Assembly (NCBI GenBank): GCA_029339195.1
Contig: JAPTJF010000127.1
Location: 1 to 64,000, forward strand
Source of the DNA: Micractinium sp. NFX-FRZ
Lineage: Eukaryota > Chlorophyta > Trebouxiophyceae > Chlorellales > Chlorellaceae
Direction of reading: 5' to 3'
Length of the DNA stretch: 64,000 nt
Part shown: positions 1-64,000 of the stretch, piece by piece
Position numbering within the stretch: the first letter of the stretch is position 1
Layout: every line of letters starts with the position of its first letter
The notes under the pieces: generated by a model
Told to the model about the DNA's origin: nothing
The model's database searches: none
What the model saw: the letters and a program-made list of their open reading frames with translations, nothing else
Made by a program: the position numbers and the translations under genes

Positions 1-157
1 GCCAGTGGGCTTGCGCCCTCGTTTTCCTCCCGGGCATTTGCCGAATCACGCATACCGCGTATACTTCTTCTTCTTCTCTTCTTCTGATGCACATCTCCGC
101 ACACTATCACACTGGTGACGCATCTTGAATTTGAACCAAGCAGCAGAGAGAGTCTCA

Positions 158-1738
158 ATGGCCTCCCTGTGTGCAGCTCAGCCGCATGTCACCGCTGGCT
201 GGAGGCCCAGCGCTCCGGCAGCTCGACGGAAAGCAGCAGCACACCGGGTTTATCGCGTGTGTGCCGCCGATGAAGGCACGGGCGCGGCTGAAACGCCGGG
301 TGAGGTGCAGCCCAGCATTGCCAGTGTGGCTGAGCAGCTCATGAAGGACCCCGCAAACGCGGCGCAGCTGCAGCGCATTACCGATGCAGCGCAGCGCGTG
401 GCGGAGCTGCAGGCCGAGTCTCAGCGGCTGGGCGCTGAGATGGCTGCGGCAGCGGCGGAGCAGGCAGCCACTGGCGAGGCAGCGGAGCGGCGGGCGGCAG
501 AGGCAGCGGCAGCCATCATGGCGGAAGCTGAGGTGGCGGCCAAGGCCAAGCTACTCCAGGCGGCGCAGCTGCAAGCTGAGTCAGCAGATGCGGCGCGGCA
601 AAAGTGGGCCGGCGACATTGACGAGGTGCGGCACAGAGGCGTTTGGTGTGCGCAAGGGGCCTTGTGTAGGCACTGCTCCATGCTGGGAGGGCTTTGTATG
701 CATGGCAGACTAGGGATCCTACATTTGGGCTGCGGTTCGGCAACAGTGGCTTGGGCCTTGGCTGCTGTGACTTTGTCCCCGCACTGTTTGCACTCACGTG
801 TGGGCACGGCGAGGCACGCTGGCCACACGGTTCTGCTTCAACCACTTTGCATGCCTCTCCTGCATTTGGACACCTTGCCAAAACCCCTATAATTCGACAC
901 TTGCTGCAGGATAAGGAACGTGTGGAGTCAGGCAAGGCGGCAGCAGCGGCAGGCCTCGGCGGCCTGGCAGCCACGCTCCCGCTTGCAATCTCAGACGGCA
1001 CGGGCGCCGGCGCCGCCCTGCTGGCGCTGGCCACTGCGGGGGTGGCATCTGCGCTGCTGGGAGTGACGTATCGCTATGCTGTGCGCCAGGATGTTACCAA
1101 CACGCAGCTCAAGGTGCGTCCAGCACGGGTCGAGCAGAGAGTGTGGGAGTTGGCCCGGGTTCCTCTACAGCGTGGCAGGGTGGAGGAGGTGCGCTATATT
1201 TTGGGTTTAGTGTGGCTTGCCACATGTTGTGTGCCCTGTGAAGCTGGCAGGCAGACATGATGAGGGACCGAGCAAACTGCAATCGGCATGCTTCGGCACG
1301 CAGCGCGCTGCTGATGGCCCGAGCAGCATGCACTGAAGTGCTACTCGCTCGCTGGCTCGCTGGCTGCACTCTCAGGGCCCCTTTTGCCCCTCCCCCTGCC
1401 CCCTGGCAAGTTGTGTATGCGCCCCTTCTCACTGCGCCCCATCCCCTGCACCCGCGTGTCCCCTGCAGGCGGGCGTGGTGGCAGCATTTGGGCTGGTGCG
1501 CGGCCTGGGGCAGGCCGCCGGCATTCTGGCTGCTGCCCCTGGCAGCGCCGACAGCGTGGCAGGGTTGGACCTGTCGCTGCCTGCTCTGGGCGGAGCTGGG
1601 CTGGCGCTGGGGCAGTGCATGCTGGCGGCGGCGTTTGCGGCCACTGCTGTGGAGGTGGGCTTCCAGCGCGGACTGGTGAAACCCTTTGGGGCGGCCAGCA
1701 ACAGCGGCAGCAGCAGCAGCCAGGATGGCGGCAGCTGA
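158..1738 (+). CDS. Plastid-targeted coiled-coil membrane protein, function unknown
   Basis: Three exons: 158-625, 910-1113 and 1469-1738, giving 313 residues with all junctions in phase 0 (GAG|GTGCGG, AAG|GTGCGT; acceptors CTGCAG and CTGCAGG). I chose the ATG at 158 because the open frame upstream offers only a TTG. Residues 1-45 are rich in A, R and S and poor in acids, like a chloroplast transit peptide. Residues 50-165 form an Ala/Glu/Gln-rich coiled coil. The second half has about four hydrophobic segments: two around ISDGTGAGAALLALATAG, one before LVRGLGQAAG, and one near QCMLAAAFAATAVEVGF. The segment YRYAVRQDVTNTQLK followed by a Gly-rich hydrophobic stretch resembles an uncharacterised plant and algal plastid membrane family, but that is from memory. 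Probably a thylakoid or envelope protein. I do not recognise a function. Confidence 0.8.
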
Positions 1739-2601
1739 GGGGCAGTTGGCAAGGCGGGGCGTCACTGCAAGCCTTTTTCAAGATGCCCTGCCTGCAAGGT
1801 CCATGACTTTACCCCTTCATTTCTCTGTCTGTTTTTTTGTGGCATGCCATCATGCAACTTGGTTTGTGGTTCATGAGCAGTACTAACCCCCTCAAGTTCG
1901 AAGCGCGCTGAGCCTGGTTGCCTGGGTGGCGCCAGATGGGCATGGAGGGTCCAGAGCGTGCGCCTGTCAGGGCCTGATGAGGGCGTTCCTGATGGCACCT
2001 TGGGGACCAGTGGGTTGTTTGAAGATCCTGCTGGAAGGTGCTTCCAGCAGAAGCAGGATGGATGCAACGCACCAGCGCCAGAGGCCAAGCCTTCGACTGC
2101 ACAGCCATCCGGCTGGTTCTTGTTGCCGGGCACCCCATCCCCAATGAGTGAGTTGCACACAAACTTCAGTCTACAAGCAGCACGTGGATAGGGACAGGGG
2201 AAGACTGCAGTGCCCGCTCCCTTGCGCCAGCGCTCGCAAGCCATGCCGCGCCGCCATCACCCTCCCAACCTACCCCCGCTGCTGGCGGCGGGATTGGGCC
2301 AGCCAGGCCGAATCGCGCGACCGATCGGGGGCCTATTTGCAGTCTCACGCTTCAAAAGAAGCAACACGGCTGACGGGTGGTTGCCGGCCACCTGGCACTG
2401 GACTGCCCGTGCCGCTCTTGGAAGCCCCGCACCTTCCCATCAGCCAACACCCATACCCTGTGCGGGGCCCAGCCCAGCTTTCGGGCATTTCAGTTCGAGA
2501 GAGGCGCGCCCGCACTGGCGCCCTTGTGGAGAATGCCCTGCTAGGTCCTTCTCACTCGCTCTGCGGCTTCAGAACACGCTCTTCACATCCCACACAAAGG
2601 A
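1739..2601. other. Intergenic region between two plus-strand genes
   Basis: It must hold the 3' UTR of the plastid membrane protein gene and the promoter and 5' UTR of the kinase gene. I found no TGTAA poly(A) signal and no convincing exon. The open frames on both strands are short and have no recognisable protein character. Confidence 0.6.
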
Positions 2602-5600
2602 ATGGTTGAGCCTCGAGCGCAGCAGCCAGCGGACAACTCTCAACCGAATGGTCTCGCGGGAAGGGCGACGCCTGGGCGGGCGGCTGGCCCAGGTGAGGCG
2701 TCGGCTGTTACATTAAGCCCTGAGATTGCCTCACACTCCGCACGAGCCCCTGCAAGCGGCCCGCCTCGGTGGCGTGCTGGTGGGCACGGTGGTGGGCTGG
2801 GCGCACGTGCGGCCGTTCCTGGGCCTGCTTGCTGCCTGGAAAGCCGCCGAAGGGTGGCTGTAGCGGCCGGGCGCGGCGTACGCGGCGGATGTGCAACATC
2901 CAAGGCTGCGCACGGCGCCGGCGGCGTGCGGTTCCAACGACACAGCGCATGCCCAACGCCGGTACGTGGCCAACTGCTGCTGTGCTCACCCCTGCTCGCC
3001 TGCCTGGGCGCCTGCCAACTCCCTGCAGATGCCTCGCCCCAGCGCGGGGCAGCACCCAGCTGGGACTTTGGCGGCGGCGGTGCCGGACGGCCCACCACCC
3101 CCGCAGTAGACGGCGCAGCGCACGGCGGCTGGCGGAATGCGCCCGCGCCGCCGTCGTCAGGGACACGGCAGCAGCAGCAGCAGCAACAACAGCGAGCCGC
3201 CACGCCTAGCAGCCATGTCACACCCAGGGTTGCCGCGGGGCTGCTGCGCGCTGTGCGCACCAGCTCCAACTCGCTCACCGGCTTGCTGAAGCGGCCCGCC
3301 ACTGCAGCTTCTGTCAGCAGCCCAGGCGGCGTCTCGCCGCTCTTTGAGGTGCGCGGCGCGGGGCTGTCCCCGCCAGAGCCGCCGCGCCCCGCCACCACCA
3401 GCCACGTCGCAGCGCAGCCGCAGCGGCCCCCCTCAACTGCTCACCAGCAGCAGCAGCAGCACAAGTACCACGCCGGTGCCGCAGCGCCGCCGGCGTACAA
3501 CATCCAGGCACGGTCGAGCCACCGTACGGCCACTGCGCCGGCGGCCAGCAGCCCGCTCGCTTCAGCGCAGCGGCAGACCGCTGTGGTCGCAGCACACGGC
3601 CTGGACCTTGGCGCCAGCCCTGCTGCAGCAGGCAGCTCGCCCGCCATCTCCCTCGCGCACCAGTTGGAGGCGGTGGCAGCTGCCACCAGGGCAGCGGCGG
3701 TGGCAGGCCCCGCAGCCGCGCAGCAGCTCCGCCAACAGCAGCACCAGCAGCAGGGGGCGCCCAGCCCCCCCACTAGCACGCAGCCCAGTGCCGTGTCCTC
3801 CCGCTACAGCCGCAGCAGCAGCGGAGGCACTGGCGGGCGCGCCATCCCGCCGCCTGGCACCGCCCCGGCTGGCTTCACCGCCACCATGCACTCCAACCCG
3901 CTCTACTCATCGGGTAGCGAGGCATACGCAAGGCCGAGGAGGCAGCAGCAGCAGCAGACTTCCCAGCAGCAGCAGCAGCGGGCGCCGCCGCCCGTGCGGG
4001 TGACCGCCACCACTGCTGCAGCTGCTGCGGCCGCTGCCGCAGCGTCCTTGCCCCACACCCCAATGGCGCCGGGAACTTCGCTTCCCTCGGCCGGCAACAC
4101 CCCTGGCGTGTCTCCACTGGCAGGCACACTGCAGGTAGGTGTCGCAGAGCGTGCGGTGTTCCGGGAACTGCTGCCGCTGCTCTTGGTTGGCTTATCGCTT
4201 AACGACCCAGTGCCGCTGCCCTTTGTTGGCTCCCTCTCAGACAGCCCAGCGCCCCTGTCTGCTGCTTGCCTCACCTGCAGGCCGCCTCCAACCTGACCAT
4301 GGTGAGCGACAGCCGCCCCATCAGCCCGGGCCCCTTCCTCTCCACCCTTGCCAGCAGCGCGCTGCCTGACAGCGCATCGCGCAGCAGCCGCCCCGTCAGC
4401 CCGCAGTGCATGGACAGCTCGCCGCCTACCCCAGGCTCGTTTGCGCCGCTGGGAGCAGCCGCTGCTGCTGCTGCACGGGGCGTGAGCAACCTCTCACCCA
4501 TCAAGACGGCGGCAGCAGGTGCAGCACAGCAGCATTCACGCTCGCTGCCCAGCTCGCCGGCCCCGCCAGCCGCGCCCCCTGCCGCGCCCGCTTCCGCGAC
4601 TACCTCCGCTGCTGCTGGAGCCACCGCCTTCCGGTTGCCCATTTTCAACCAGGACGGCCGGCTGGTGGGGTACAAACAGAACAGGTGGGTAGGCAGATGA
4701 TGTCTCAGGCAGGTTGCCTGCCTGCCTGGTCTTTCTGATGGGAAGTGACGTGCCTGCCCAATGCCTCCATGTGCCTATGCCTCCCTGACATGCCCGCTCG
4801 TCTCCCTGTCATCCCTGCAGCAACTTGATCTCCCGCCCCGGCGCCTGCATCAGCTCAGCACCCTCCTCGCCCAACCGCAGCGCCCTGTCCACCGGAGAGA
4901 CCTTCACCCACGCCGGCACCTCGGCCTCCACCGACGGCACCTCCCCAAGTGCCGCCCAGGTGCGCAGCAGAGGGCTGCATTGGCACATTCAGGAGCAGCT
5001 TTTTGTCCAGCCATGCAGGGAGTAGCGACCTGCACCCATGCATCAGCTTGCATTGCCTGCATGCCAGCGGCGCTTGCTCACCTGGCCTGTCCATGTCTGC
5101 TCCCCTGCAGGCCGCCGCACCGGCAGCGCCCACGCCTGCACCCGGGGACAGCAGCGACTTTGCTGAGCCCCTGGCAGACCCCTTCCGTGGCTTCCAAGAT
5201 GCCGACAACATGGTGCCAGGTGGGTGGCAGGGGCGACGGCCGTTGCGGGTAACCACTGGTGAGGAGGTGCCGGGTGCTGTGTCTGCTGGACCCTGACAGC
5301 ATTCCCAGCCCCCACCCGTGTTTGCTGCCGCTCTCCTCCACACAATGCCTGCCCCACCCTCCAACCCATCCCTCCGTCCTCTCATCACTCATTGCAGGGT
5401 ATGTGCTGGGCCCAGTGCTGGGCAAGGGCGGCTTCTGCTCCGTGCGCAAGGCGCTGCACGAGCTTACGGGGCAGGTTGTGGCCTGCAAGATCATTGAGAA
5501 GGGCAAGCTCAAGGTGGGGCGTTTGAGGGGAGGGCTGGGGTGTGCGGAGGAGGGGGGGGGGGGTCTCTGGAAAGCTGGCCATCATCCCTGAGCGTGGGCC

Positions 5601-8338
5601 CTGCTGCTCTGCCCCTCTTGAACGGCCGTCAATTTGCATTTGGACTCCTCACCCCGCCCTGACCGACGCCCAGTTTCCCCGCTTCCCAACCTCTCGCTAC
5701 CCTCATTCAACAGGACCCCAAGGACCGCGACCGCGTGGACCGCGAGTGCCGCGTGATGCGCAACCTGTCCAACCATGTGGCGGTGGTGAAGCTGTTTGAG
5801 TATGTGGAGACCAAGGACTTTGTGTACATCATGATGGAGGCAGCCAAGCGCGGGTGGGTGGGTGCTGTGGGAGGTGTGCATAGTGCGGGGAGGAGTGGCT
5901 GGGAGGCTGGATGCTGGATGGCAGCAGCAACAGGATGGAGCATGCAAGGCCTGTCATTCAGCTGAGAAGCTGTGCTTGCTCACCTGCTTTCGCACCCTCC
6001 GCTCCCTCCCTGCAGCTCGCTGCTGGACTATGTGCGTGAGCGCAAGAAGCTGCCGGAGGAGGAGGCGGTGACCATCTTCCAGCAGCTCCTGCACTCGCTG
6101 CAGTTCTGCCACCGCAAGGACGTGAGCCTGCCGGGCGGCCAGCATGGGCGCTGGCGGGCAGAGAGCTCCGTGGCTGCCTCTCCGACAGCCCATCTGCCTG
6201 CCTGCCTGCCCCCTGTGTCTGACTGCCCAACATCCAAGTGCACCCTCCCGGCTGCCCCTCCCTCGCTCCTCACAACATGTGCTCTGCCCCCTTCCCCACA
6301 GGTGGTGCACCGCGATATCAAGCTGGAGAACATCCTCATCAACTCAGCGGGCCACATGAAGCTGATCGACTTTGGGCTGTGCGGCTACTACGTCAACGGC
6401 AAGCGCCTGCGCTGCCACTGCGGCTCCCCCAGCTATGCCGCCCCCGAGATTGTGGTGAGTGCGCAGGCAGGGGGATGGGTGGGTGGTGGGAAGTTGAGTG
6501 GGCAAGCAGGGGCTGGCTGGGTGGTGGGAAGTTGAGGCGCGCAGACATGGTGGTGCGGTGTGGGCAGGATCCTGCCTACGTAGCAGTGTCGGCATGCCTT
6601 CCTCACAGTGTTTTCACGTCTCTGCTCCTACACCTCACATGCCCCTTGCCCTCTCCCTCCCCTGCCTGGCCGCCTCAGGCGCGCAAGGACTACCTGGGCC
6701 CGCCGGTGGACGTGTGGTCCCTGGGCATCGTGCTGTTTGCCATGCTGGCCGGCTACCTGCCCTTCCACGCCAAGGAGAAGAAGCAGCTGAGCGAGAAGAT
6801 CCTGTCAGGTGGGTGGGTTGGGGTGGGGGGCAGTGTGAGTGCACAGAGCACTGCATGACAGCAAATGCCTGGGTTGTGTCCACGCAGGTGTTCGCTCAGC
6901 CTGCTCACTTGCTTGGCCCGTGCAGTGGTCTCTTCCTTCGTCCCCTTCAACCCTGCTCTGATCTGCCCTCTGCGCCCGCCCGCTGCCTCCTCCCTGCAGG
7001 CGTGTACAAGCCGGCGGCCTGGATGAGCCCCGATGCCCAGGACCTCATCTCCCGCATGCTCACCCTGGACCCCGACCAGCGCATCACGCTGGAGGAGGCG
7101 TGGGCGCACCCCTGGGTGGCGCGTGCGCCGCGGTGGGAGCCGCCAGGCGTGGGCGCGGGGCGCCTGTACCGCGCGCTCACCGACCCATCCACGGGCGCTG
7201 TGCTGCCTGATGACGCGGGTGAGAGCAGCGGAGCAGCAATAGGCTTTGTATAGTAGTGCTGGCGGGAAGGGGAAGGGGCTCAGAAGCTGGTGTCATGCCT
7301 GATGTGACAGAAAGTGCCTGCAGCCCTGCGCTCATTCCAGCCCCGATCCTCCTGCCTCCCCCTGACATCTCCTACTCACCCTCCCGTTCTGCCTGGCCTG
7401 TGCTCCCCTGCCCCCTACCCTTGGTAACTGCAGTCCTGCTGCAGCTGGAGGCGCTGGGCGCTGATGTGGCAAACATCCGGCGCGCCCTACGCTCCCGCGA
7501 GTGCAACAGCCTCACCGCCACCTACCACCTCGTGTTCGAGTCGCAGCTGGAGTTGCAGCGCTCGTCTGCTGCAGCCTCACGCGACGCCTCCAGCAAGCGC
7601 ACAGGAAACGAGCGCGCAGCTGCGGCGGCCATGGCGGCGGCGGTAGCAGCCGCCAAGAAAGCTCCCTCCAGTGCAGGGGACTGGCAGTGGGACTTTGCCT
7701 CCATCAACGCCGCTGCTGCTGCGGCGGCGGCGGCCGGAACAGCAGAAGCAGGCAGCTCCAGCAGCGGCATGGGCTCCCATGCCAGCGCCGGCAGCAGCAG
7801 CCTGCGCGGCAGCAGCTCGCCCGCCCGGCCGCGCACCGCCGGCGCTCCGGTCGTGCCTGGCGGCAGCCCCACCCGCTTTGGGCAGGAGGCGGCTGCTGCT
7901 GGCTACCTCAGCTCGCCGCGGCGGCATGCCGCTGCTATGGCAACCGCAGCTGCTGGCTACAGCTGGGAGGTGCAGCATGTCAGCAGCCCCATGCAGCAGG
8001 TGGCACGGCTCGCGACCCCCGCTGCTGCCTCCACCACCACAGTCACAGCCACAGCAGGTGCAGAGTGGGACATCAAGGCCGTCCGCCCTAGCACAGCAGA
8101 CGCAGCAGGCACAGCAGCAGCTGAGTCAGACATGCTCACCGCCCCGCCCGCACCCCTCATCCTCACAACGACCGCCGTGGCCGACTGCACCTCGCCCACC
8201 GCCGCCAACAAATCGTGCTGCCTGTCGCCGCTGCCCACGGTGCTGTCCCCCAAGCAGCTTCAGCTGGTGGCGGGCAGCGGTAGCGGCGGCGCAGGCACCA
8301 GCGGCGACCACAGCCCCCCGATAGCCCAGGCAGTGTGA
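2602..8338 (+). CDS. AMPK/SnRK-related Ser/Thr protein kinase with long disordered N-terminus and UBA-like domain
   Basis: Twelve exons: 2602-2692, 3029-4134, 4281-4684, 4821-4959, 5111-5219, 5398-5513, 5714-5853, 6016-6121, 6302-6454, 6679-6808, 7000-7218 and 7434-8338; 1205 residues, every phase closes. Residues 1-616 are low-complexity Q/A/S/P sequence. The kinase domain is about 617-885: Gly loop GKGGFCSV, Lys in VACKII, VVHRDIKLEN, DFGLCG, CGSPSYAAPE and VDVWSLGIVLFAMLAG, closest in style to AMPK, MARK and SnRK kinases. Just after it, CNSLTATYHLVFE matches the UBA-like segment of that family. The activation-loop position phosphorylated by LKB1-type kinases (Thr in LDTFCGSP) is Cys here (LRCHCGSP), and the third Gly of the Gly loop is Cys. 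The C-terminal 260 residues are Ala/Ser-rich. The N-terminal start is the least certain part: intron 1 (2693-3028) is a multiple of three with no stop in frame, so it could be retained. Confidence 0.85.
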
Positions 8339-8888
8339 CCAGCAGCGCTGGCTGGGGGCGGCCCAATTTGCGCACCCCCTCGCACAGCGCTGGCTGCACC
8401 CTACCGCAAAGCCGGCTCTTCTTGGCGGCTCACGACCAGTCAGCCCCTCTAGGACCCGCAGTTTAGGCAGCAGCTGTACCATCCCATAGGCAGGCCCCAC
8501 AGACATGACGAGCCCATAGGCACCGCCCACCGACAGCAGTACCCCTTTCCCTTTTTGCCACGACCCCCTCCTCCCTGTTCGCCTCAGTTGCCCCCTCTGC
8601 GATTCCTACCCGAGATTCACTTCCACATGCGAGAGCCAGCAATGCCCAAACCCAACCTCTCTCCACTGTTCCCCCACTGTTACACCCCCAGAGCGCGGCT
8701 CCCCCTGGGCCACCCGCCTTCCCCCGCTGTTGTTGTCTTATTGTACTTGCTCCCTTGCTGTTGTTGTTATTTCCCCGTCCCCCTGTCCCTATTCTCCTGC
8801 CCCGCTGCGCCTGCCCAATCATGTGGCGCCAGCCCCCCCACTGCGGAACAAAGCAGCAGTGAATGATTGAAAGAATGAACCATTGCTG

Positions 8889-8893
8889 TGTAA
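8889..8893 (+). terminator. TGTAA poly(A) signal of the kinase gene
   Basis: TGTAA, the usual chlorophyte poly(A) signal, about 550 bases after the kinase stop codon, in a TGTGTAAAG context. It is the first one downstream on this strand. Confidence 0.55.
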
Positions 8894-8953
8894 AGCAGCA
8901 TGCCGCTCATGGACTGGGAGCTGATGTCCGGGATTGCGGTGTTGTATAGAGGC

Positions 8954-8958
8954 TTACA
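8954..8958 (-). terminator. TGTAA poly(A) signal of the helical-repeat gene
   Basis: Plus-strand TTACA, read as TGTAA on the minus strand, about 490 bases after the stop at 9444. Confidence 0.5.
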
Positions 8959-9255
8959 CGAGCAGTGTATACGAAAGGCAAGGACAGATTGGGGACGCTC
9001 TCTGCTGCTGCTGTCGGTTGAGGCGGTCGGCACTACAGCGTGCTGTACCATGCGGCATTTGCGAAGGATGGAGGGAGAATGAATCGAGAGGGGGAAGAAT
9101 TGGCAAGTGAAGGCGAAATGCCGCCATGATTTGAAGGCAGTCGTTTTGGCAGTGGTGTGCGTCAATGGGAGGAAGCAGGGGATGAAAAGCTTCAAGTAAC
9201 AGTTTGTGTGTCGCATTCGGGTTCACAGCAAAACTGGAGTGTCTATGTGGAGTGT

Positions 9256-9320
9256 TATGAGAGCATTGGATCATCCACTATCGGATATATCGGAGTCCAA
9301 TATGAGAGCATTGGATCATC
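9256..9320. repeat. 20-base direct repeat, period 45
   Basis: TATGAGAGCATTGGATCATC occurs at 9256-9275 and again at 9301-9320, perfectly conserved. The spacer holds a short AT-rich stretch. It sits in the 3' UTR of the minus-strand gene. Confidence 0.9.
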
Positions 9321-9443
9321 ATTGTTGTTGCTTTGTGACTGCCACTGAATGCTGTCCCGGGGGTGTCTGCACCGGCTTGTTTGGGGGGTGTGCACCCACG
9401 GCGTTCGGTTGGATCTGCTAACGGTTTCGTTTGGGCCTGCCGC

Positions 9444-12400
9444 TCAGGCACAGTTGCCGGCAGCCGCGGCCTGAAGCTTCAGAGCCTGCAGGACTGCCAG
9501 GATGCGCTGCAGGTGTGCAGGGTCGCTGGTGGTGGTGGGAGGGGTTGGTGGGGCGGCAGCTGCACCAGAGGGCGGCGGCATGTTGAAGGGAGCCAGCATC
9601 ACTGGCAGCGGCACGTGGTGCGCTGCAGGTGCGCTGGGCCGCCGGCTGGCAGGCGATGACAGCTGCTGCGCCAGCAGAGCATACTGAGAGATGCTCAGCG
9701 GGCCGCTGCCTGACAGGGGCAGCCCAGGGGGCGCCACAAACATGAGGTGAGCTGGCAGTGACGGTGCAGCGCGCGCCGGCGGCGGTGGGGGCGCCACATG
9801 CTGCTGCTGCTGCTGCTGGTACTGCTGCCAGGGCTGCTGAGGTGGCGGCGGTGGTGGGCGTGCACCCATGGAGGACAGCATAGTCAGCTGGTCGATCGAA
9901 AAGCAGGCCACTCCAGCTGGCGCCCAGTTGGCGCTGCTGCTGCCAGCGGCACTGCCAGTATTGCCCACCGACCAGCTGCTGCTGTTGGTGGCATCACGAA
10001 GGCTGCTGCCCTGCTGCTGACGCCGAGCGGGCTCCTGGTGCGGCGGTGGCGGCCGGGGATGCGCCCCGCCGTGCCCCACCGGCCCCTGCCCCTGGCCAGG
10101 TGCCATGAAGCGCAGGGGACCCACGCCGCAGCTGCGCAGTGCGGAGCACAGTGCGCTCGCCTCCTGCGACCGGTGGCTGGGCGGCAGGCTGGCGGCATGC
10201 GCATCGAAAGCCGCCAGCAGGACGCGTGTGCCCTCTGCCTCAACCAGCTCCTTGCCCATGCGGGAGACGGCACTGGCCATGTTGGCCATTGCCTGCAGTT
10301 GCAAATGAAGGAGTTGGAAGGAGTGAAGGAGTGAGCAGAAAGGGGGGCAGCGGAGGGTTTGGACTGCGGGAGGTGGCACTGGCTGAGCTTGGCCTGCAGG
10401 GACGGTGACGCCGTGGCAGGGTGCGATGGTGGGTGGTGCAATGCGTGACAGCGTGGGTGTGAGGGGGCAGGGTGAGCGTGTGTGATGCGAGTGGCAGTGC
10501 TGCAGCTGCCCCCGGGATGGCTTGCCAGCTGTACCCCCAGCACAGCCGGCAGCTGGCACACGCATGCACCAACTCTGACCCTCCCCAGCTCCCTTTGTGC
10601 ACCCCAGGCCCTGCCCTGCCACACACACACACCTGCAGATTGAACTGCCAGTACCGCCGCGTGCTCTCCGCTATGAGGATGTGCATCAGGGGGAGCACAG
10701 AGGGGCGCAGGGCGCCGCCCAGGTTGGCGCAGCCCACGGCGGAGCAGCTCAGACCCTGCACAAGGCAGCAGGAAGCAGCAAGGCCCACATCATGGTGACA
10801 GTCAGCTGAAGAACTGCTGGGCGATGGCACTCTGTTTGCCCTACCAGCGCTCCCCAGGAACAGATTGTCTTGCGCGCCTGCACGCAACAAATCACACCTC
10901 AGCTGCCCCAAAGACCCCTATCAGTTGCCCGCACCACAAACACGGCCCCCATGAGAGCTGCTTTGAAAAAACTAACAAAAAAACTGTGCCACCCACGTCA
11001 GTGAACCCTGTCACAAACCGACCCTCCTTTGCCCCCGCCCTCTCTCACCTGAATCGCGAAGCTGCCAGCAATGCGCGCCACCACAAACTGCAGGGAGGCC
11101 AGGACGTCTGCGGGGACGGGGAAGGAGTCGCCGTGCTTCTTGCGCAGCTGGCCAAAAGCCCTGCGGGGGAGGAGCGATGGCAGGGGCTTCCAGGTGAGGC
11201 AGCAAGGAGAGGGGGCTGCAGTTCTGCCCAACCACACACGTTGCAACCACACACGTTGCAACCACACACGTTGCACAGCTGGCCAAAGAGGGGCTTACTT
11301 GTGAAGCCGTGGGGCCTGCCCTGCGTAGGTCATCAATCCAAACCCACACAGCTGGCCCAGCAGCCCCAAGAGCGCCCCCTCACCACAGCATGTTTGCCAC
11401 CCCCTGGCTATCGAAGGACAGCGCCAGCTGCTTGGTGCGCTCCCACATCAGCTGCAGCGCCAGCGCCGAAGGCAGGTAGCCGTCGCTGGCCAGCCGGCCG
11501 CAGCTGTACCTGTCGGCCAGCGAAAGGGTGGGCGGGGGGTGGGGGAGAGCGCGCAGGAGGGCGGGGGGCACGTGAGGCAGCGACGGGGGGTTGAGCACAG
11601 GCCAGGAAGCGGCGTCTGCTCAGGAAGAGGTACCATGAGAGGCGCTGCGGTCAGGCACCCGCAGGGTGCTGGCACGGGAGCTGAGCAGGCACGCTGGGCA
11701 CGACCTGCAAGCACACGTACTACATGGGGCGCCCAACCCACCACCACCCCTGGGGCATTGAAGGGGGCGCACCAGACGGAGCTGACGCCCTGGGCATTGG
11801 GCTTGGCGGTGTCGCTGGGGGCGGTAAGGCAGGCGATGAGCGCGTTCTCCAGCGCCCCCACCATCTCAACGCTGGCGGGGTGCTCCGCCGCATGCAGCTT
11901 GGCCACGGCCCACCTGCAGGGGCGCAAGCTCACATGGGGTGGGCAGGCGCAGGCGGCGAGGTCAAGGACGGAACAGATTCCATCCACAAGATGCATGGAA
12001 ATGCGCGCTACTGTGAGCGATGAATGATGCATGATCAAAGCAGGAGCAGCACTGATGGCCCCAGGCCCAACCTGGCCTGGCTCTGCCCTGCCCCCTGCCC
12101 AAGGCTCAACACTGTGCACAGCGAGCAGCAGCACCCACCAGGCGTTGGCGGTGGACTGCGCGTTGAAGCAGCCGCTGTTGCACTGCTCCACCATCATGCC
12201 TGGAGAGGGGTCCAGGAGAGGGAATTCAAAGGAAGTGAGGGTAAGATGGGGCCGGAGGGCAGATGGGAGATGAGTAGGCACAACCTGATCACGGCCACCC
12301 CCCGAGCCGGGTGCTCTGCTCAACACAAGTGTGCACCCACCTGCCAGGGCCTGGAACACAGATGAGCCCAGCACAGCCTCCTTGAGGCCCTGCCCGCGCC

Positions 12401-13322
12401 CGCCGCTGCCGCCGCCCCCGTTGCCGCCGCCGTGGCATTGCTGGTGGTCATCCTGAGCCAGGAACTGCGGGGCAGTGGGGTGGGGGTGGCAGTGGGCGGG
12501 GTGAGCAAAGCAAACTCACCTATTCACCGTGCTGCTCCTCCATCATCCCACGCTGCGCTTCCCCTCACTTGTCCATGCAGCCAGGTCAGGGCCCCGCCCC
12601 ATGCATGCGCAGCACCCACCTTTGCCAGCCGCTGCAGCGCTGCGGTGACGTTGATGCTGTCCAGCTCGGGCAGGTGGTCAACCACGATGCAAAAGATCTC
12701 CTGCAGCCATTTGATGGAAGCGGTAAGACATCGTAGGGGGTATCAAGGGCGGATATGCAGTATCGGAGCCAAGGGCAGCAGTTGGGTGCTGACCGTCTCG
12801 ACAGGCACTGGCATTTGGGTGCTGCAGCGCAGCCAGGCGGCCAACCTGGGTGGACTGGGCCTGCATCAGCCGCCCGTTGATGGCCTTGGCGTCACGTCGG
12901 GACAAGGAAGGCTGCGCCTGGAACAGGTGGAGGGAGGGGCGCAAGGACAAACTGTGAGCAGGGCGGCGAGCGTGAACTGGTGCAAGGAGCGGCACAGGGC
13001 GGACGGCCTCCCGCTGCCCCACAGCACCCAGCACCCACTTGCCTGCCAGTTGACAGACTCGCCGCTGGACTGGCGCGACATGCATGGGGAGAGGCTGGCG
13101 ACGGAGCCGTGACCTGAGCTTAGTGTCTGTAGGCAACAAAGGCGGGGGAGGATTGGGGTTGGGGGAGGCGGCGGCGGGCGTGCGGGGGCGGCAGGGACCT
13201 GGATTAACGGAACGCAGACCCGCAGCGCTGCGCAGCCACACCTGCTCTGACGAGGCTTTCCGCTCCAAGGAGACCGAAAAGGGACTCCGGCCAAAGGTGG
13301 GGCGAGCAGCGAGGTCGGCCAT
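9444..13322 (-). CDS. Helical-repeat protein of the organelle RNA-binding (FASTK/OPR-like) type
   Basis: Eleven exons, in transcript order: 13322-13242, 13126-13043, 12917-12846, 12700-12620, 12452-12341, 12199-12139, 11913-11773, 11509-11384, 11160-11049, 10755-10633 and 10292-9444; 613 residues, all phases close. The start ATG at 13322 follows AAA. Residues 80-375 hold repeated units of about 40 residues with a recurring core: FNAQSTANAWWAVAKL, NAQGVSSVWYSCGRL, FDSQGVANMLWAFGQL and LSCSAVGCANLGGAL, preceded by LDSINVTAALQRLAK. Cores of this kind are common in algal proteins that bind organelle RNA (OPR and RAP/FASTK relatives). I see no RAP domain; the C-terminal 240 residues are Q/P/A-rich with a run of Gln. 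Intron 2 has a GC donor (CAG|GCAAGT). RNA binding in plastid or mitochondrion is an inference from the repeat type, and the N-terminus is not a clear transit peptide. Confidence 0.8.
11230..11274. repeat. 15-base tandem repeat, three copies
   Basis: AACCACACACGTTGC is repeated three times without mismatch inside the intron between exons 8 and 9 of the helical-repeat gene. Intronic, so no coding effect. Confidence 0.95.
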
Positions 13323-13666
13323 TTTCGCGCGACTTGCGCTGGGCCTCGGGAGGCCTGGGAGGGCCTGAACGGGCCTTTGACGAATATGGAGGCTTCCAAG
13401 AGGGACCCTGAGCCCGCCAAGCAGCCCGCCACGGAAGTCCTCTGGTGTGCGCCCACGGTGCCCTCTTCCCGCCTCAACTGAGGCCCCGGCAAGGATGGCT
13501 GCAAGCCGTGAAAAGAATGGTGCGACGAACCAATCGTGGCGGAGAGCGGACAAGGCGCGGTTGAAGTCGCCAGGGCTGCCGCCGAAAGCACAGCACGCGC
13601 AGCGCTGTGACTTGCGAGGTTGGCGGTGGGCTGGATGCCTAGACCAGCACGAGAGCTTGTGCTTCG

Positions 13667-13671
13667 TTACA
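13667..13671 (-). terminator. TGTAA poly(A) signal of the DMT transporter gene
   Basis: Plus-strand TTACA, about 245 bases beyond the stop codon at 13914 on the minus strand. Confidence 0.5.
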
Positions 13672-13855
13672 TGTTCTGATCAAGCCTTTTGGTACACAGT
13701 ATCAAGGCAGATGGTGAGCAAAACAACAGGCAGGAGAGCGCAAAGTGGGAAGCTGATTCATTTGCAGTGGTTTGCGGCGACAACGGCAGAGCAAGTTTGG
13801 AGCTTGCAAGGAGCGAAAACAGGTGCAGCATGCATGGGCAGGCGTGGGACTGAAG

Positions 13856-13913
13856 TATGGTACATTCAGAGTGTAAAAGCTTTATATGGTACATTCAGAG
13901 TGTAAAAGCTTTA
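13856..13913. repeat. 29-base perfect tandem repeat abutting a stop codon
   Basis: Two identical 29-base units (13856-13884 and 13885-13913), each beginning TATGGTACATTCAGAG and ending TTTA. The second ends at the base next to the transporter stop codon (13914-13916), so the pair forms the first 58 bases of its 3' UTR. Each unit carries TGTAA on the plus strand, the antisense strand for this gene. Confidence 0.9.
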
Positions 13914-16900
13914 TCAATCACTCAGCGTGGGGTCCCTGTCCGTTCCTGTCCTGCCCCCAGCGCGCTGCCCACCGCCATTCTCAAAGCTCACCATGGAATC
14001 TTCGGGGCTAGCACCCAGCAGCGGCACCGAATGGCTGCCAGGGCTGGCACCCAGCGGCGGCAGAGAGTCTGTGGACCCCAGAGGCGGCTGCAGGTGGGGC
14101 GGTGCTGCGGGGGTATCTGGCGGCTGCACCTCCTGCACCTCCGCCAGGGCAGCTGCCACGGCCTGCTTGGTCTCTGCCTTGAGCCCAAGCAGTGCGCCGT
14201 CGGCATCAGTGCCCTCCTCCCCGCTGCCGCTGCCAGCCGTGCGCCAGCTAGCAACGGTGCGCAGTGAGGTGGCCGCGCTCAGGCCGCCCTCGCGGGCAGA
14301 AGCCCAGTCGGCGCCGCTGCTGGCGCGCTCCACGTCTTGCCCTGGGGCTGCCTCTCCATCGCCCACGACCTCACCATTCTCTGACAAAAGCAGCGGCTCG
14401 TGCAGCTCGTTTGAAGCCGTGCCATCCAGCCCGTAGCTGCTGCGCGTGCTGGCAGCACCCCCCAGGCGTGCTGTGCTGGAAATCTTGCTGCGCATGCTGC
14501 GCGTGCTGGCAGCACCTCCCAGCCGTGCTGTGCTGGCGCTGGCGCTGGCGGCTGCCTGACGCGCCATGTCTGCCGCAGCCGCCGCGGCCGCCGCCTTTTG
14601 TGCTGCTGAGCGCTTCTGGCTGAAGGCCACGAAGAAAGAGGAGAGGCAGATGATGGCAGCACCCACCAGGCTGCAGGCGAGCAGGAGGAGGGCGCAGGGC
14701 TGGCGGGTGGAAGTTAGTTCCCAGGCGAGCATAAGCGGAGAGGGCGGCGAGGGCCGTGGAAGGGGTTTGAGGGTGCAAGGCAAGGGCATGTAGCGGCAGG
14801 ACGATTCCCCGACTGCACCCGGCCACCCTAGATCAATCAGGCACAGAGCAAGGCAGCCCCTGCTTCACTCCACCACCCCACATCGGGCAACACCAGCCCA
14901 CCCCACCTCACCCCACCGCACCCCAGCACCCACCAAATTCGCTGCCATTTAACGTAACAAAACAGTAACAATACACTCACCCGAAGTCCCACCTCGCCGC
15001 ACCCCAGCATCCACCAAAATACCGCCATTATTCCAACACAACAGACACACACGCAGCACCCACCTGAGGTTGTCTGGCACGTCGTGGAACACAAACATGT
15101 CGGCGAGGATACCCCAGATCACGCTGCACAGCACAAGGAGGGGGGCAGGGGCTGGGGAGTGGGGCGGGCACGGCGTACGTGGGGCGGGAGGGAAGCAGGG
15201 GAGTGCCTGCAGGACAAACAGTCTGTATGATGGGGGAAGACACGTTGCGCAAGCGGCGTGCCCTTCTTGGGGCTGTGGGGCTGACAGAACGAGATGCCGG
15301 GGGGCTTGGCAGCACACCATACTCAAATGTGGCAAGCTGCCCTCAACCACAGCACCCCAGCGACCCACTCCCTCCCCACCCCAGCTAAGCCATAGCCACG
15401 GCGCGGGCTGCCCCACCGGCCTACCACACACGCCTCCGTCAACAGGCAAGTGACAGCCGCCGCTCACCAACTCTACCCCACTAGCCAGTGTGCCACCTGT
15501 GTCGGCCAGCCCCTTAGGAGCTCACCTGAGGTAGGCCATGGCCACCGCGGGTGCCGCCCTGGCGCGCTGCAGGCCGCCGGTGAGGGCCAGCTGGTAGAAG
15601 TAGCCCTGCAGCCGCCACGGGTGTTGGGGGTACGAGGGTGGGCAGGGCAGCTGGTCGGGTGGGTGGGTAGGGCTGCACCCGGGACTGAGCCACCTTCTGG
15701 CAGCTGCTACCACGTCCATGGATGACTGGCCCGAGAGACGGGGGAAATGCGTGAGTGGTGTGCAGGGCCTGACGAGGGCAGGCTCCCCACGTTGCCGATG
15801 CATTGTACAACACGTGTGTGCCCAGACGGCAGCCATCCAGCCAGGCAGCCGTGCAGTGGAGGCAGAACTCACCAGGAGGCCTCCAGTCAGCAGGGCGCCC
15901 CACACGGGAGGCGCGGCGGGGACCTGGAAGTTCTTGGTGGCGGCGCACATGATGCCTGGGGGCAGGAGGGGCGAGGGGAGGCAGAGGGGGAGGGAGGGTT
16001 CGGAATTCGCAAGCTGGATGGGGAGGAAGTGTGCACATAGGCTGGCGCCAGAGCAGCGCGGCAAGATGCACCGATGGGACCGCAGAGCGGCCAGCCTCCC
16101 AGACGGTCACCCTCAGCAGGGCAGGCACCCCGGCAAGCAGTGCGGGCGCCGCGGGTGGCGCTGCGCAGGTGTTGTGATAGAGACCCCACGCACGCACCCG
16201 CGCCCAGGCAGCTGATGATGCCCTGGCCAAAGATGATGCTTGACATGCGCTCGTTGCTGCCCATGCTGCGGGGCAGGCGAGAGGGGAGGGCGGCGGGGCC
16301 CGAGCGGGGAGGAGTTGCAGGAAGGGGCCAAGCCTGTCGAGTGCCACAGCTGTCTCCCAATTTGACATTCGAGCAGATCATAGCACGTGCCGGTGCCTGG
16401 CAGGAGCAATATGCCGCCGCCCGACAGGCGCTCTGCCACTGCCCAGGCACTCCTCGGAAGACCTGCGCATCCCGTTACCCGCCTGCCCTCCACAGGGAGA
16501 CCCCCCCACACAAGCTCACCTGAGGGCTCGCACGCTCATGCGGGCCAGGCTGTTGAACAGCGCCTGCATGACCCCCACCAGGACGCCCACGGGGCTGCAG
16601 AAGGGGAGGGCGGGGTGGGGCCAGGCGGGTGAGGCGGGGGGGAGGCAGGTGGGGTGGTCAGGCGGGTGAGGCGGAAGGAAGGCAGGTGGGGTGGCCAGGC
16701 GGGTGAGGCGGAGGGAGGCAGGTGGGTTGGTCAGGGGGTGAGGCAGGAAGCATGGAGGTAAAAATGAGGCAGATGGTGTGCACGTGGGGGAGAAGAGGGT
16801 TGCTGAAAGGAAGGTTGAAGGCTGCCGGGCCAAAAGCAACTCAAAGCAGTGAGGCGCTGCTCCGGGCACGGCTCACGCCCACACCAGCTGAGCTGGCACC

Positions 16901-18915
16901 GCATCCTACCCGCCTCAACGCCAGCGTGCCCCTGACTTGCATCGCTGCCTCACAAGCGCCTCATGCCGTGCTCTCCCCCAACCAGGAAGGAGGGCTGCGC
17001 CACCAGCCCCTAGCACCCAGCGCAACCACCCCCACGCCCGGCATGGTCCTCGCTTCACGTGCGCCTCCCCTCCCTTTGCCCCCCTGCCCACCTGATGCCG
17101 TGCTCCCCCCCAAACAGGAAGGAGGGCTGCGCCACCAGCACCACCCAACCAATCAGCCGGAACACGCCTGCCTCCCTGGCCAGCAGGGTACCTGCCCTCC
17201 TGCCCACCTGATGCCGTGCTCCCCACCAAACAGGAAGGAGGGCTGCGCCACCAGCACCACCCCCAGCATGGCGACCGGGATGCCCAGCACCGTGCTGCCG
17301 CTGGTCTTTTCTCCGAGGATGAAGGGGCTGCGGGTGGAGGAAGGCAAGGTAAAGAAGGGTCGATGGGGTGGGCATCTGAATGCCCGGCCGTGTGCTGCCG
17401 TTGGTCTTCCCACAAAGGATGAAGGGGCTGCGGGTAGAAGGACGCAACCTGACAATGATCCCTAAACACCTGCCCACACTGCCTCCTACTCCACACCTCC
17501 CCAAGGGTCCCTGCCCACCTGCCTGCCTGCCTGCCTACCCCCCAGCTGCCCTTCGCCTGCCCCCCCAGCTGCCCTCCAAAACCTCACACGCCTCGCTGCC
17601 CGCCCGCCCATGCACCTGAGCGCAGCCACAAAGATGGGCGACAGGAATGACAGCACGCTTGCATCCGCCAGGGGGAGCAGGCTGACGGCGAGGTATAGGG
17701 AGGAGACAGAGAGGAAGCCCAGCACGCCGCGCAGCACCAGCAGCCAGCGGCGGCTGTGCAGGAGGAGGGCGGATGCAGGCGGCAGGTGAGGAGGGGGGTG
17801 GGACACGGCAGGCGGGGCAGCAGGGCGGGAACGGGTGATGAACTTGTGAGGAAGGGGTCACGCGAACGATCCATGGCAGCCCTCGGGGACAGGCACTGGC
17901 CCGCCCAACGTGCCCCAGGGTCTGTCAAAGGCAGCTGCCAACTTGCGGCCCATGAAGAGGTTGACTCTGGTAGTGCAGCAGCCATGAAAGAAGATCACAT
18001 TCCCCTTCCCCCAAAACATCTCATGTCCCAGCATTCAACCCCGGCTCACTTGCGGTCCCGGAAGGGGTTCACTCGATAGTACAGCAGCTCCGGGCCGGTG
18101 AACAGGACCAGGATGAGGGAGCGGGTGAGCACAATCTCGAACACGCCGATGCCCTGGCTGCCTGCAGGCGGCAAGGCGAGCAAGAGAGAGGAGGTGGTGA
18201 AGCATGCCTAGCCTGGCGGGGTGCTGCGCAGCGGAAGGGAACCAGAGCGAGGGCGGAGGGCGCCGGAACAGGAAGGGGAGGGCGGACAATGGGCGGGAGA
18301 ATGGTGCAAGGTTACAAAAAGCAGTGCTACCAAGGCAGGACTGGGCTGCCAGAAGCTGGCGCTCACGAAAGGCGAGGTGCAAGGCAAGGCGCCGCCGCCG
18401 CCCACCCCGTGCCCGCCTGCCTCCCTGCCCGCCCGCCCCCTGTATCCCCCATCCTCACACCCTTGGCACACACACGCTTTGCCCCGTGCCACTGCTGTAA
18501 CCCAATCTCACCTGAGACCTTGGCAAACAGGCTCATGCCGGTGCCGAACACCGTTGAGAGAGCATTGAGGAGCAAGCCATACTGCTCCCGCCTGTGCGCC
18601 CGCTTCTCCTCCTGCGCCTGCTCCAGCAGCCTCTGCTCAAGGTCTTGCGCCTCCGGATCTATGGTCACCCGGCTGGCGGCTAGGGAGATGGGGTTGGCGC
18701 TGGGCGGCCCATGGGGCAGCAGGGGGGTGCGGAGGTCGGAGGCGCCGCCGCTCGGGGGCTGCAGGGTGCGGGCGGCGGGGCAGGCAGGTGGGTCACGTGG
18801 GTGAGCCGACGGCAACCTGGTGCGGCTCGGGCTGCCGATTTATGAGCTCCAATGGTGTGTGCAGAGCAATGGAGGCGGGGTGGGAGGGTTGGGACTCGGA
18901 CGCGGAGCGCACCAT
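13914..18915 (-). CDS. Drug/metabolite transporter (EamA, SLC35G-like), ten predicted membrane segments
   Basis: Eleven exons in transcript order: 18915-18817, 18758-18512, 18161-18050, 17753-17616, 17327-17208, 16594-16520, 16265-16198, 15955-15873, 15605-15526, 15123-15064 and 14670-13914; 612 residues, phases close. Exons 2-11 encode about ten hydrophobic helices. LLPLADASVLSFLSPIFVA followed by PFILGEKTSGSTVLGIP is the EamA signature (a helix ending in SPIF, then a short loop with Gly-Glu-Lys). Family members move small solutes across membranes; the substrate cannot be read from sequence. The C-terminal 235 residues are polar and hold STARLGGAASTRS twice. Exon 1 and the 58-base intron 1 are the weakest part: without the splice the frame hits TGA, and no ATG exists in exon 2 before the first helix. 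The start is 236 bases from that of the divergent amino-acid transporter. Confidence 0.85.
16622..16731. repeat. 37-base minisatellite, three copies
   Basis: Units begin CAGGCGGGTGAGGCGG at 16622, 16659 and 16696, with a partial fourth at 16732. They lie in the intron between exons 5 and 6 of the transporter and differ at a few positions. Confidence 0.9.
16950..17445 (-). repeat. Decayed copies of transporter exon 5 on both sides of the real exon
   Basis: The real exon is 17208-17327. Its 3' part and donor (plus strand CTGATGCCGTGCTCCCC...CAGGAAGGAGGGCTGCGCC) recur near 17092 and again, more decayed, near 16960. Its 5' end and acceptor (GAAGGGGCTGCGGGT) recur at 17421, exactly 100 bases from the real copy at 17321. 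The copies are not open in the exon frame throughout. Confidence 0.85.
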
Positions 18916-19151
18916 GAAGGAGTGCCAGCGGCTCCTGTTCAGGTTGGCACAGCGAGAAGAGCGATGTAGATCGCAGCGAAAACCTGTGCAGCTAACCAAG
19001 CACAGGCCAGTTCGGAATCAGAGGAATGTGCTTCTCCTCGCCAGCTGGCGCGCCCGCGAAGCTGGCCGACGAAGCCGGCCCGAAGGAGGCTAGGGTGCTG
19101 CTCTTGTGCTGATCACGCCGTCGTTCCGTTGTCCTGCCAAAAGTTGCGGCA
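18916..19151. promoter_or_regulatory. Shared divergent promoter of two transporter genes
   Basis: A 236-base gap between the start codons of the DMT transporter (-) and the AAAP transporter (+). Both promoters and 5' UTRs must fit here, so regulation may be shared. I see no TATA box or obvious motif. Confidence 0.55.
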
Positions 19152-22100
19152 ATGTCAGCCCGCGACACTCGTGCCGCAGGGCGCCCCGCCTTCCTGCTTC
19201 CGCCTGCGCCGCCGCCTGCCCCGCCGCCGCCCCCACGGCCTGGCCAGCAGGGAAGCCTGGCAGGGCCCCTGCTACCCCACCGTGCCAGCGCAGGCTGGCA
19301 GGGGCGCTCTGGTGCTGGGTACCGGGCCGAGTCTGGCGGGGGCGAGCACCCCGCCGACGACGCCAGCATCGGCGGCAGCAGCGGCAGCGGTGACAATGGC
19401 GGGTGGTTTGGCCAGGCGGGGCAGGTGTCAAAGGTGCTGGCCAACCTGATCAACTCTGGCATTGGCACCTCAACCGGTAAGTAAGAGAGTGGAACCATTG
19501 GGAAACGCATTCACGAGCTATTGCTGCCGCCAACCGGCGGTTGCCTCTTTGGCACGGCGATCTGCGCCCGGCCGACAGACCATCATTTCAGATTGGCAGG
19601 TTGGCAGGTGTGCCCTGCACTCACCCGGCATCAGGAGATTACATTGCACGCCCCTACGTTCCCACCCGCCTGACCTGCAGTGGCGATGCCGCTGGCGGTG
19701 TGGACGCTGGGCGTGGGCGTGGCAGTGGGCGCCATGCTGCTGCAGGCCACGCTGGGGGTGCTGGCCAATCACATCATATCCAGGTGAGCAGGTGTTAAGT
19801 CCAAATTAATTCGTTTGAAGAGCCCAAGACTGGCTGCTGGGAGGGGCAAGGGATCCCATTGGTCTGCTGTGCACGCTGCGCGACATCTCTTCTGGCCCCC
19901 CAGCCCCCCTTCACAACCCCCCACTCTCTGCTCGAGCTCCCCCCCTTCCCGAGGCCTGCAGGGAGAGCGACCGTGAGGAGGCGGGCTCCTACCACGACCT
20001 GATGTGCTCGCGCTACGGCAAGTGGGGCGGCCGCGGGGTGGCGCTGGCGCAGGTGAGCATATGTGGGCGGGTTGATTGCAAGGGAGTGTGTGTGTGTTTG
20101 TTGTATACTGGGGGCTGGGTGGAAAGTGCGGGCGAGCGGCATAAGGAGGCGGGTGGGTGTGGCCAGTGGCGCCGCACCCGGCAGCGTGGTGAAGGGCCCT
20201 GCACGCTCTGCATGCCCTGCAGGCTGTGCTCTGCTCAGAGCCCTTTAAACGTCTCTCGCTTGGCTGCCTCTGCTTCCAGGCGAGGCGTGCGATCTAGTTC
20301 TCTGTTTTGACCCGCCCTCAATCTCACGTGGTTGGCATTTGTCTTGCCTTGTGAGCGGCATCTCGCCTGTGCGCACCCTGCCCAAAATTTGCGCACCCCG
20401 CTCCCGCCCGCCCTGTAACCTCTCTAATGCTTTCCGCCCTTCACCCCTACGCCCCCCACCCCGCCTTTAGATGATCAACTCCCTGGGCAAGACGGTGGTG
20501 TGGCTCATCATTCTGGCAGACCTCATCGTGGGCAGGTGGACGGAAGCTGCGTCTTGCAAGAATCGTGGGGGGAAGTGGGGGTGGAGGAAGCTCACCCCCA
20601 GCACCCCCAGCGGGTTGTGGTGCACACGGCAGTTGACAAGTTGGGACGGCAGGGCACAGATGACTAGCTGGAGAGAAGCAATGCCTGATGGTAGCCAGCG
20701 AGCCGCGTCTGCTTCTGCCTTCTCATCCCTGCTGCTGTGCACTGCCCCCAATCCGCCCTTGCCCCTCCCCCGTGGTTGACCCATTCATGCACTGCTCGCA
20801 AGCGCCCATCCTCCCCTCCGTCACTTTTGCTCTGTACAGTGGCACCGCGCCGGTGCCAGAGCTGCTGCACTGAGCTTGATGACCTGGCCTCCGCTCACGC
20901 CTCCCTTCCAATGTTCCCCCTTCCAATTGCCCCCTCCCGCACAACTCGGGAGACGGCAGCCAGAGCTGCTGCACTAAGCCTGATGACCTGGTCTCCGCTC
21001 ACGCCCCCACACTTCCCTCGTTTCCAATTGCCCCCCTCACAAACCCACAGCTCCGGAGATGGCACCGGTCTGCTGCCAGAGCTGCTGCAGGCGGCAGGGC
21101 GCGACGACCTGGCCTCCTCGGACGCCTGGTTCATGCGCCGCTGGCCCTGGATCCTGCTGCTGGCGGCAACCGCCACCCCTGTGGTGTCAGGTGTGCTCTC
21201 TGCTGTCACTAGAAGCCCATTCTCCCATACCTTTCCTCCGCCTCCCTATTGGATCTGCCCGGTGCAGCGTGCAGCGTGGACAAGCTGCATGTCTGAATTT
21301 ACGCCAAAAGTGTCAAGTCGAGGCTCAGTAAAGCTCCCCATCCCGTGCTCCCCCTCACACCGCACCTGGTTCATGTTTTGTGTGCCTCTGCACCTGCAGT
21401 GCGCAGCCTGGACAAGCTATCGGGGGTGAGCCTGCTGGGGGACGCTGCGGTGACGCTGATGGCGCTGACCGGCCTCGTGCTAACAGGTGGGCCTTGGGAG
21501 TAGTGTGGGGGCCCAGCCCAAACAAGTGTGTGGGGTTGACTTTGCATGCCTTGGCTGGCTGGCTGGCCGGTTGCCGGCTGCCTGGCTGGCTCCTTGGTGC
21601 CTACCTGCCTCCCAGCCTGCCTGCCAGCTGCTGCTGCTCGCCTCGCAGCACTTTGCTTAGGCTCCAAAACAGCCCAACAACTTGCTGTGCCCTCACGCCC
21701 ACCCGCCCCCTGTTGAATTCTGCTGCAGGCATCGCCGTGCGGCAGGGCAAGGCGCACAGCATCCGCTGGCTGCCCAACAAAGGTGAGGCCACCTCCCGGG
21801 CGGCAGCGAAGCAGGGAGGGCGGTGCACACCCACTACTGAACAGCAGCCACGCATGTGCACGCAGCGCGCGCAGCAGCTGCGGGCCTAAATCCCTCAGCA
21901 CTCCACACACTTGGGTCCACAGCTGTGGCGACGGGTCGCCAACCCCACCTGCCCTGCCGCCCTGGTGCTTGCTCCCTTCCCTGCCGCCGTTCGAAGCTTC
22001 CTGCTGCAAACACGCGCCTCCACCCCACCTGCCCTCCCGCCCTTGCGCTTCCTGTGCCGGTCCCCACCGCTGCAGAGGATGCTGGCGTCAGCTCCCCAGC

Positions 22101-24445
22101 CCGCCTGGCCCTGGAGGTGGTCTCTGTGTTCCCCGTCATGATGGGGGCGGCCTTCACGCAGAACAACATCAACAGCGTGGTGGGTGGAGTGTTGTAATGG
22201 CCTGAGTAGCAGTGTGGTTCATAGGTCAAGTTGTGAGCGGGGAACAACATCAACAGCGTGTTGGGTTGGGTTGGGTGGGGCTCAGCTACCAGGGCATTAC
22301 ATGGCTCCCAGTCATGGTAGAGGTGGCCTTCACCTCAGAACAACATCAACAGCGTGGTGGGTGGGGCGGGGCGGTGCAAGGAGTGCAGGGTGCAGGGCGG
22401 GCAGCCGGGCACCGGAGAGCTGCAGGCACCAGGCACACTGCATGCCCCCGCATACTTGGCGTTCCCTGTGCCCACCTGACCCGCTCCCCTGCCCCGCACC
22501 CCCCACCCGGAGCAGATGGGAGAGCTGCGCCCCTACCGGCAGGGCGTGCTGGACTTCACCCAGGTGAGCTCTGCTTTAAACCATGATTCACGAGTGTGGA
22601 GCGGCTGCCTTGGGCTCCTGCCCAGCTGTACCCCGGAACATGCCTTTTAGCGTGCACGCAGCGGGTTGCTTGCTGCCTCCTGCTGGCAGTACCGCCTGCT
22701 GTGCATGAAGACTCCAGCGCCCAGCCTTGCCCTGCCGCCTCCCTGGCGCTGGTTTGCATCGCAGTGACTGGCCCCTCTCCCCCCCGACGTGCAGGCCACC
22801 GCCCGCCTCATCACCATTGGCGTCTTCCTCACCATTGGCATCTCAAACTACCTCGTGTTCGGCCCCGACCTCAAGGTGTGTGCATGTTCTTGATGACAAT
22901 TGAGCAGGGGGATGCGTTCTGTGGCCCGCCCTCCTACCGGCGCAAGTGTTTGTGGGCGACTTTGGCGGTGCAGGCTTCCGCCTGATGCGGAGGTGTGCAG
23001 AGCAGCAAGGTGAATGCAAGATTTGCCGGGCTGGGGCAGCCGAACTTCGGCTCGCTGTTGATCTGTGGGTGCAGCATTTATGCCTGCCTCCCTTGCTCAC
23101 CCGTCCTCTCCTCCACCCCACTCAACCCCACCCGCGCGTGCCGCCACATGCGCACAGCCCGACTTCCTGCCCAACTACAGTGCCTCCAGCCTGGGCGACC
23201 TGCTGCCCAGCAAGCCCTCACAAGTGCGTTCCCCCGGTGCCTCCCACCCCCTGCCCTGCAGCCCGACGTGCTGATCAACTACAGCGCCTCCAGCCTGGGT
23301 GACCTGCTGGCCGCCAAGCCCGCCCTCTACCTGTCGGCGGCGGTCAAGTTCTCCTTCCTCATCAATGGCCTCGTCTCCCTACCCATGTACCTCTGGCCCT
23401 ACCAGGTATGGTCTGACTGAAACCCATAGTGGCGGGTTTCAGTCAGACATGGGAATAGATTGTGGGCCAGGCCGGCGGTTCTCACTGCACGTGCCCGATG
23501 CCTGCAACCGCCCGGCCCTCCTCTGCCGGCCACCCCGTGCCCGCTCGCCTCCCGCTCCTCCTGCTCCCCCTCCTCACTCTCCCAGCACACCCACTGCGCC
23601 CACCTGCTCTGCACTCTTCCTCCTGCACAAGTGTTTGGCACACTGCCCACTGCGCTCGCTCCCCCCTGCCTGCAGCGCAACCTGTGGGCTGCCCTGCCCC
23701 GTGAGTCTCCTGAGGCACGCATGAACGACCCCCGCTCCTTTGCCTTCACCAACATCGCCTCCTTGGCGGGTGAGCGGGTGCCAGGTTGGGGACAGGAGGG
23801 AGGATGTGGATGGGACGTGTGAGGATTAAGGTTGCACTGCTTGAATACCTCGCTTCTTGCCCCCGCCGCGGCCGGCATCGCCTTGCTGGGCCAGCCCAGT
23901 TGGCTGCACAACCCCCGTGCAGCACATCAACTCCCCTTTTGCTGCTACTTGCGACTCATCTCTACCCCCGGCCATGTCCCTCGCCCCCGCAGGCTGCACT
24001 CTGGTGGCGCTGCTGGTCCCGTCCATCTGGAAGCCGCTCAAGCTGCTGGGAGGCACGGCAGGTGGGCCTTTGCCGCCGACCCTTGTGGAGCATGGGGTGC
24101 TGCCTGTGCATGAGATGTGCGTGGCGTGCTGCCAAGCATGCTGAGCAAATCGGCATGCTGACGCCAGGCACTGCCTCCGCCTGGCGTTGGTCTCCCCCGC
24201 ATGGGCCACCCACCCGCTGACTTGTCCTGGAGGCCTCACCACTACTGATTTCACCAATGCCCCACCCTCGTCCTGTGGCTGCAGTGAGCTGCATGGCATT
24301 TGTCTTCCCCGGCCTCATCGTGCTGCGCAGCCAGGGCGGCGGCGGGCGCACCGCCTGGGACCGCACGCTGTGGGCGCTGGGATGGGTGCTGGTCGGGGTG
24401 GGGCTGCTGCAGGCGGCTGCCAGCATTGTTTCGCAATTCACCTAA
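19152..24445 (+). CDS. AAAP-family amino acid transporter (AVT/SLC38-like)
   Basis: Fourteen exons: 19152-19476, 19681-19783, 19962-20052, 20471-20535, 21051-21190, 21400-21486, 21729-21782, 22076-22179, 22516-22563, 22795-22875, 23262-23405, 23676-23769, 23993-24061 and 24285-24445; 521 residues, all phases close. Start context GGCAATGTC. The first 100 residues are Pro/Gly-rich and disordered. The membrane part opens with NLINSGIGTSTVAMPLAVW, the conserved first helix of the family, and continues through VFPVMMGAAFTQNNIN, TIGISNYLVFGPD, VSLPMYLWP and FVFPGLIVLRS; about ten or eleven helices in all. Family members carry amino acids across plasma or vacuolar membranes by proton coupling. Substrate unknown. 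The sequence 23158-23223 is a near copy of the start of exon 11 and could be used as an extra in-frame exon. Confidence 0.88.
20840..21070 (+). repeat. Two decayed copies of AAAP exon 5 upstream of it
   Basis: GCCAGAGCTGCTGC occurs at 20855, 20959 and, in the real exon, 21075 (spacing 104 and 116). Each copy continues into a GACCTGGCCTCC-like stretch. The upstream copies carry stop codons (TGA, TAA), so they are not coding. Confidence 0.85.
22162..22360 (+). repeat. Three copies of the AAAP exon 8 donor region
   Basis: AACAACATCAACAGCGTG followed by a GGTGGG- or TTGGG-type sequence starts at 22162 (real exon end), 22243 and 22339. Copies two and three lie in the following intron; the third keeps a GTGGGT donor. 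Confidence 0.85.
23158..23223 (+). repeat. In-frame duplicate of AAAP exon 11 start (possible cassette exon)
   Basis: After a CACAG acceptor, 66 bases encode PDFLPNYSASSLGDLLPSKP plus SQ and end at CAA|GTGCGT. The real exon 11 at 23262 begins PDVLINYSASSLGDLLAAKP. Spacing is 104 bases. Both splice sites and the phase are intact. Confidence 0.8.
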
Positions 24446-24457
24446 GAGAGGACATTC

Positions 24458-24462
24458 TTACA
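24458..24462 (-). terminator. Candidate TGTAA poly(A) signal of the truncated RING gene
   Basis: Plus-strand TTACA about 245 bases beyond the RING stop at 24706. Used only if that gene is transcribed. Confidence 0.35.
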
Positions 24463-24634
24463 GTAAATACAGGCAAAGGCAGGAAAAACGACAGCAGGGC
24501 GCACAGCGTGCGCCTGTTGCGACAGAATGCTGCGCTGGTGCGTAAGTTGAAAACGTGCACTGAAGTTACGGAGGGGAAGCGTATGCGTTGCTGCTGTTGA
24601 CGCATTGTGTGAAACGTTTGCGTGTGCATTTGAT

Positions 24635-24639
24635 TGTAA
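24635..24639 (+). terminator. TGTAA poly(A) signal of the AAAP transporter gene
   Basis: TGTAA in TGATTGTAACAC, about 190 bases after the stop codon. Confidence 0.6.
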
Positions 24640-24705
24640 CACTTTGAAAATGGGGATAAGTACACGTTTGACAAGAGGGTAGCTGCACCAGCAGGGCCAG
24701 GAAAC

Positions 24706-25026
24706 TCAGGGTATGTAGATTGAGGTAAGGTTGGTGGCCACTTGGCGGCAGATGGGGCACTGCCTCTGCCGATGCCACTCTGCACAGGGCTTGCAGAAGA
24801 CAAAGTGCCCGCAGGGCAGCAGCGCGGCGCTGCGGGGTGCGTCCCTGCACACTGCGCACGCCTGCTGCTCCTCCTGCTCCAACCTGTGCCTGGATTGTAT
24901 ATAGCCTACCTGCCGCCTCAGCTGTGCCTGCACTGCTGAGAACGCAGCGGCAATGGGTTCCAGCCCGCAACCAGCTGACAGCGCCTTCAGTACAGCATGG
25001 CAGCAAGCCGCAAGCCGCAAGCCCAT
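24706..25026 (-). CDS. Short RING-finger protein, truncated paralogue of the ankyrin-RING gene
   Basis: Single exon of 106 residues from the ATG at 25026; an in-frame TTG lies slightly upstream. Residues 13-37 (LKALSAGCGLEPIAAAFSAVQ) match the last ankyrin-to-coil region of the neighbouring full-length gene, followed by a shortened coil and a C3HC4 RING: CAVC, LPCGH, CKPC and CPIC at family spacing, ending NLTSIYIP. The ankyrin array is missing. All zinc ligands are intact and there is no internal stop, so it could still make a small RING E3 fragment, but it may equally be a dying duplicate. It is inverted relative to its paralogue, and the similarity ends abruptly near codon 10. Confidence 0.55.
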   Translation of the reverse strand: MGLRLAACCHAVLKALSAGCGLEPIAAAFSAVQAQLRRQVGYIQSRHRLEQEEQQACAVCRDAPRSAALLPCGHFVFCKPCAEWHRQRQCPICRQVATNLTSIYIP

Positions 25027-25817
25027 TGTACGGCAGCACAATGCCCAGCTGCTCGCTGCTCATACTCGTTTGTGAGCTCCTGCAGGCCCCTGGGGCAGCC
25101 CCACTCCAGCCCGCCCGCCGGCCTGCCAGGCTAGTGAGGGCCTGCAGGCATGTATAGATCTCCCCACCCAGTTCTGAACAGCCCCTCATGCTGCCTTACC
25201 GCTGTTCAATCGCTGCCACCCGGGCACCGGCGCTTCTGTTTGGCACAAGGATACATCACCTGCAACACCGAGACTGCCTGCCATGCGCGAACCACGCCGC
25301 TGTCCAGCACCGCTCCAAACACCGGGCTCCACCGTGCATCTCTCTGCGTGTGTGTGCAAGTCCACACCAGGAAGCACCGGTAAAGTGCACACTGAGTGCT
25401 GCCAAGCAGGCCAGCCGCCCAAGAACCCAGCGAAGGGCAGGCACAGCTCCGCCTACGATGCTGGGTGCATGCTTGCAGCTGCCGGTCCCTGATGGGGTTG
25501 CTGGTCGCCCAGCCCAGCCGACCGCAGTTTGGGGCCTTGTCATTTCCGCAGGTAGGCTGGCCCGAGTCCCGGCAACAAGCCTCGGACTGGCCGCTTGTCG
25601 TCCAGCCCGAGGCAACCGAAGGTGGGCCCGAGTCGAGACTTGGTCGCGTGTCCTGCGAGCCTTAATGAAATTGTTGTCGCTCGACAAGACCACTGCATAC
25701 ATGTAAGCTGGTGCCGGTGGTGCCGGCAGGAGGGGAGGTTGTGGATAGCCGCCAGGGGGTTGGGGAGGCACCCTTGCTGAAGCAGCTGAGCTTTGCCCTC
25801 GTGCAGGCTGAGGCGCG
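25027..25817. promoter_or_regulatory. Region between the divergent RING paralogues
   Basis: 791 bases between start codons. No exon recognised on either strand. It should contain the promoter of the ankyrin-RING gene and, if expressed, that of the truncated copy. Confidence 0.45.
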
Positions 25818-27527
25818 ATGGACTTCAACATGGGCCGAACGCCAGCTACTAGCGTGTGTAGCACACGGGCAGAGCTCCGCCTGCACAGCGCTGCCCGCAC
25901 CCCCGGCAGGATCCCCTGCCTGGTAGCGCTCTATGAAGCTTTGGCACAGGGAGACGTTGACGTGAACAACGAGCAGCCGGACGAGGGGTTCCCCCTCTGC
26001 AGTGCGGCCTGCAACTCCGACCCAGGGGCGGCCGCTTCAGCCATTGCGGTTTTGGTTGCAGAGGGAGCCACGCAGAAGCAGGACGCCCTGCTGGCAGCGG
26101 CGGCGCACAACCCCAGCTCTGAGGCGGCGGTAGCAGCAATGAACGCCCTGCTGGCAGCTGGGGCCACGGTGGAGGGGCGTGCTGGCTTCACTCTCCTGCA
26201 ACGTGCAGTGGACAGCTGCCCGCAGGCCATTCCCCGTCTGGTCGCCGCAGGGGCCTCCCTGGGTATGGCTGATATTGCCTTGGGAGAGGAGCCTCTCCTG
26301 TGCCGTGCCGCTGGGCTCGGCTCCAGCAGCACAGCTGCAGCAGCCATACGGGCCCTAGCTGCTGCCGGCGTTGACATGCGCAGCACCAGCGGTGGGCGCC
26401 ACATTCCCATGCACCGTGCCGCCCAAAACACCAGCCCGCAGGCTGCAGCTGCAGCCATAGCTGCTCTGGTGGCAGCCGGCGCTAGCCCGTCGTCCCTCGA
26501 CACTGCAGGCTGCACGCCACTGCACAGCGCTGCTTTGAACAGCAATGCAGCGGCAGCTGCAGCCGCCATCAACGCTCTGGCAGAGGCTGGCTGCGACGTG
26601 AATGCCAGAGCTCCCAGCATTGGCACCGCGCTGCACGCCGCATCTCAGAACAGCGACAGGGAGGCAGCGGCTGTGGCCATTGCTGCACTGGCGGCTGAGG
26701 GGGCACGCGTGACTGCTCGAGATGAAAGGCACTGCACCCCGCTGATGGCGGCATGCATGAGGGGCGACCCGGCAGTAGCGGTTGCAGCTGCCGAGGCGTT
26801 GCTTGGTGTCGGCGCAGACGTCAATGCAGTGGATGACAGGGGCAGCACCGCACTGCATTTGGCGCTGCAATATGGCTGCAGCGCAGCCAAAGGCAGGGCG
26901 CTGGTCTCGCTGCTAGCAGCAGCAGGGGCCAAAGTGAATGCCAAGGACCGCCTGGGGCGCACACCGCTGATGCTGGCAGCTGCAAGCCCCAACGGCGAGG
27001 CAGCAGTTGCCGCCATCCAAGCGCTGGCATTGGCCGGGGCTGATGTGACCCCGTCGGAGCCATTGGTGACGGCAATTCAGCAGGGCAAGTCGCCAGCTGT
27101 GCTGGAGGCGCTGTCGGCAGGCCGCGGGCTGGGGCCCATCGCAGCTGCCTTCTCAGCAGTGCAGGCAGAGCTGAAGCGTCAGATGGAGCAGCTGCGAGCC
27201 AACCACACCCTTGAGCTGAATCGTCGGATGGAGCAGCTGCGAGCCAACCAAAACGCTGAGATGAAGCGTCAGATGGAGCAGCTGCGAGCCAACCACAACG
27301 CTGAGCTGAAGCGTCAGATGGAGCAGCTCCAAGCCAACCACAAGGCTGAGCAGGCCAAGCAAGAAGAGCAGCATTGCGCAGTGTGCTGGGCCGCGCCCCG
27401 CAGCGCCGCGCTGCTGCCCTGCGGGCACTTTGTCTTCTGCAAGCCCTGCGCGGAGCGGTACCGCGGGAAGGGGTGCCCTGTGTGCCGCAGGGTGGCCACC
27501 AGTGTCACCCCTATCTACATGCCTTGA
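25818..27527 (+). CDS. Ankyrin-repeat protein with coiled coil and C-terminal RING finger (putative E3 ligase)
   Basis: One uninterrupted exon, 569 residues, starting at GCGATGGAC. Residues 20-430 contain about ten ankyrin-type units, lengthened by an inserted Ala-rich helix (AAAAAINALAEAGCDVNA type); clear ones include GCTPLHSAALNSN, GSTALHLALQYGC and GRTPLMLAAASPN. Residues 455-515 are a coiled coil built from a 14-residue unit (LKRQMEQLRANHNAE) repeated four to five times in DNA as well as protein. The end is an XIAP-like C3HC4 RING: CAVC, LPCGH, CKPC and CPVC. Such proteins usually bind a substrate through the ankyrins and transfer ubiquitin; substrate unknown. It is the only full-length gene in the window without introns, which suggests recent amplification or retrocopy origin. 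An inverted fragment of it lies at 24706-25026. Confidence 0.88.
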   Translation: MDFNMGRTPATSVCSTRAELRLHSAARTPGRIPCLVALYEALAQGDVDVNNEQPDEGFPLCSAACNSDPGAAASAIAVLVAEGATQKQDALLAAAAHNPSSEAAVAAMNALLAAGATVEGRAGFTLLQRAVDSCPQAIPRLVAAGASLGMADIALGEEPLLCRAAGLGSSSTAAAAIRALAAAGVDMRSTSGGRHIPMHRAAQNTSPQAAAAAIAALVAAGASPSSLDTAGCTPLHSAALNSNAAAAAAAINALAEAGCDVNARAPSIGTALHAASQNSDREAAAVAIAALAAEGARVTARDERHCTPLMAACMRGDPAVAVAAAEALLGVGADVNAVDDRGSTALHLALQYGCSAAKGRALVSLLAAAGAKVNAKDRLGRTPLMLAAASPNGEAAVAAIQALALAGADVTPSEPLVTAIQQGKSPAVLEALSAGRGLGPIAAAFSAVQAELKRQMEQLRANHTLELNRRMEQLRANQNAEMKRQMEQLRANHNAELKRQMEQLQANHKAEQAKQEEQHCAVCWAAPRSAALLPCGHFVFCKPCAERYRGKGCPVCRRVATSVTPIYMP

Positions 27528-28155
27528 GGGCCTGGCGCTGCCAGATCTAATGTTGTGCCTCAACGCTCAACGTCTGTGCATGAGCCTCTAGTGTGGCAGC
27601 AGAAGCTGCTTCTCTTTGTGCAACTGTTTACCTCCATCTTCGAGCTGTGCATCTTTTGTTATCTGCCCTGCTCACACCCAAACCTTACCCGACTCGACTG
27701 CATGAGCGTCTCTCTGCCTAGCCTCCTCGGTTGCCCATGCGTGGCCATGCGTCGTCTGCTGTGCGTCATGTTTGTTTGCAGGCAGCCCGGTGTCCAACCC
27801 ATGCTTGGCCTTACTTGGCCGCACATATGACCCTGCTGTGCATTAAATGCCCTTTAGCATCTGGGGCAGGACGGGGCAGGGCATTTGGAGGCTCACAGGA
27901 CGCCAAGTGGGGAGCGGCATTGCAATAAAATGAGTACTGAGATGACGTGTATTGATAACTGGTAGGCCCAGTTATGTGCACAAACATTGTTCTACTCTCA
28001 TCGAGGTGACTCTCCCAGCAGAGGCATGGCCAACGGCAGCGAAGGCGGGAGCGGCACGACGTGCCATGCTGTGCAGCCCCTGCCCGCCTCCTGGCCTCCT
28101 GCGCGCCCCTGTCGTATTCCACTGGACTCCTTACGCCATCATATACTTTGAGAGC
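27528..28155. other. Intergenic region upstream of proteasome beta-1
   Basis: 628 bases with no recognisable gene. A CAATAAAATG at about 27923 is the only poly(A)-like element; I found no TGTAA. The frame of the proteasome gene is open upstream of its ATG, but that part has no family resemblance. Confidence 0.5.
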
Positions 28156-30214
28156 ATGGAGGCGGGCCCTGGACCGCACAGCCTGTCGGCCCCGCCGCAC
28201 ACCGGCACCACCATCGTGGCCTGCTGCTATGCCGGCGGCGTGGTGATCGGAGCCGACTCCCGTGTCAGCACCGGCACCTACGTCTCTAACCGAGCCAGCG
28301 ACAAGATCACCTCGCTCTCGGACAACGTGTACTTGCTGCGATCGGGCTCCGCGGCAGACACACAAGCAGTGGCGGACTATGGTGGGTGATACTGACATGC
28401 GCTGGCGGGGGAGGAAGCCGCTGCGGCGTTCGCTTTGCGCGCCCTCTTTTGTCTGAGCGCCGCTCCCTCCTCCCCGCCCCTGCAGTGCGGTACTTCACGG
28501 AGTCGCACGAGATGCAGCTGCAGAGAACGCCGACGGTACACACGGTGGCCAACCTGGTCAAGGAGGTGTGCGGGCGGGCGGCGGCACGGTGGGGCCGGAA
28601 GTGGCGGGGTGGAGGTAGCACGAGGCAGGCAATGCAGTGACAGCAGCCAAGCAGGCTGCACTGCGGCCGAGCGTGGTCTGTATGCCAAATGGCCTGCAGC
28701 ACACTGACAGCGCCTCGAGACACTGCCTGACCTTCTACCTCATTCCGCTGGCCTCCTCCCCTTCCTGCTGTGGCGCCCCTATTCAGATGAACTACCAGTA
28801 CAAGCACCTGGTGGGGGCGATGATTGTGGCGGGGTGGGATGAGCGGGAGGGCGGCCAGGTGCGCATCATTTTGCGTGGGCTAGGGCCTGGCGGTCATACA
28901 TGCAGGCAGCAGACCAAGCGCAACTGTGCTTGCAGTCGTGCAGGCAGGCGGCAGGGCAAGCACGACTGCACATGTGCTTAGCCTGTTGAGCGGAGGTGGT
29001 AGCATGCGGCAGGGAGGTGCCGCCGTGGTGCCAATCAGTGGTGCACCTGCTGCAGCTTGGTCTCCCCGAGGCTCCTGTACCATCTGCAACTGGCCAGCAG
29101 CGGTTTGCACGGTGCAGGTGTGTGGCTGCCCCACTGGCGGCCCCATCATGCGCCTGCAATCACGCACATAATCAACTAGTCAACTCACATTGTTTGCTTA
29201 TTATGTTGCAGGTGTATGGCTGCCCCATTGGCGGCACGATCACACGGGAGCCATGGACCACCGACGGCTCCGGCAGCACCTTCCTCTGGGGCTTCCTGGA
29301 CTCGGAGTTCAAGTAAGAAAAGAGTGCTGTGGTTTGGGGGAGGGTGCCAGATTGGGCTGGTTTCAAATAACAGGGGGGCTGGCTTGGTTTAAGAGCACCT
29401 TCCTCTGGGGCTTCCGCGACTCGGAGTTCAAGTAAGGGAGGGCATGCCCTGTCTGCCCGGGCAGCGCTGCTGCAGTTTGCGGGAGGATGCCATCTTGGGC
29501 TGGTTTTAAATGAGAGGGAGGTGGCTAAGTTTAACAGCATTTCCCTCTGGGTTTTCCTGGACTCAAGAGTGCAAGAGAGGGGCTAGTGCCGGCTGCGGTT
29601 GATGCAGGGTGGCAGCTTGGGCTGCAGGCAGGGGATGAGCTGGCAGGAGGTGGAGGACCTGGTGGCAACTGCGCCTGCCATTCCTGCCCTTGCCTCCCGA
29701 CCGTTTGCTGACTGCCCTGCCTGCAGGGAGGGGATGAGCCAGCAAGAGGCGGAGGACCTGGTGGCCACAGCGCTGGCGCTGGCCATGTCGAGAGACGGGT
29801 CGTCGGGCGGCGTGATCCGGTGAGGGCAGCGGGGCTTCAGGGACGGACAGGAGTTGAAGGCGGCACAGGCAGCACTTGTGCTGACCTGCTCCTGTCCTTT
29901 GGCTATGCAGGCGTGCGGTTTGAACACTTGCAGCCCCCCCCCCCGCTGCCCAACGCACGTCCTCCTGCTTCCCTGCGCTTGGCCGGTCCCCTCTCCTTCC
30001 CTGCCGCAGGCTGGTGACGATAAACAAGGAGGGGGCGCCACAACGGTCAATTCCACCTTACCTACCTGCTAACCCTGCCTCCCCTACCCTTCCCCTCCCC
30101 CCTGGCAGGCTGGTGACGATAAACAAGGAGGGGGCGCAGCGGCGGATGATCACACCGGAGGAGCACCCGGTGTTCTGGGACGAGATCCCGGCGCCACACG
30201 GCATGCTGGTATGA
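28156..30214 (+). CDS. PBA1: 20S proteasome subunit beta-1 (caspase-like catalytic subunit)
   Basis: Six exons: 28156-28381, 28486-28565, 28787-28858, 29212-29312, 29727-29819 and 30109-30214; 225 residues, all phases close. The ATG at 28156 gives a 17-residue propeptide ending PPHTG, cut before the catalytic Thr ([11 protein letters not shown]). [20 protein letters not shown] carries the conserved Asp and Lys of the Ntn-hydrolase site; [11 protein letters not shown] and [11 protein letters not shown] are hallmark beta-1 segments. It cleaves after acidic residues inside the 20S core of the 26S proteasome in cytosol and nucleus. Length agrees with plant PBA1. Introns 3, 4 and 5 carry copies of neighbouring exon edges, including a second acceptor with 36 bases of matching sequence at 30010. 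Confidence 0.95.
29118..30044 (+). repeat. Series of exon-edge copies in the introns of proteasome beta-1
   Basis: Copy of exon 4 start at 29118 (GTGTGTGGCTGCCCCACTGG; real 29212). Copies of exon 4 end at 29397 and, more decayed, near 29537 (real 29278); the surrounding 120-base unit repeats too. Copy of exon 5 start at 29627 (real 29727, spacing 100). Copy of exon 6 start at 30010 (real 30109, spacing 99). Confidence 0.9.
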
Positions 30215-30685
30215 GGCGAGGTGCAGGGCCAGGCCAGGACGGCGGCAGGCGGGGTGCGCCGGGATGACGCACTGTGCAGGCACAGGCACCACACACACAC
30301 GTGGTTCATTTCACCGGCGGGCCTGGCCACATGCACCCTTACACCATTCTTTCCTTCTTTTCGATTGCTTTTGCACCTCATCCCAGTGCTGCTTCTCCTC
30401 ATTCCTGCCTCCCTCTTGAAATATGGCTTGTTACACATGCTGAGAAAAGAAGCGCACAAGACACGCGCGGCCACGACAAGAGCATTATGCCGAGCTCAAC
30501 GGGGGCGCCTGGCTGTGGCTTGGCACGTGAAAATAGTGGGAATGTTTCTAGTTAGTGATGATCGAAGAGGCGGCTTGTGATCGTGCCCTCCAGCCCAAAG
30601 TAAAAATAGAACAGTTTTACAGTGTTGTAGTGATCCGTACTGGCAGGCAGTCGCTGTCCACCGCACCCCTCCTGCAGCCGCCGCA
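30215..30685. other. Convergent 3' region of proteasome beta-1 and the PKA regulatory subunit
   Basis: 471 bases without a gene. A minus-strand TGTAA is present; none is evident on the plus strand for the proteasome gene. Confidence 0.5.
30617..30621 (-). terminator. TGTAA poly(A) signal of the cyclic-nucleotide-binding gene
   Basis: Plus-strand TTACA, 65 bases beyond the stop codon at 30686. Confidence 0.5.
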
Positions 30686-33600
30686 CTACTTGCCAGCACC
30701 CGCCTTCTTTTTGGGGCTGCCCCCTGCAGCAGGCTTCTTGCCACCCGCCTTGGGAACGGCACGAGGGCTGGGCCCCGTCTTAGAGCCCGGCACCATCTTC
30801 GCCGAGCCCACAGCGGGCACAGCAGCCACACTGGCCTTCTCCTCAGCCGCCACAGCACGCTCCTGTGCCTCTGCCACAGCTGCAAAATCGGCCACCGCAG
30901 CGGCAGCCGCTGCCGCCGCCCCAACGGCCTCTACTGGCTCCTCGGCAATAGGAGGCAGCACACTGTCACCCTCTGCCCCCCCTGCCTCGCCAGCGCAGGC
31001 ACCGGTTGCCCCGGGCGAGTCTAGCGCCTGCCCCAGCCCGTGTGCTGCTTGCATGCCAGCCGTGGGAGAGCTGGAGGCTGACCCATAGCCGTCCCCAGCC
31101 TCAGACCCAGCCGAGCCGCGGTTGCTGCGGTGGCTGCGCCGCCAGGTAGGGCTTTGGTCAGACACCCGCCCGCTGGGGCGCGGGCTGCCAGGCAGCAGCG
31201 CCGCGGTGCTCCCCCTGCCGGTGGCAGGGGCGGCCGGCACAGCAGCCGAGACGGCAGTGTCATCGGCAGGGGCTTCGGCGCGAGCCGACTCAGCAGCGGC
31301 GCCGGCGGAGCGCGCGCTTGCCAGCGGCGTTGCGCTCGCCTGGGCCCCCGCAGCCTGCCCAGCGTCTGCCTCTGCCGGCGGCTCTGCCAGCTCAGCTGGC
31401 ACCATGCTCCACGCGATGTGCTCACGCTCGGAGGAGCCGACCTTCTCGTTGCCCTGCACCGAGCTGCGGGTGCCGACATCGCTGGCGCGCACGCTGTCGC
31501 CCCCCGTGGCGGCGGCGCTGCTTTCGCTGGCCCGCATCTCGGCCGTCAGCCGAGCGGTGGCACGCTCCTTGTTGGCCTGCTCGTAGGCGGCAATCTGCTC
31601 GGCCAGGGACTGCTCCACAGGGCCCATCAGGCGCTCAAATGCGTCGCGGCTCATCGTCAGGCACTTGCACCTGCAGGGGGGCAAAGCAGCGGGGTGTTGT
31701 GGGAGCGCGGTGCAAGTCAGAGGGAGGCATTCTGCAGCGTGCGCAGCTGCTTGTAGGCACTGGCGTGACAACCCAAGGCTTCCAGCCCACGGTCTAGGAA
31801 GCGCGAGCGGGGCAGGGTGCGGCGGGTGAGTGCTCCAGGCCGTTTGCCCCTGCCGTGCTTCCACGCACACTGCACCATGGCTTGCATCAGAGTTTGTCTC
31901 ATCCACCCTGGAGGGAAGAGGGGCAGCCACACTTGCCTGGTGGCGGCCACGCAGTCTGCCTGGCGGGGGGCCTTGGTCAGCAGGGCCACCTCACCAAACA
32001 CGTCGCCATCATTCAACGTCTTCACTGCCCGCTTGCGCCCCTGCACATGAGAGCAAGAAGAAGCAGGCGGCAGAGCGCGGTTGGCGGGCAGTGCAGCGAC
32101 GCATAGGAGGTGGATGGGCTTGGCTGAAGGGTGAATGCACGGCGGGGGAGGGGAAGGGTAGCAGGAGACCAAGGGGCATCCCCGAACAAAACTGGTAAGG
32201 ACTGCGCACTCCCCCACGCTTCCAAAGCTCGAGCCGTGGTGAAAGGCTGCTCTGCAAGGAAATCCCTGGCCTCTCATACACATGCAATCCCTCACATCCA
32301 TGCAAGTACACATGATCGCCCCACCTGTCCTGAAGCTGTCGACTGTGCAGCTGATGCCGTTGACCTCTATGATGTACAGCCAACCACTCCACCCGCAATC
32401 CAGCACACAGTCAATACTAGCAGAGAAGGCGCACCTCGAAGGTGCGGAAGCAGTCCACGGTGCCGTCCTCAATGATGTAGAACTTGGCAGAGTCGTCCAG
32501 CGGGGCGCCCTCCCACAGGATGTACTCGCCGGGCTGCACAGGGTGGTGAGGAGGCAGGCTGTCAGAGGGGTGCTTGGAATGTGCGGTGGGGGCGGGGTCA
32601 TCCAGCGGGGAGCCCTTCCACAGAATGAGGTGGTCAGGGCGGTCCAGCTGGGTGGGGGCCCCACCGGAGGGAATTCATTTTTTAGTTAATTTTAATAAGC
32701 GACACAAAAGTAATAAATCAATTATTTTCTTGTTAAATTGCACCGGAAGCGGGGGGGATCGGGCGGTGCGATGCGGCAGAGTAATGTGTGCTGGGGCAGC
32801 CCACTGGCGGTTGCCTGCGTTGCTCACCGCAGGCCGCTCTTCTGTCCCCCTCAACCCCTCACCCACCTTCTCCCTTCCCGCCACATCTGCCCAATTGACC
32901 CCCTCCCTCCCACCCACCCACCCACCTCGAACACCTCCTGGTGCAGGCAGTCTGCCACAGCAGCCAGCTGCTCCTGGGTGAGGTGCCTGCACATGTGAGA
33001 AAGAAGGGGAAGCAGGAGAAGAAGAGGAGGGAGGACATCACACAGCGAGCCAATAGGGTGGAAAGGGGGACGAACTTGACGGGAACATGGCCAGGAGGCA
33101 CCCGACGCCAGCATGGGACAGGAGGGAAGCGGGCGTCGGGTGGGGCTGCCTCAGAGCCTGCCCACCCAGGCGTGCGCGCGGCTGCCCCAGACCCTGGCCG
33201 TCCAGCCCTACCGCCCCGGCCCACGTGCCTGAAGACGTGCATGTCGCGCAGCGTGGTCTCGTAGCGCTGCCGCCGCTCCGCCATGGAGTGCACCACCAGG
33301 GTTCGGAAGGTGGAGCGCTGCACGTACCACAGCACGCCCTCGCTCAGGGCTGCGGGGCGGAAGGGGAGGGGCAAAGCAGGTTGGGTGAGGTTGGGTAAGG
33401 CATACAGGTGTGGAAGATAGAGCGCAGCACAACGCCTCGTTCAGTGCTATGGGGCGAGGGCAACAGGTGGGGGGCACTGTTGCCAGAAGTGAGCGGAGCC
33501 AGCCGCTGCTACCACTACTGCAGCGATACTACACCTTGCCCGCTCCATCTCCCAACCCACGGCCCCCTTGCCTGCCCGCCCACCCCATCCCCGGCCTTCC

Positions 33601-34959
33601 AGCTCATCCTCACCGGTGATGGTGGCAGCACGCGGGCAGTTGTACATCAGTGCCAGCTCGCCAAAGGAGCCACGCCCCTCGTAAGAGGCCACACGGGTGG
33701 GGGCTCCCGAGCCAACGGACGGCTCCTTGGTGGCCTCAAAGTTGCCGCTCTCGATGACGTAGAAGTTGTCTGCCTCCTCGCCCTCCCTGCACAATGTTTT
33801 TGTAGACAGATGCTGTATGTGACGAAGCGGCCGGCAGAGTCCAGGCAATGTGGCAGACAGTGGGCGCTGCTCAGCCTGGGAAGGGTGAGGAAATGTGGTG
33901 CTTGTAGGCATGCAGCCGGTGGCCCCCTCTTCGCCTTAATGTGGGTGGGTGTGCAAGATGTACGGTGCCACCGATGGGCATGACAGCTGGGCAGGCAGGC
34001 ATCAGGCAGAGGCGGGGACAACCTGAACCGACTTGCACGCTGGAGGGGGGCGGCGCAGGAGACAGCGCAGGGTTGCCCAGGCGTGGATTTAATCTCCCTC
34101 CAAACTTCAGATGCACGCGTGGCAAGCAGCATGTCCTACCTCACACCCACGCCCTCAACCATGCCACCACCCAGCTCACCCTGCCCTCATGCTCACCCTG
34201 CACAGCCCTGCTGCACTGCCCCTCACCTGATGATCACCTCCCCTGCATGCACGCGGCGCTCCATCATCGCGTCAATGATGGCAACCTGCTGGTCGTCGTC
34301 CAGCTCTGCGGGGGGGCCAACGAGGAGAGCGGGCAGCACCAAACAAGCGCGCATGATGCCAGCAAGCCAGCGGGTGGGACAGCAGGCAACCGAGGCGGGC
34401 TGACGTGCGGCAGGCGCTCAGCCGCAGAGCAGTTCAGCGCCCCCCAAACCTCCCTCCCCGCGCCGCGCCGCACCCTTGAACAGCAGCGTGTTGCGCACGA
34501 GGTCCTGGATCTTGGCGCGGGACTGGTCGGGCTTTTCAACAGTCGAGCGTGCCGGCCGCTTGAGCTTGCCAGCAGAGCCGGTGGAGGCCTCCGCCGACAC
34601 CTGCAGCAGCGGCACGAGCGAGGAGCCCTTGCTTATTGGTGTTTCTGCTCATCGTTCCTTGCAGCATGGATTTTACTCTGTTCTGGCAAGAAATAGCAGG
34701 GGAAGCTGGCTGACTGTTGCAGGCCGAGGGCAGGCGAGCAGGAGCTCTGCCCGCGCCGCACAGCCCCGCCACCGCTGCCCCAACCTGCTACGCTCGTCCC
34801 CGCCCCGCGCACCGAGCCTCGCCGCCTGGAGCTGTATCCGGGAGGCATTCCGGGCCCAGTAGGGCGTTGTGCGGGGGCCGCAGGCGCCGGACGCCGCTCC
34901 TCTGGTGCCGGCGACACGGCCACCCGGTTCAGCACGCCCTTGCTGCAGGCGCCGCCCAT
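30686..34959 (-). CDS. PKA-type regulatory subunit: N-acylation motif, inhibitor site, two cyclic-nucleotide-binding domains
   Basis: Nine exons in transcript order: 34959-34813, 34600-34474, 34305-34227, 33786-33614, 33349-33229, 32986-32926, 32533-32435, 32040-31937 and 31670-30686; 631 residues, all phases close. The N-terminus MGGACSKG fits myristoylation (Gly2, Ser6) with a palmitoylatable Cys5, replacing the usual docking/dimerisation domain. Exons 1 and 2 join to give RRRGSVSAE at 46-54, matching PKA inhibitor sites (RI RRGAISAE, RII RRVSVCAE); the Ser makes it the phosphorylatable type. CNB-A is about 92-215 with phosphate-binding cassette [20 protein letters not shown] is about 216-320 with [15 protein letters not shown]. 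Residues 330-631 are Ala/Ser-rich and end in a basic [13 protein letters not shown] stretch. Introns 5 (AG|GCACGT) and 8 (AG|GCAAGT) have GC donors. Likely membrane-tethered inhibition of a kinase released by cAMP or cGMP; PKG-like ancestry is the alternative. There is no kinase domain. Confidence 0.9.
32597..32640 (-). repeat. Copy of CNB gene exon 7 start
   Basis: TCATCCAGCGGGGAGCCCTT at 32597 matches TCGTCCAGCGGGGCGCCCTC at 32493 inside exon 7; spacing 104. It lies in the intron before exon 7. Confidence 0.8.
33405..33475 (-). repeat. Decayed copy of CNB gene exon 5 start
   Basis: GCGCAGCACAACGCCTCGTT resembles the exon 5 start (33301-33349) about 101 bases away. The acceptor position has decayed from CTGCGG to CTATGG on the plus strand. 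Confidence 0.65.
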
Positions 34960-35648
34960 GACCGTAAGTCGGAAGGTCCCACTCGAGTCTCGATTGCGCC
35001 TGACGAGCTGCTCTCGGGCTGCGCTGAGCGACGGTCAAGCATGCGCAGGCTGGCGGGCAGCGCCGTTCCGACAGGTCTCGCCCCGCTGCGCCTCCAAATG
35101 TTGATCAGTATCGAAAGGTGCGTGCCGGAGCTCCTGTGGCGCCGTCAGGGCATGCGTGCGCTGGCACTCAATGCAGGCCTGAGCGTCCCCCATGTTTGAG
35201 CCCCTGGCACCCTGGACGCCGTTGTTTGAGCGGACATCAGTTCTTGAACGCGCTCAGCTCGCCGTGTAGCCGCAGGTGGGCAGCCCCCTGCTCCTCCGCG
35301 CCGCTCTCTGCTGCCCTCACCCCAAAGGCGCCTCTCAAGCGTCGCAGCTCGCCGCTCACAGCTCGATGCACGCCGCACTGCGCACGATGAGCGACAATGC
35401 TGGCCTGCCTGCCGCTGATGCCGCCCGCCGCCGCTGGCTCCACCGCTGTTCCAGTGCTGGTCCTCCCCCCTGCTCCCTGCTGCTGTCTGTCTGCATCGTC
35501 CCTTTGATTGCTCTTGTGTGCCCTGCTACTCTCCTTGATGCCACAGCAGACTTCTTTCGTGCCCTTTACCTGTGCCCTGTGCGTGTGCAGCTGACGTATC
35601 TGCGTGGAGCGTGCTGTCGGCAGCGAGCCTCTCTGAGCAGCGGGCAGG
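34960..35648. promoter_or_regulatory. Divergent promoter region, CNB gene (-) and SUF4-like gene (+)
   Basis: 689 bases between start codons. No further exon recognised. In front of the zinc-finger ATG an in-frame TGA at 35634 limits the 5' end of that gene. Confidence 0.5.
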
Positions 35649-38487
35649 ATGGTGCGCAAGCGGAAAGCCAAGGAGGAGGAGGCGCAGCCCTTCTGCTTTT
35701 ACTGCGACAGGTACGCGTCCCCACTGGTCAGCTGGTGTCGGTGACATGGCGGCAGATGTCAAGGGGGGAAGCAGCGCAGCTCTCAAGAGCGCACCACTGC
35801 CCCCGCCCGCCTGAGCGGGCCTCCGCCGCTGCCCTCCCTGCCTCTCACGCTTTTTGCCTGCGGCTCTGGACCTTGGACGTTGCAGGACTTTCAAGGATGA
35901 GCAGAACCTGATCACGCACCAGAGAGAGGTGAGCACTTTAGCTGCCAGCAGGGCGCCAGCAGGCCGCTTGCTGTCCATGCTCGAACAGCGCATGCCGCAG
36001 GCTCCGGTCCTCGCTTGGCGCCTGGCACTGTGGCCTGTGAATCACACTCGCCCAAGGCTCGAATCTTGCCTTGCCCAGGACTTGACTCAAACCTACGCAC
36101 ATTGCCTGCATGGCTCCCCCCTTCACATGCCGCCCTCACCTTTTCCCACTCCCCTTTTCTCCCCCTGCCCCACCCCAACAGAAGCACTACCGCTGCCCCG
36201 AGTGCGGCAAGAAGCTCAACACAGCCAAGGCGCTGTCAGTGCACTGCCTGAACGTGCACAAACGTGCGCTGACGGCTGTCCCGGGGGCGATGGACGGGCG
36301 GGAGGACCCTGCCTGGGACATTTTTGGGATGGCGGGCGTCCCCATTGGGATGAAGCCAGGCATGACTCCGCCCCACAAGCCCGGCAAGGGCAACGCGGCG
36401 GCTGCTGCAGCGGGTGGGGGCGCAGCAGCGGTGGCGGCGGCTCCCGGCGTGGCGGCGGCCGGCATGGCGCCAGCACCCGGCATGGCGCCTGCGCCTGGGA
36501 TGATGCCTGGCATGGCGCCGCCGCCTGGCATGGCCCCGCCTGGCATGATGCCGCCCCACGGCATGCCCGGCTATGCACCTGGCTACCCACAGTGAGCTTC
36601 TGGCCTGCCTCCTGCCTGCCTGCCAGCTCTGCGCTGGCGCTGGTGCCGCTGGTGCTGGTGTGCTGCTGCTGGCGGGTGCTGCTGCTTTGTGTTGGTTCTA
36701 CTGCTGGTCAATGGTGCTGCCGCTTCCCTGCTTGGTGCTGGCATGCAGTGCTTTGGGGTCACGGTTGCTGCGTGGCCGTGCTGTGTCACGTGTCTGTGCT
36801 GTGTCATTCTCCTCAACCGCCCGCTGAGCTGGCGAGCGCCGCAGCAGGGCAGCTGCTCAGCATGCTGCTGCCAACACGCACCTGCACCTCCCGATACTCC
36901 CATGCAGGCCCTACGTCATGGCCCCGCCGCCGTATGGCATGCCCCCGCCCGGCATGCCGCCGTATGGGCGCCCACCCTACGGCATGCCACCCCCGGGTAT
37001 GGGCCACGCGCCGTACGGCATGCCGCCCCCCGGCGCACCGCCGCCCGGGTACAGGTGCGCGTGCGTGTGTGCCACGAAGGGAGAAGCGTGAAGCAGGGCA
37101 CGTGTGCGGGTGCTGCCTGGCGCATGGGAGTCGAACCGCACAGAGCAGGGCAGCAGCGGTGTGAATCGGGCTGCAATGATATCCACACAGTCTGCTTGCC
37201 CACGCAGGTGACCTCAGTGAGGGGCCAAGAGGGAACCTGCCTGCGCCTCATCTCACGAATGTACCTACCCTCCGCTCTGCCCTCTGGCCTGGCACTGCAG
37301 GCCTGGCATGCCCATGCAGGGCGGCCCTCCTGGCGGCGGCCCGCTCTTCCCAGCTGCCGCCGGCGGCCCAGGCGCGCCGCCGTCCGGCGGCGCCCTGTTC
37401 CCTGCGGCTGCCAATGCAGCGGCGGCGTCGGCGCCTGCCGCGGGAGCTTCAGCTGTGGGGGCTGCTGGTGCAGCTGCGGCTCAGCCTGCAGTGGATGGCT
37501 TGCTCTGGGATGACGCCGAGTGCAGCCAGGAGGAGCGCCGGGCCCAGCTGCCAAAGTATGCTGGGGCGGCCATCAAGGCGCGCCTGGCGGCGGCAGCCCC
37601 GCCCGCTGGCGCGCCGCCGGCTGCGGCGCCCCCGGCAGCGGCGGCGGCGCCAGGCGGACCGCCACCCCCCGGCATGGTGAGCTCCCGCTGCAAGCCACGT
37701 GTGCTTGGCTGTGTGGCGGGGACCGAAGGCTACAGCCAATCGGGCGCTGTTGCCAAGGCTGCGCTTGTGTGTTGCTCCGCTGCCCGGTGTGCTGGGCTAG
37801 TTCATCTGCACATTGGGGCCATTCAGTTCAACTGCTTTCTTTGCTTCACCTGCCTGTTGGCTGCAGGGCCAGCAGCAGCCCCCCCAGCAGCAGTTTGCGG
37901 GCGCTCCCTCCGGCCCGCCTCCTGGCATGCCCCCGCCTCAGCAGCAGCCCCCGCACGGCATGGCCCCACCCCAGCAGCCGCCGCCGCACGGCATGCCACC
38001 GCAGCAGCCGTCCCCACACGGCGTGCCGCCCCAGCAGCCGCCACCTCACGGCATGCTGCCCCAGCAGCAGCCGCATGGCATGACAGGCTTTGTGCCTGCT
38101 GGCCGGCCGCCGGGCCCTCCGGGCGGCCCGGGCATGCCCCCGCCACTTGGCCACCCGCCGCCACAAGGGATGCCGCCGCCTCACGGCCAGCCGCCGGCGG
38201 CGCACCCCGGCATGCCGGGACAGGCGCAGCAGGGCCCACCTGGCATGCGCCCGCCGATGGGCCCGCCTCCCGGCCAGCCCCCGCAGCAGCAGCAGAGGCC
38301 GCCCATGATGATGATGGGTGGCCCCCAGGGACCGCCCCAAGGTGGCCCCATGCCACCTCAGCAGCCACCTCAGCACATGATGATGCAGCCGCCGCCAGGT
38401 CAGCAGCCGCAAGCTGGCGTGCGGCCCCCCGGCATGCCTGGCTTCGTCCCAGCCGGCCCGCCCGCCGGCCACCCACCGCCCTACTGA
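35649..38487 (+). CDS. SUF4/ZNF207 (BuGZ)-like zinc-finger protein
   Basis: Six exons: 35649-35710, 35886-35928, 36182-36591, 36908-37054, 37301-37676 and 37867-38487; 552 residues, all phases close. An in-frame TGA 15 bases upstream fixes the start. The first 80 residues hold the family block: two C2H2 fingers (CFYCDRTFKDEQNLITHQRE and CPECGKKLNTAKALSVHCLNVH), then VPGAMDGREDPAWDIFGMAGVP, as in Arabidopsis SUF4 and animal ZNF207. The rest is disordered, made of P/G/M/Q repeats (PPPHGM, GMPPP), with a conserved island ECSQEERRAQLPKYAG also found in ZNF207. Known members bind the spindle-checkpoint protein BUB3 and microtubules (animals) or regulate FLC transcription (plants); the algal role is not established. 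Expected in the nucleus. The low-complexity tail fits the phase separation known for BuGZ. Confidence 0.92.
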
Positions 38488-39460
38488 GCTCCTAAGGTGT
38501 AGTGCTGGACCGGCCAGCCAGCGGTGCCAGGTGAGCCGCTTATGCACATTCTGCCGGGGCCCCCGTTGTGGGCGCATCTGCCGCCTGCCCCGCTGTCTCG
38601 CTTGCCTGCACAGCACGAGTCCCATGCCGGCACCGAACCTACGGCCCCACTGGCAGGGGATGCCCCCTGCCCTGGCTGCCGCCAGCCAGGAGGCCGGTTC
38701 GCTGGCGCCTCAATTTCTGTGCCGGTTAGTGTGTGAATGCCATGTATGTGTGGGTGTGCTTGCTCATGCGGCGCGTGCCCGGTCACGCCTGCAAGATCAG
38801 CCACCGTGCCCCCCGCCCACGCTCAATGCCTGGGAAAGCTGCTGCGTGCCAGGCAAGTCCCAGTTGGCTATGCTTCCTGCTGAGTGCCCGCCTGCTGCTC
38901 TCTCTGCACACACTTGCTGTTATCTTCAGGCTGGAGCGATCGAGTGGCATAGGTGAGCCGTCGTGGTGTGAGCGGCGCAACTGTTGCTGGCAGCCTGGCT
39001 GTGTGTTTGGCTTGGCGGGAGATGCCTGGGGGCGCACATCCGAGCCCCAGGTGAGTGGCGCAACCATCGGGTGTCAAGACAGTACCTTGGCCCAATTCCA
39101 GCAAGCGTGGGCTCCACGGTTCATCCGTCCCCCAGCACCCACCCATTGCCGGGACGTGTGGACCCGTCCTCCCATCCAGGTGCATACGTTGCCTTGCCTT
39201 GCTTGCAATTCTTTTGCCCTTGTGTTTCTCAAACATCTTGCCTGTGACCAGACACTTGTAAGGTAAAGCCTTTGCAGTAGTGAGGAGAGGAGGTGCATCT
39301 GGGGTGAATCACGCTTTGCGAGCGCGCCGCAGCGCCTTGCGCCGCAGGATTAAGCCCAACTTTGGGCGGCGCCTTGGCCAAGCTCGCTCTTGATCTGCTC
39401 ACAAACCTACACCTCCGTGAAGGCGCTCCAAACCAAGCACCCAACTTAGCGCGCCAGACC
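38488..39460. other. Long 3' region of the zinc-finger gene and promoter of the reductase gene
   Basis: 973 bases. TGTAA at 39257-39261 is the first signal after the stop, implying a 3' UTR of about 770 bases, possibly spliced (GTGAGC at about 38530, TTCAG near 38929). About 200 bases remain as promoter of the next gene. No protein-coding gene seen. Confidence 0.5.
39257..39261 (+). terminator. TGTAA poly(A) signal of the zinc-finger gene
   Basis: TGTAA in CACTTGTAAGG, the first on this strand after the stop at 38487. Confidence 0.5.
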
Positions 39461-43918
<4,458 letters not shown>

Positions 43919-44713
43919 ATGCTGATAGAAAAGAGTCGTTAGAAGTCCGTGGAAGTGCAGCTGCCTTGGCCATTTCTTTGTGTAGTGTATTGCCTGGTGG
44001 CGCAGCTCAGTACTGCGGTTCAGGGACCGCCCAATGCCCGCCAGCTGGCAGCTGCCGCTCCCCCAAACCTCACCAGCCGTGCGACATTGCTTTCCTGTGT
44101 TCTTTTCGCCCCCTGATCCCCAACACACGACCCGCCCAACCCCCGCAATCACAACCGCAAACCCTTTGGTTTCGTTTTTGCTTTGATTGCCACGCTACGT
44201 CTGCCTCGCACCGCCGCTGGCCTCGCCATTCCGCTCCAATCCACGCCCCTCGCATGTACCCTGTCACTCGCTCACCCTGTGCCAATACAAATCTAACTCC
44301 CCTGCCTTGCGTGCTTTGTGCTTCCCCAGAAGTCAAATCCTTTCCCTCTGCTGCGGCACATGCCCCGCGGCCCCCACATACTAGGCACCGCCATCCTCAC
44401 TCTCACAGCGGAGAGGGCGCCCTTGCAGGCAGCTCAACCACCATTCACGCCGATCCGATCCCTGAACACTCACCCCTGTCCTCCTGTGTATGCAAGTGGA
44501 ATTCAAAGTTGAAGAAGTGCACACTGAGCAGGGCAATAGAGGGTGAAAAGCAGCATGGGGGCGGAGGGGCGCGTGGAGAATGGAGAGCAGCGGGACGGGA
44601 CAGCGTCCCGGGGAGCAGAACAGAACGGACAGATTGAAACAGAGTTGAGGGGGAGCAGGGCGAAACACCAAAGCAAACGGCTGTGCTTGACTGTCAAGGC
44701 AAGTGCAGGCTAC
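43919..44713. other. Convergent 3' region of the reductase (+) and thioesterase (-) genes
   Basis: 795 bases, less GC-rich than the genes. I see no TGTAA on either strand and no gene. Confidence 0.5.
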
Positions 44714-46223
44714 CTAGAGCTTTGAGCGCGGGCCTTGCTGCCCCGCCTGCTCGCGCTGCTGCCGCTGTTCCTTCTCCTCCCGCTGCTGCCGCTTCTCGTT
44801 CTCCTCCCGCTGCTGCGCAATCAGCTGCTCCATGGTCGGCTCCTCCTGGGCAATGAACTTCACGTGCGTTCCCTGCAGCGTGTGGTGGCACAGTTGACAA
44901 CAAGAACGCTCCCTCAAGTTGACGTGGACGAAATACAACTGCATATGTGGCAGTGCAATGAGCACGGCTGCCCTGCTGTGCGCTGGGATGGCTAACCCTC
45001 CCTCAGCGCCAGCAGCACCCCAGAGGCGTGGCCAGCCAGCCCCACACCTCCTGCCCTCCTGCCAGGCCATGGTCACAACACAGGCACAACCCTTGGGTAC
45101 ACAGCGGCCTGTCCCCCCGTACCTGCGCAACCACCGCCCCCGAGGCCTGGTCAGTCAGCTTCACATCGATGACGCCAATCGTCCTCCCCGTCTTGACCAC
45201 CTGCAGGGGGGAGAGGGGCAAGGGTGGGGCCTCAGTTGGCAGCGCTGCGGAGGCATTCATGCAGGCGCGCTTCAGACAGCCTCACATCACATCAATGATG
45301 CCAGCGCTTGACACCTGCCCACGCCACCGCCAGCATGCTGCCCCACACCAAGCCTTGACTGGCGGGACTGCTGCTGCATCGCTGGCATGCGCATCCCCCT
45401 ACCAGCCAAGACCTCCCTCACCTGCGCCTCCACCAGCACGCTGCCCCCCAGCGGGCCTGCCAATGTCACCATTCCTGCTGCTGCATAGCTGGCAGCATAC
45501 CCACGCACATGACAGTCACATGCCCCCCCCAGTGGGGCCTTGACTACATAACTGCTGCTGCTTCGTTGGTATGCATATCCCCCTGTTAGCCTCCCCCACC
45601 TGCGCCTCCACCAGCACGCTGCCCCCCAGCGGCGCCTTGCTGAGGTATGTAGTGTTTATGTTCAGGCTGACCCCGCCCTTGGGGCTGACGGTGACCAGCG
45701 CTGCTGAGCCAACTGTGTCCACCAGTGTGGCTGCAGAGGCAGGCAGCAGGATGACAGACGGACACAGCAGATGCGGTTAGGAGGGTCAGCCCTGAGCCAA
45801 CTGCTGTCCAGTAGTGTGGCTGGAGGCACGCAAGAAAGTGGGCCGTGGGAGCAAGCCAGGGCGGGGGCAGGGCATGATGAAGGTTGAGTGTGGCTGTGTG
45901 GGCAGCGCATGCTTGTCGTGGGTGCGCCTGGCCTGGCGCCGCCTGGCAAGTGCGTGTCTCAAGCTGTTGCCAGGGGCACCCACAACAATCACTCAGTTCA
46001 TTCCCTTCATCTCCTGCCACACACCTATGCACCCGCCATGCAGCGTGCCGTAGCGGTTTGCCACTTCCGGGCTGACTGGGAGCACCGCTATGAACCGACC
46101 AGGCTGGGCGGCAAAGCTATGCAGCCCGGAGAGCGTGGTTGTGTCCCACTGCATGCTGGCGCCGCTGCCGTCGCGCTGGCTGGTGCAGCCGCGCATGAAC
46201 GCCAGGGCGAGATCAGTTGACAT
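44714..46223 (-). CDS. Hotdog-fold acyl-CoA thioesterase (ACOT13/THEM2-like)
   Basis: Four exons in transcript order: 46223-46025, 45730-45600, 45200-45123 and 44872-44714; 188 residues, all phases close. YGTLHGGCIATLVDTVG contains the HGG motif of PaaI-type hotdog thioesterases. SLNINTTYLSKAPLGGSVLVEAQVVKTGRTIGVIDVKL is the strand-rich core, and GTHVKFI closes the fold. Members hydrolyse acyl-CoA esters as tetramers, often in mitochondria. The last 35 residues are unusual: a highly charged Gln/Glu/Arg helix (EENEKRQQREEKEQRQQREQ) that may form a coiled coil. No clear transit peptide. Intron 2 carries a copy of the exon 2 end. Confidence 0.9.
45350..45460 (-). repeat. Copy of thioesterase exon 2 end in the adjacent intron
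   Basis: CTGCGCCTCCACCAGCACGC with its donor recurs at 45422 and, in the real exon, at 45600 (spacing 178). The flanking sequence from about 45357 also matches that from about 45537, so the unit is about 180 bases. The copy keeps an intact donor (CAG|GTGAGG). Confidence 0.85.
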
Positions 46224-46787
46224 CCTGCTGGCCTGCTTGGCTGCAGAAAAGACTGCGCTTGCTGCAGAAAAATGGAGGGGGAGGGGAGCGTGGGGCGCAG
46301 CTGTGATGAGAGCTTGCGGCAAGGCGGCGGCGGCGGCAGCGCAGTAAAGAGGGTGAGGTGAGCACCCGGCCAGCAGCGTGAATGTGCGCGGCTCGCACCT
46401 TAGAGCAAATGTGGCGCTCGTTTCAAGCAAATCACGAAAGCCGAGCGGCAGTAACAGGCGGCACGGTTGCGGGGGGGGGGTTGCGACGCGGGCTTCTTGG
46501 CCAGGGTTTGCCGCCGTTTTGGAACTTTGCTGAGTGTGAAGATTGCTGAGAGCGCTGCTGGTTGCCAGAAAGGCTACACAGGGACCTCTTGCCGCCGCCC
46601 GGTCAGCATCGCTCCCGCCGCTAGCCACCTGCCCCCCTGTGGCTCTCTTTCAGCTGTTTCGCCATCCACAACTGGAGTATGCATCTAACATGAGGTCATG
46701 CACTGCTTTACAAACAGGTAGGCGCTTGCCAAATCTATCTTGGCAAGACAGTGTGTACGCACCCGCACAGATGCTGCTCCCGCCCGC
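46224..46787. other. Promoter of the thioesterase gene and 3' end of the RUS gene
   Basis: 564 bases between two minus-strand genes. TGTAA on the minus strand at 46708-46712 ends the RUS transcript; about 480 bases remain upstream of the thioesterase. No gene seen. Confidence 0.5.
46708..46712 (-). terminator. TGTAA poly(A) signal of the RUS gene
   Basis: Plus-strand TTACA, 76 bases beyond the stop codon at 46788. Confidence 0.55.
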
Positions 46788-49700
46788 TCATTCGGTGCGC
46801 AGCTCAGCGGCGCCCCAGGCCAGGCGGGACTGCCCCTGCATGAGCGCCACTCGATCCAGGGCCCAGCCGGCAGCGTCCAGCGCAGCCAGGAAGCTGCCGT
46901 AGCCACTGATGCAGCTTCCCTTGCCAGCTGGTCCCATATTGTCTGCTCCCTTGCCACCTGCCAGCCACGCGTCCACGTCAGCAAGTGCCAGCTGGGCGGC
47001 AGCCGGCCAGAGCTTGGAGGATTGCACCCCGCTGCCGCAGCCCTGTTGCGCACGATATGCCAGCATGAGCGCCGCGCAGTAAGCTTCCAGGACGTCTGCT
47101 GACGTGGCGCCCTGGCGAAGCAGGACCACAGCATCCAGACCGGCGCACCCAGCAGCAGCTTCCCCTGCAGCTGCCACGGCAAGGTACTGCTGTCCGCTGT
47201 CGCTCTGCGCCGCCTGCTGCAGCTGGGCCGCCAGCTGGCGCTGCAGCGGCGCGCTCTGCATCGCAAGAAAGCGCCGGGAGCGGATGCCACTGTATCAAGC
47301 GCGCCAGGCTGCCAGACGCAATTGCAGTGCACTGGGCAGCTGCAAGAGCGGACGCCACGGATGCACCAACCAGGTAGAGGTGCCTGCACCAGGAACAGCC
47401 TAGCAGCCCAAACCTGCACACATCCCGCCCATGCAGCTGCTCCCTAGTGCGACGGTTGGTGGCGGTGCCACCGCAGCTTCCCAGCCTGATGTGCGCTTGC
47501 TTTCTTACCACAAGCCCAAGACAGCTCTCCATGCCACACGCACTCACCAAGCTGGAAAGCCGCGGCGCCACCGCCACCAGCGGCCCTCCGGCAGCGGTCA
47601 GCCCACCCAGGCCCAGCAGGCGCAGCAGGCGCTGCAGCGGGGGCGGCACCAAGCTCTCCTGCGCCGCCAGCTCAGCGGGCGTCAGCGCCTCGCCCTGGCA
47701 TTGTGGAAAATAAGAGAGAGCGGGAAAGGTGGGGAGGGGGAGGGCAGGACAGACAACGGGTGGGTTGACAGGCATGCAGGTAGGCAGGCAGCGGTTGATT
47801 GGATTGACAGGCAGGCGGGCAGAGGGCCCTCGGATGCACAGGTTGGTTGGATCAAGTGCACATGAACACCATGGTTTACAGGATCCCGCGGCAAGAGGCA
47901 ACTGGCTCAATAGCAGAGTAACGGCCCCACCCACAGCAGGGTGCCTCCTCCACACAGCAAATGCCCACTTCACCCCAAACACTCACGAGAGTGGTGTTCT
48001 TAGCGCCCCATTATCAATACACCCCACCCCACCCCACCCCACCCCACCCAAAACAAAAGCACCCCAGCACACGCACCGTGCAGAGGTAGTGTCTCAGCAG
48101 GAGTCCCAGGCGGGCCTGGTTGATGCCGCTGATGCGCAGGCAGCGCATGGCCAGCACGTTTGCATACACGTGCACCGCTGTGAGGGCCCAGAAGGCCGCC
48201 CAGGTGAGCAGGGGGTGCCCCTGGGCCAGGCGAATGAGGGCCATGCCAAGCACCATGCCCACCAGGGTCACCGCTGTCTCCTGCGGTGGGGCGTGGGGGG
48301 CATGGGGTGCAGCACACACCGCGGCATCAGGCTGTGCAGCAAAACACTTGATGGCAGGCAAGAGGTGGCCGTCAAAAGGAGCACCATCCCTAGAACCGTA
48401 TCAACCAGTGGCAACGCAACTCCGGCCGCGGCGAGTGTGTGCGGCGGCGGCACTCGAGGGCGAGGCAGGGAGCACACACCCGACGGGTGCAGTGCACGCA
48501 GGCGGCACTGGGGTGCAACCCCGCTCCCCTGCTGGGCAGGAGCACTGCTGAGCTGGCAGCATGGCCCAAACGGCGGCGCTGCCCCAGCGGCGGGAGGCAG
48601 GCGGCAGCCTCTCATGCAGAAACACAAGAACACCACACTGACACACACACACCTGCGCGGCACCCTCTCATGCAGACACACACAAAGACGCACACCAACA
48701 CACACGCGCACCTGCGAACCTTCCTTGGCTGCTATGTCTGCTGCGTTCCTCTGCCGAGCAAAGTGCTGCGTCAGCGCCATGCGTGTGGCGCCGCCCGCCA
48801 CCCCCGTCACCGCTCGCGCCACGGAGCCCAGGCAGGCGAGCAGCAGGAAGGCGCCAGGGATCAGCGGCGAGGCGAGCTCCAGAGCCATGCCTGCGGGGGC
48901 GGAGTGAAGGGTGCATTGGGGAAGGTAAGAGGGAGGGGGAAGGGACGCGGGGAGAAGCGGGGGGAAGGCGGGGGTAGTAATGAGGGGGTGGGGAAGGAGA
49001 GGATGGCAGGTGAGCATGAGTGGGTGGGCAGGGTGGTGGGCACCCAGGGCGCCCGGCTGCTGCGCTCCCTCTGGCTGTCCCTGGCACCCAGGCAGCCTTC
49101 CCAAGCGGCGCACTTGTACTCTTCCAGTCCTTTAAGGCGCACTCACCTGCATCGTTCATGACGTCGGCAAACAGCCTCCACTGCTTGGCGTAGCAGTCAA
49201 AGCCGCGCCCCTGGGAGGAGGCAAACAGGATGCCGCCCACCATGCCGGCCAGGTCCTTGAGGAAAAACTGCAGGGAAGGGAAGGAGGCACGCATGAAAGC
49301 ATGTTTGACAGGTGGAAAGCGGCGAGGCAGGGGAGAAGCCACGGAAATTGCCGCCCAGTATGCTGGCCAGGCCCTCGAGGACAAACTGCAGGGAAGGTAA
49401 GGAGGTACGAAAGGCATGTTGGGCTGGCAGGAAGTGGCGAGGCAGGGGAGGGGGCACAGAGAGCGCCGCCCAGCATGGCCGGAAGGTGCGTGAGTCGTGC
49501 ATGCAGGTTGGGGAAGAGGGTAGCAGGAACAAACAAGTGCTGGCCCGACAGCGAGGGGCTATTCGAACACCCCCCCCAACCTCACACCTGGAAGACAGCA
49601 TGCACTGAAAGACAGAACCAGCACCCACCTGAATAGCAGCACCCACTTAAGGGACAGCACCCACCTGGAACACCGCACCCAGCGGGGTGGCGGCAGAGGA

Positions 49701-50471
49701 GCCCACGCCCACGCCTGCCAGCATGGCCTGGGAGGACAGCATGCCCCTCACGTAGCTGCTCAGCCCCTGCACTTTGCAAATGGAACGGTCACCCGTGAAG
49801 CTGCTGTGCTGCGCAAGAGGCGGGAGCAGGATGCAGCAGAGCAAGGGGGAAAATGAGGGTTTTGCTTGCCAGAGGAATGCAGGGCAGCTGGGGCCTTGGC
49901 GAGCGGCGGGCCGGCGCCTGGCGCTCTCCTGGCCTGCGCTGCTGCTGTGTCCGCAAGCATGACCGGCACTGCTTGCCTGGATGCTGTCCCAGAGCTGATA
50001 ACCTGAAAATAACATAGCGCATGAGGGAGCAGTGGTCAGGCAGGCAGGCAGGTGCACAAGCAGGCACGCGGGCAGGCAGGTAGGGCTGGCTGCTGGCACC
50101 AGGAGGCGGGAGAGGAGCGGGCGGGCGGAGGACGGGTGCTTGGCGGAACACAAGGCAGACAGGCGGGGCTTGCGCTGGTCATCTTGTGTTGATTGACTTT
50201 TTTCCCTCCCCGCTCACTCACTCAGATAATCGCTGCTGACGCTGGCAGGGTAGCCTTCCGGCAGGAACGCGTCTGCCGCCAGTCGGGCGAGGGTGCCGCC
50301 GCCCAAGCTGCCGCTGTCTCCGCTGCTGGCGCCTGGAGGCCGCGACACTCGGGGCGCGCCATTACCATCTGCCGTTGTGATCACAGCCGTGGGCTGCCCA
50401 GCCACAAACTCTCGAGCAACTACAGCGCCGCGCGGCTGTGGCGCCTTCTCTCTGCGGTGTTTCGGAGGCAT
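46788..50471 (-). CDS. ROOT UV-B SENSITIVE (RUS, DUF647) family protein
   Basis: Eight exons in transcript order: 50471-50222, 50002-49977, 49766-49665, 49267-49147, 48890-48712, 48280-48077, 47694-47548 and 47255-46788; 498 residues, all phases close. Family blocks appear in order: SDYLSYQLWDSIQGLSSYVR, LAGVGVGSSAATPLGAVFQ, FFLKDLAGMVGGILFAS, QWRLFADVMNDAG, TGVAGGATRMALTQHFARQ with NAADIAAKEGSQET, and WALTAVHVYANVLAMRCL. Several are membrane-like. Plant RUS1 and RUS2 act in UV-B sensing, auxin transport and vitamin B6-linked signalling; biochemical function unknown. The C-terminal 200 residues are Ala-rich and poorly conserved. The last junction (47548|47255) is consistent in phase but not supported by family motifs. 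Intron 2 has a GC donor (CAG|GCAAGC). Confidence 0.9.
49381..49480 (-). repeat. Decayed copies of RUS exon 4 start
   Basis: CAAACTGCAGGGAAGG at about 49382 copies the acceptor of exon 4 at 49264 (spacing 118). The copied exon side (GGCCAGCATACTGGGCGGCA) runs down to about 49344. A weaker second copy (GCCATGCTGGGCGGCGC) lies near 49470. Confidence 0.75.
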
Positions 50472-50697
50472 CGTGTGGCGCGATCAATCACCGATGGGGT
50501 GTCACAGCCTGCTTAGACTGATAGCCGGTTGCTGCGGGTTGCTTTGGCCCCCAAAAGCAACGTCAAGCTGGGGAAGAAACCTTGGCGATTGTCGCCAGTT
50601 GCGATTTTACAAGTAAGTGGGCTCCGCGAGATTGCTCGATCACATCATTTGTACACAATCTGCAAGCGCAGGCCACCCCAAAGTAGCGCCTGGAAGA
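50472..50697. promoter_or_regulatory. Shared divergent promoter of the RUS and FKBP genes
   Basis: 226 bases between start codons of the RUS gene (-) and the lumenal FKBP gene (+). Both encode proteins of light-exposed functions, so shared control is plausible but not shown. No clear TATA box. Confidence 0.5.
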
Positions 50698-52000
50698 ATG
50701 GCGGCCTCCCTGGCGCACTCTACAACGCGTGTGAGCCCCTGCGCCTCCCGGCGCCAATCCGTGGTGACATGTAGCACCGAGGCAAGGCCACCGGCCGCTG
50801 CCGCACTGCCCCGTAGAGCCGCACTGGCCGCAGTGGCGGCCGGCGTGCTGGCTCCGCTGCTGCCGTCTGTGCGCCCTGCCGCCGCCGCCGAGGAGGAGCA
50901 GGCCAGCAGCAGCGCGGCCTCAGCTACTCAAATCCAGATACTGGACAACCAAGCCGGGGGCGGCTCCGCAACGGCCAGGAGAGGAGACCTGGTTCTGGTG
51001 CATTATGTCGGGACGACTGCCGATGGAACAATGTTTTTGACTCGACGCTGGGCGGGCAGGTGCGGGGCAGGGGAGCAAAGAGCACGTAGCTGTATCCCTG
51101 GCCTTTTGCCTGCAGCTCAGCGGGTGCCACATCTCGCACCGCACTTGTGGTGGTGCCGGCAGGGTGCCATGGGGTGCGCACTTGGCTGGCAGTCTGTCGC
51201 CACCAGCGGGACATGTCGAGTTGAAAGCGGCTTGCCCACCTCAGACCATGCATTCACACACTCATCAGCAACACCTCTATGATCCCGCATACCATGCCCT
51301 TCCCCACTACGCAACCAACCGCGTTGTGGGATGTACCATTGGTAGGTGGCAGGCTCCTTTAGTTCTTGTGCTCATGCATGTCCTCTGCTTCTTCGCCTGT
51401 GCTGCAGACGTACCGAGATGGCGGCAAGGGCGCACTGCGGCCGGCGGTCATCACTCTGGGAGGCTCCCCAGTGCCCGGCATCTGTGCTGGGCTGGCCCAG
51501 GGCATCGAGGGGATGGCGGTGGGCGGCAAGCGCACCTTCACTGTACCGCCTAGCCTGGGCTTTGGAGGCCAGACGGTGCTGGCTCCTTACGGTGGGTGCA
51601 GGGCGGGAGCAGGAGAGGCTGGGGAGGGGCAAGGGAGGAGGAGGGGGGGAATGAGACCTGGGGCGCAGAGGAGGGTGGAGGGCGGGGAGCGGTGGCGGAG
51701 AGACCAGGGAAGTGCGTGCCTGCACCGCTGTCTGCCCCTCCCGCTGCCTCCCTGCCTCCCACCTCAACCGCCCTCTGCCAGCACCGGCCTGCCCTCAGCT
51801 TCTGCCCTTCCATTGCATCCCAATTTCATGGTGCAGGCATCGTGCCCGGCGGCAGCACGCTGCGGTACGAGGTGCAGCTGCTGCGGCTGTCCCGCCAGGG
51901 GCCTGAAGCCCTGGTCAAGGGCATTTCCCAGTGTGGGGCGGGCGCCGTGATGGAGCGGACCGCGGGGTGCGCAGACATCACGCCTGCCGAGTTCCTATAG
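50698..52000 (+). CDS. Thylakoid-lumen FKBP-type peptidyl-prolyl isomerase with a homopolymer frameshift
   Basis: Three exons: 50698-51059, 51408-51591 and 51837-52000. The N-terminus has a plastid transit part followed by a twin-arginine hydrophobic signal (PRRAALAAVAAGVLAPLL) ending in AAA, typical of lumen proteins using the Tat route. The FKBP domain runs from GDLVLVHYVGTTADGTMF through TYRDGGKGALRPAVITLGG, GLAQGIEGMAVGGKRTFTVP and GIVPGGSTLRYEVQLLRL, plus a 40-residue tail. The frame breaks at a run of five T at 51034-51038. Upstream reads DGTMF; downstream, the expected DSTLGGQ is found in a different frame, the one that joins exon 2. One more T would restore it. So this is either a one-base sequence error or a real inactivating slip; everything else looks functional. 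About 236 residues if intact. Confidence 0.85.
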
Positions 52001-52705
52001 GGACGGGGGGGAGTGCAGACGCCTATAGGGTGCCGCTGCTGGGACGCCTGCCAAGTGGCCGGGACGTTGGCAACGCTCTGGAGAGCCCTCAGACTATACA
52101 GCCTTCGTGGCAGGAGGGGCCCCTGCCTGGGCTGCCCCTGGCGGCAACTTCTGGCATGGCCCTCTGCTCCGCATGTGATCCGCCTATGGGCTGCATCCCG
52201 CTTGCTCTACTCTTTGCGCCGTCTCTTACTGATCTCAATACGATCAGTCCCCCCTTGCCGTTCTGTCCCCCTTGCTCCCCCTCGGCCCCATCTGTCCTCT
52301 ATTTGGGTTTCTATGCCTCCATCTTTGCTTCCTGACTCCCTCAGCTGCACTGCAAGTCACGACCCAATTCAACTGCACGTTGTCATCCATCCCGGCACCA
52401 GGACAAATCTGCAGGGGACTGGGCGGGGGGTGCTGCCTGCCGCTGCGGGCGCTAAAACCAGACGTGCCGGTACCACCATCGTGCACCAGTTTGTCACCAG
52501 AACTCCACAGGACTCTCCAGTCAACACAGAATTGGCTTTGTTCTGACAAGGGCAGAGCAACTTGAAAGACTTGAGATCCAGGCCCAGGAAACAGAGGCTG
52601 GAGGCGCCGTGGCTTGCCGCCTGCTTCGTCTGCTGCGCCTCTAGGAGTTGGCGCAAAGCGGGCGGATGCTCGTCAGTTTCAAAACCCGCCCCGCCTCTGG
52701 CAGAG
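52001..52705. other. Intergenic region between the FKBP and RPC11 genes
   Basis: 705 bases; 3' UTR of FKBP and promoter of RPC11. I see no TGTAA and no gene. Confidence 0.5.
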
Positions 52706-54120
52706 ATGAATTGCTTCTGCCCCACCTGCGGCAACCTCCTGCTCGGTGCGTCGCTGCAGCCCAGCCTGCCGAGAGCTGGCTGGGAGGGTAGTGGGGATTC
52801 TGTGCACCTGGGGGTGCGCAGGACCACTTAAAGGCTGCAATGTGCCAGGCGTCGGGCCTGGGGATAGCCCGCCGAAGTCTTCCTGCCCCATGCCCCAGTG
52901 CTCGGCGCCCCAGGCGGGCCCCCACCCCCCGGATCTGGGGCGGCTGCGATTCATAAAACCGCATTGATCAACAGGTTCGGGAGCCGGCCTTACCGTGAGT
53001 GCTGCCTACAGCTCAGCTGCTCACCGCCGCCGCCGCCGCTGTCCGTGCCTGCTGATTCACTCTGCAGTCGAGATTGCCAACGGAGAGAACATCTACGCCT
53101 GCCAGACCTGTCCCTACGTCTACTACATCGACCGTAAGGTGAGGAGCAGGCAGGGTCGGTATTGCACGTGCTGCCGTCTCGCCGCCATTCACAATCGCGC
53201 CGCCGCCCACCCGCCGCGTCGCTCTCGCTTTGCCCCCGCCCGCCCCATGTGCACCCTACCCTACCACACCTCTTGTTCTTGCGCCACAGATCACCAAGGG
53301 CGTGCCCATCAAGCGCAAGGAAGTGGAGGCTGTGCTGGGTGGAGAGGAGGAGTGGAAGAACGCGGCGCGTACCGACGGTGTGTTGGCAGGCGTGCTGTAC
53401 GTACGGGCGCATGCCGGAAGTGGGGAGCAGCCAGCAGCTGGGCAGTGCGCTGTGATGGTGTGCGTGCTGGCTGTGGGGCAGCCGGGGGTTGACTAATACG
53501 CTGTGCTGGCGAGTGGGAGCAGAGCTGGGTGGTTGGAGAGCCGGCTGGTGGGTGAGGGATGCCGAGAGGCTGGGTGGCACAGCCAGGTGGGAGGTGGGTG
53601 CTGGCTGTTCAGGGTTGGACGGGGCGTGCAGCTACGGCAGCTGAGGATAGCTGCCGCTGCTGCCGAGAGGGAGTGTGCGACGGCTGTGTGCTGCTAACGT
53701 CGATGGCTCTCGTGGGAGGCTCGCCAGCTGCAGACCCTGCCCCTTTCAGCAGCCCTGTTCCGCTGGCCCCCTGGCCTCTTCGCTGACCTAGGTGTTGCAT
53801 CCCGCTGCCGTGCCTGCCTATCCCTGTGTGCAGCCCGCTGCCCCGACTGCAGCCACCACCAGGCATACTTCAAGGAGGTCCAGGTGGGTGCTGCGTCGCC
53901 TTGCAAGGGAGGATTGGACTGTCCGTGACAGCTGTCACCACCCATGCTCTGTTGTAAGCAACTGGGATGCACTTGGTACTGGCGGGCCACGTGTCAAACA
54001 ACTACCCCCTGATGTTTGTTGCGGTGCCCTGGTCGCGCCCTGCAGATCAGATCTGCCGACGAGCCCGCCACACTCTTCTTCCGTTGTGCCAAGTGCGCCT
54101 GCAACTGGCGGGAGGGCTGA
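52706..54120 (+). CDS. RPC11: DNA-directed RNA polymerase III subunit C11 (TFIIS-like)
   Basis: Five exons: 52706-52745, 53068-53138, 53290-53377, 53834-53883 and 54046-54120; 107 residues, the usual length of the subunit, all phases close. N-terminal zinc ribbon: MNCFCPTCGNLLL paired with CQTCPYVYYI. C-terminal TFIIS-type ribbon: CPDCSHHQAYFKEVQIRSADEP followed by RCAKCACNW. The acidic pair in RSADEP reaches the polymerase active site and is needed for RNA 3' cleavage, termination and re-initiation by Pol III. Nuclear. Only 75 bases separate its stop from the next start codon on the same strand. Confidence 0.95.
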
Positions 54121-54195
54121 GCCTATCCTAGCAGCAGCAGTGGCAGGCACACCACCAGCAGCAGCGACAGCAGCAGCAGCAGCACCACCACCACC

Positions 54196-57100
54196 ATGCA
54201 GGCAGTGGCGAGCGCAGCCAGCCGGTGCGGCACGGGCGCCAGCGTATGCAGCGCGCGGAAGCCGCACCCCGCGCGCCAGCTCAGCGCCGCGGCGCCGGCG
54301 CCGCGGGCGCCCCGCGCGCCGCGCCTGCACACTGCAGCACCCGTGGCACGCAGTCAGCAGGAGGAGCGGGTGCATCAAAAGGCGCATGCTTCCCACCAGA
54401 AGGCGGTGGATGCCATTACCCAGCTGGAGGTACTGAAGCGGGAGCGGGCAGCTTCCCAGCAGCTGCGTGCTGAGCTGGACGCCAGGTGAGGGTGCGCACT
54501 CGTGGGCTCGGATGGCTTCTTTCACTGCAGCACCACGTGCATGCCGTACTGGCATTTGACGGATTGCCTCCTCCTGGCACCTGCTGCCCTGGCTGCCCTG
54601 ATGATTTGGCACCTGCTGACCCCTGGCTGACCTGTCGATCCGGCACCTGCTGACCTGGCATGCAGGACGCGGGCCATGGCCAACATGCAGCAGCAGCTGG
54701 AGCAGATGGAGGCGCTGAGGCATGCAGAGGCAGAGGCGGCAGCTGCCAGGTAACACTGTGTTCTGTGCATGTTGGTGATGATGCACGCTTGGATGCCGCT
54801 TGGTTGAGAGGTGGAGGTCTACGTGGCAGCACAGGCAAAGGGGCACAGTGGCATATGTGCAGGTGGAGCAGCTGCCCACCGCGGCGGGCATTAATGCCGG
54901 TGAGCTGCCGGCAGTGCGCCCTTTGGCCTCGGCTCCCAAATGCCGACGGCTGCCACATCTTGTCCCACCCGCCTGCGCAGGTTCCACGAGTTCGAGCAGG
55001 CCCTGGCCCTGGCAGAGTACAGCATCGACGGTGACGACGTCGGAGGCCTGCAGGTGCGCGAGCCGCAAGGCGTGGCGGGGCAGAGGCGTGTGGCTTCTGA
55101 AGCATGCATGGCGTGCACTGGCACGAGCGCTGCGTGCCTGCCACTCCCTTCTGGTGCTGCGCGCTGCCCGACCGTCTTCTTGAGAGTATTGCATTCTTGA
55201 CCACGAACTTACGCACGCCCACCCCTGGCTCATCCGCCCGTGCGCCAGGTGGTGGCCCTGGAGCAGCGGCTGGCGGCCAAGGAGGCTGAGCTGGCGACAG
55301 CTCAGCAGCTGCTGTCCGAGCTGCAGCGCCGGCAGCAGCAGCAGGCGGAGGAGCTCAAGAGGCAAGGGGCGAGCGCCGAGGAGGTGGCCGCCCTCAGGCG
55401 GCAGATGCAGGAGCAGCAGGGGATGATGCGGGAGGCGGCCGCCGCTGCCGAGGTGGGCGGGGAGGGAGTGGGGTGTGGAGGGTGTGGATATGGGGTAGGG
55501 AAAGAAGAAGGGGAAGCGGGCGAGCAGGATGTTGGGAGGCGGTGCAGCAGTGCGCTGGATGTTACGCCCTCTAAGGCGCCCTGACTATCGTTTGCGAGCA
55601 GTGGGCAGCAGAAGCGGAAGTATCCGCAGCTAGTTGGGCCGTGTTCTGTATGTCCCATTTTCGGCACCGCCAGAGCCGCCCAGATGGCACACCCCGTTCT
55701 GTCTCCCACATTCCGTGCACTCGTCACCCGCTTGCCGCTGTCCCACCCACGCTCCTCGTGCTGTGCACCTCCGTGCAGTCTGCCGAGGCTGAGCGGTCCG
55801 CTCTGGAGGACCAAGTCTCAGCGCTGCTGGAGCAGTCTGTCCTGCTGCGCCGCCAGCTGGAGAAGCGGGACGCTGAGCTGGCGCTGCGTCAACGGGAGCT
55901 GGAAAGTGCGCGGCAGGAAAGCGCGGCCGCCACGTCACGCCTGGCGCAGCTGAGGGAGGCGGTGGCTGTGGAGGCTGCAGCCACGACGGAAGTGCTGGAC
56001 AAGGCCGAGGCTGCTGCCCGCATGCTGGGGGAACAGCTGCTGGCGCTGATGCAGTCACGGCAGGAGGAAGAGGCGGCGGCTGCGGCGGCCGAGGCGGAGC
56101 GCGAGGAGGAGGATGAGGAGGGCGATGAGGTGAGGAGGAGCAACAAGGGGTGGTGCTGCTGCCTGGCTGACCATGGCGGGTGGGGCAGGTGTGGGCTGTT
56201 GAGGCGGGGGAAGGCATTGGCACGGCTGGTGCGGCATGTGCCCCAGCCCTCGGCACACTGGTGCGCCCATATATCTGCTCCTCCTTGTTGTTGGCAGTGC
56301 CGCGATGCTTGGGACGAACCTGCTTTTGCCGTGCCACCGCCAACTTGTACACACTCCTCATGCCGCCCTCACGCCTCCACTCCCGCGCACCTCCCTGCCG
56401 CCTGCCTCCCGCATTCACCGCCCCCTGCAGGGTGCGAGCTTGCTGGCCGAAGAAATTTCTGTCACATGTCGACTCTGATCTGCCACCTGCTCATATGCTC
56501 ACTCGCTCGCTCACGCTCATTGACACTCAATTGCCCGTTCTTGTCACAAGTTGCAGGGCGTGAGCTTCCTGACAGAGGCGGATGCAGATGCCGTGCTCGT
56601 CGTCAGCTGTCCTCTGCCACCTGCTCATCTGCTCCTCTGCACACTCACGCACCTGTGTCCCACATTGCAGGGCGTGAGCTTCCTGACGGAGGCGGATGCT
56701 GATGCGCTGCTGGACGAGCTCGAATTCCTGCAGCAGCAGCTGGGCAAGCAGCAGCGGGTGGGTGAACACTTTGTTCCTTTCAGTGGGGTGTCACAAAGCG
56801 GCGCTACTATGCTGGAGAGTCGTTTGGGCGAGCGAAGTTCGGCCAGGAGTCGTGGATGTCCTTCTGTCAATCGAAGTTGCAGAGCACGTGGCAAGCACGC
56901 AGCAGCGGGCATGCCACGACTGGTGCAACCCCGGCTGTGATGGTTGTGCATGCCACCCACCTGTTCACTTCTCACAACCTTCCACTGCACTGCACTGCTG
57001 CAGGTGATGGAGGACGCGGTCAGCCGGGCGGCCACCGCCGAGAGCGAGGCAGCCCAGCTGCGCGAGCGCCTGCTGACCTCTGCCGCCGTGGCCACCGCAG

Positions 57101-58069
57101 CCCCCGCGCCCGCCGTGGCCGCCATCTATCAGTCCGACCTGGAGCGCCAATTCTCAGCTGCCACCGCCATCGCAGCCGCCGCTGAGGCAGAGGCTGAGGC
57201 GCTTGCTGTGCAGAATGAGGCGCTACTGGCGGAGGTGCAGCGGCTGAGGGACGAGGCAGCGGCTGCCACGCAGGCGGCCAAGCAGGCGGCAGAGGCGGCG
57301 GCGTACCAGGGTCAGTGGGGGGCGGGGACGGGGGGCGGTGCACACTGGTGGGCGGAGGGCAGGGCGGGGTGTTGGTCGAGCGGTTGCCTGCCATGTGTGC
57401 CTCGGCATCCCGCCTGGCCTCTGTGCCTGTTGCCGTGCATGTGTGCCTCGGGATACCGCCGGGCTGGCCCACCCCCACCCACCACCCACCACATGCCCCC
57501 CCCTTCCATACAACCGTCCACACAACCCCCGCAGGCCCCGGCGCCAGCTTTGGTTCTATGGGCGCCACCGCCTCCCAGCTGGCGGCTGCCCTGGACAGGA
57601 TGGCGGCCCTGGAGCGGCAGAATGTGGAGCTGAGGGATTCGGCCTCTAAAAAGGACGCTGTGCTTGCAGAGAGCAGGTGCGCGCGTGCCTGTATGTGCGT
57701 CTGGTTCTAAGCCCAAACTTTCAGGGCTGGGGGTGTGCGGGCCGGGGGGCGCAGACGGCAGAAAGGGCCTTTGTTCTGGCGGAGAGCAGGCGCAGGAGGA
57801 GAGCGGTGTGGAGGGTGGCAGCTGGGGCAGGTGGGGGCTTCCTGGCCATCCAGGGGCGCACCTCTTGGTGCATTGGCCTCACTGCCTCGCCTGCCCCTGA
57901 CCTCTCTGCCCGCCCCTTGCTGTCATCCCATCTGCCCCCCAACTGCAGGAAGTTCATCCAGGGCTACCTGACCCGCTCGGCAGCCGCGTCAGACTCGCGG
58001 CACGCTGCCATGCGCGATGCAGACCAGGGGGATCCAGCTGAAGCACCCTCAAAAGTCTCTGCCAGCTAG
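54196..58069 (+). CDS. Long coiled-coil protein with transit-peptide-like N-terminus
   Basis: Nine exons: 54196-54485, 54666-54749, 54981-55053, 55249-55452, 55779-56129, 56671-56757, 57004-57310, 57535-57676 and 57949-58069; 552 residues, all phases close. Residues 1-55 are rich in A, R, S and P with no acids, as in plastid transit peptides. Almost all the rest is heptad-like Ala/Glu/Gln/Leu sequence (LEQRLAAKEAELATAQQLL, VSALLEQSVLLRRQLEKRD), with an acidic block EREEEDEEGDE near residue 330 and a short globular-looking block GVSFLTEADADALLDELEF next to it. I recognise no family. Likely structural or scaffold, perhaps in the plastid. Intron 5 carries two copies of the exon 6 start. Confidence 0.82.
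56431..56600 (+). repeat. Two copies of coiled-coil gene exon 6 start
   Basis: The real exon starts at 56671 (GGCGTGAGCTTCCTGACGG). Copy 1 starts at 56557, nearly identical for 45 bases with an intact TTGCAG acceptor (spacing 114). Copy 2 starts at 56431, more decayed (spacing 126). Downstream TCTGCCACCTGCTCAT is also shared by the copies. Confidence 0.9.
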
Positions 58070-58854
58070 GCTCGCATGCCAGCTATGCCAAGCTAGCTGC
58101 AGCCAGTTGACCAGCTAGTTTGGCCACGTCTTGACCGGCCAGGCCAACGTGGCCTGGCCAGCTTGCCGCCACGCCAAGCAGCCCGCCCGCCTGCTGCGCA
58201 AGTTGCGGTTGTTGCTGCCGCTGCCCACGCGCGGTGTGGCTGCTTGCCGCCGCACCCCCACCCCGGTTTCAGACGGCAATGGGGTTGCTGACTGCACCCC
58301 CTGCCCCTCGCAAACGACACGAGCGCCGTGCTGGAGGGATGTTTGTGTATCGCTTGTTTGTTTGTCTCGCGTCCCTTTTCCACCCCTCTGTAGTCTACTT
58401 ACTTCTTGTGTGCTCACCCCTGGGAATCTGTAAATGTACGACTGATGTCATGCCAAATGGCAGGCTGCTGCAGCAGAGATGATGTGATGATGTGAAGGGT
58501 CTCTGCTGCTGCCCATGGCGCGCCACGATGTGATGGCTGCAGCAGGCGGCTGCCCCTCCTCCTTGATTGCAGCTTGCTTGCTTACAGCAGTGCGAAACTG
58601 AAATCAATCGAAGCTTCACATCCGACATAGACTCCGGTCCAAGAGAGGGTGCGCACGCAGCAGTGCGAGGGGAGCCGCCCAGGGTGAGGCGCTCCTCTGA
58701 CTTGTGCACCGCAAACCCACTGTGGCGCCGGCCTCACTGCGCGTGCACGGCTTGCGCACCTCCCATCTGGGCCGCACGTAAGCGCAGCGCCTCCTCTGCG
58801 GTTTGCCGCCTTCCTCAGTCGCAACCGTTCCCGTGAGCAGGTTGGACATCCACG
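58070..58854. other. Intergenic region before the CCCH/U-box pair
   Basis: 785 bases: 3' UTR of the coiled-coil gene and promoter of the first CCCH/U-box gene. No further gene seen. Confidence 0.5.
58429..58433 (+). terminator. TGTAA poly(A) signal of the coiled-coil gene
   Basis: TGTAA in AATCTGTAAATG, 360 bases after the stop codon at 58069. Confidence 0.6.
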
Positions 58855-61826
58855 ATGGCGTCCCGAGACAGCCGGGCGGAGGCACCCCGGCTGGCGGCAC
58901 TCTCCTCCGCCAGCGGCGCCAACCCGAGCGCCCGCCTGCTGCTGTCCGGGCTGCCTGCCAGCAGCCTGAAGCCGGCGCAGTGCCCCTCTTGGGCATATTT
59001 CGGCCGCTGCAATAAGGGCAACAGCTGCAGGTGAGATGGCATGATGTCAACACCCTTCTTGGGGTGGGCCATCCTGCTTTCCTGTCCCGTCCTCGGAAAT
59101 GGTCGGTCTTGGCCCTGAAAGCTCCACCGGTTGCCCTTGCCGCCTGGGGCGGACCCTCCTGGTCCCAGCTGTCCGCATCTCCTTGGATTTGCACATGCTG
59201 ACGTACAGAACGAGAGGAAGCACCCTGTTAAGCTGCAGGTTTGCTCATGAGGCAGCGCCGCAGCGGCCACAAGCGCCGGCAGAGGAGTCGGCTGGGCTGG
59301 CCGCCAGCAGCGCCGCCCTGACCACAGCACCCAGCCGCAAGGCAATCATCGTGCCGCCACGAGCGGTGAGACAGGGCTGGGGCTGTGCAGTGCATGCCGC
59401 AGCAAGTGGTGACCTACGTCTGCAGCAGAGTCCTGCCCATCTGCAGCCTATGCAGTACGGTCATCAAGCCACAGCCTGCTGCTGGCCACAGCCTTCGCTG
59501 CCTGCTGCTGGCCGGTGGGTTGCATCAAGCACACCCCATCCTGCACTGACGTCGGGTTGCCCCTGCCCCGTCCCGCCTTGATCGGCCTACCCCGCCCCCG
59601 CCGCCTGCCATGCCCTGCGCTGCCATGCTCCATGTCGCCCCGTCCCACTCCGACCCTGACCTGCCAAGCCATGCCCGGCACTGCCCAGCGCTGCCTCGCG
59701 CGCTGCCCGGCACTGCGCGGCATCTCGCTCTGCCATCTCCCTGTGGGATTTTGATTGTGAGTCACCAACTGCTTATATTATTCTATAATAGTTCTGCACT
59801 GCCGCGCAGATGCACGATGCCGACAAGCCCCCTCTGTACAAGACGCAGCTGTGCATGCACTACGACACTGGGAGCTGCTACCGGGGCAGCAGGTGCGCCG
59901 GGTTGTCAGGCGGGGCGATTCGGTTGGGTTGGCCCTGCAGCGTGCGGGGGCGTCTCACTGTCTGCCACTTTGATTGGTCAGCCCATACCAGCTTGCGTGT
60001 GGTTTACCATGCCATGCTGTGCGTGCCACGCCATCCCACGCTCTGGGTGGTCTGCCATCCCACGCTCTGTGTCCCTGCATACTGTCCTTACCCGGTACCA
60101 GAACAGCTCATCTCCCCTCCCCTCTGCTCCCCTCCTGGCCACCTGCTCCTCGCTTGCAGCTGCACCTTCGCGCATGGCGAGCGCGAGTTGCGGCCACACC
60201 CCTACAGCGGTGCCGGCTCAGCAGGTGCTGCGCCGCCGCAGCCGCCGCAGCCGCCGCGGGAGCCGCGCCCCCGCCCGGCAGGGTTGTGCCGCAACTGGGC
60301 GGCCGGGTATTGCAAGGTGAGGCAACGGGGAGCAGGGAAGGGGATTGGTGTGCCGCAGCTGGGCGGCTGAATACTGGAAAGCAGGGGGTGTGGTGGCAAG
60401 CGGGGCAGGCGCTGGGAGGCAGGGGAGGTGGTGGGGAGGTCACAAGGTGCGGCAAAGTTCGACAAAGGGAGATGATGGGTGTGCGGCAATGTAGTGGCAT
60501 AGGAAGCTGGCCCGCTGGTTGACTGCCTGGCTGGCCTGCTCCTCAATCCCTCTCGCTCTTGGTGTCTCAAAGGCTTGCTACAGTGCCTTGCTGGCTTGCT
60601 GCCTTGCGGCGGTGCTGGCAGCTTGCCCGCTGCCTGTACCAACGCATGTGTCTGCTGCGGCCCCTGCTGCATACAGTTTGGGTCGGCTTGCCATTTCGCG
60701 CACGGCCCAACAGAGCAGCGTGTGCTGCAGCCAGCCAGCGGCAGCAGCGGTGGCCCGGGAGCCATCGGCGGGCACGGCATCGCCCCGCCTGCTGCAGCTG
60801 CCGGGCAGCAAGGCGCATGGCTGCCTGCCCAGCCCCCTGCCAGCGCCGGGGTGGATGAGCTGACAGCATACTTTGCAGAAGTGGAGAGAGTGATGAGTGG
60901 GCATGCCGGCGGCGGCGCGGCAGGCAGCAGCGCAGCAGCGCCCGCTGCACCTGTGACCCCGGAGGTGCATGGGCTGGGCCCAGCCCTTGCAGCCCCGCAT
61001 CCTTCGCAGCAGCACGCGCAGCAGCATGCGCAGCAGCAGCAGCACGTGCAGCAGCAGCACTTGGTGCAGCACCAGCAGCAGCAGCAGCGGCAACAGGCCA
61101 GCCCGGCGGCCGCCTTGGGCGCTGCCCCTTCCCGCGACCGCAAAGAAAGCAGCAGTGCCGGTGCCAGCAGCGGCGGCGGCAGCGGGGGCGAGGCGTTGGA
61201 TTCTGAGCTTCTGGGTGTGCTGCACCGCCGCTTCCACTCGCTGCTGTGCCCCATCACTTTGGAGCCCTTTAGAGAACCGGTGGTGGCGGCAGGTGGGTGT
61301 GTGTATGGAGGAGAGGTGGAGGCAGGCAGAGAGGCGGCCGCGTGCCAGATGGAAGGTGGAGGCAGGGAATGGTGTCGGTGGGCGCGCATGGAGCAAGCGC
61401 GCAGACATGCACAATAAAATTATGCACAAGCTGCTGGCGTGTGACCCTCCTGCGCACCCACCCTGCCTGCAGATGGGGCTATCTATGAGCGCCACGCCAT
61501 TGAGGCTTGGCTGTACAAGTGAGCCCCCCCTGGGGGAGGCGGGGAGGCACTTGAGAGAGGGGGAGGTGCAGCCTGCAACCACGCGTCCATTTGGCAAGAA
61601 GTCCTTCCTAATCCCGAGGCGCGCCTGTGCTCTCCTTCCCGCCCACCTGCAACCAAACTCCTTGCGCCCTCCTCTGCCCTGCCCCGCCTGCAGGGAGGGT
61701 CACGACACCTCGCCCCTCACCAATGAAGAGCTGCCCCACAAGCTGCTCATGCCCTGCCCAGTCATGCGGCGGTGCGTGGAGGAGGCGGTGGCAATGCTGA
61801 GGGCGGTGCGGCAGCAGATACTATGA
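58855..61826 (+). CDS. CCCH zinc-finger / U-box protein A (putative RNA-binding E3 ligase)
   Basis: Seven exons: 58855-59030, 59239-59365, 59810-59892, 60160-60316, 60677-61292, 61473-61518 and 61694-61826; 445 residues, all phases close. Start context ACGATGGCG. Three CCCH fingers: CPSWAYFGRCNKGNSCRFAH (Cx8Cx5Cx3H), then CMHYDTGSCYRGSSCTFAH and CRNWAAGYCKFGSACHFAH (both Cx7Cx5Cx3H), each split by an intron inside the finger. A His/Gln-rich linker (QQHAQQQQH) leads to a U-box at about 370-430: LLCPITLEPFREPVVAADG, AIEAWLY and SPLTNEELPHKLLMP. CCCH fingers usually bind AU-rich RNA; the U-box recruits E2 enzymes. The combination suggests ubiquitin control of an RNA-bound target. Tandem with a paralogue starting at 62047. 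Confidence 0.9.
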
Positions 61827-62046
61827 CAGCCACAGGCTGGCTGCCCGCCACCTGTTGTACCTTGCATTCAGTTTTAATGTGCACTGCACAACGCCTGTGA
61901 AGCGAAGTCGGTTGATTCTCAACAAGGCAACTGGCAATGGCGCCGCGCCGTGCGCGGCGGGCCCAAAGCATAAACTGTGTGAAGGCACGCGTTGAGAAGG
62001 CGCCTTGGCAAATGCTGTCCTGCTCAGCTGACAGTTAGCGTCTTCA
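61827..62046. promoter_or_regulatory. Short gap between tandem CCCH/U-box genes
   Basis: 220 bases hold the 3' end of gene A and the promoter of gene B. No TGTAA seen. Confidence 0.4.
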
Positions 62047-64000
62047 ATGTCAGGAAACGGCCCCAGCGCTAGCTCGGCCCAGGTAGGCGGGCGAGGAGGT
62101 GCCTCGGCCTGCCCGTCTCTCCCCTGTGTGTCAGGAGGCTTGTGATCCCTGGGATTCGGCACCATGTTCTCAGGGTTGGCAGGGGAGTGCTGGCGCCGGC
62201 CGCACCCTCGACGGTCGCCCTCAGCCTGCTAGCACAACAACCTAGCGCCCGTCTCCGCTGGCCATTTTCACGACAACAATGCGAGCCCCCCACCCGCACC
62301 TACAGGGCGCGGCAACTAGCAGCCCAGCCGCCGCCGCAGCGGCACGCAACCGCCCCACCTCAGCCGCCGCCAGCCGCCGCCTGCTGGAGCAGCAGATGGG
62401 ACCCCTGCCTGGCCCCTCGGCCGCCCCAGCCGCCGCACCGCCACATGAGGTGAGGATGGGCAGCTACATGCTGCGCCTCTGTCTTTGTCTGTCGTTACAG
62501 GGGGTGCCAGAACAGAAGGGGTTGGCGCAGCTATGCAGCGGCGCTCCCGCCGCAACGCACATCTGGCCCTTGCACACTACTGCCCGCCCGCCCCGCAGGC
62601 GCCGCCGCCCCTCACCCCGTCTACCCCGCCAACCCGGCAGCAGGCGCAGCAGGCGCAGCACTACAAAGTGGTTCGTTGTTGGCACTACAGCCGCATGGGG
62701 CAGTGCCCTCACGGCAGCAGGTGGGTGCCGCCAAGGGGATTGTAGGGCTGGGCGGGGCACTGCCTGCTGCAGCCAGGCCAAGCCAACCATGCAGCGCAAG
62801 GAAGATGCACTTGAGTCCAGTCTCATGCGGGTGTGCTGACAGGTGCTGGCCATCGCTGCCGCCCTGCCTGCACGCAGGTGCACCTATGCACACGGGCGGG
62901 AGGAGCTGCAGCGCTACACAGCGCTCGCGCAGCGGCAGGCGGCGGGGCAGCGGGCACGGGGCGGCATCGACAGCGGCAGGGGTGCCCGCCCCGGCGGGGG
63001 TTTTGAGTCGCACTCCAGCAGCGTGGGTGGTGGCCGCAGCGGGGCCCACGCGCAGCGGGCCCAGGTGCCGCAGCTGCCTCCACCCAGTGCCAGCGACGCA
63101 GAGTTTGCTGCCTTCTTAGCTGGCATGGAGAGCATTGCACTGGAGCAGACAACAGCACCGCCGCTGGCGCCGCCCAGCGCTGGTGGTGACGACGCATTTG
63201 CTGCTTTCCTGGAGGAAATGGAGCAGAGCGTGCTTGGGCCGGGCGGCAGCAGCAGCAGCGGCAGCGGGGACAGCGGGGCCAGTGGCAGCAGGCGACCAAC
63301 AGTGGCAGCAACGCTTGCTCAGGCAGCAGCGGCCCCTGGACTGGCGCCGATGGCGCCGCTCCCAGTCCATGATGCTGCGGTAGGCAGCTCTCAGCATGTA
63401 CAGCGCATGCAGCGGCCGGGCAGCGGGGCGGTCGTCTCCTGCTCTGCATCTGCCGATGTTGTGGGCGCCAGCAGCAGCAGCAAAGGCTTGAGCGGCAGCA
63501 TCAGCGGCGGTGAGCACAGCAACGCCAGCGCCGTCGGCAGCAGCAGTGCCTGTGGCAGCAGCGGCAGCAGCGGAGAGGCGTTGGACTCTGAGCTTCTGGG
63601 TGTGCTGCACCGCCGCTTCCACTCGCTGCTGTGCCCCATCACTTTGGAGCCCTTCACAGAACCGGTGGTGGCGGCGGATGGTATGGTGTATGAGAGGAGT
63701 GCAATCGAGCAGTGGCTGTACAAGTGAGAGGTCTGGGGAGGGAGGAGGAAGGGGTGGGAGAGGAAGGGTGCAGGCTGTTGGTGGGTGCTCGGTGTGACTG
63801 AAAGTGCACCACAAGCTACGCGTGCGTTGCCACACCAATCCTCCCCACGCCCTGCCCACCCATCCCCTCTGCTCCCTCCCCCACCCTGCCCTCCCCGCAG
63901 GGAGGGTCACGACACCTCCCCCCTCACCAACCAGCCGCTGGCCCACAAGCTGCTCATGCCCTGCCCGGTCATGCGGCGGTGCGTGGAGGAGGCGGTGGCG
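62047..64000 (+). CDS. CCCH zinc-finger / U-box protein B, partial at window end
   Basis: Exons 62047-62082, 62306-62449, 62599-62720, 62878-63723 and 63901 onward (cut at 64000); 416 residues so far, all phases close. It has one CCCH finger (CWHYSRMGQCPHGSRCTYAH), split by an intron at the same internal place as in gene A, where gene A has three. A long Ser/Gly/Ala linker with two short acidic motifs of the AFLAGMESI and AFLEEMEQS type leads to the U-box: LLCPITLEPFTEPVVAADG, MVYERSAIEQWLYK, then REGHDTSPLTNQPLAHKLL. The U-box-region DNA is nearly identical to gene A, so the duplication is recent or converted there. Gene A has an intron within the U-box (after VVAA) that B lacks. The start (ATG then MSGNGPSASSAQ) is less certain than the rest. 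Confidence 0.85.

Follow-up and report, generated by a model that had tools for sequence, protein, structure and literature searches.

Decayed intronic copies of exon edges in Micractinium sp. NFX-FRZ, probable fossils of ordinary tandem duplications across splice sites

Gao and Lynch in 2009 and Hellsten et al. in 2011 are said to have described internal tandem duplication across splice sites and the creation of introns from it, and repair of staggered nicks reportedly gives tandem duplications as well (work attributed to Schiml et al. in 2016). Introner elements are repeated intron-associated sequences whose near-identical copies are dispersed genome-wide. Here, we analyzed a window of 64,000 nucleotides from Micractinium sp. 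NFX-FRZ, in which copies of exon edges (hereafter echoes) lie in the adjacent introns. Like internal tandem duplications, echoes are short direct duplications copying splice sites inside genes; they differ in being decayed remnants that lie mostly inside introns, 6 of 61 having their junction no more than 6 nt from the far splice site. With the products of staggered-nick repair they share direct orientation and a size of tens to ~100 bases. The feature shared with introner elements is repeated intron-associated sequence, but no dispersed family matching the echoes was found when four echo loci were searched at the DNA level against their own genome (a search that skips very common words); it returned short matches only, to other parts of two of the four queries. 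Minisatellites also consist of head-to-tail copies in introns, and some echoes are likewise three-copy, but echoes usually comprise two or three strongly diverged copies, while plain minisatellites here have periods of 15-45 (window) and 74 (L014).

The initial annotation had claimed exon-edge copies in the introns of at least eight genes, and a repeat scan of the window confirmed worn intronic copies of a neighboring exon end in 8/8 of those named. They are listed below with window coordinates, d being the distance between copies in nt.

17193..17262, minus strand: DMT, real exon end and donor (exon part from 17208 up)
17077..17146, minus strand: DMT, echo 1 of this exon end (d = 116, 97% over 70 nt)
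16959..17010, minus strand: DMT, echo 2 (d = 132 from echo 1, 92% over 52 nt)
17280..17347, minus strand: DMT, start of the same exon and acceptor
17380..17447, minus strand: DMT, acceptor-edge echo (d = 100, 79% over 68 nt)
20840..21089, plus strand: AAAP, acceptor-edge array (echoes near 20855 and 20959, d = 104, then exon copy 21060-21089)
22159..22187, plus strand: AAAP, exon end and donor
22242..22281, plus strand: AAAP, donor-edge echo 1 (d = 81)
22336..22377, plus strand: AAAP, donor-edge echo 2 (d = 177 to the exon edge, 96 to echo 1)
23155..23217, plus strand: AAAP, acceptor-edge echo (d = 104 ahead of exon copy 23262-23321)
29113..29148, plus strand: proteasome beta-1, acceptor-edge echo (d = 94 ahead of exon start 29212)
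29275..29317, plus strand: proteasome beta-1, exon end with GTAAG donor
29394..29436, plus strand: proteasome beta-1, donor-edge echo 1 (d = 119, 95%)
29536..29578, plus strand: proteasome beta-1, older donor-edge echo 2 (63% to the exon copy)
29622..29674, plus strand: proteasome beta-1, acceptor-edge echo (d = 99 ahead of exon start 29727)
29988..30038, plus strand: proteasome beta-1, acceptor-edge echo (d = 99 ahead of exon start 30109)
32591..32627, minus strand: PKA regulatory subunit, acceptor-edge echo (d = 105, exon copy 32486-32522)
41181..41199, plus strand: thioredoxin reductase, acceptor-edge echo (d = 91, 19 nt)
42039..42069, plus strand: thioredoxin reductase, acceptor-edge echo (d = 101)
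43388..43441, plus strand: thioredoxin reductase, acceptor-edge echo (d = 133 ahead of exon start 43525)
45431..45454, minus strand: thioesterase, donor-edge echo (d = 178, 24 nt exact, partner 45609-45632)
49231..49291, minus strand: RUS, exon start and acceptor
49349..49409, minus strand: RUS, acceptor-edge echo (d = 118, 87%; intron remainder homologous)
49446-49524, minus strand: RUS, third copy
56542..56597, plus strand: coiled-coil gene, acceptor-edge echo (d = 114 ahead of exon start 56671)

Three-copy arrays are present in DMT, AAAP, beta-1 and RUS; in the AAAP acceptor-edge array, the exon copy 21060-21089 lies at d = 220 to 20840-20869. The homology of beta-1 donor-edge echo 1 extends into the intron remainder, and the spacer of DMT echo 1 is unrelated to either outer flank. 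At the real DMT exon end (17193..17262), the preceding and following residues read on in one frame at 17210-17335, with the same continuity in a paralogue on C429 (query protein joined manually). Our analysis backed the names beta-1, thioredoxin reductase and RUS and the cyclic-nucleotide domain of the PKA regulatory subunit; DMT, AAAP, thioesterase and coiled-coil are names from the initial annotation. Because the exons are short, a Pfam scan of 20 raw open reading frames gave only two matches above the Pfam cut-off and one below.

Echoes are not confined to the window: the 66-Mb genome was sampled in 26 further pieces of 10 kb, of which 19 held at least one echo, and these 26 pieces together with the window make up the 324 kb (0.5%) examined. 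In a gene-aware test, in which the exon part alone had to match the adjacent intron with a score of at least 14 and non-adjacent introns (four draws per edge) served as the null, 61 of 1,203 exon edges from 728 predicted introns were echoed, vs 0.2 expected (16/238 edges in the window, 45/965 in the other pieces). An ungapped scan for direct repeats (+1/-1.5, score at least 25, low complexity removed, d = 20-3000) yielded 24 pairs in the window, 13 of them at d 90-119 and none at 60-89 or 250-1999, and 77 pairs in 25 of the other pieces (21 at 90-119, eight at 60-89 and 17 at 120-199); with the 26th piece added, the count at d 90-119 outside the window was still 21. At d 60-200 these raw counts comprise 64 pairs, 11 of which stem from the L014 minisatellite, two of them at 90-119. 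Locally shuffled sequence gave one pair, compared with the 64 in real sequence. With L014 set aside, pairs within 300 nt are almost all direct, as in head-to-tail duplication (69 direct, one inverted).

Spacing falls mostly at 90-120, with a mode near 105 and a ceiling. The lower edge of the proposed cluster at 94-120 is owed in part to detectability. Births corrected for detectability drop steeply above 130-150 nt, while between 52 and 129 nt a flat birth spectrum fits in three of four tests (p = 0.19, 0.04, 0.58, 0.34); of the preferred unit near 100 that had been suggested, the mode and ceiling are established and the narrow unit is not. The spacing is not an artefact of detection, as detectability in simulations with evenly spread ages stayed at 0.19-0.28 between d = 55 and d = 300, and with old ages it climbed with d. 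Since detectability is level or rising with d, the fall above 130-150 is real; the lower flank is weakly constrained. Intron lengths quantised in steps of ~105 were also considered, and no periodicity was seen (z about -0.3 to 0 near 105).

The echoes are probably fossils of ordinary head-to-tail duplications of ~50-150 bases that chanced to span a splice site. Short duplications would hit introns generally, and one across a donor or acceptor would be tolerated because the outer splice site preserves the exon. Selection would then hold the exonic copy, leaving its intronic counterpart to decay at the neutral rate; a purely intronic pair, in which both copies decay, would be lost long before an edge pair. 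The molecular source may be an event of local repair or replication, such as staggered-nick fill-in or replication slippage, whose products would seldom exceed a natural limit of ~130 bases. The intron remainder on the side predicted by tandem duplication was homologous (p < 0.05) in 7/14 donor and 4/20 acceptor pairs, compared with 2/14 and 2/20 on the opposite side; homology on the expected side is thus seen in 11 of 34 testable pairs and is not significant in 23. A near-complete tandem unit is found at L024 5904-5984 (81 of 82 nt, 94%). The earlier claim that local tandem duplication affects both donor and acceptor edges is supported. Because one copy is frozen, exon edges would serve as fossil beds that record short duplications faded elsewhere in the intron, and a single genome could reveal how fast introns grow, up to what duplication size, and with which neutral mutation spectrum. 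The fall-off near 130 bases is testable, and any proposed molecular mechanism must account for it.

The clustering at edges is itself expected from ascertainment, a point missed in the initial annotation: it arises largely from a difference in decay, since a pair with one copy frozen in the exon diverges at half the speed of a pair in which both copies are intronic. Old neutral duplications, simulated at k 0.15-0.25 and 0.2-0.3 with 0.3 indels per substitution, reproduced the edge share (0.93-0.94 in the simulations). Alternatively, splicing or the exon boundary could itself drive the copying, placing 30-60 bases of the exon edge a fixed distance into the intron and leaving original intron as the spacer. 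Such copying would agree with similarity that often ends 5-15 nt from the splice site and with 39 edge events (that at L007 being a coding repeat that reaches an edge) vs seven intron-only events, six of which have a smallest d of 31-59 and one of which actually belongs to an edge array. None of the ~100-nt class is clearly intron-only, the lone candidate (window 20855) being part of an acceptor-edge array. We nevertheless consider edge-specific copying quite improbable, given the tandem-side homology in 11/34, the nearly full unit in L024, an echo splice consensus worse than that of unrelated junctions, and an edge bias that ascertainment alone predicts. The broader proposal that exon edges are a preferred substrate, with a boundary-linked process making or refreshing copies ~105 bases into the intron and the introns of this lineage having grown largely in this way, is somewhat less remote, though still doubtful.

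The exon parts of echoes are better kept than the adjoining intron, and for neutral decay to explain this the duplications must be mostly old or introns must diverge ~3x faster than echoes, so a tension remains. With evenly spread ages (k 0-0.4), neutral decay predicts recognisable spacers in 66-73% of pairs, vs 11/34 seen, and 38% intron-only pairs; near-full-length units are predicted in 22-51%, vs 4/37 observed (manual tally of edge and intron events, d 60-150). When ages were left free, the category fits gave a poor G2 of 373 at 0.1 indels per substitution and middling values of 9.1 and 18.3 at 0.3; only at 0.6-1.0 were they good (3.6, 3.4), with ~1% of duplications detected, and this last mixture is strained, needing thousands of duplications in 280 kb. 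The observed targets of the category fits and the edge share come from a hand tally with ambiguous cases placed by eye, and its single intron-only event proved to be an edge array. A milder old-age model matches several statistics but not all: among the 32 tallied edge events whose spacer measures at least 25 nt, 13 reach at least 92% identity, vs a share of 0.14-0.15 in the model. By extrapolation from this model, in which 22% of edge duplications are detected, 61 echoes at 1,203 edges would correspond to duplications at roughly a fifth to a quarter of edges.

A tandem origin followed by overwriting of the echo from the exonic copy, through short-tract gene conversion or slippage, with the intron parts left to drift, would account for part of this pattern. 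Mean identity in the exon is 0.74 in bin 1-10, reaches 0.82 and 0.81 in bins 11-30 and is 0.72 in bin 31-40, whereas intron bins 7-30 have only 0.59-0.61, with a null of 0.55-0.58. The DMT pair, 97% identical over 70 nt beside an unrelated spacer, fits neutral decay badly, and two AAAP echoes match the exon exactly over 19 nt with spacers that look dissimilar by eye. However, old, indel-rich neutral decay yields a similar intron profile unaided (past the splice consensus, 0.59, 0.61 and 0.49 simulated at k 0.15-0.3, again with 0.3 indels per substitution, vs 0.59, 0.61 and 0.50 observed), and repeats of ~50 bases would be expected to recombine seldom; we regard such homogenisation as unlikely.

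Echoes might instead be alternative splice sites or mini-exons under selection. Several of them, with plausible sites, were predicted as mini-exons by the gene finder, and none of the 118 changed codons is a stop. Mismatches by codon position were 0.104/0.110/0.147 over 40 pairs including the L007 coding repeat, and 0.090/0.091/0.143 over the 39 pairs without it, in which 429 codons held 42 synonymous, 76 non-synonymous and no stop changes; an excess at third positions is as expected from synonymous drift in the exon. These 39 pairs thus revealed no clear coding constraint, and the 42 synonymous and 76 non-synonymous changes do not indicate alternative (duplicated) coding exons. The splice consensus is decayed as well, and with the echoes left out the joined proteins can be aligned through the junctions to PDB relatives: residues 10-220 of 225 of beta-1 with 7qve chain o, and thioredoxin reductase with 1vdc through the junction that holds the echo 42039..42069. 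We regard a functional role for the echoes as very improbable.

Equally slight is the chance that pieces of a second haplotype, paralogue or strain were joined side by side in the assembly. The ~100 spacing does resemble a short-read length and very young tandem copies are few, but mismatches occur at every codon position with non-synonymous exceeding synonymous changes, unlike two functional coding homologues, and for none of the four echo loci searched does the 66-Mb assembly contain another full-length copy. A second haplotype or coding paralogue as source is unsupported by these data.

Returning to duplication across splice sites, its proposed lengthening of introns is borne out, as the median length is 282.5 nt for introns with an echo (n = 44) and 211 nt for the others (n = 684; p = 0.0017), an effect trivial in part because an intron must have room for the echo. 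The data lend no support to a role for the proposed decoy splice sites: echoes match the six-base splice consensus at 0.68, vs 0.77 for unrelated real junctions, and conserved splice sites were not seen in them. The suggested link to intron gain is mostly not seen either, with 55/61 echoes lying away from the opposite splice site. Among the six whose junction lies within 6 nt of it, three have neighboring mini-exon calls (6, 6 and 17 nt long) that are probably echoes mistaken for exons, and the remaining three (L002, L004 and L016) are candidate introns born from exon-segment duplication.

In the window and in 26 further 10-kb pieces of the same genome (324 kb in total, 0.5% of the 66.07-Mb, 838-contig assembly), short direct repeats accumulate at the edges of exons, and the best explanation of this pattern is that short tandem duplications have decayed and stay visible through the conservation of exons. 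The window (C127:1-64000) has a GC content of 65%, with dense genes, short exons and numerous introns, and its gene content and composition were taken to point to a green alga. Gene models were obtained with our own small two-strand hidden Markov gene finder, trained on the 324 kb from an initial codon table, which converged on CAG/GTGRG donors and TGCAG/G acceptors, a median exon of 80 and a median intron of 187 bases. After mini-exons were omitted by hand, residues 10-220 of 225 of proteasome beta-1 aligned with the structure 7qve chain o (E 4e-72) and residues 2-321 of 323 of thioredoxin reductase with 1vdc (E 5e-126); the single 12-residue insertion in the latter alignment is probably a false mini-exon. 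Because the gene finder calls several echoes (decayed copies of an exon edge within the neighboring intron) mini-exons, some edge labels are uncertain. Introns starting with GC instead of GT made up 90 of the 728 predicted, an upper estimate by this gene finder, and none of the 14 introns in the two checked genes.

A plain direct-repeat scan of the window yielded 24 pairs, 13 with a spacing of 90-119 bases and none at 60-89 or 250-1999. The same peak was found in 25 other pieces (77 pairs; 21 at 90-119, eight at 60-89 and 17 at 120-199). A shuffle preserving local composition left one pair, compared with 64 in the real sequence (11 of them from a minisatellite), and all eight genes in which the initial annotation had reported echoes do hold them. 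The minisatellite, at 6634-7152 of piece L014, has a 74-base unit in many diverged copies and was excluded from several counts. At least one repeat event of whatever size was present in 14 of the 26 pieces outside the window by the strict scan (ungapped, score ≥25), and at least one echo in 19 of 26 by the sensitive scan (exon edge against adjacent intron, score ≥14); echo density is therefore uneven. The pattern is true within the examined 0.5% of the genome.

To quantify the excess at exon edges, up to 60 exon bases at each of 1,203 edges were compared with both the neighboring intron and unrelated ones (728 introns). Echoes at score ≥14 were found at 61 edges (16/238 in the window and 45/965 outside it) against 0.2 expected; a visible echo is thus present at roughly 5% of exon edges. 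Grouping gave 51 events: 39 at edges, seven apparently intron-only, four exonic and one intergenic. The smallest spacing was 91-120 bases in 28 of the 39 edge events and 31-59 in six of the seven intron-only events, one of these six being the L014 minisatellite; the seventh (spacing 104, window position 20855) is part of an array at an acceptor edge, the exon of which begins at 21051. A coding stretch at 27165-27389 of the window contains an in-frame repeat of 45 bases (15 residues).

Local tandem duplication, which had been proposed as the source, is supported by orientation (69 direct pairs versus one inverted, L014 excluded) and by homology mainly on the predicted side of the copies. The remainder of the duplicated unit was recognizable on that side for 7/14 donor and 4/20 acceptor edges, and on the opposite side for 2/14 and 2/20, with 14 of 48 rows uncounted because the spacer was below 25 bases or the edge type ambiguous. 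A single inverted repeat in the 324 kb reached score ≥25 at a distance of up to 300 nt, a strong one in piece L015 (9531-9649 / about 9638, score 91.5). A second haplotype as the source of the copies found no support when the genome was searched with four echo loci: the only full-length match was the locus itself, short matches elsewhere being to other parts of two queries.

The gathering at edges would follow from neutral decay. If the exon copy is held still, an exon/echo pair would diverge at one neutral rate and two intronic copies at two, so edge pairs would outlast intron-only pairs. Duplications simulated in the real gene models gave 61-62% edge pairs with evenly spread ages and 93-97% when old (k of 0.15-0.25 or more). 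With 0.3 indels per substitution, old neutral duplications reproduced the intron profile past the splice consensus (0.59, 0.61, 0.49 versus 0.59, 0.61, 0.50 observed). The exon profile (0.70, 0.78, 0.76, 0.74, 0.64) was below that observed (0.74, 0.82, 0.81, 0.72, 0.53) in the first three bins and above it in the last two; mean segment identity was 0.871 versus 0.892 observed, and splice consensus 0.54 versus 0.68.

The echoes themselves are without clear coding constraint. Mismatches at codon positions 1, 2 and 3 were 0.104, 0.110 and 0.147 in 40 pairs, and 0.090, 0.091 and 0.143 in the 39 left after removal of the L007 pair, a coding repeat; 11 further pairs with ambiguous edge type are omitted from this tally. 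Synonymous drift within the exon itself would account for the third-position excess. Without L007, the 429 codons contained 42 synonymous changes and 76 non-synonymous ones; that none created a stop is slightly unexpected. From exon to echo, 88 of 623 AT sites changed to GC versus 77 of 1,169 GC sites changed, a bias that fits drift toward the genome's own composition. The suggested decoy splice sites look decayed, since the six-base splice consensus match was 0.68 in echoes versus 0.77 at unrelated junctions.

Some observations fit neutral decay poorly. With evenly spread ages, the model predicted recognizable spacers in 66-73% of cases versus 11/34 seen, and 22-51% nearly full-length pairs. 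The echo of the DMT transporter gene is 97% identical over 70 bases, yet its spacer is unrelated to both flanks. A good fit of a free age mixture to the categories required very high indel rates and a detection of about 1%. This leaves three options: a scarcity of young duplications, through a past wave or assembler collapse of near-identical copies; intron divergence about threefold faster than that of complex exon-like sequence, for instance through slippage; or refreshment of echoes by their exons. The simple explanation survives under the first two options, and refreshment by exons is a rival to it.

Duplication births corrected for detectability (sensitive scan, old-age model) were 0.74, 0.63, 0.71, 1.0, 0.51, 0.29 and 0.10 in relative terms across bins from 52 to 174 bases, and the stricter scan gave 1.0 at 97-111, down to 0.04 at 130-149. 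Both decay models used rejected a flat spectrum over the whole 52-174 range (p 1e-16 and 1e-14), and one over 52-129 was left standing by all but one of four tests (p = 0.19 and 0.04 with the stricter scan, 0.58 and 0.34 with the sensitive scan). A fall-off above 130-150 bases is therefore solid, but a narrow preferred unit, proposed initially near 100 bases, is less so than the data would require. Long introns may be selected against, which could contribute to the fall-off but seems too weak as its cause, an estimate from our own reading of the intron length histogram. No steps of about 105 were found in intron lengths of the 324-kb sample. To our knowledge, the phenomenon is known in kind, and its extent and the size fall-off are new.

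When an intron is made by duplicating an exon segment, the echo junction is expected at the far splice site. Such a junction lay within 6 nt of that site for 6 of 61 echoes, three of them beside mini-exon calls. The other three, with ordinary flanking exons and a length nearly equal to the echo distance, are candidate introns that may have arisen when exon sequence was duplicated in tandem:

L002 (10-kb piece) 1625-1715, candidate intron, echo distance 91 bases
L004 (10-kb piece) 7237-7358, candidate intron, echo distance 123 bases
L016 (10-kb piece) 161-304, candidate intron, echo distance 142 bases

A search with the DMT protein detected paralogous stretches on other contigs at up to 59% identity. 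Two of them are adjacent (G000:C429:9263-11893, on another contig), and one open frame there spans residues that are split by an intron in the window gene; intron loss, a retrocopy and intron gain in the window copy are alternative explanations.
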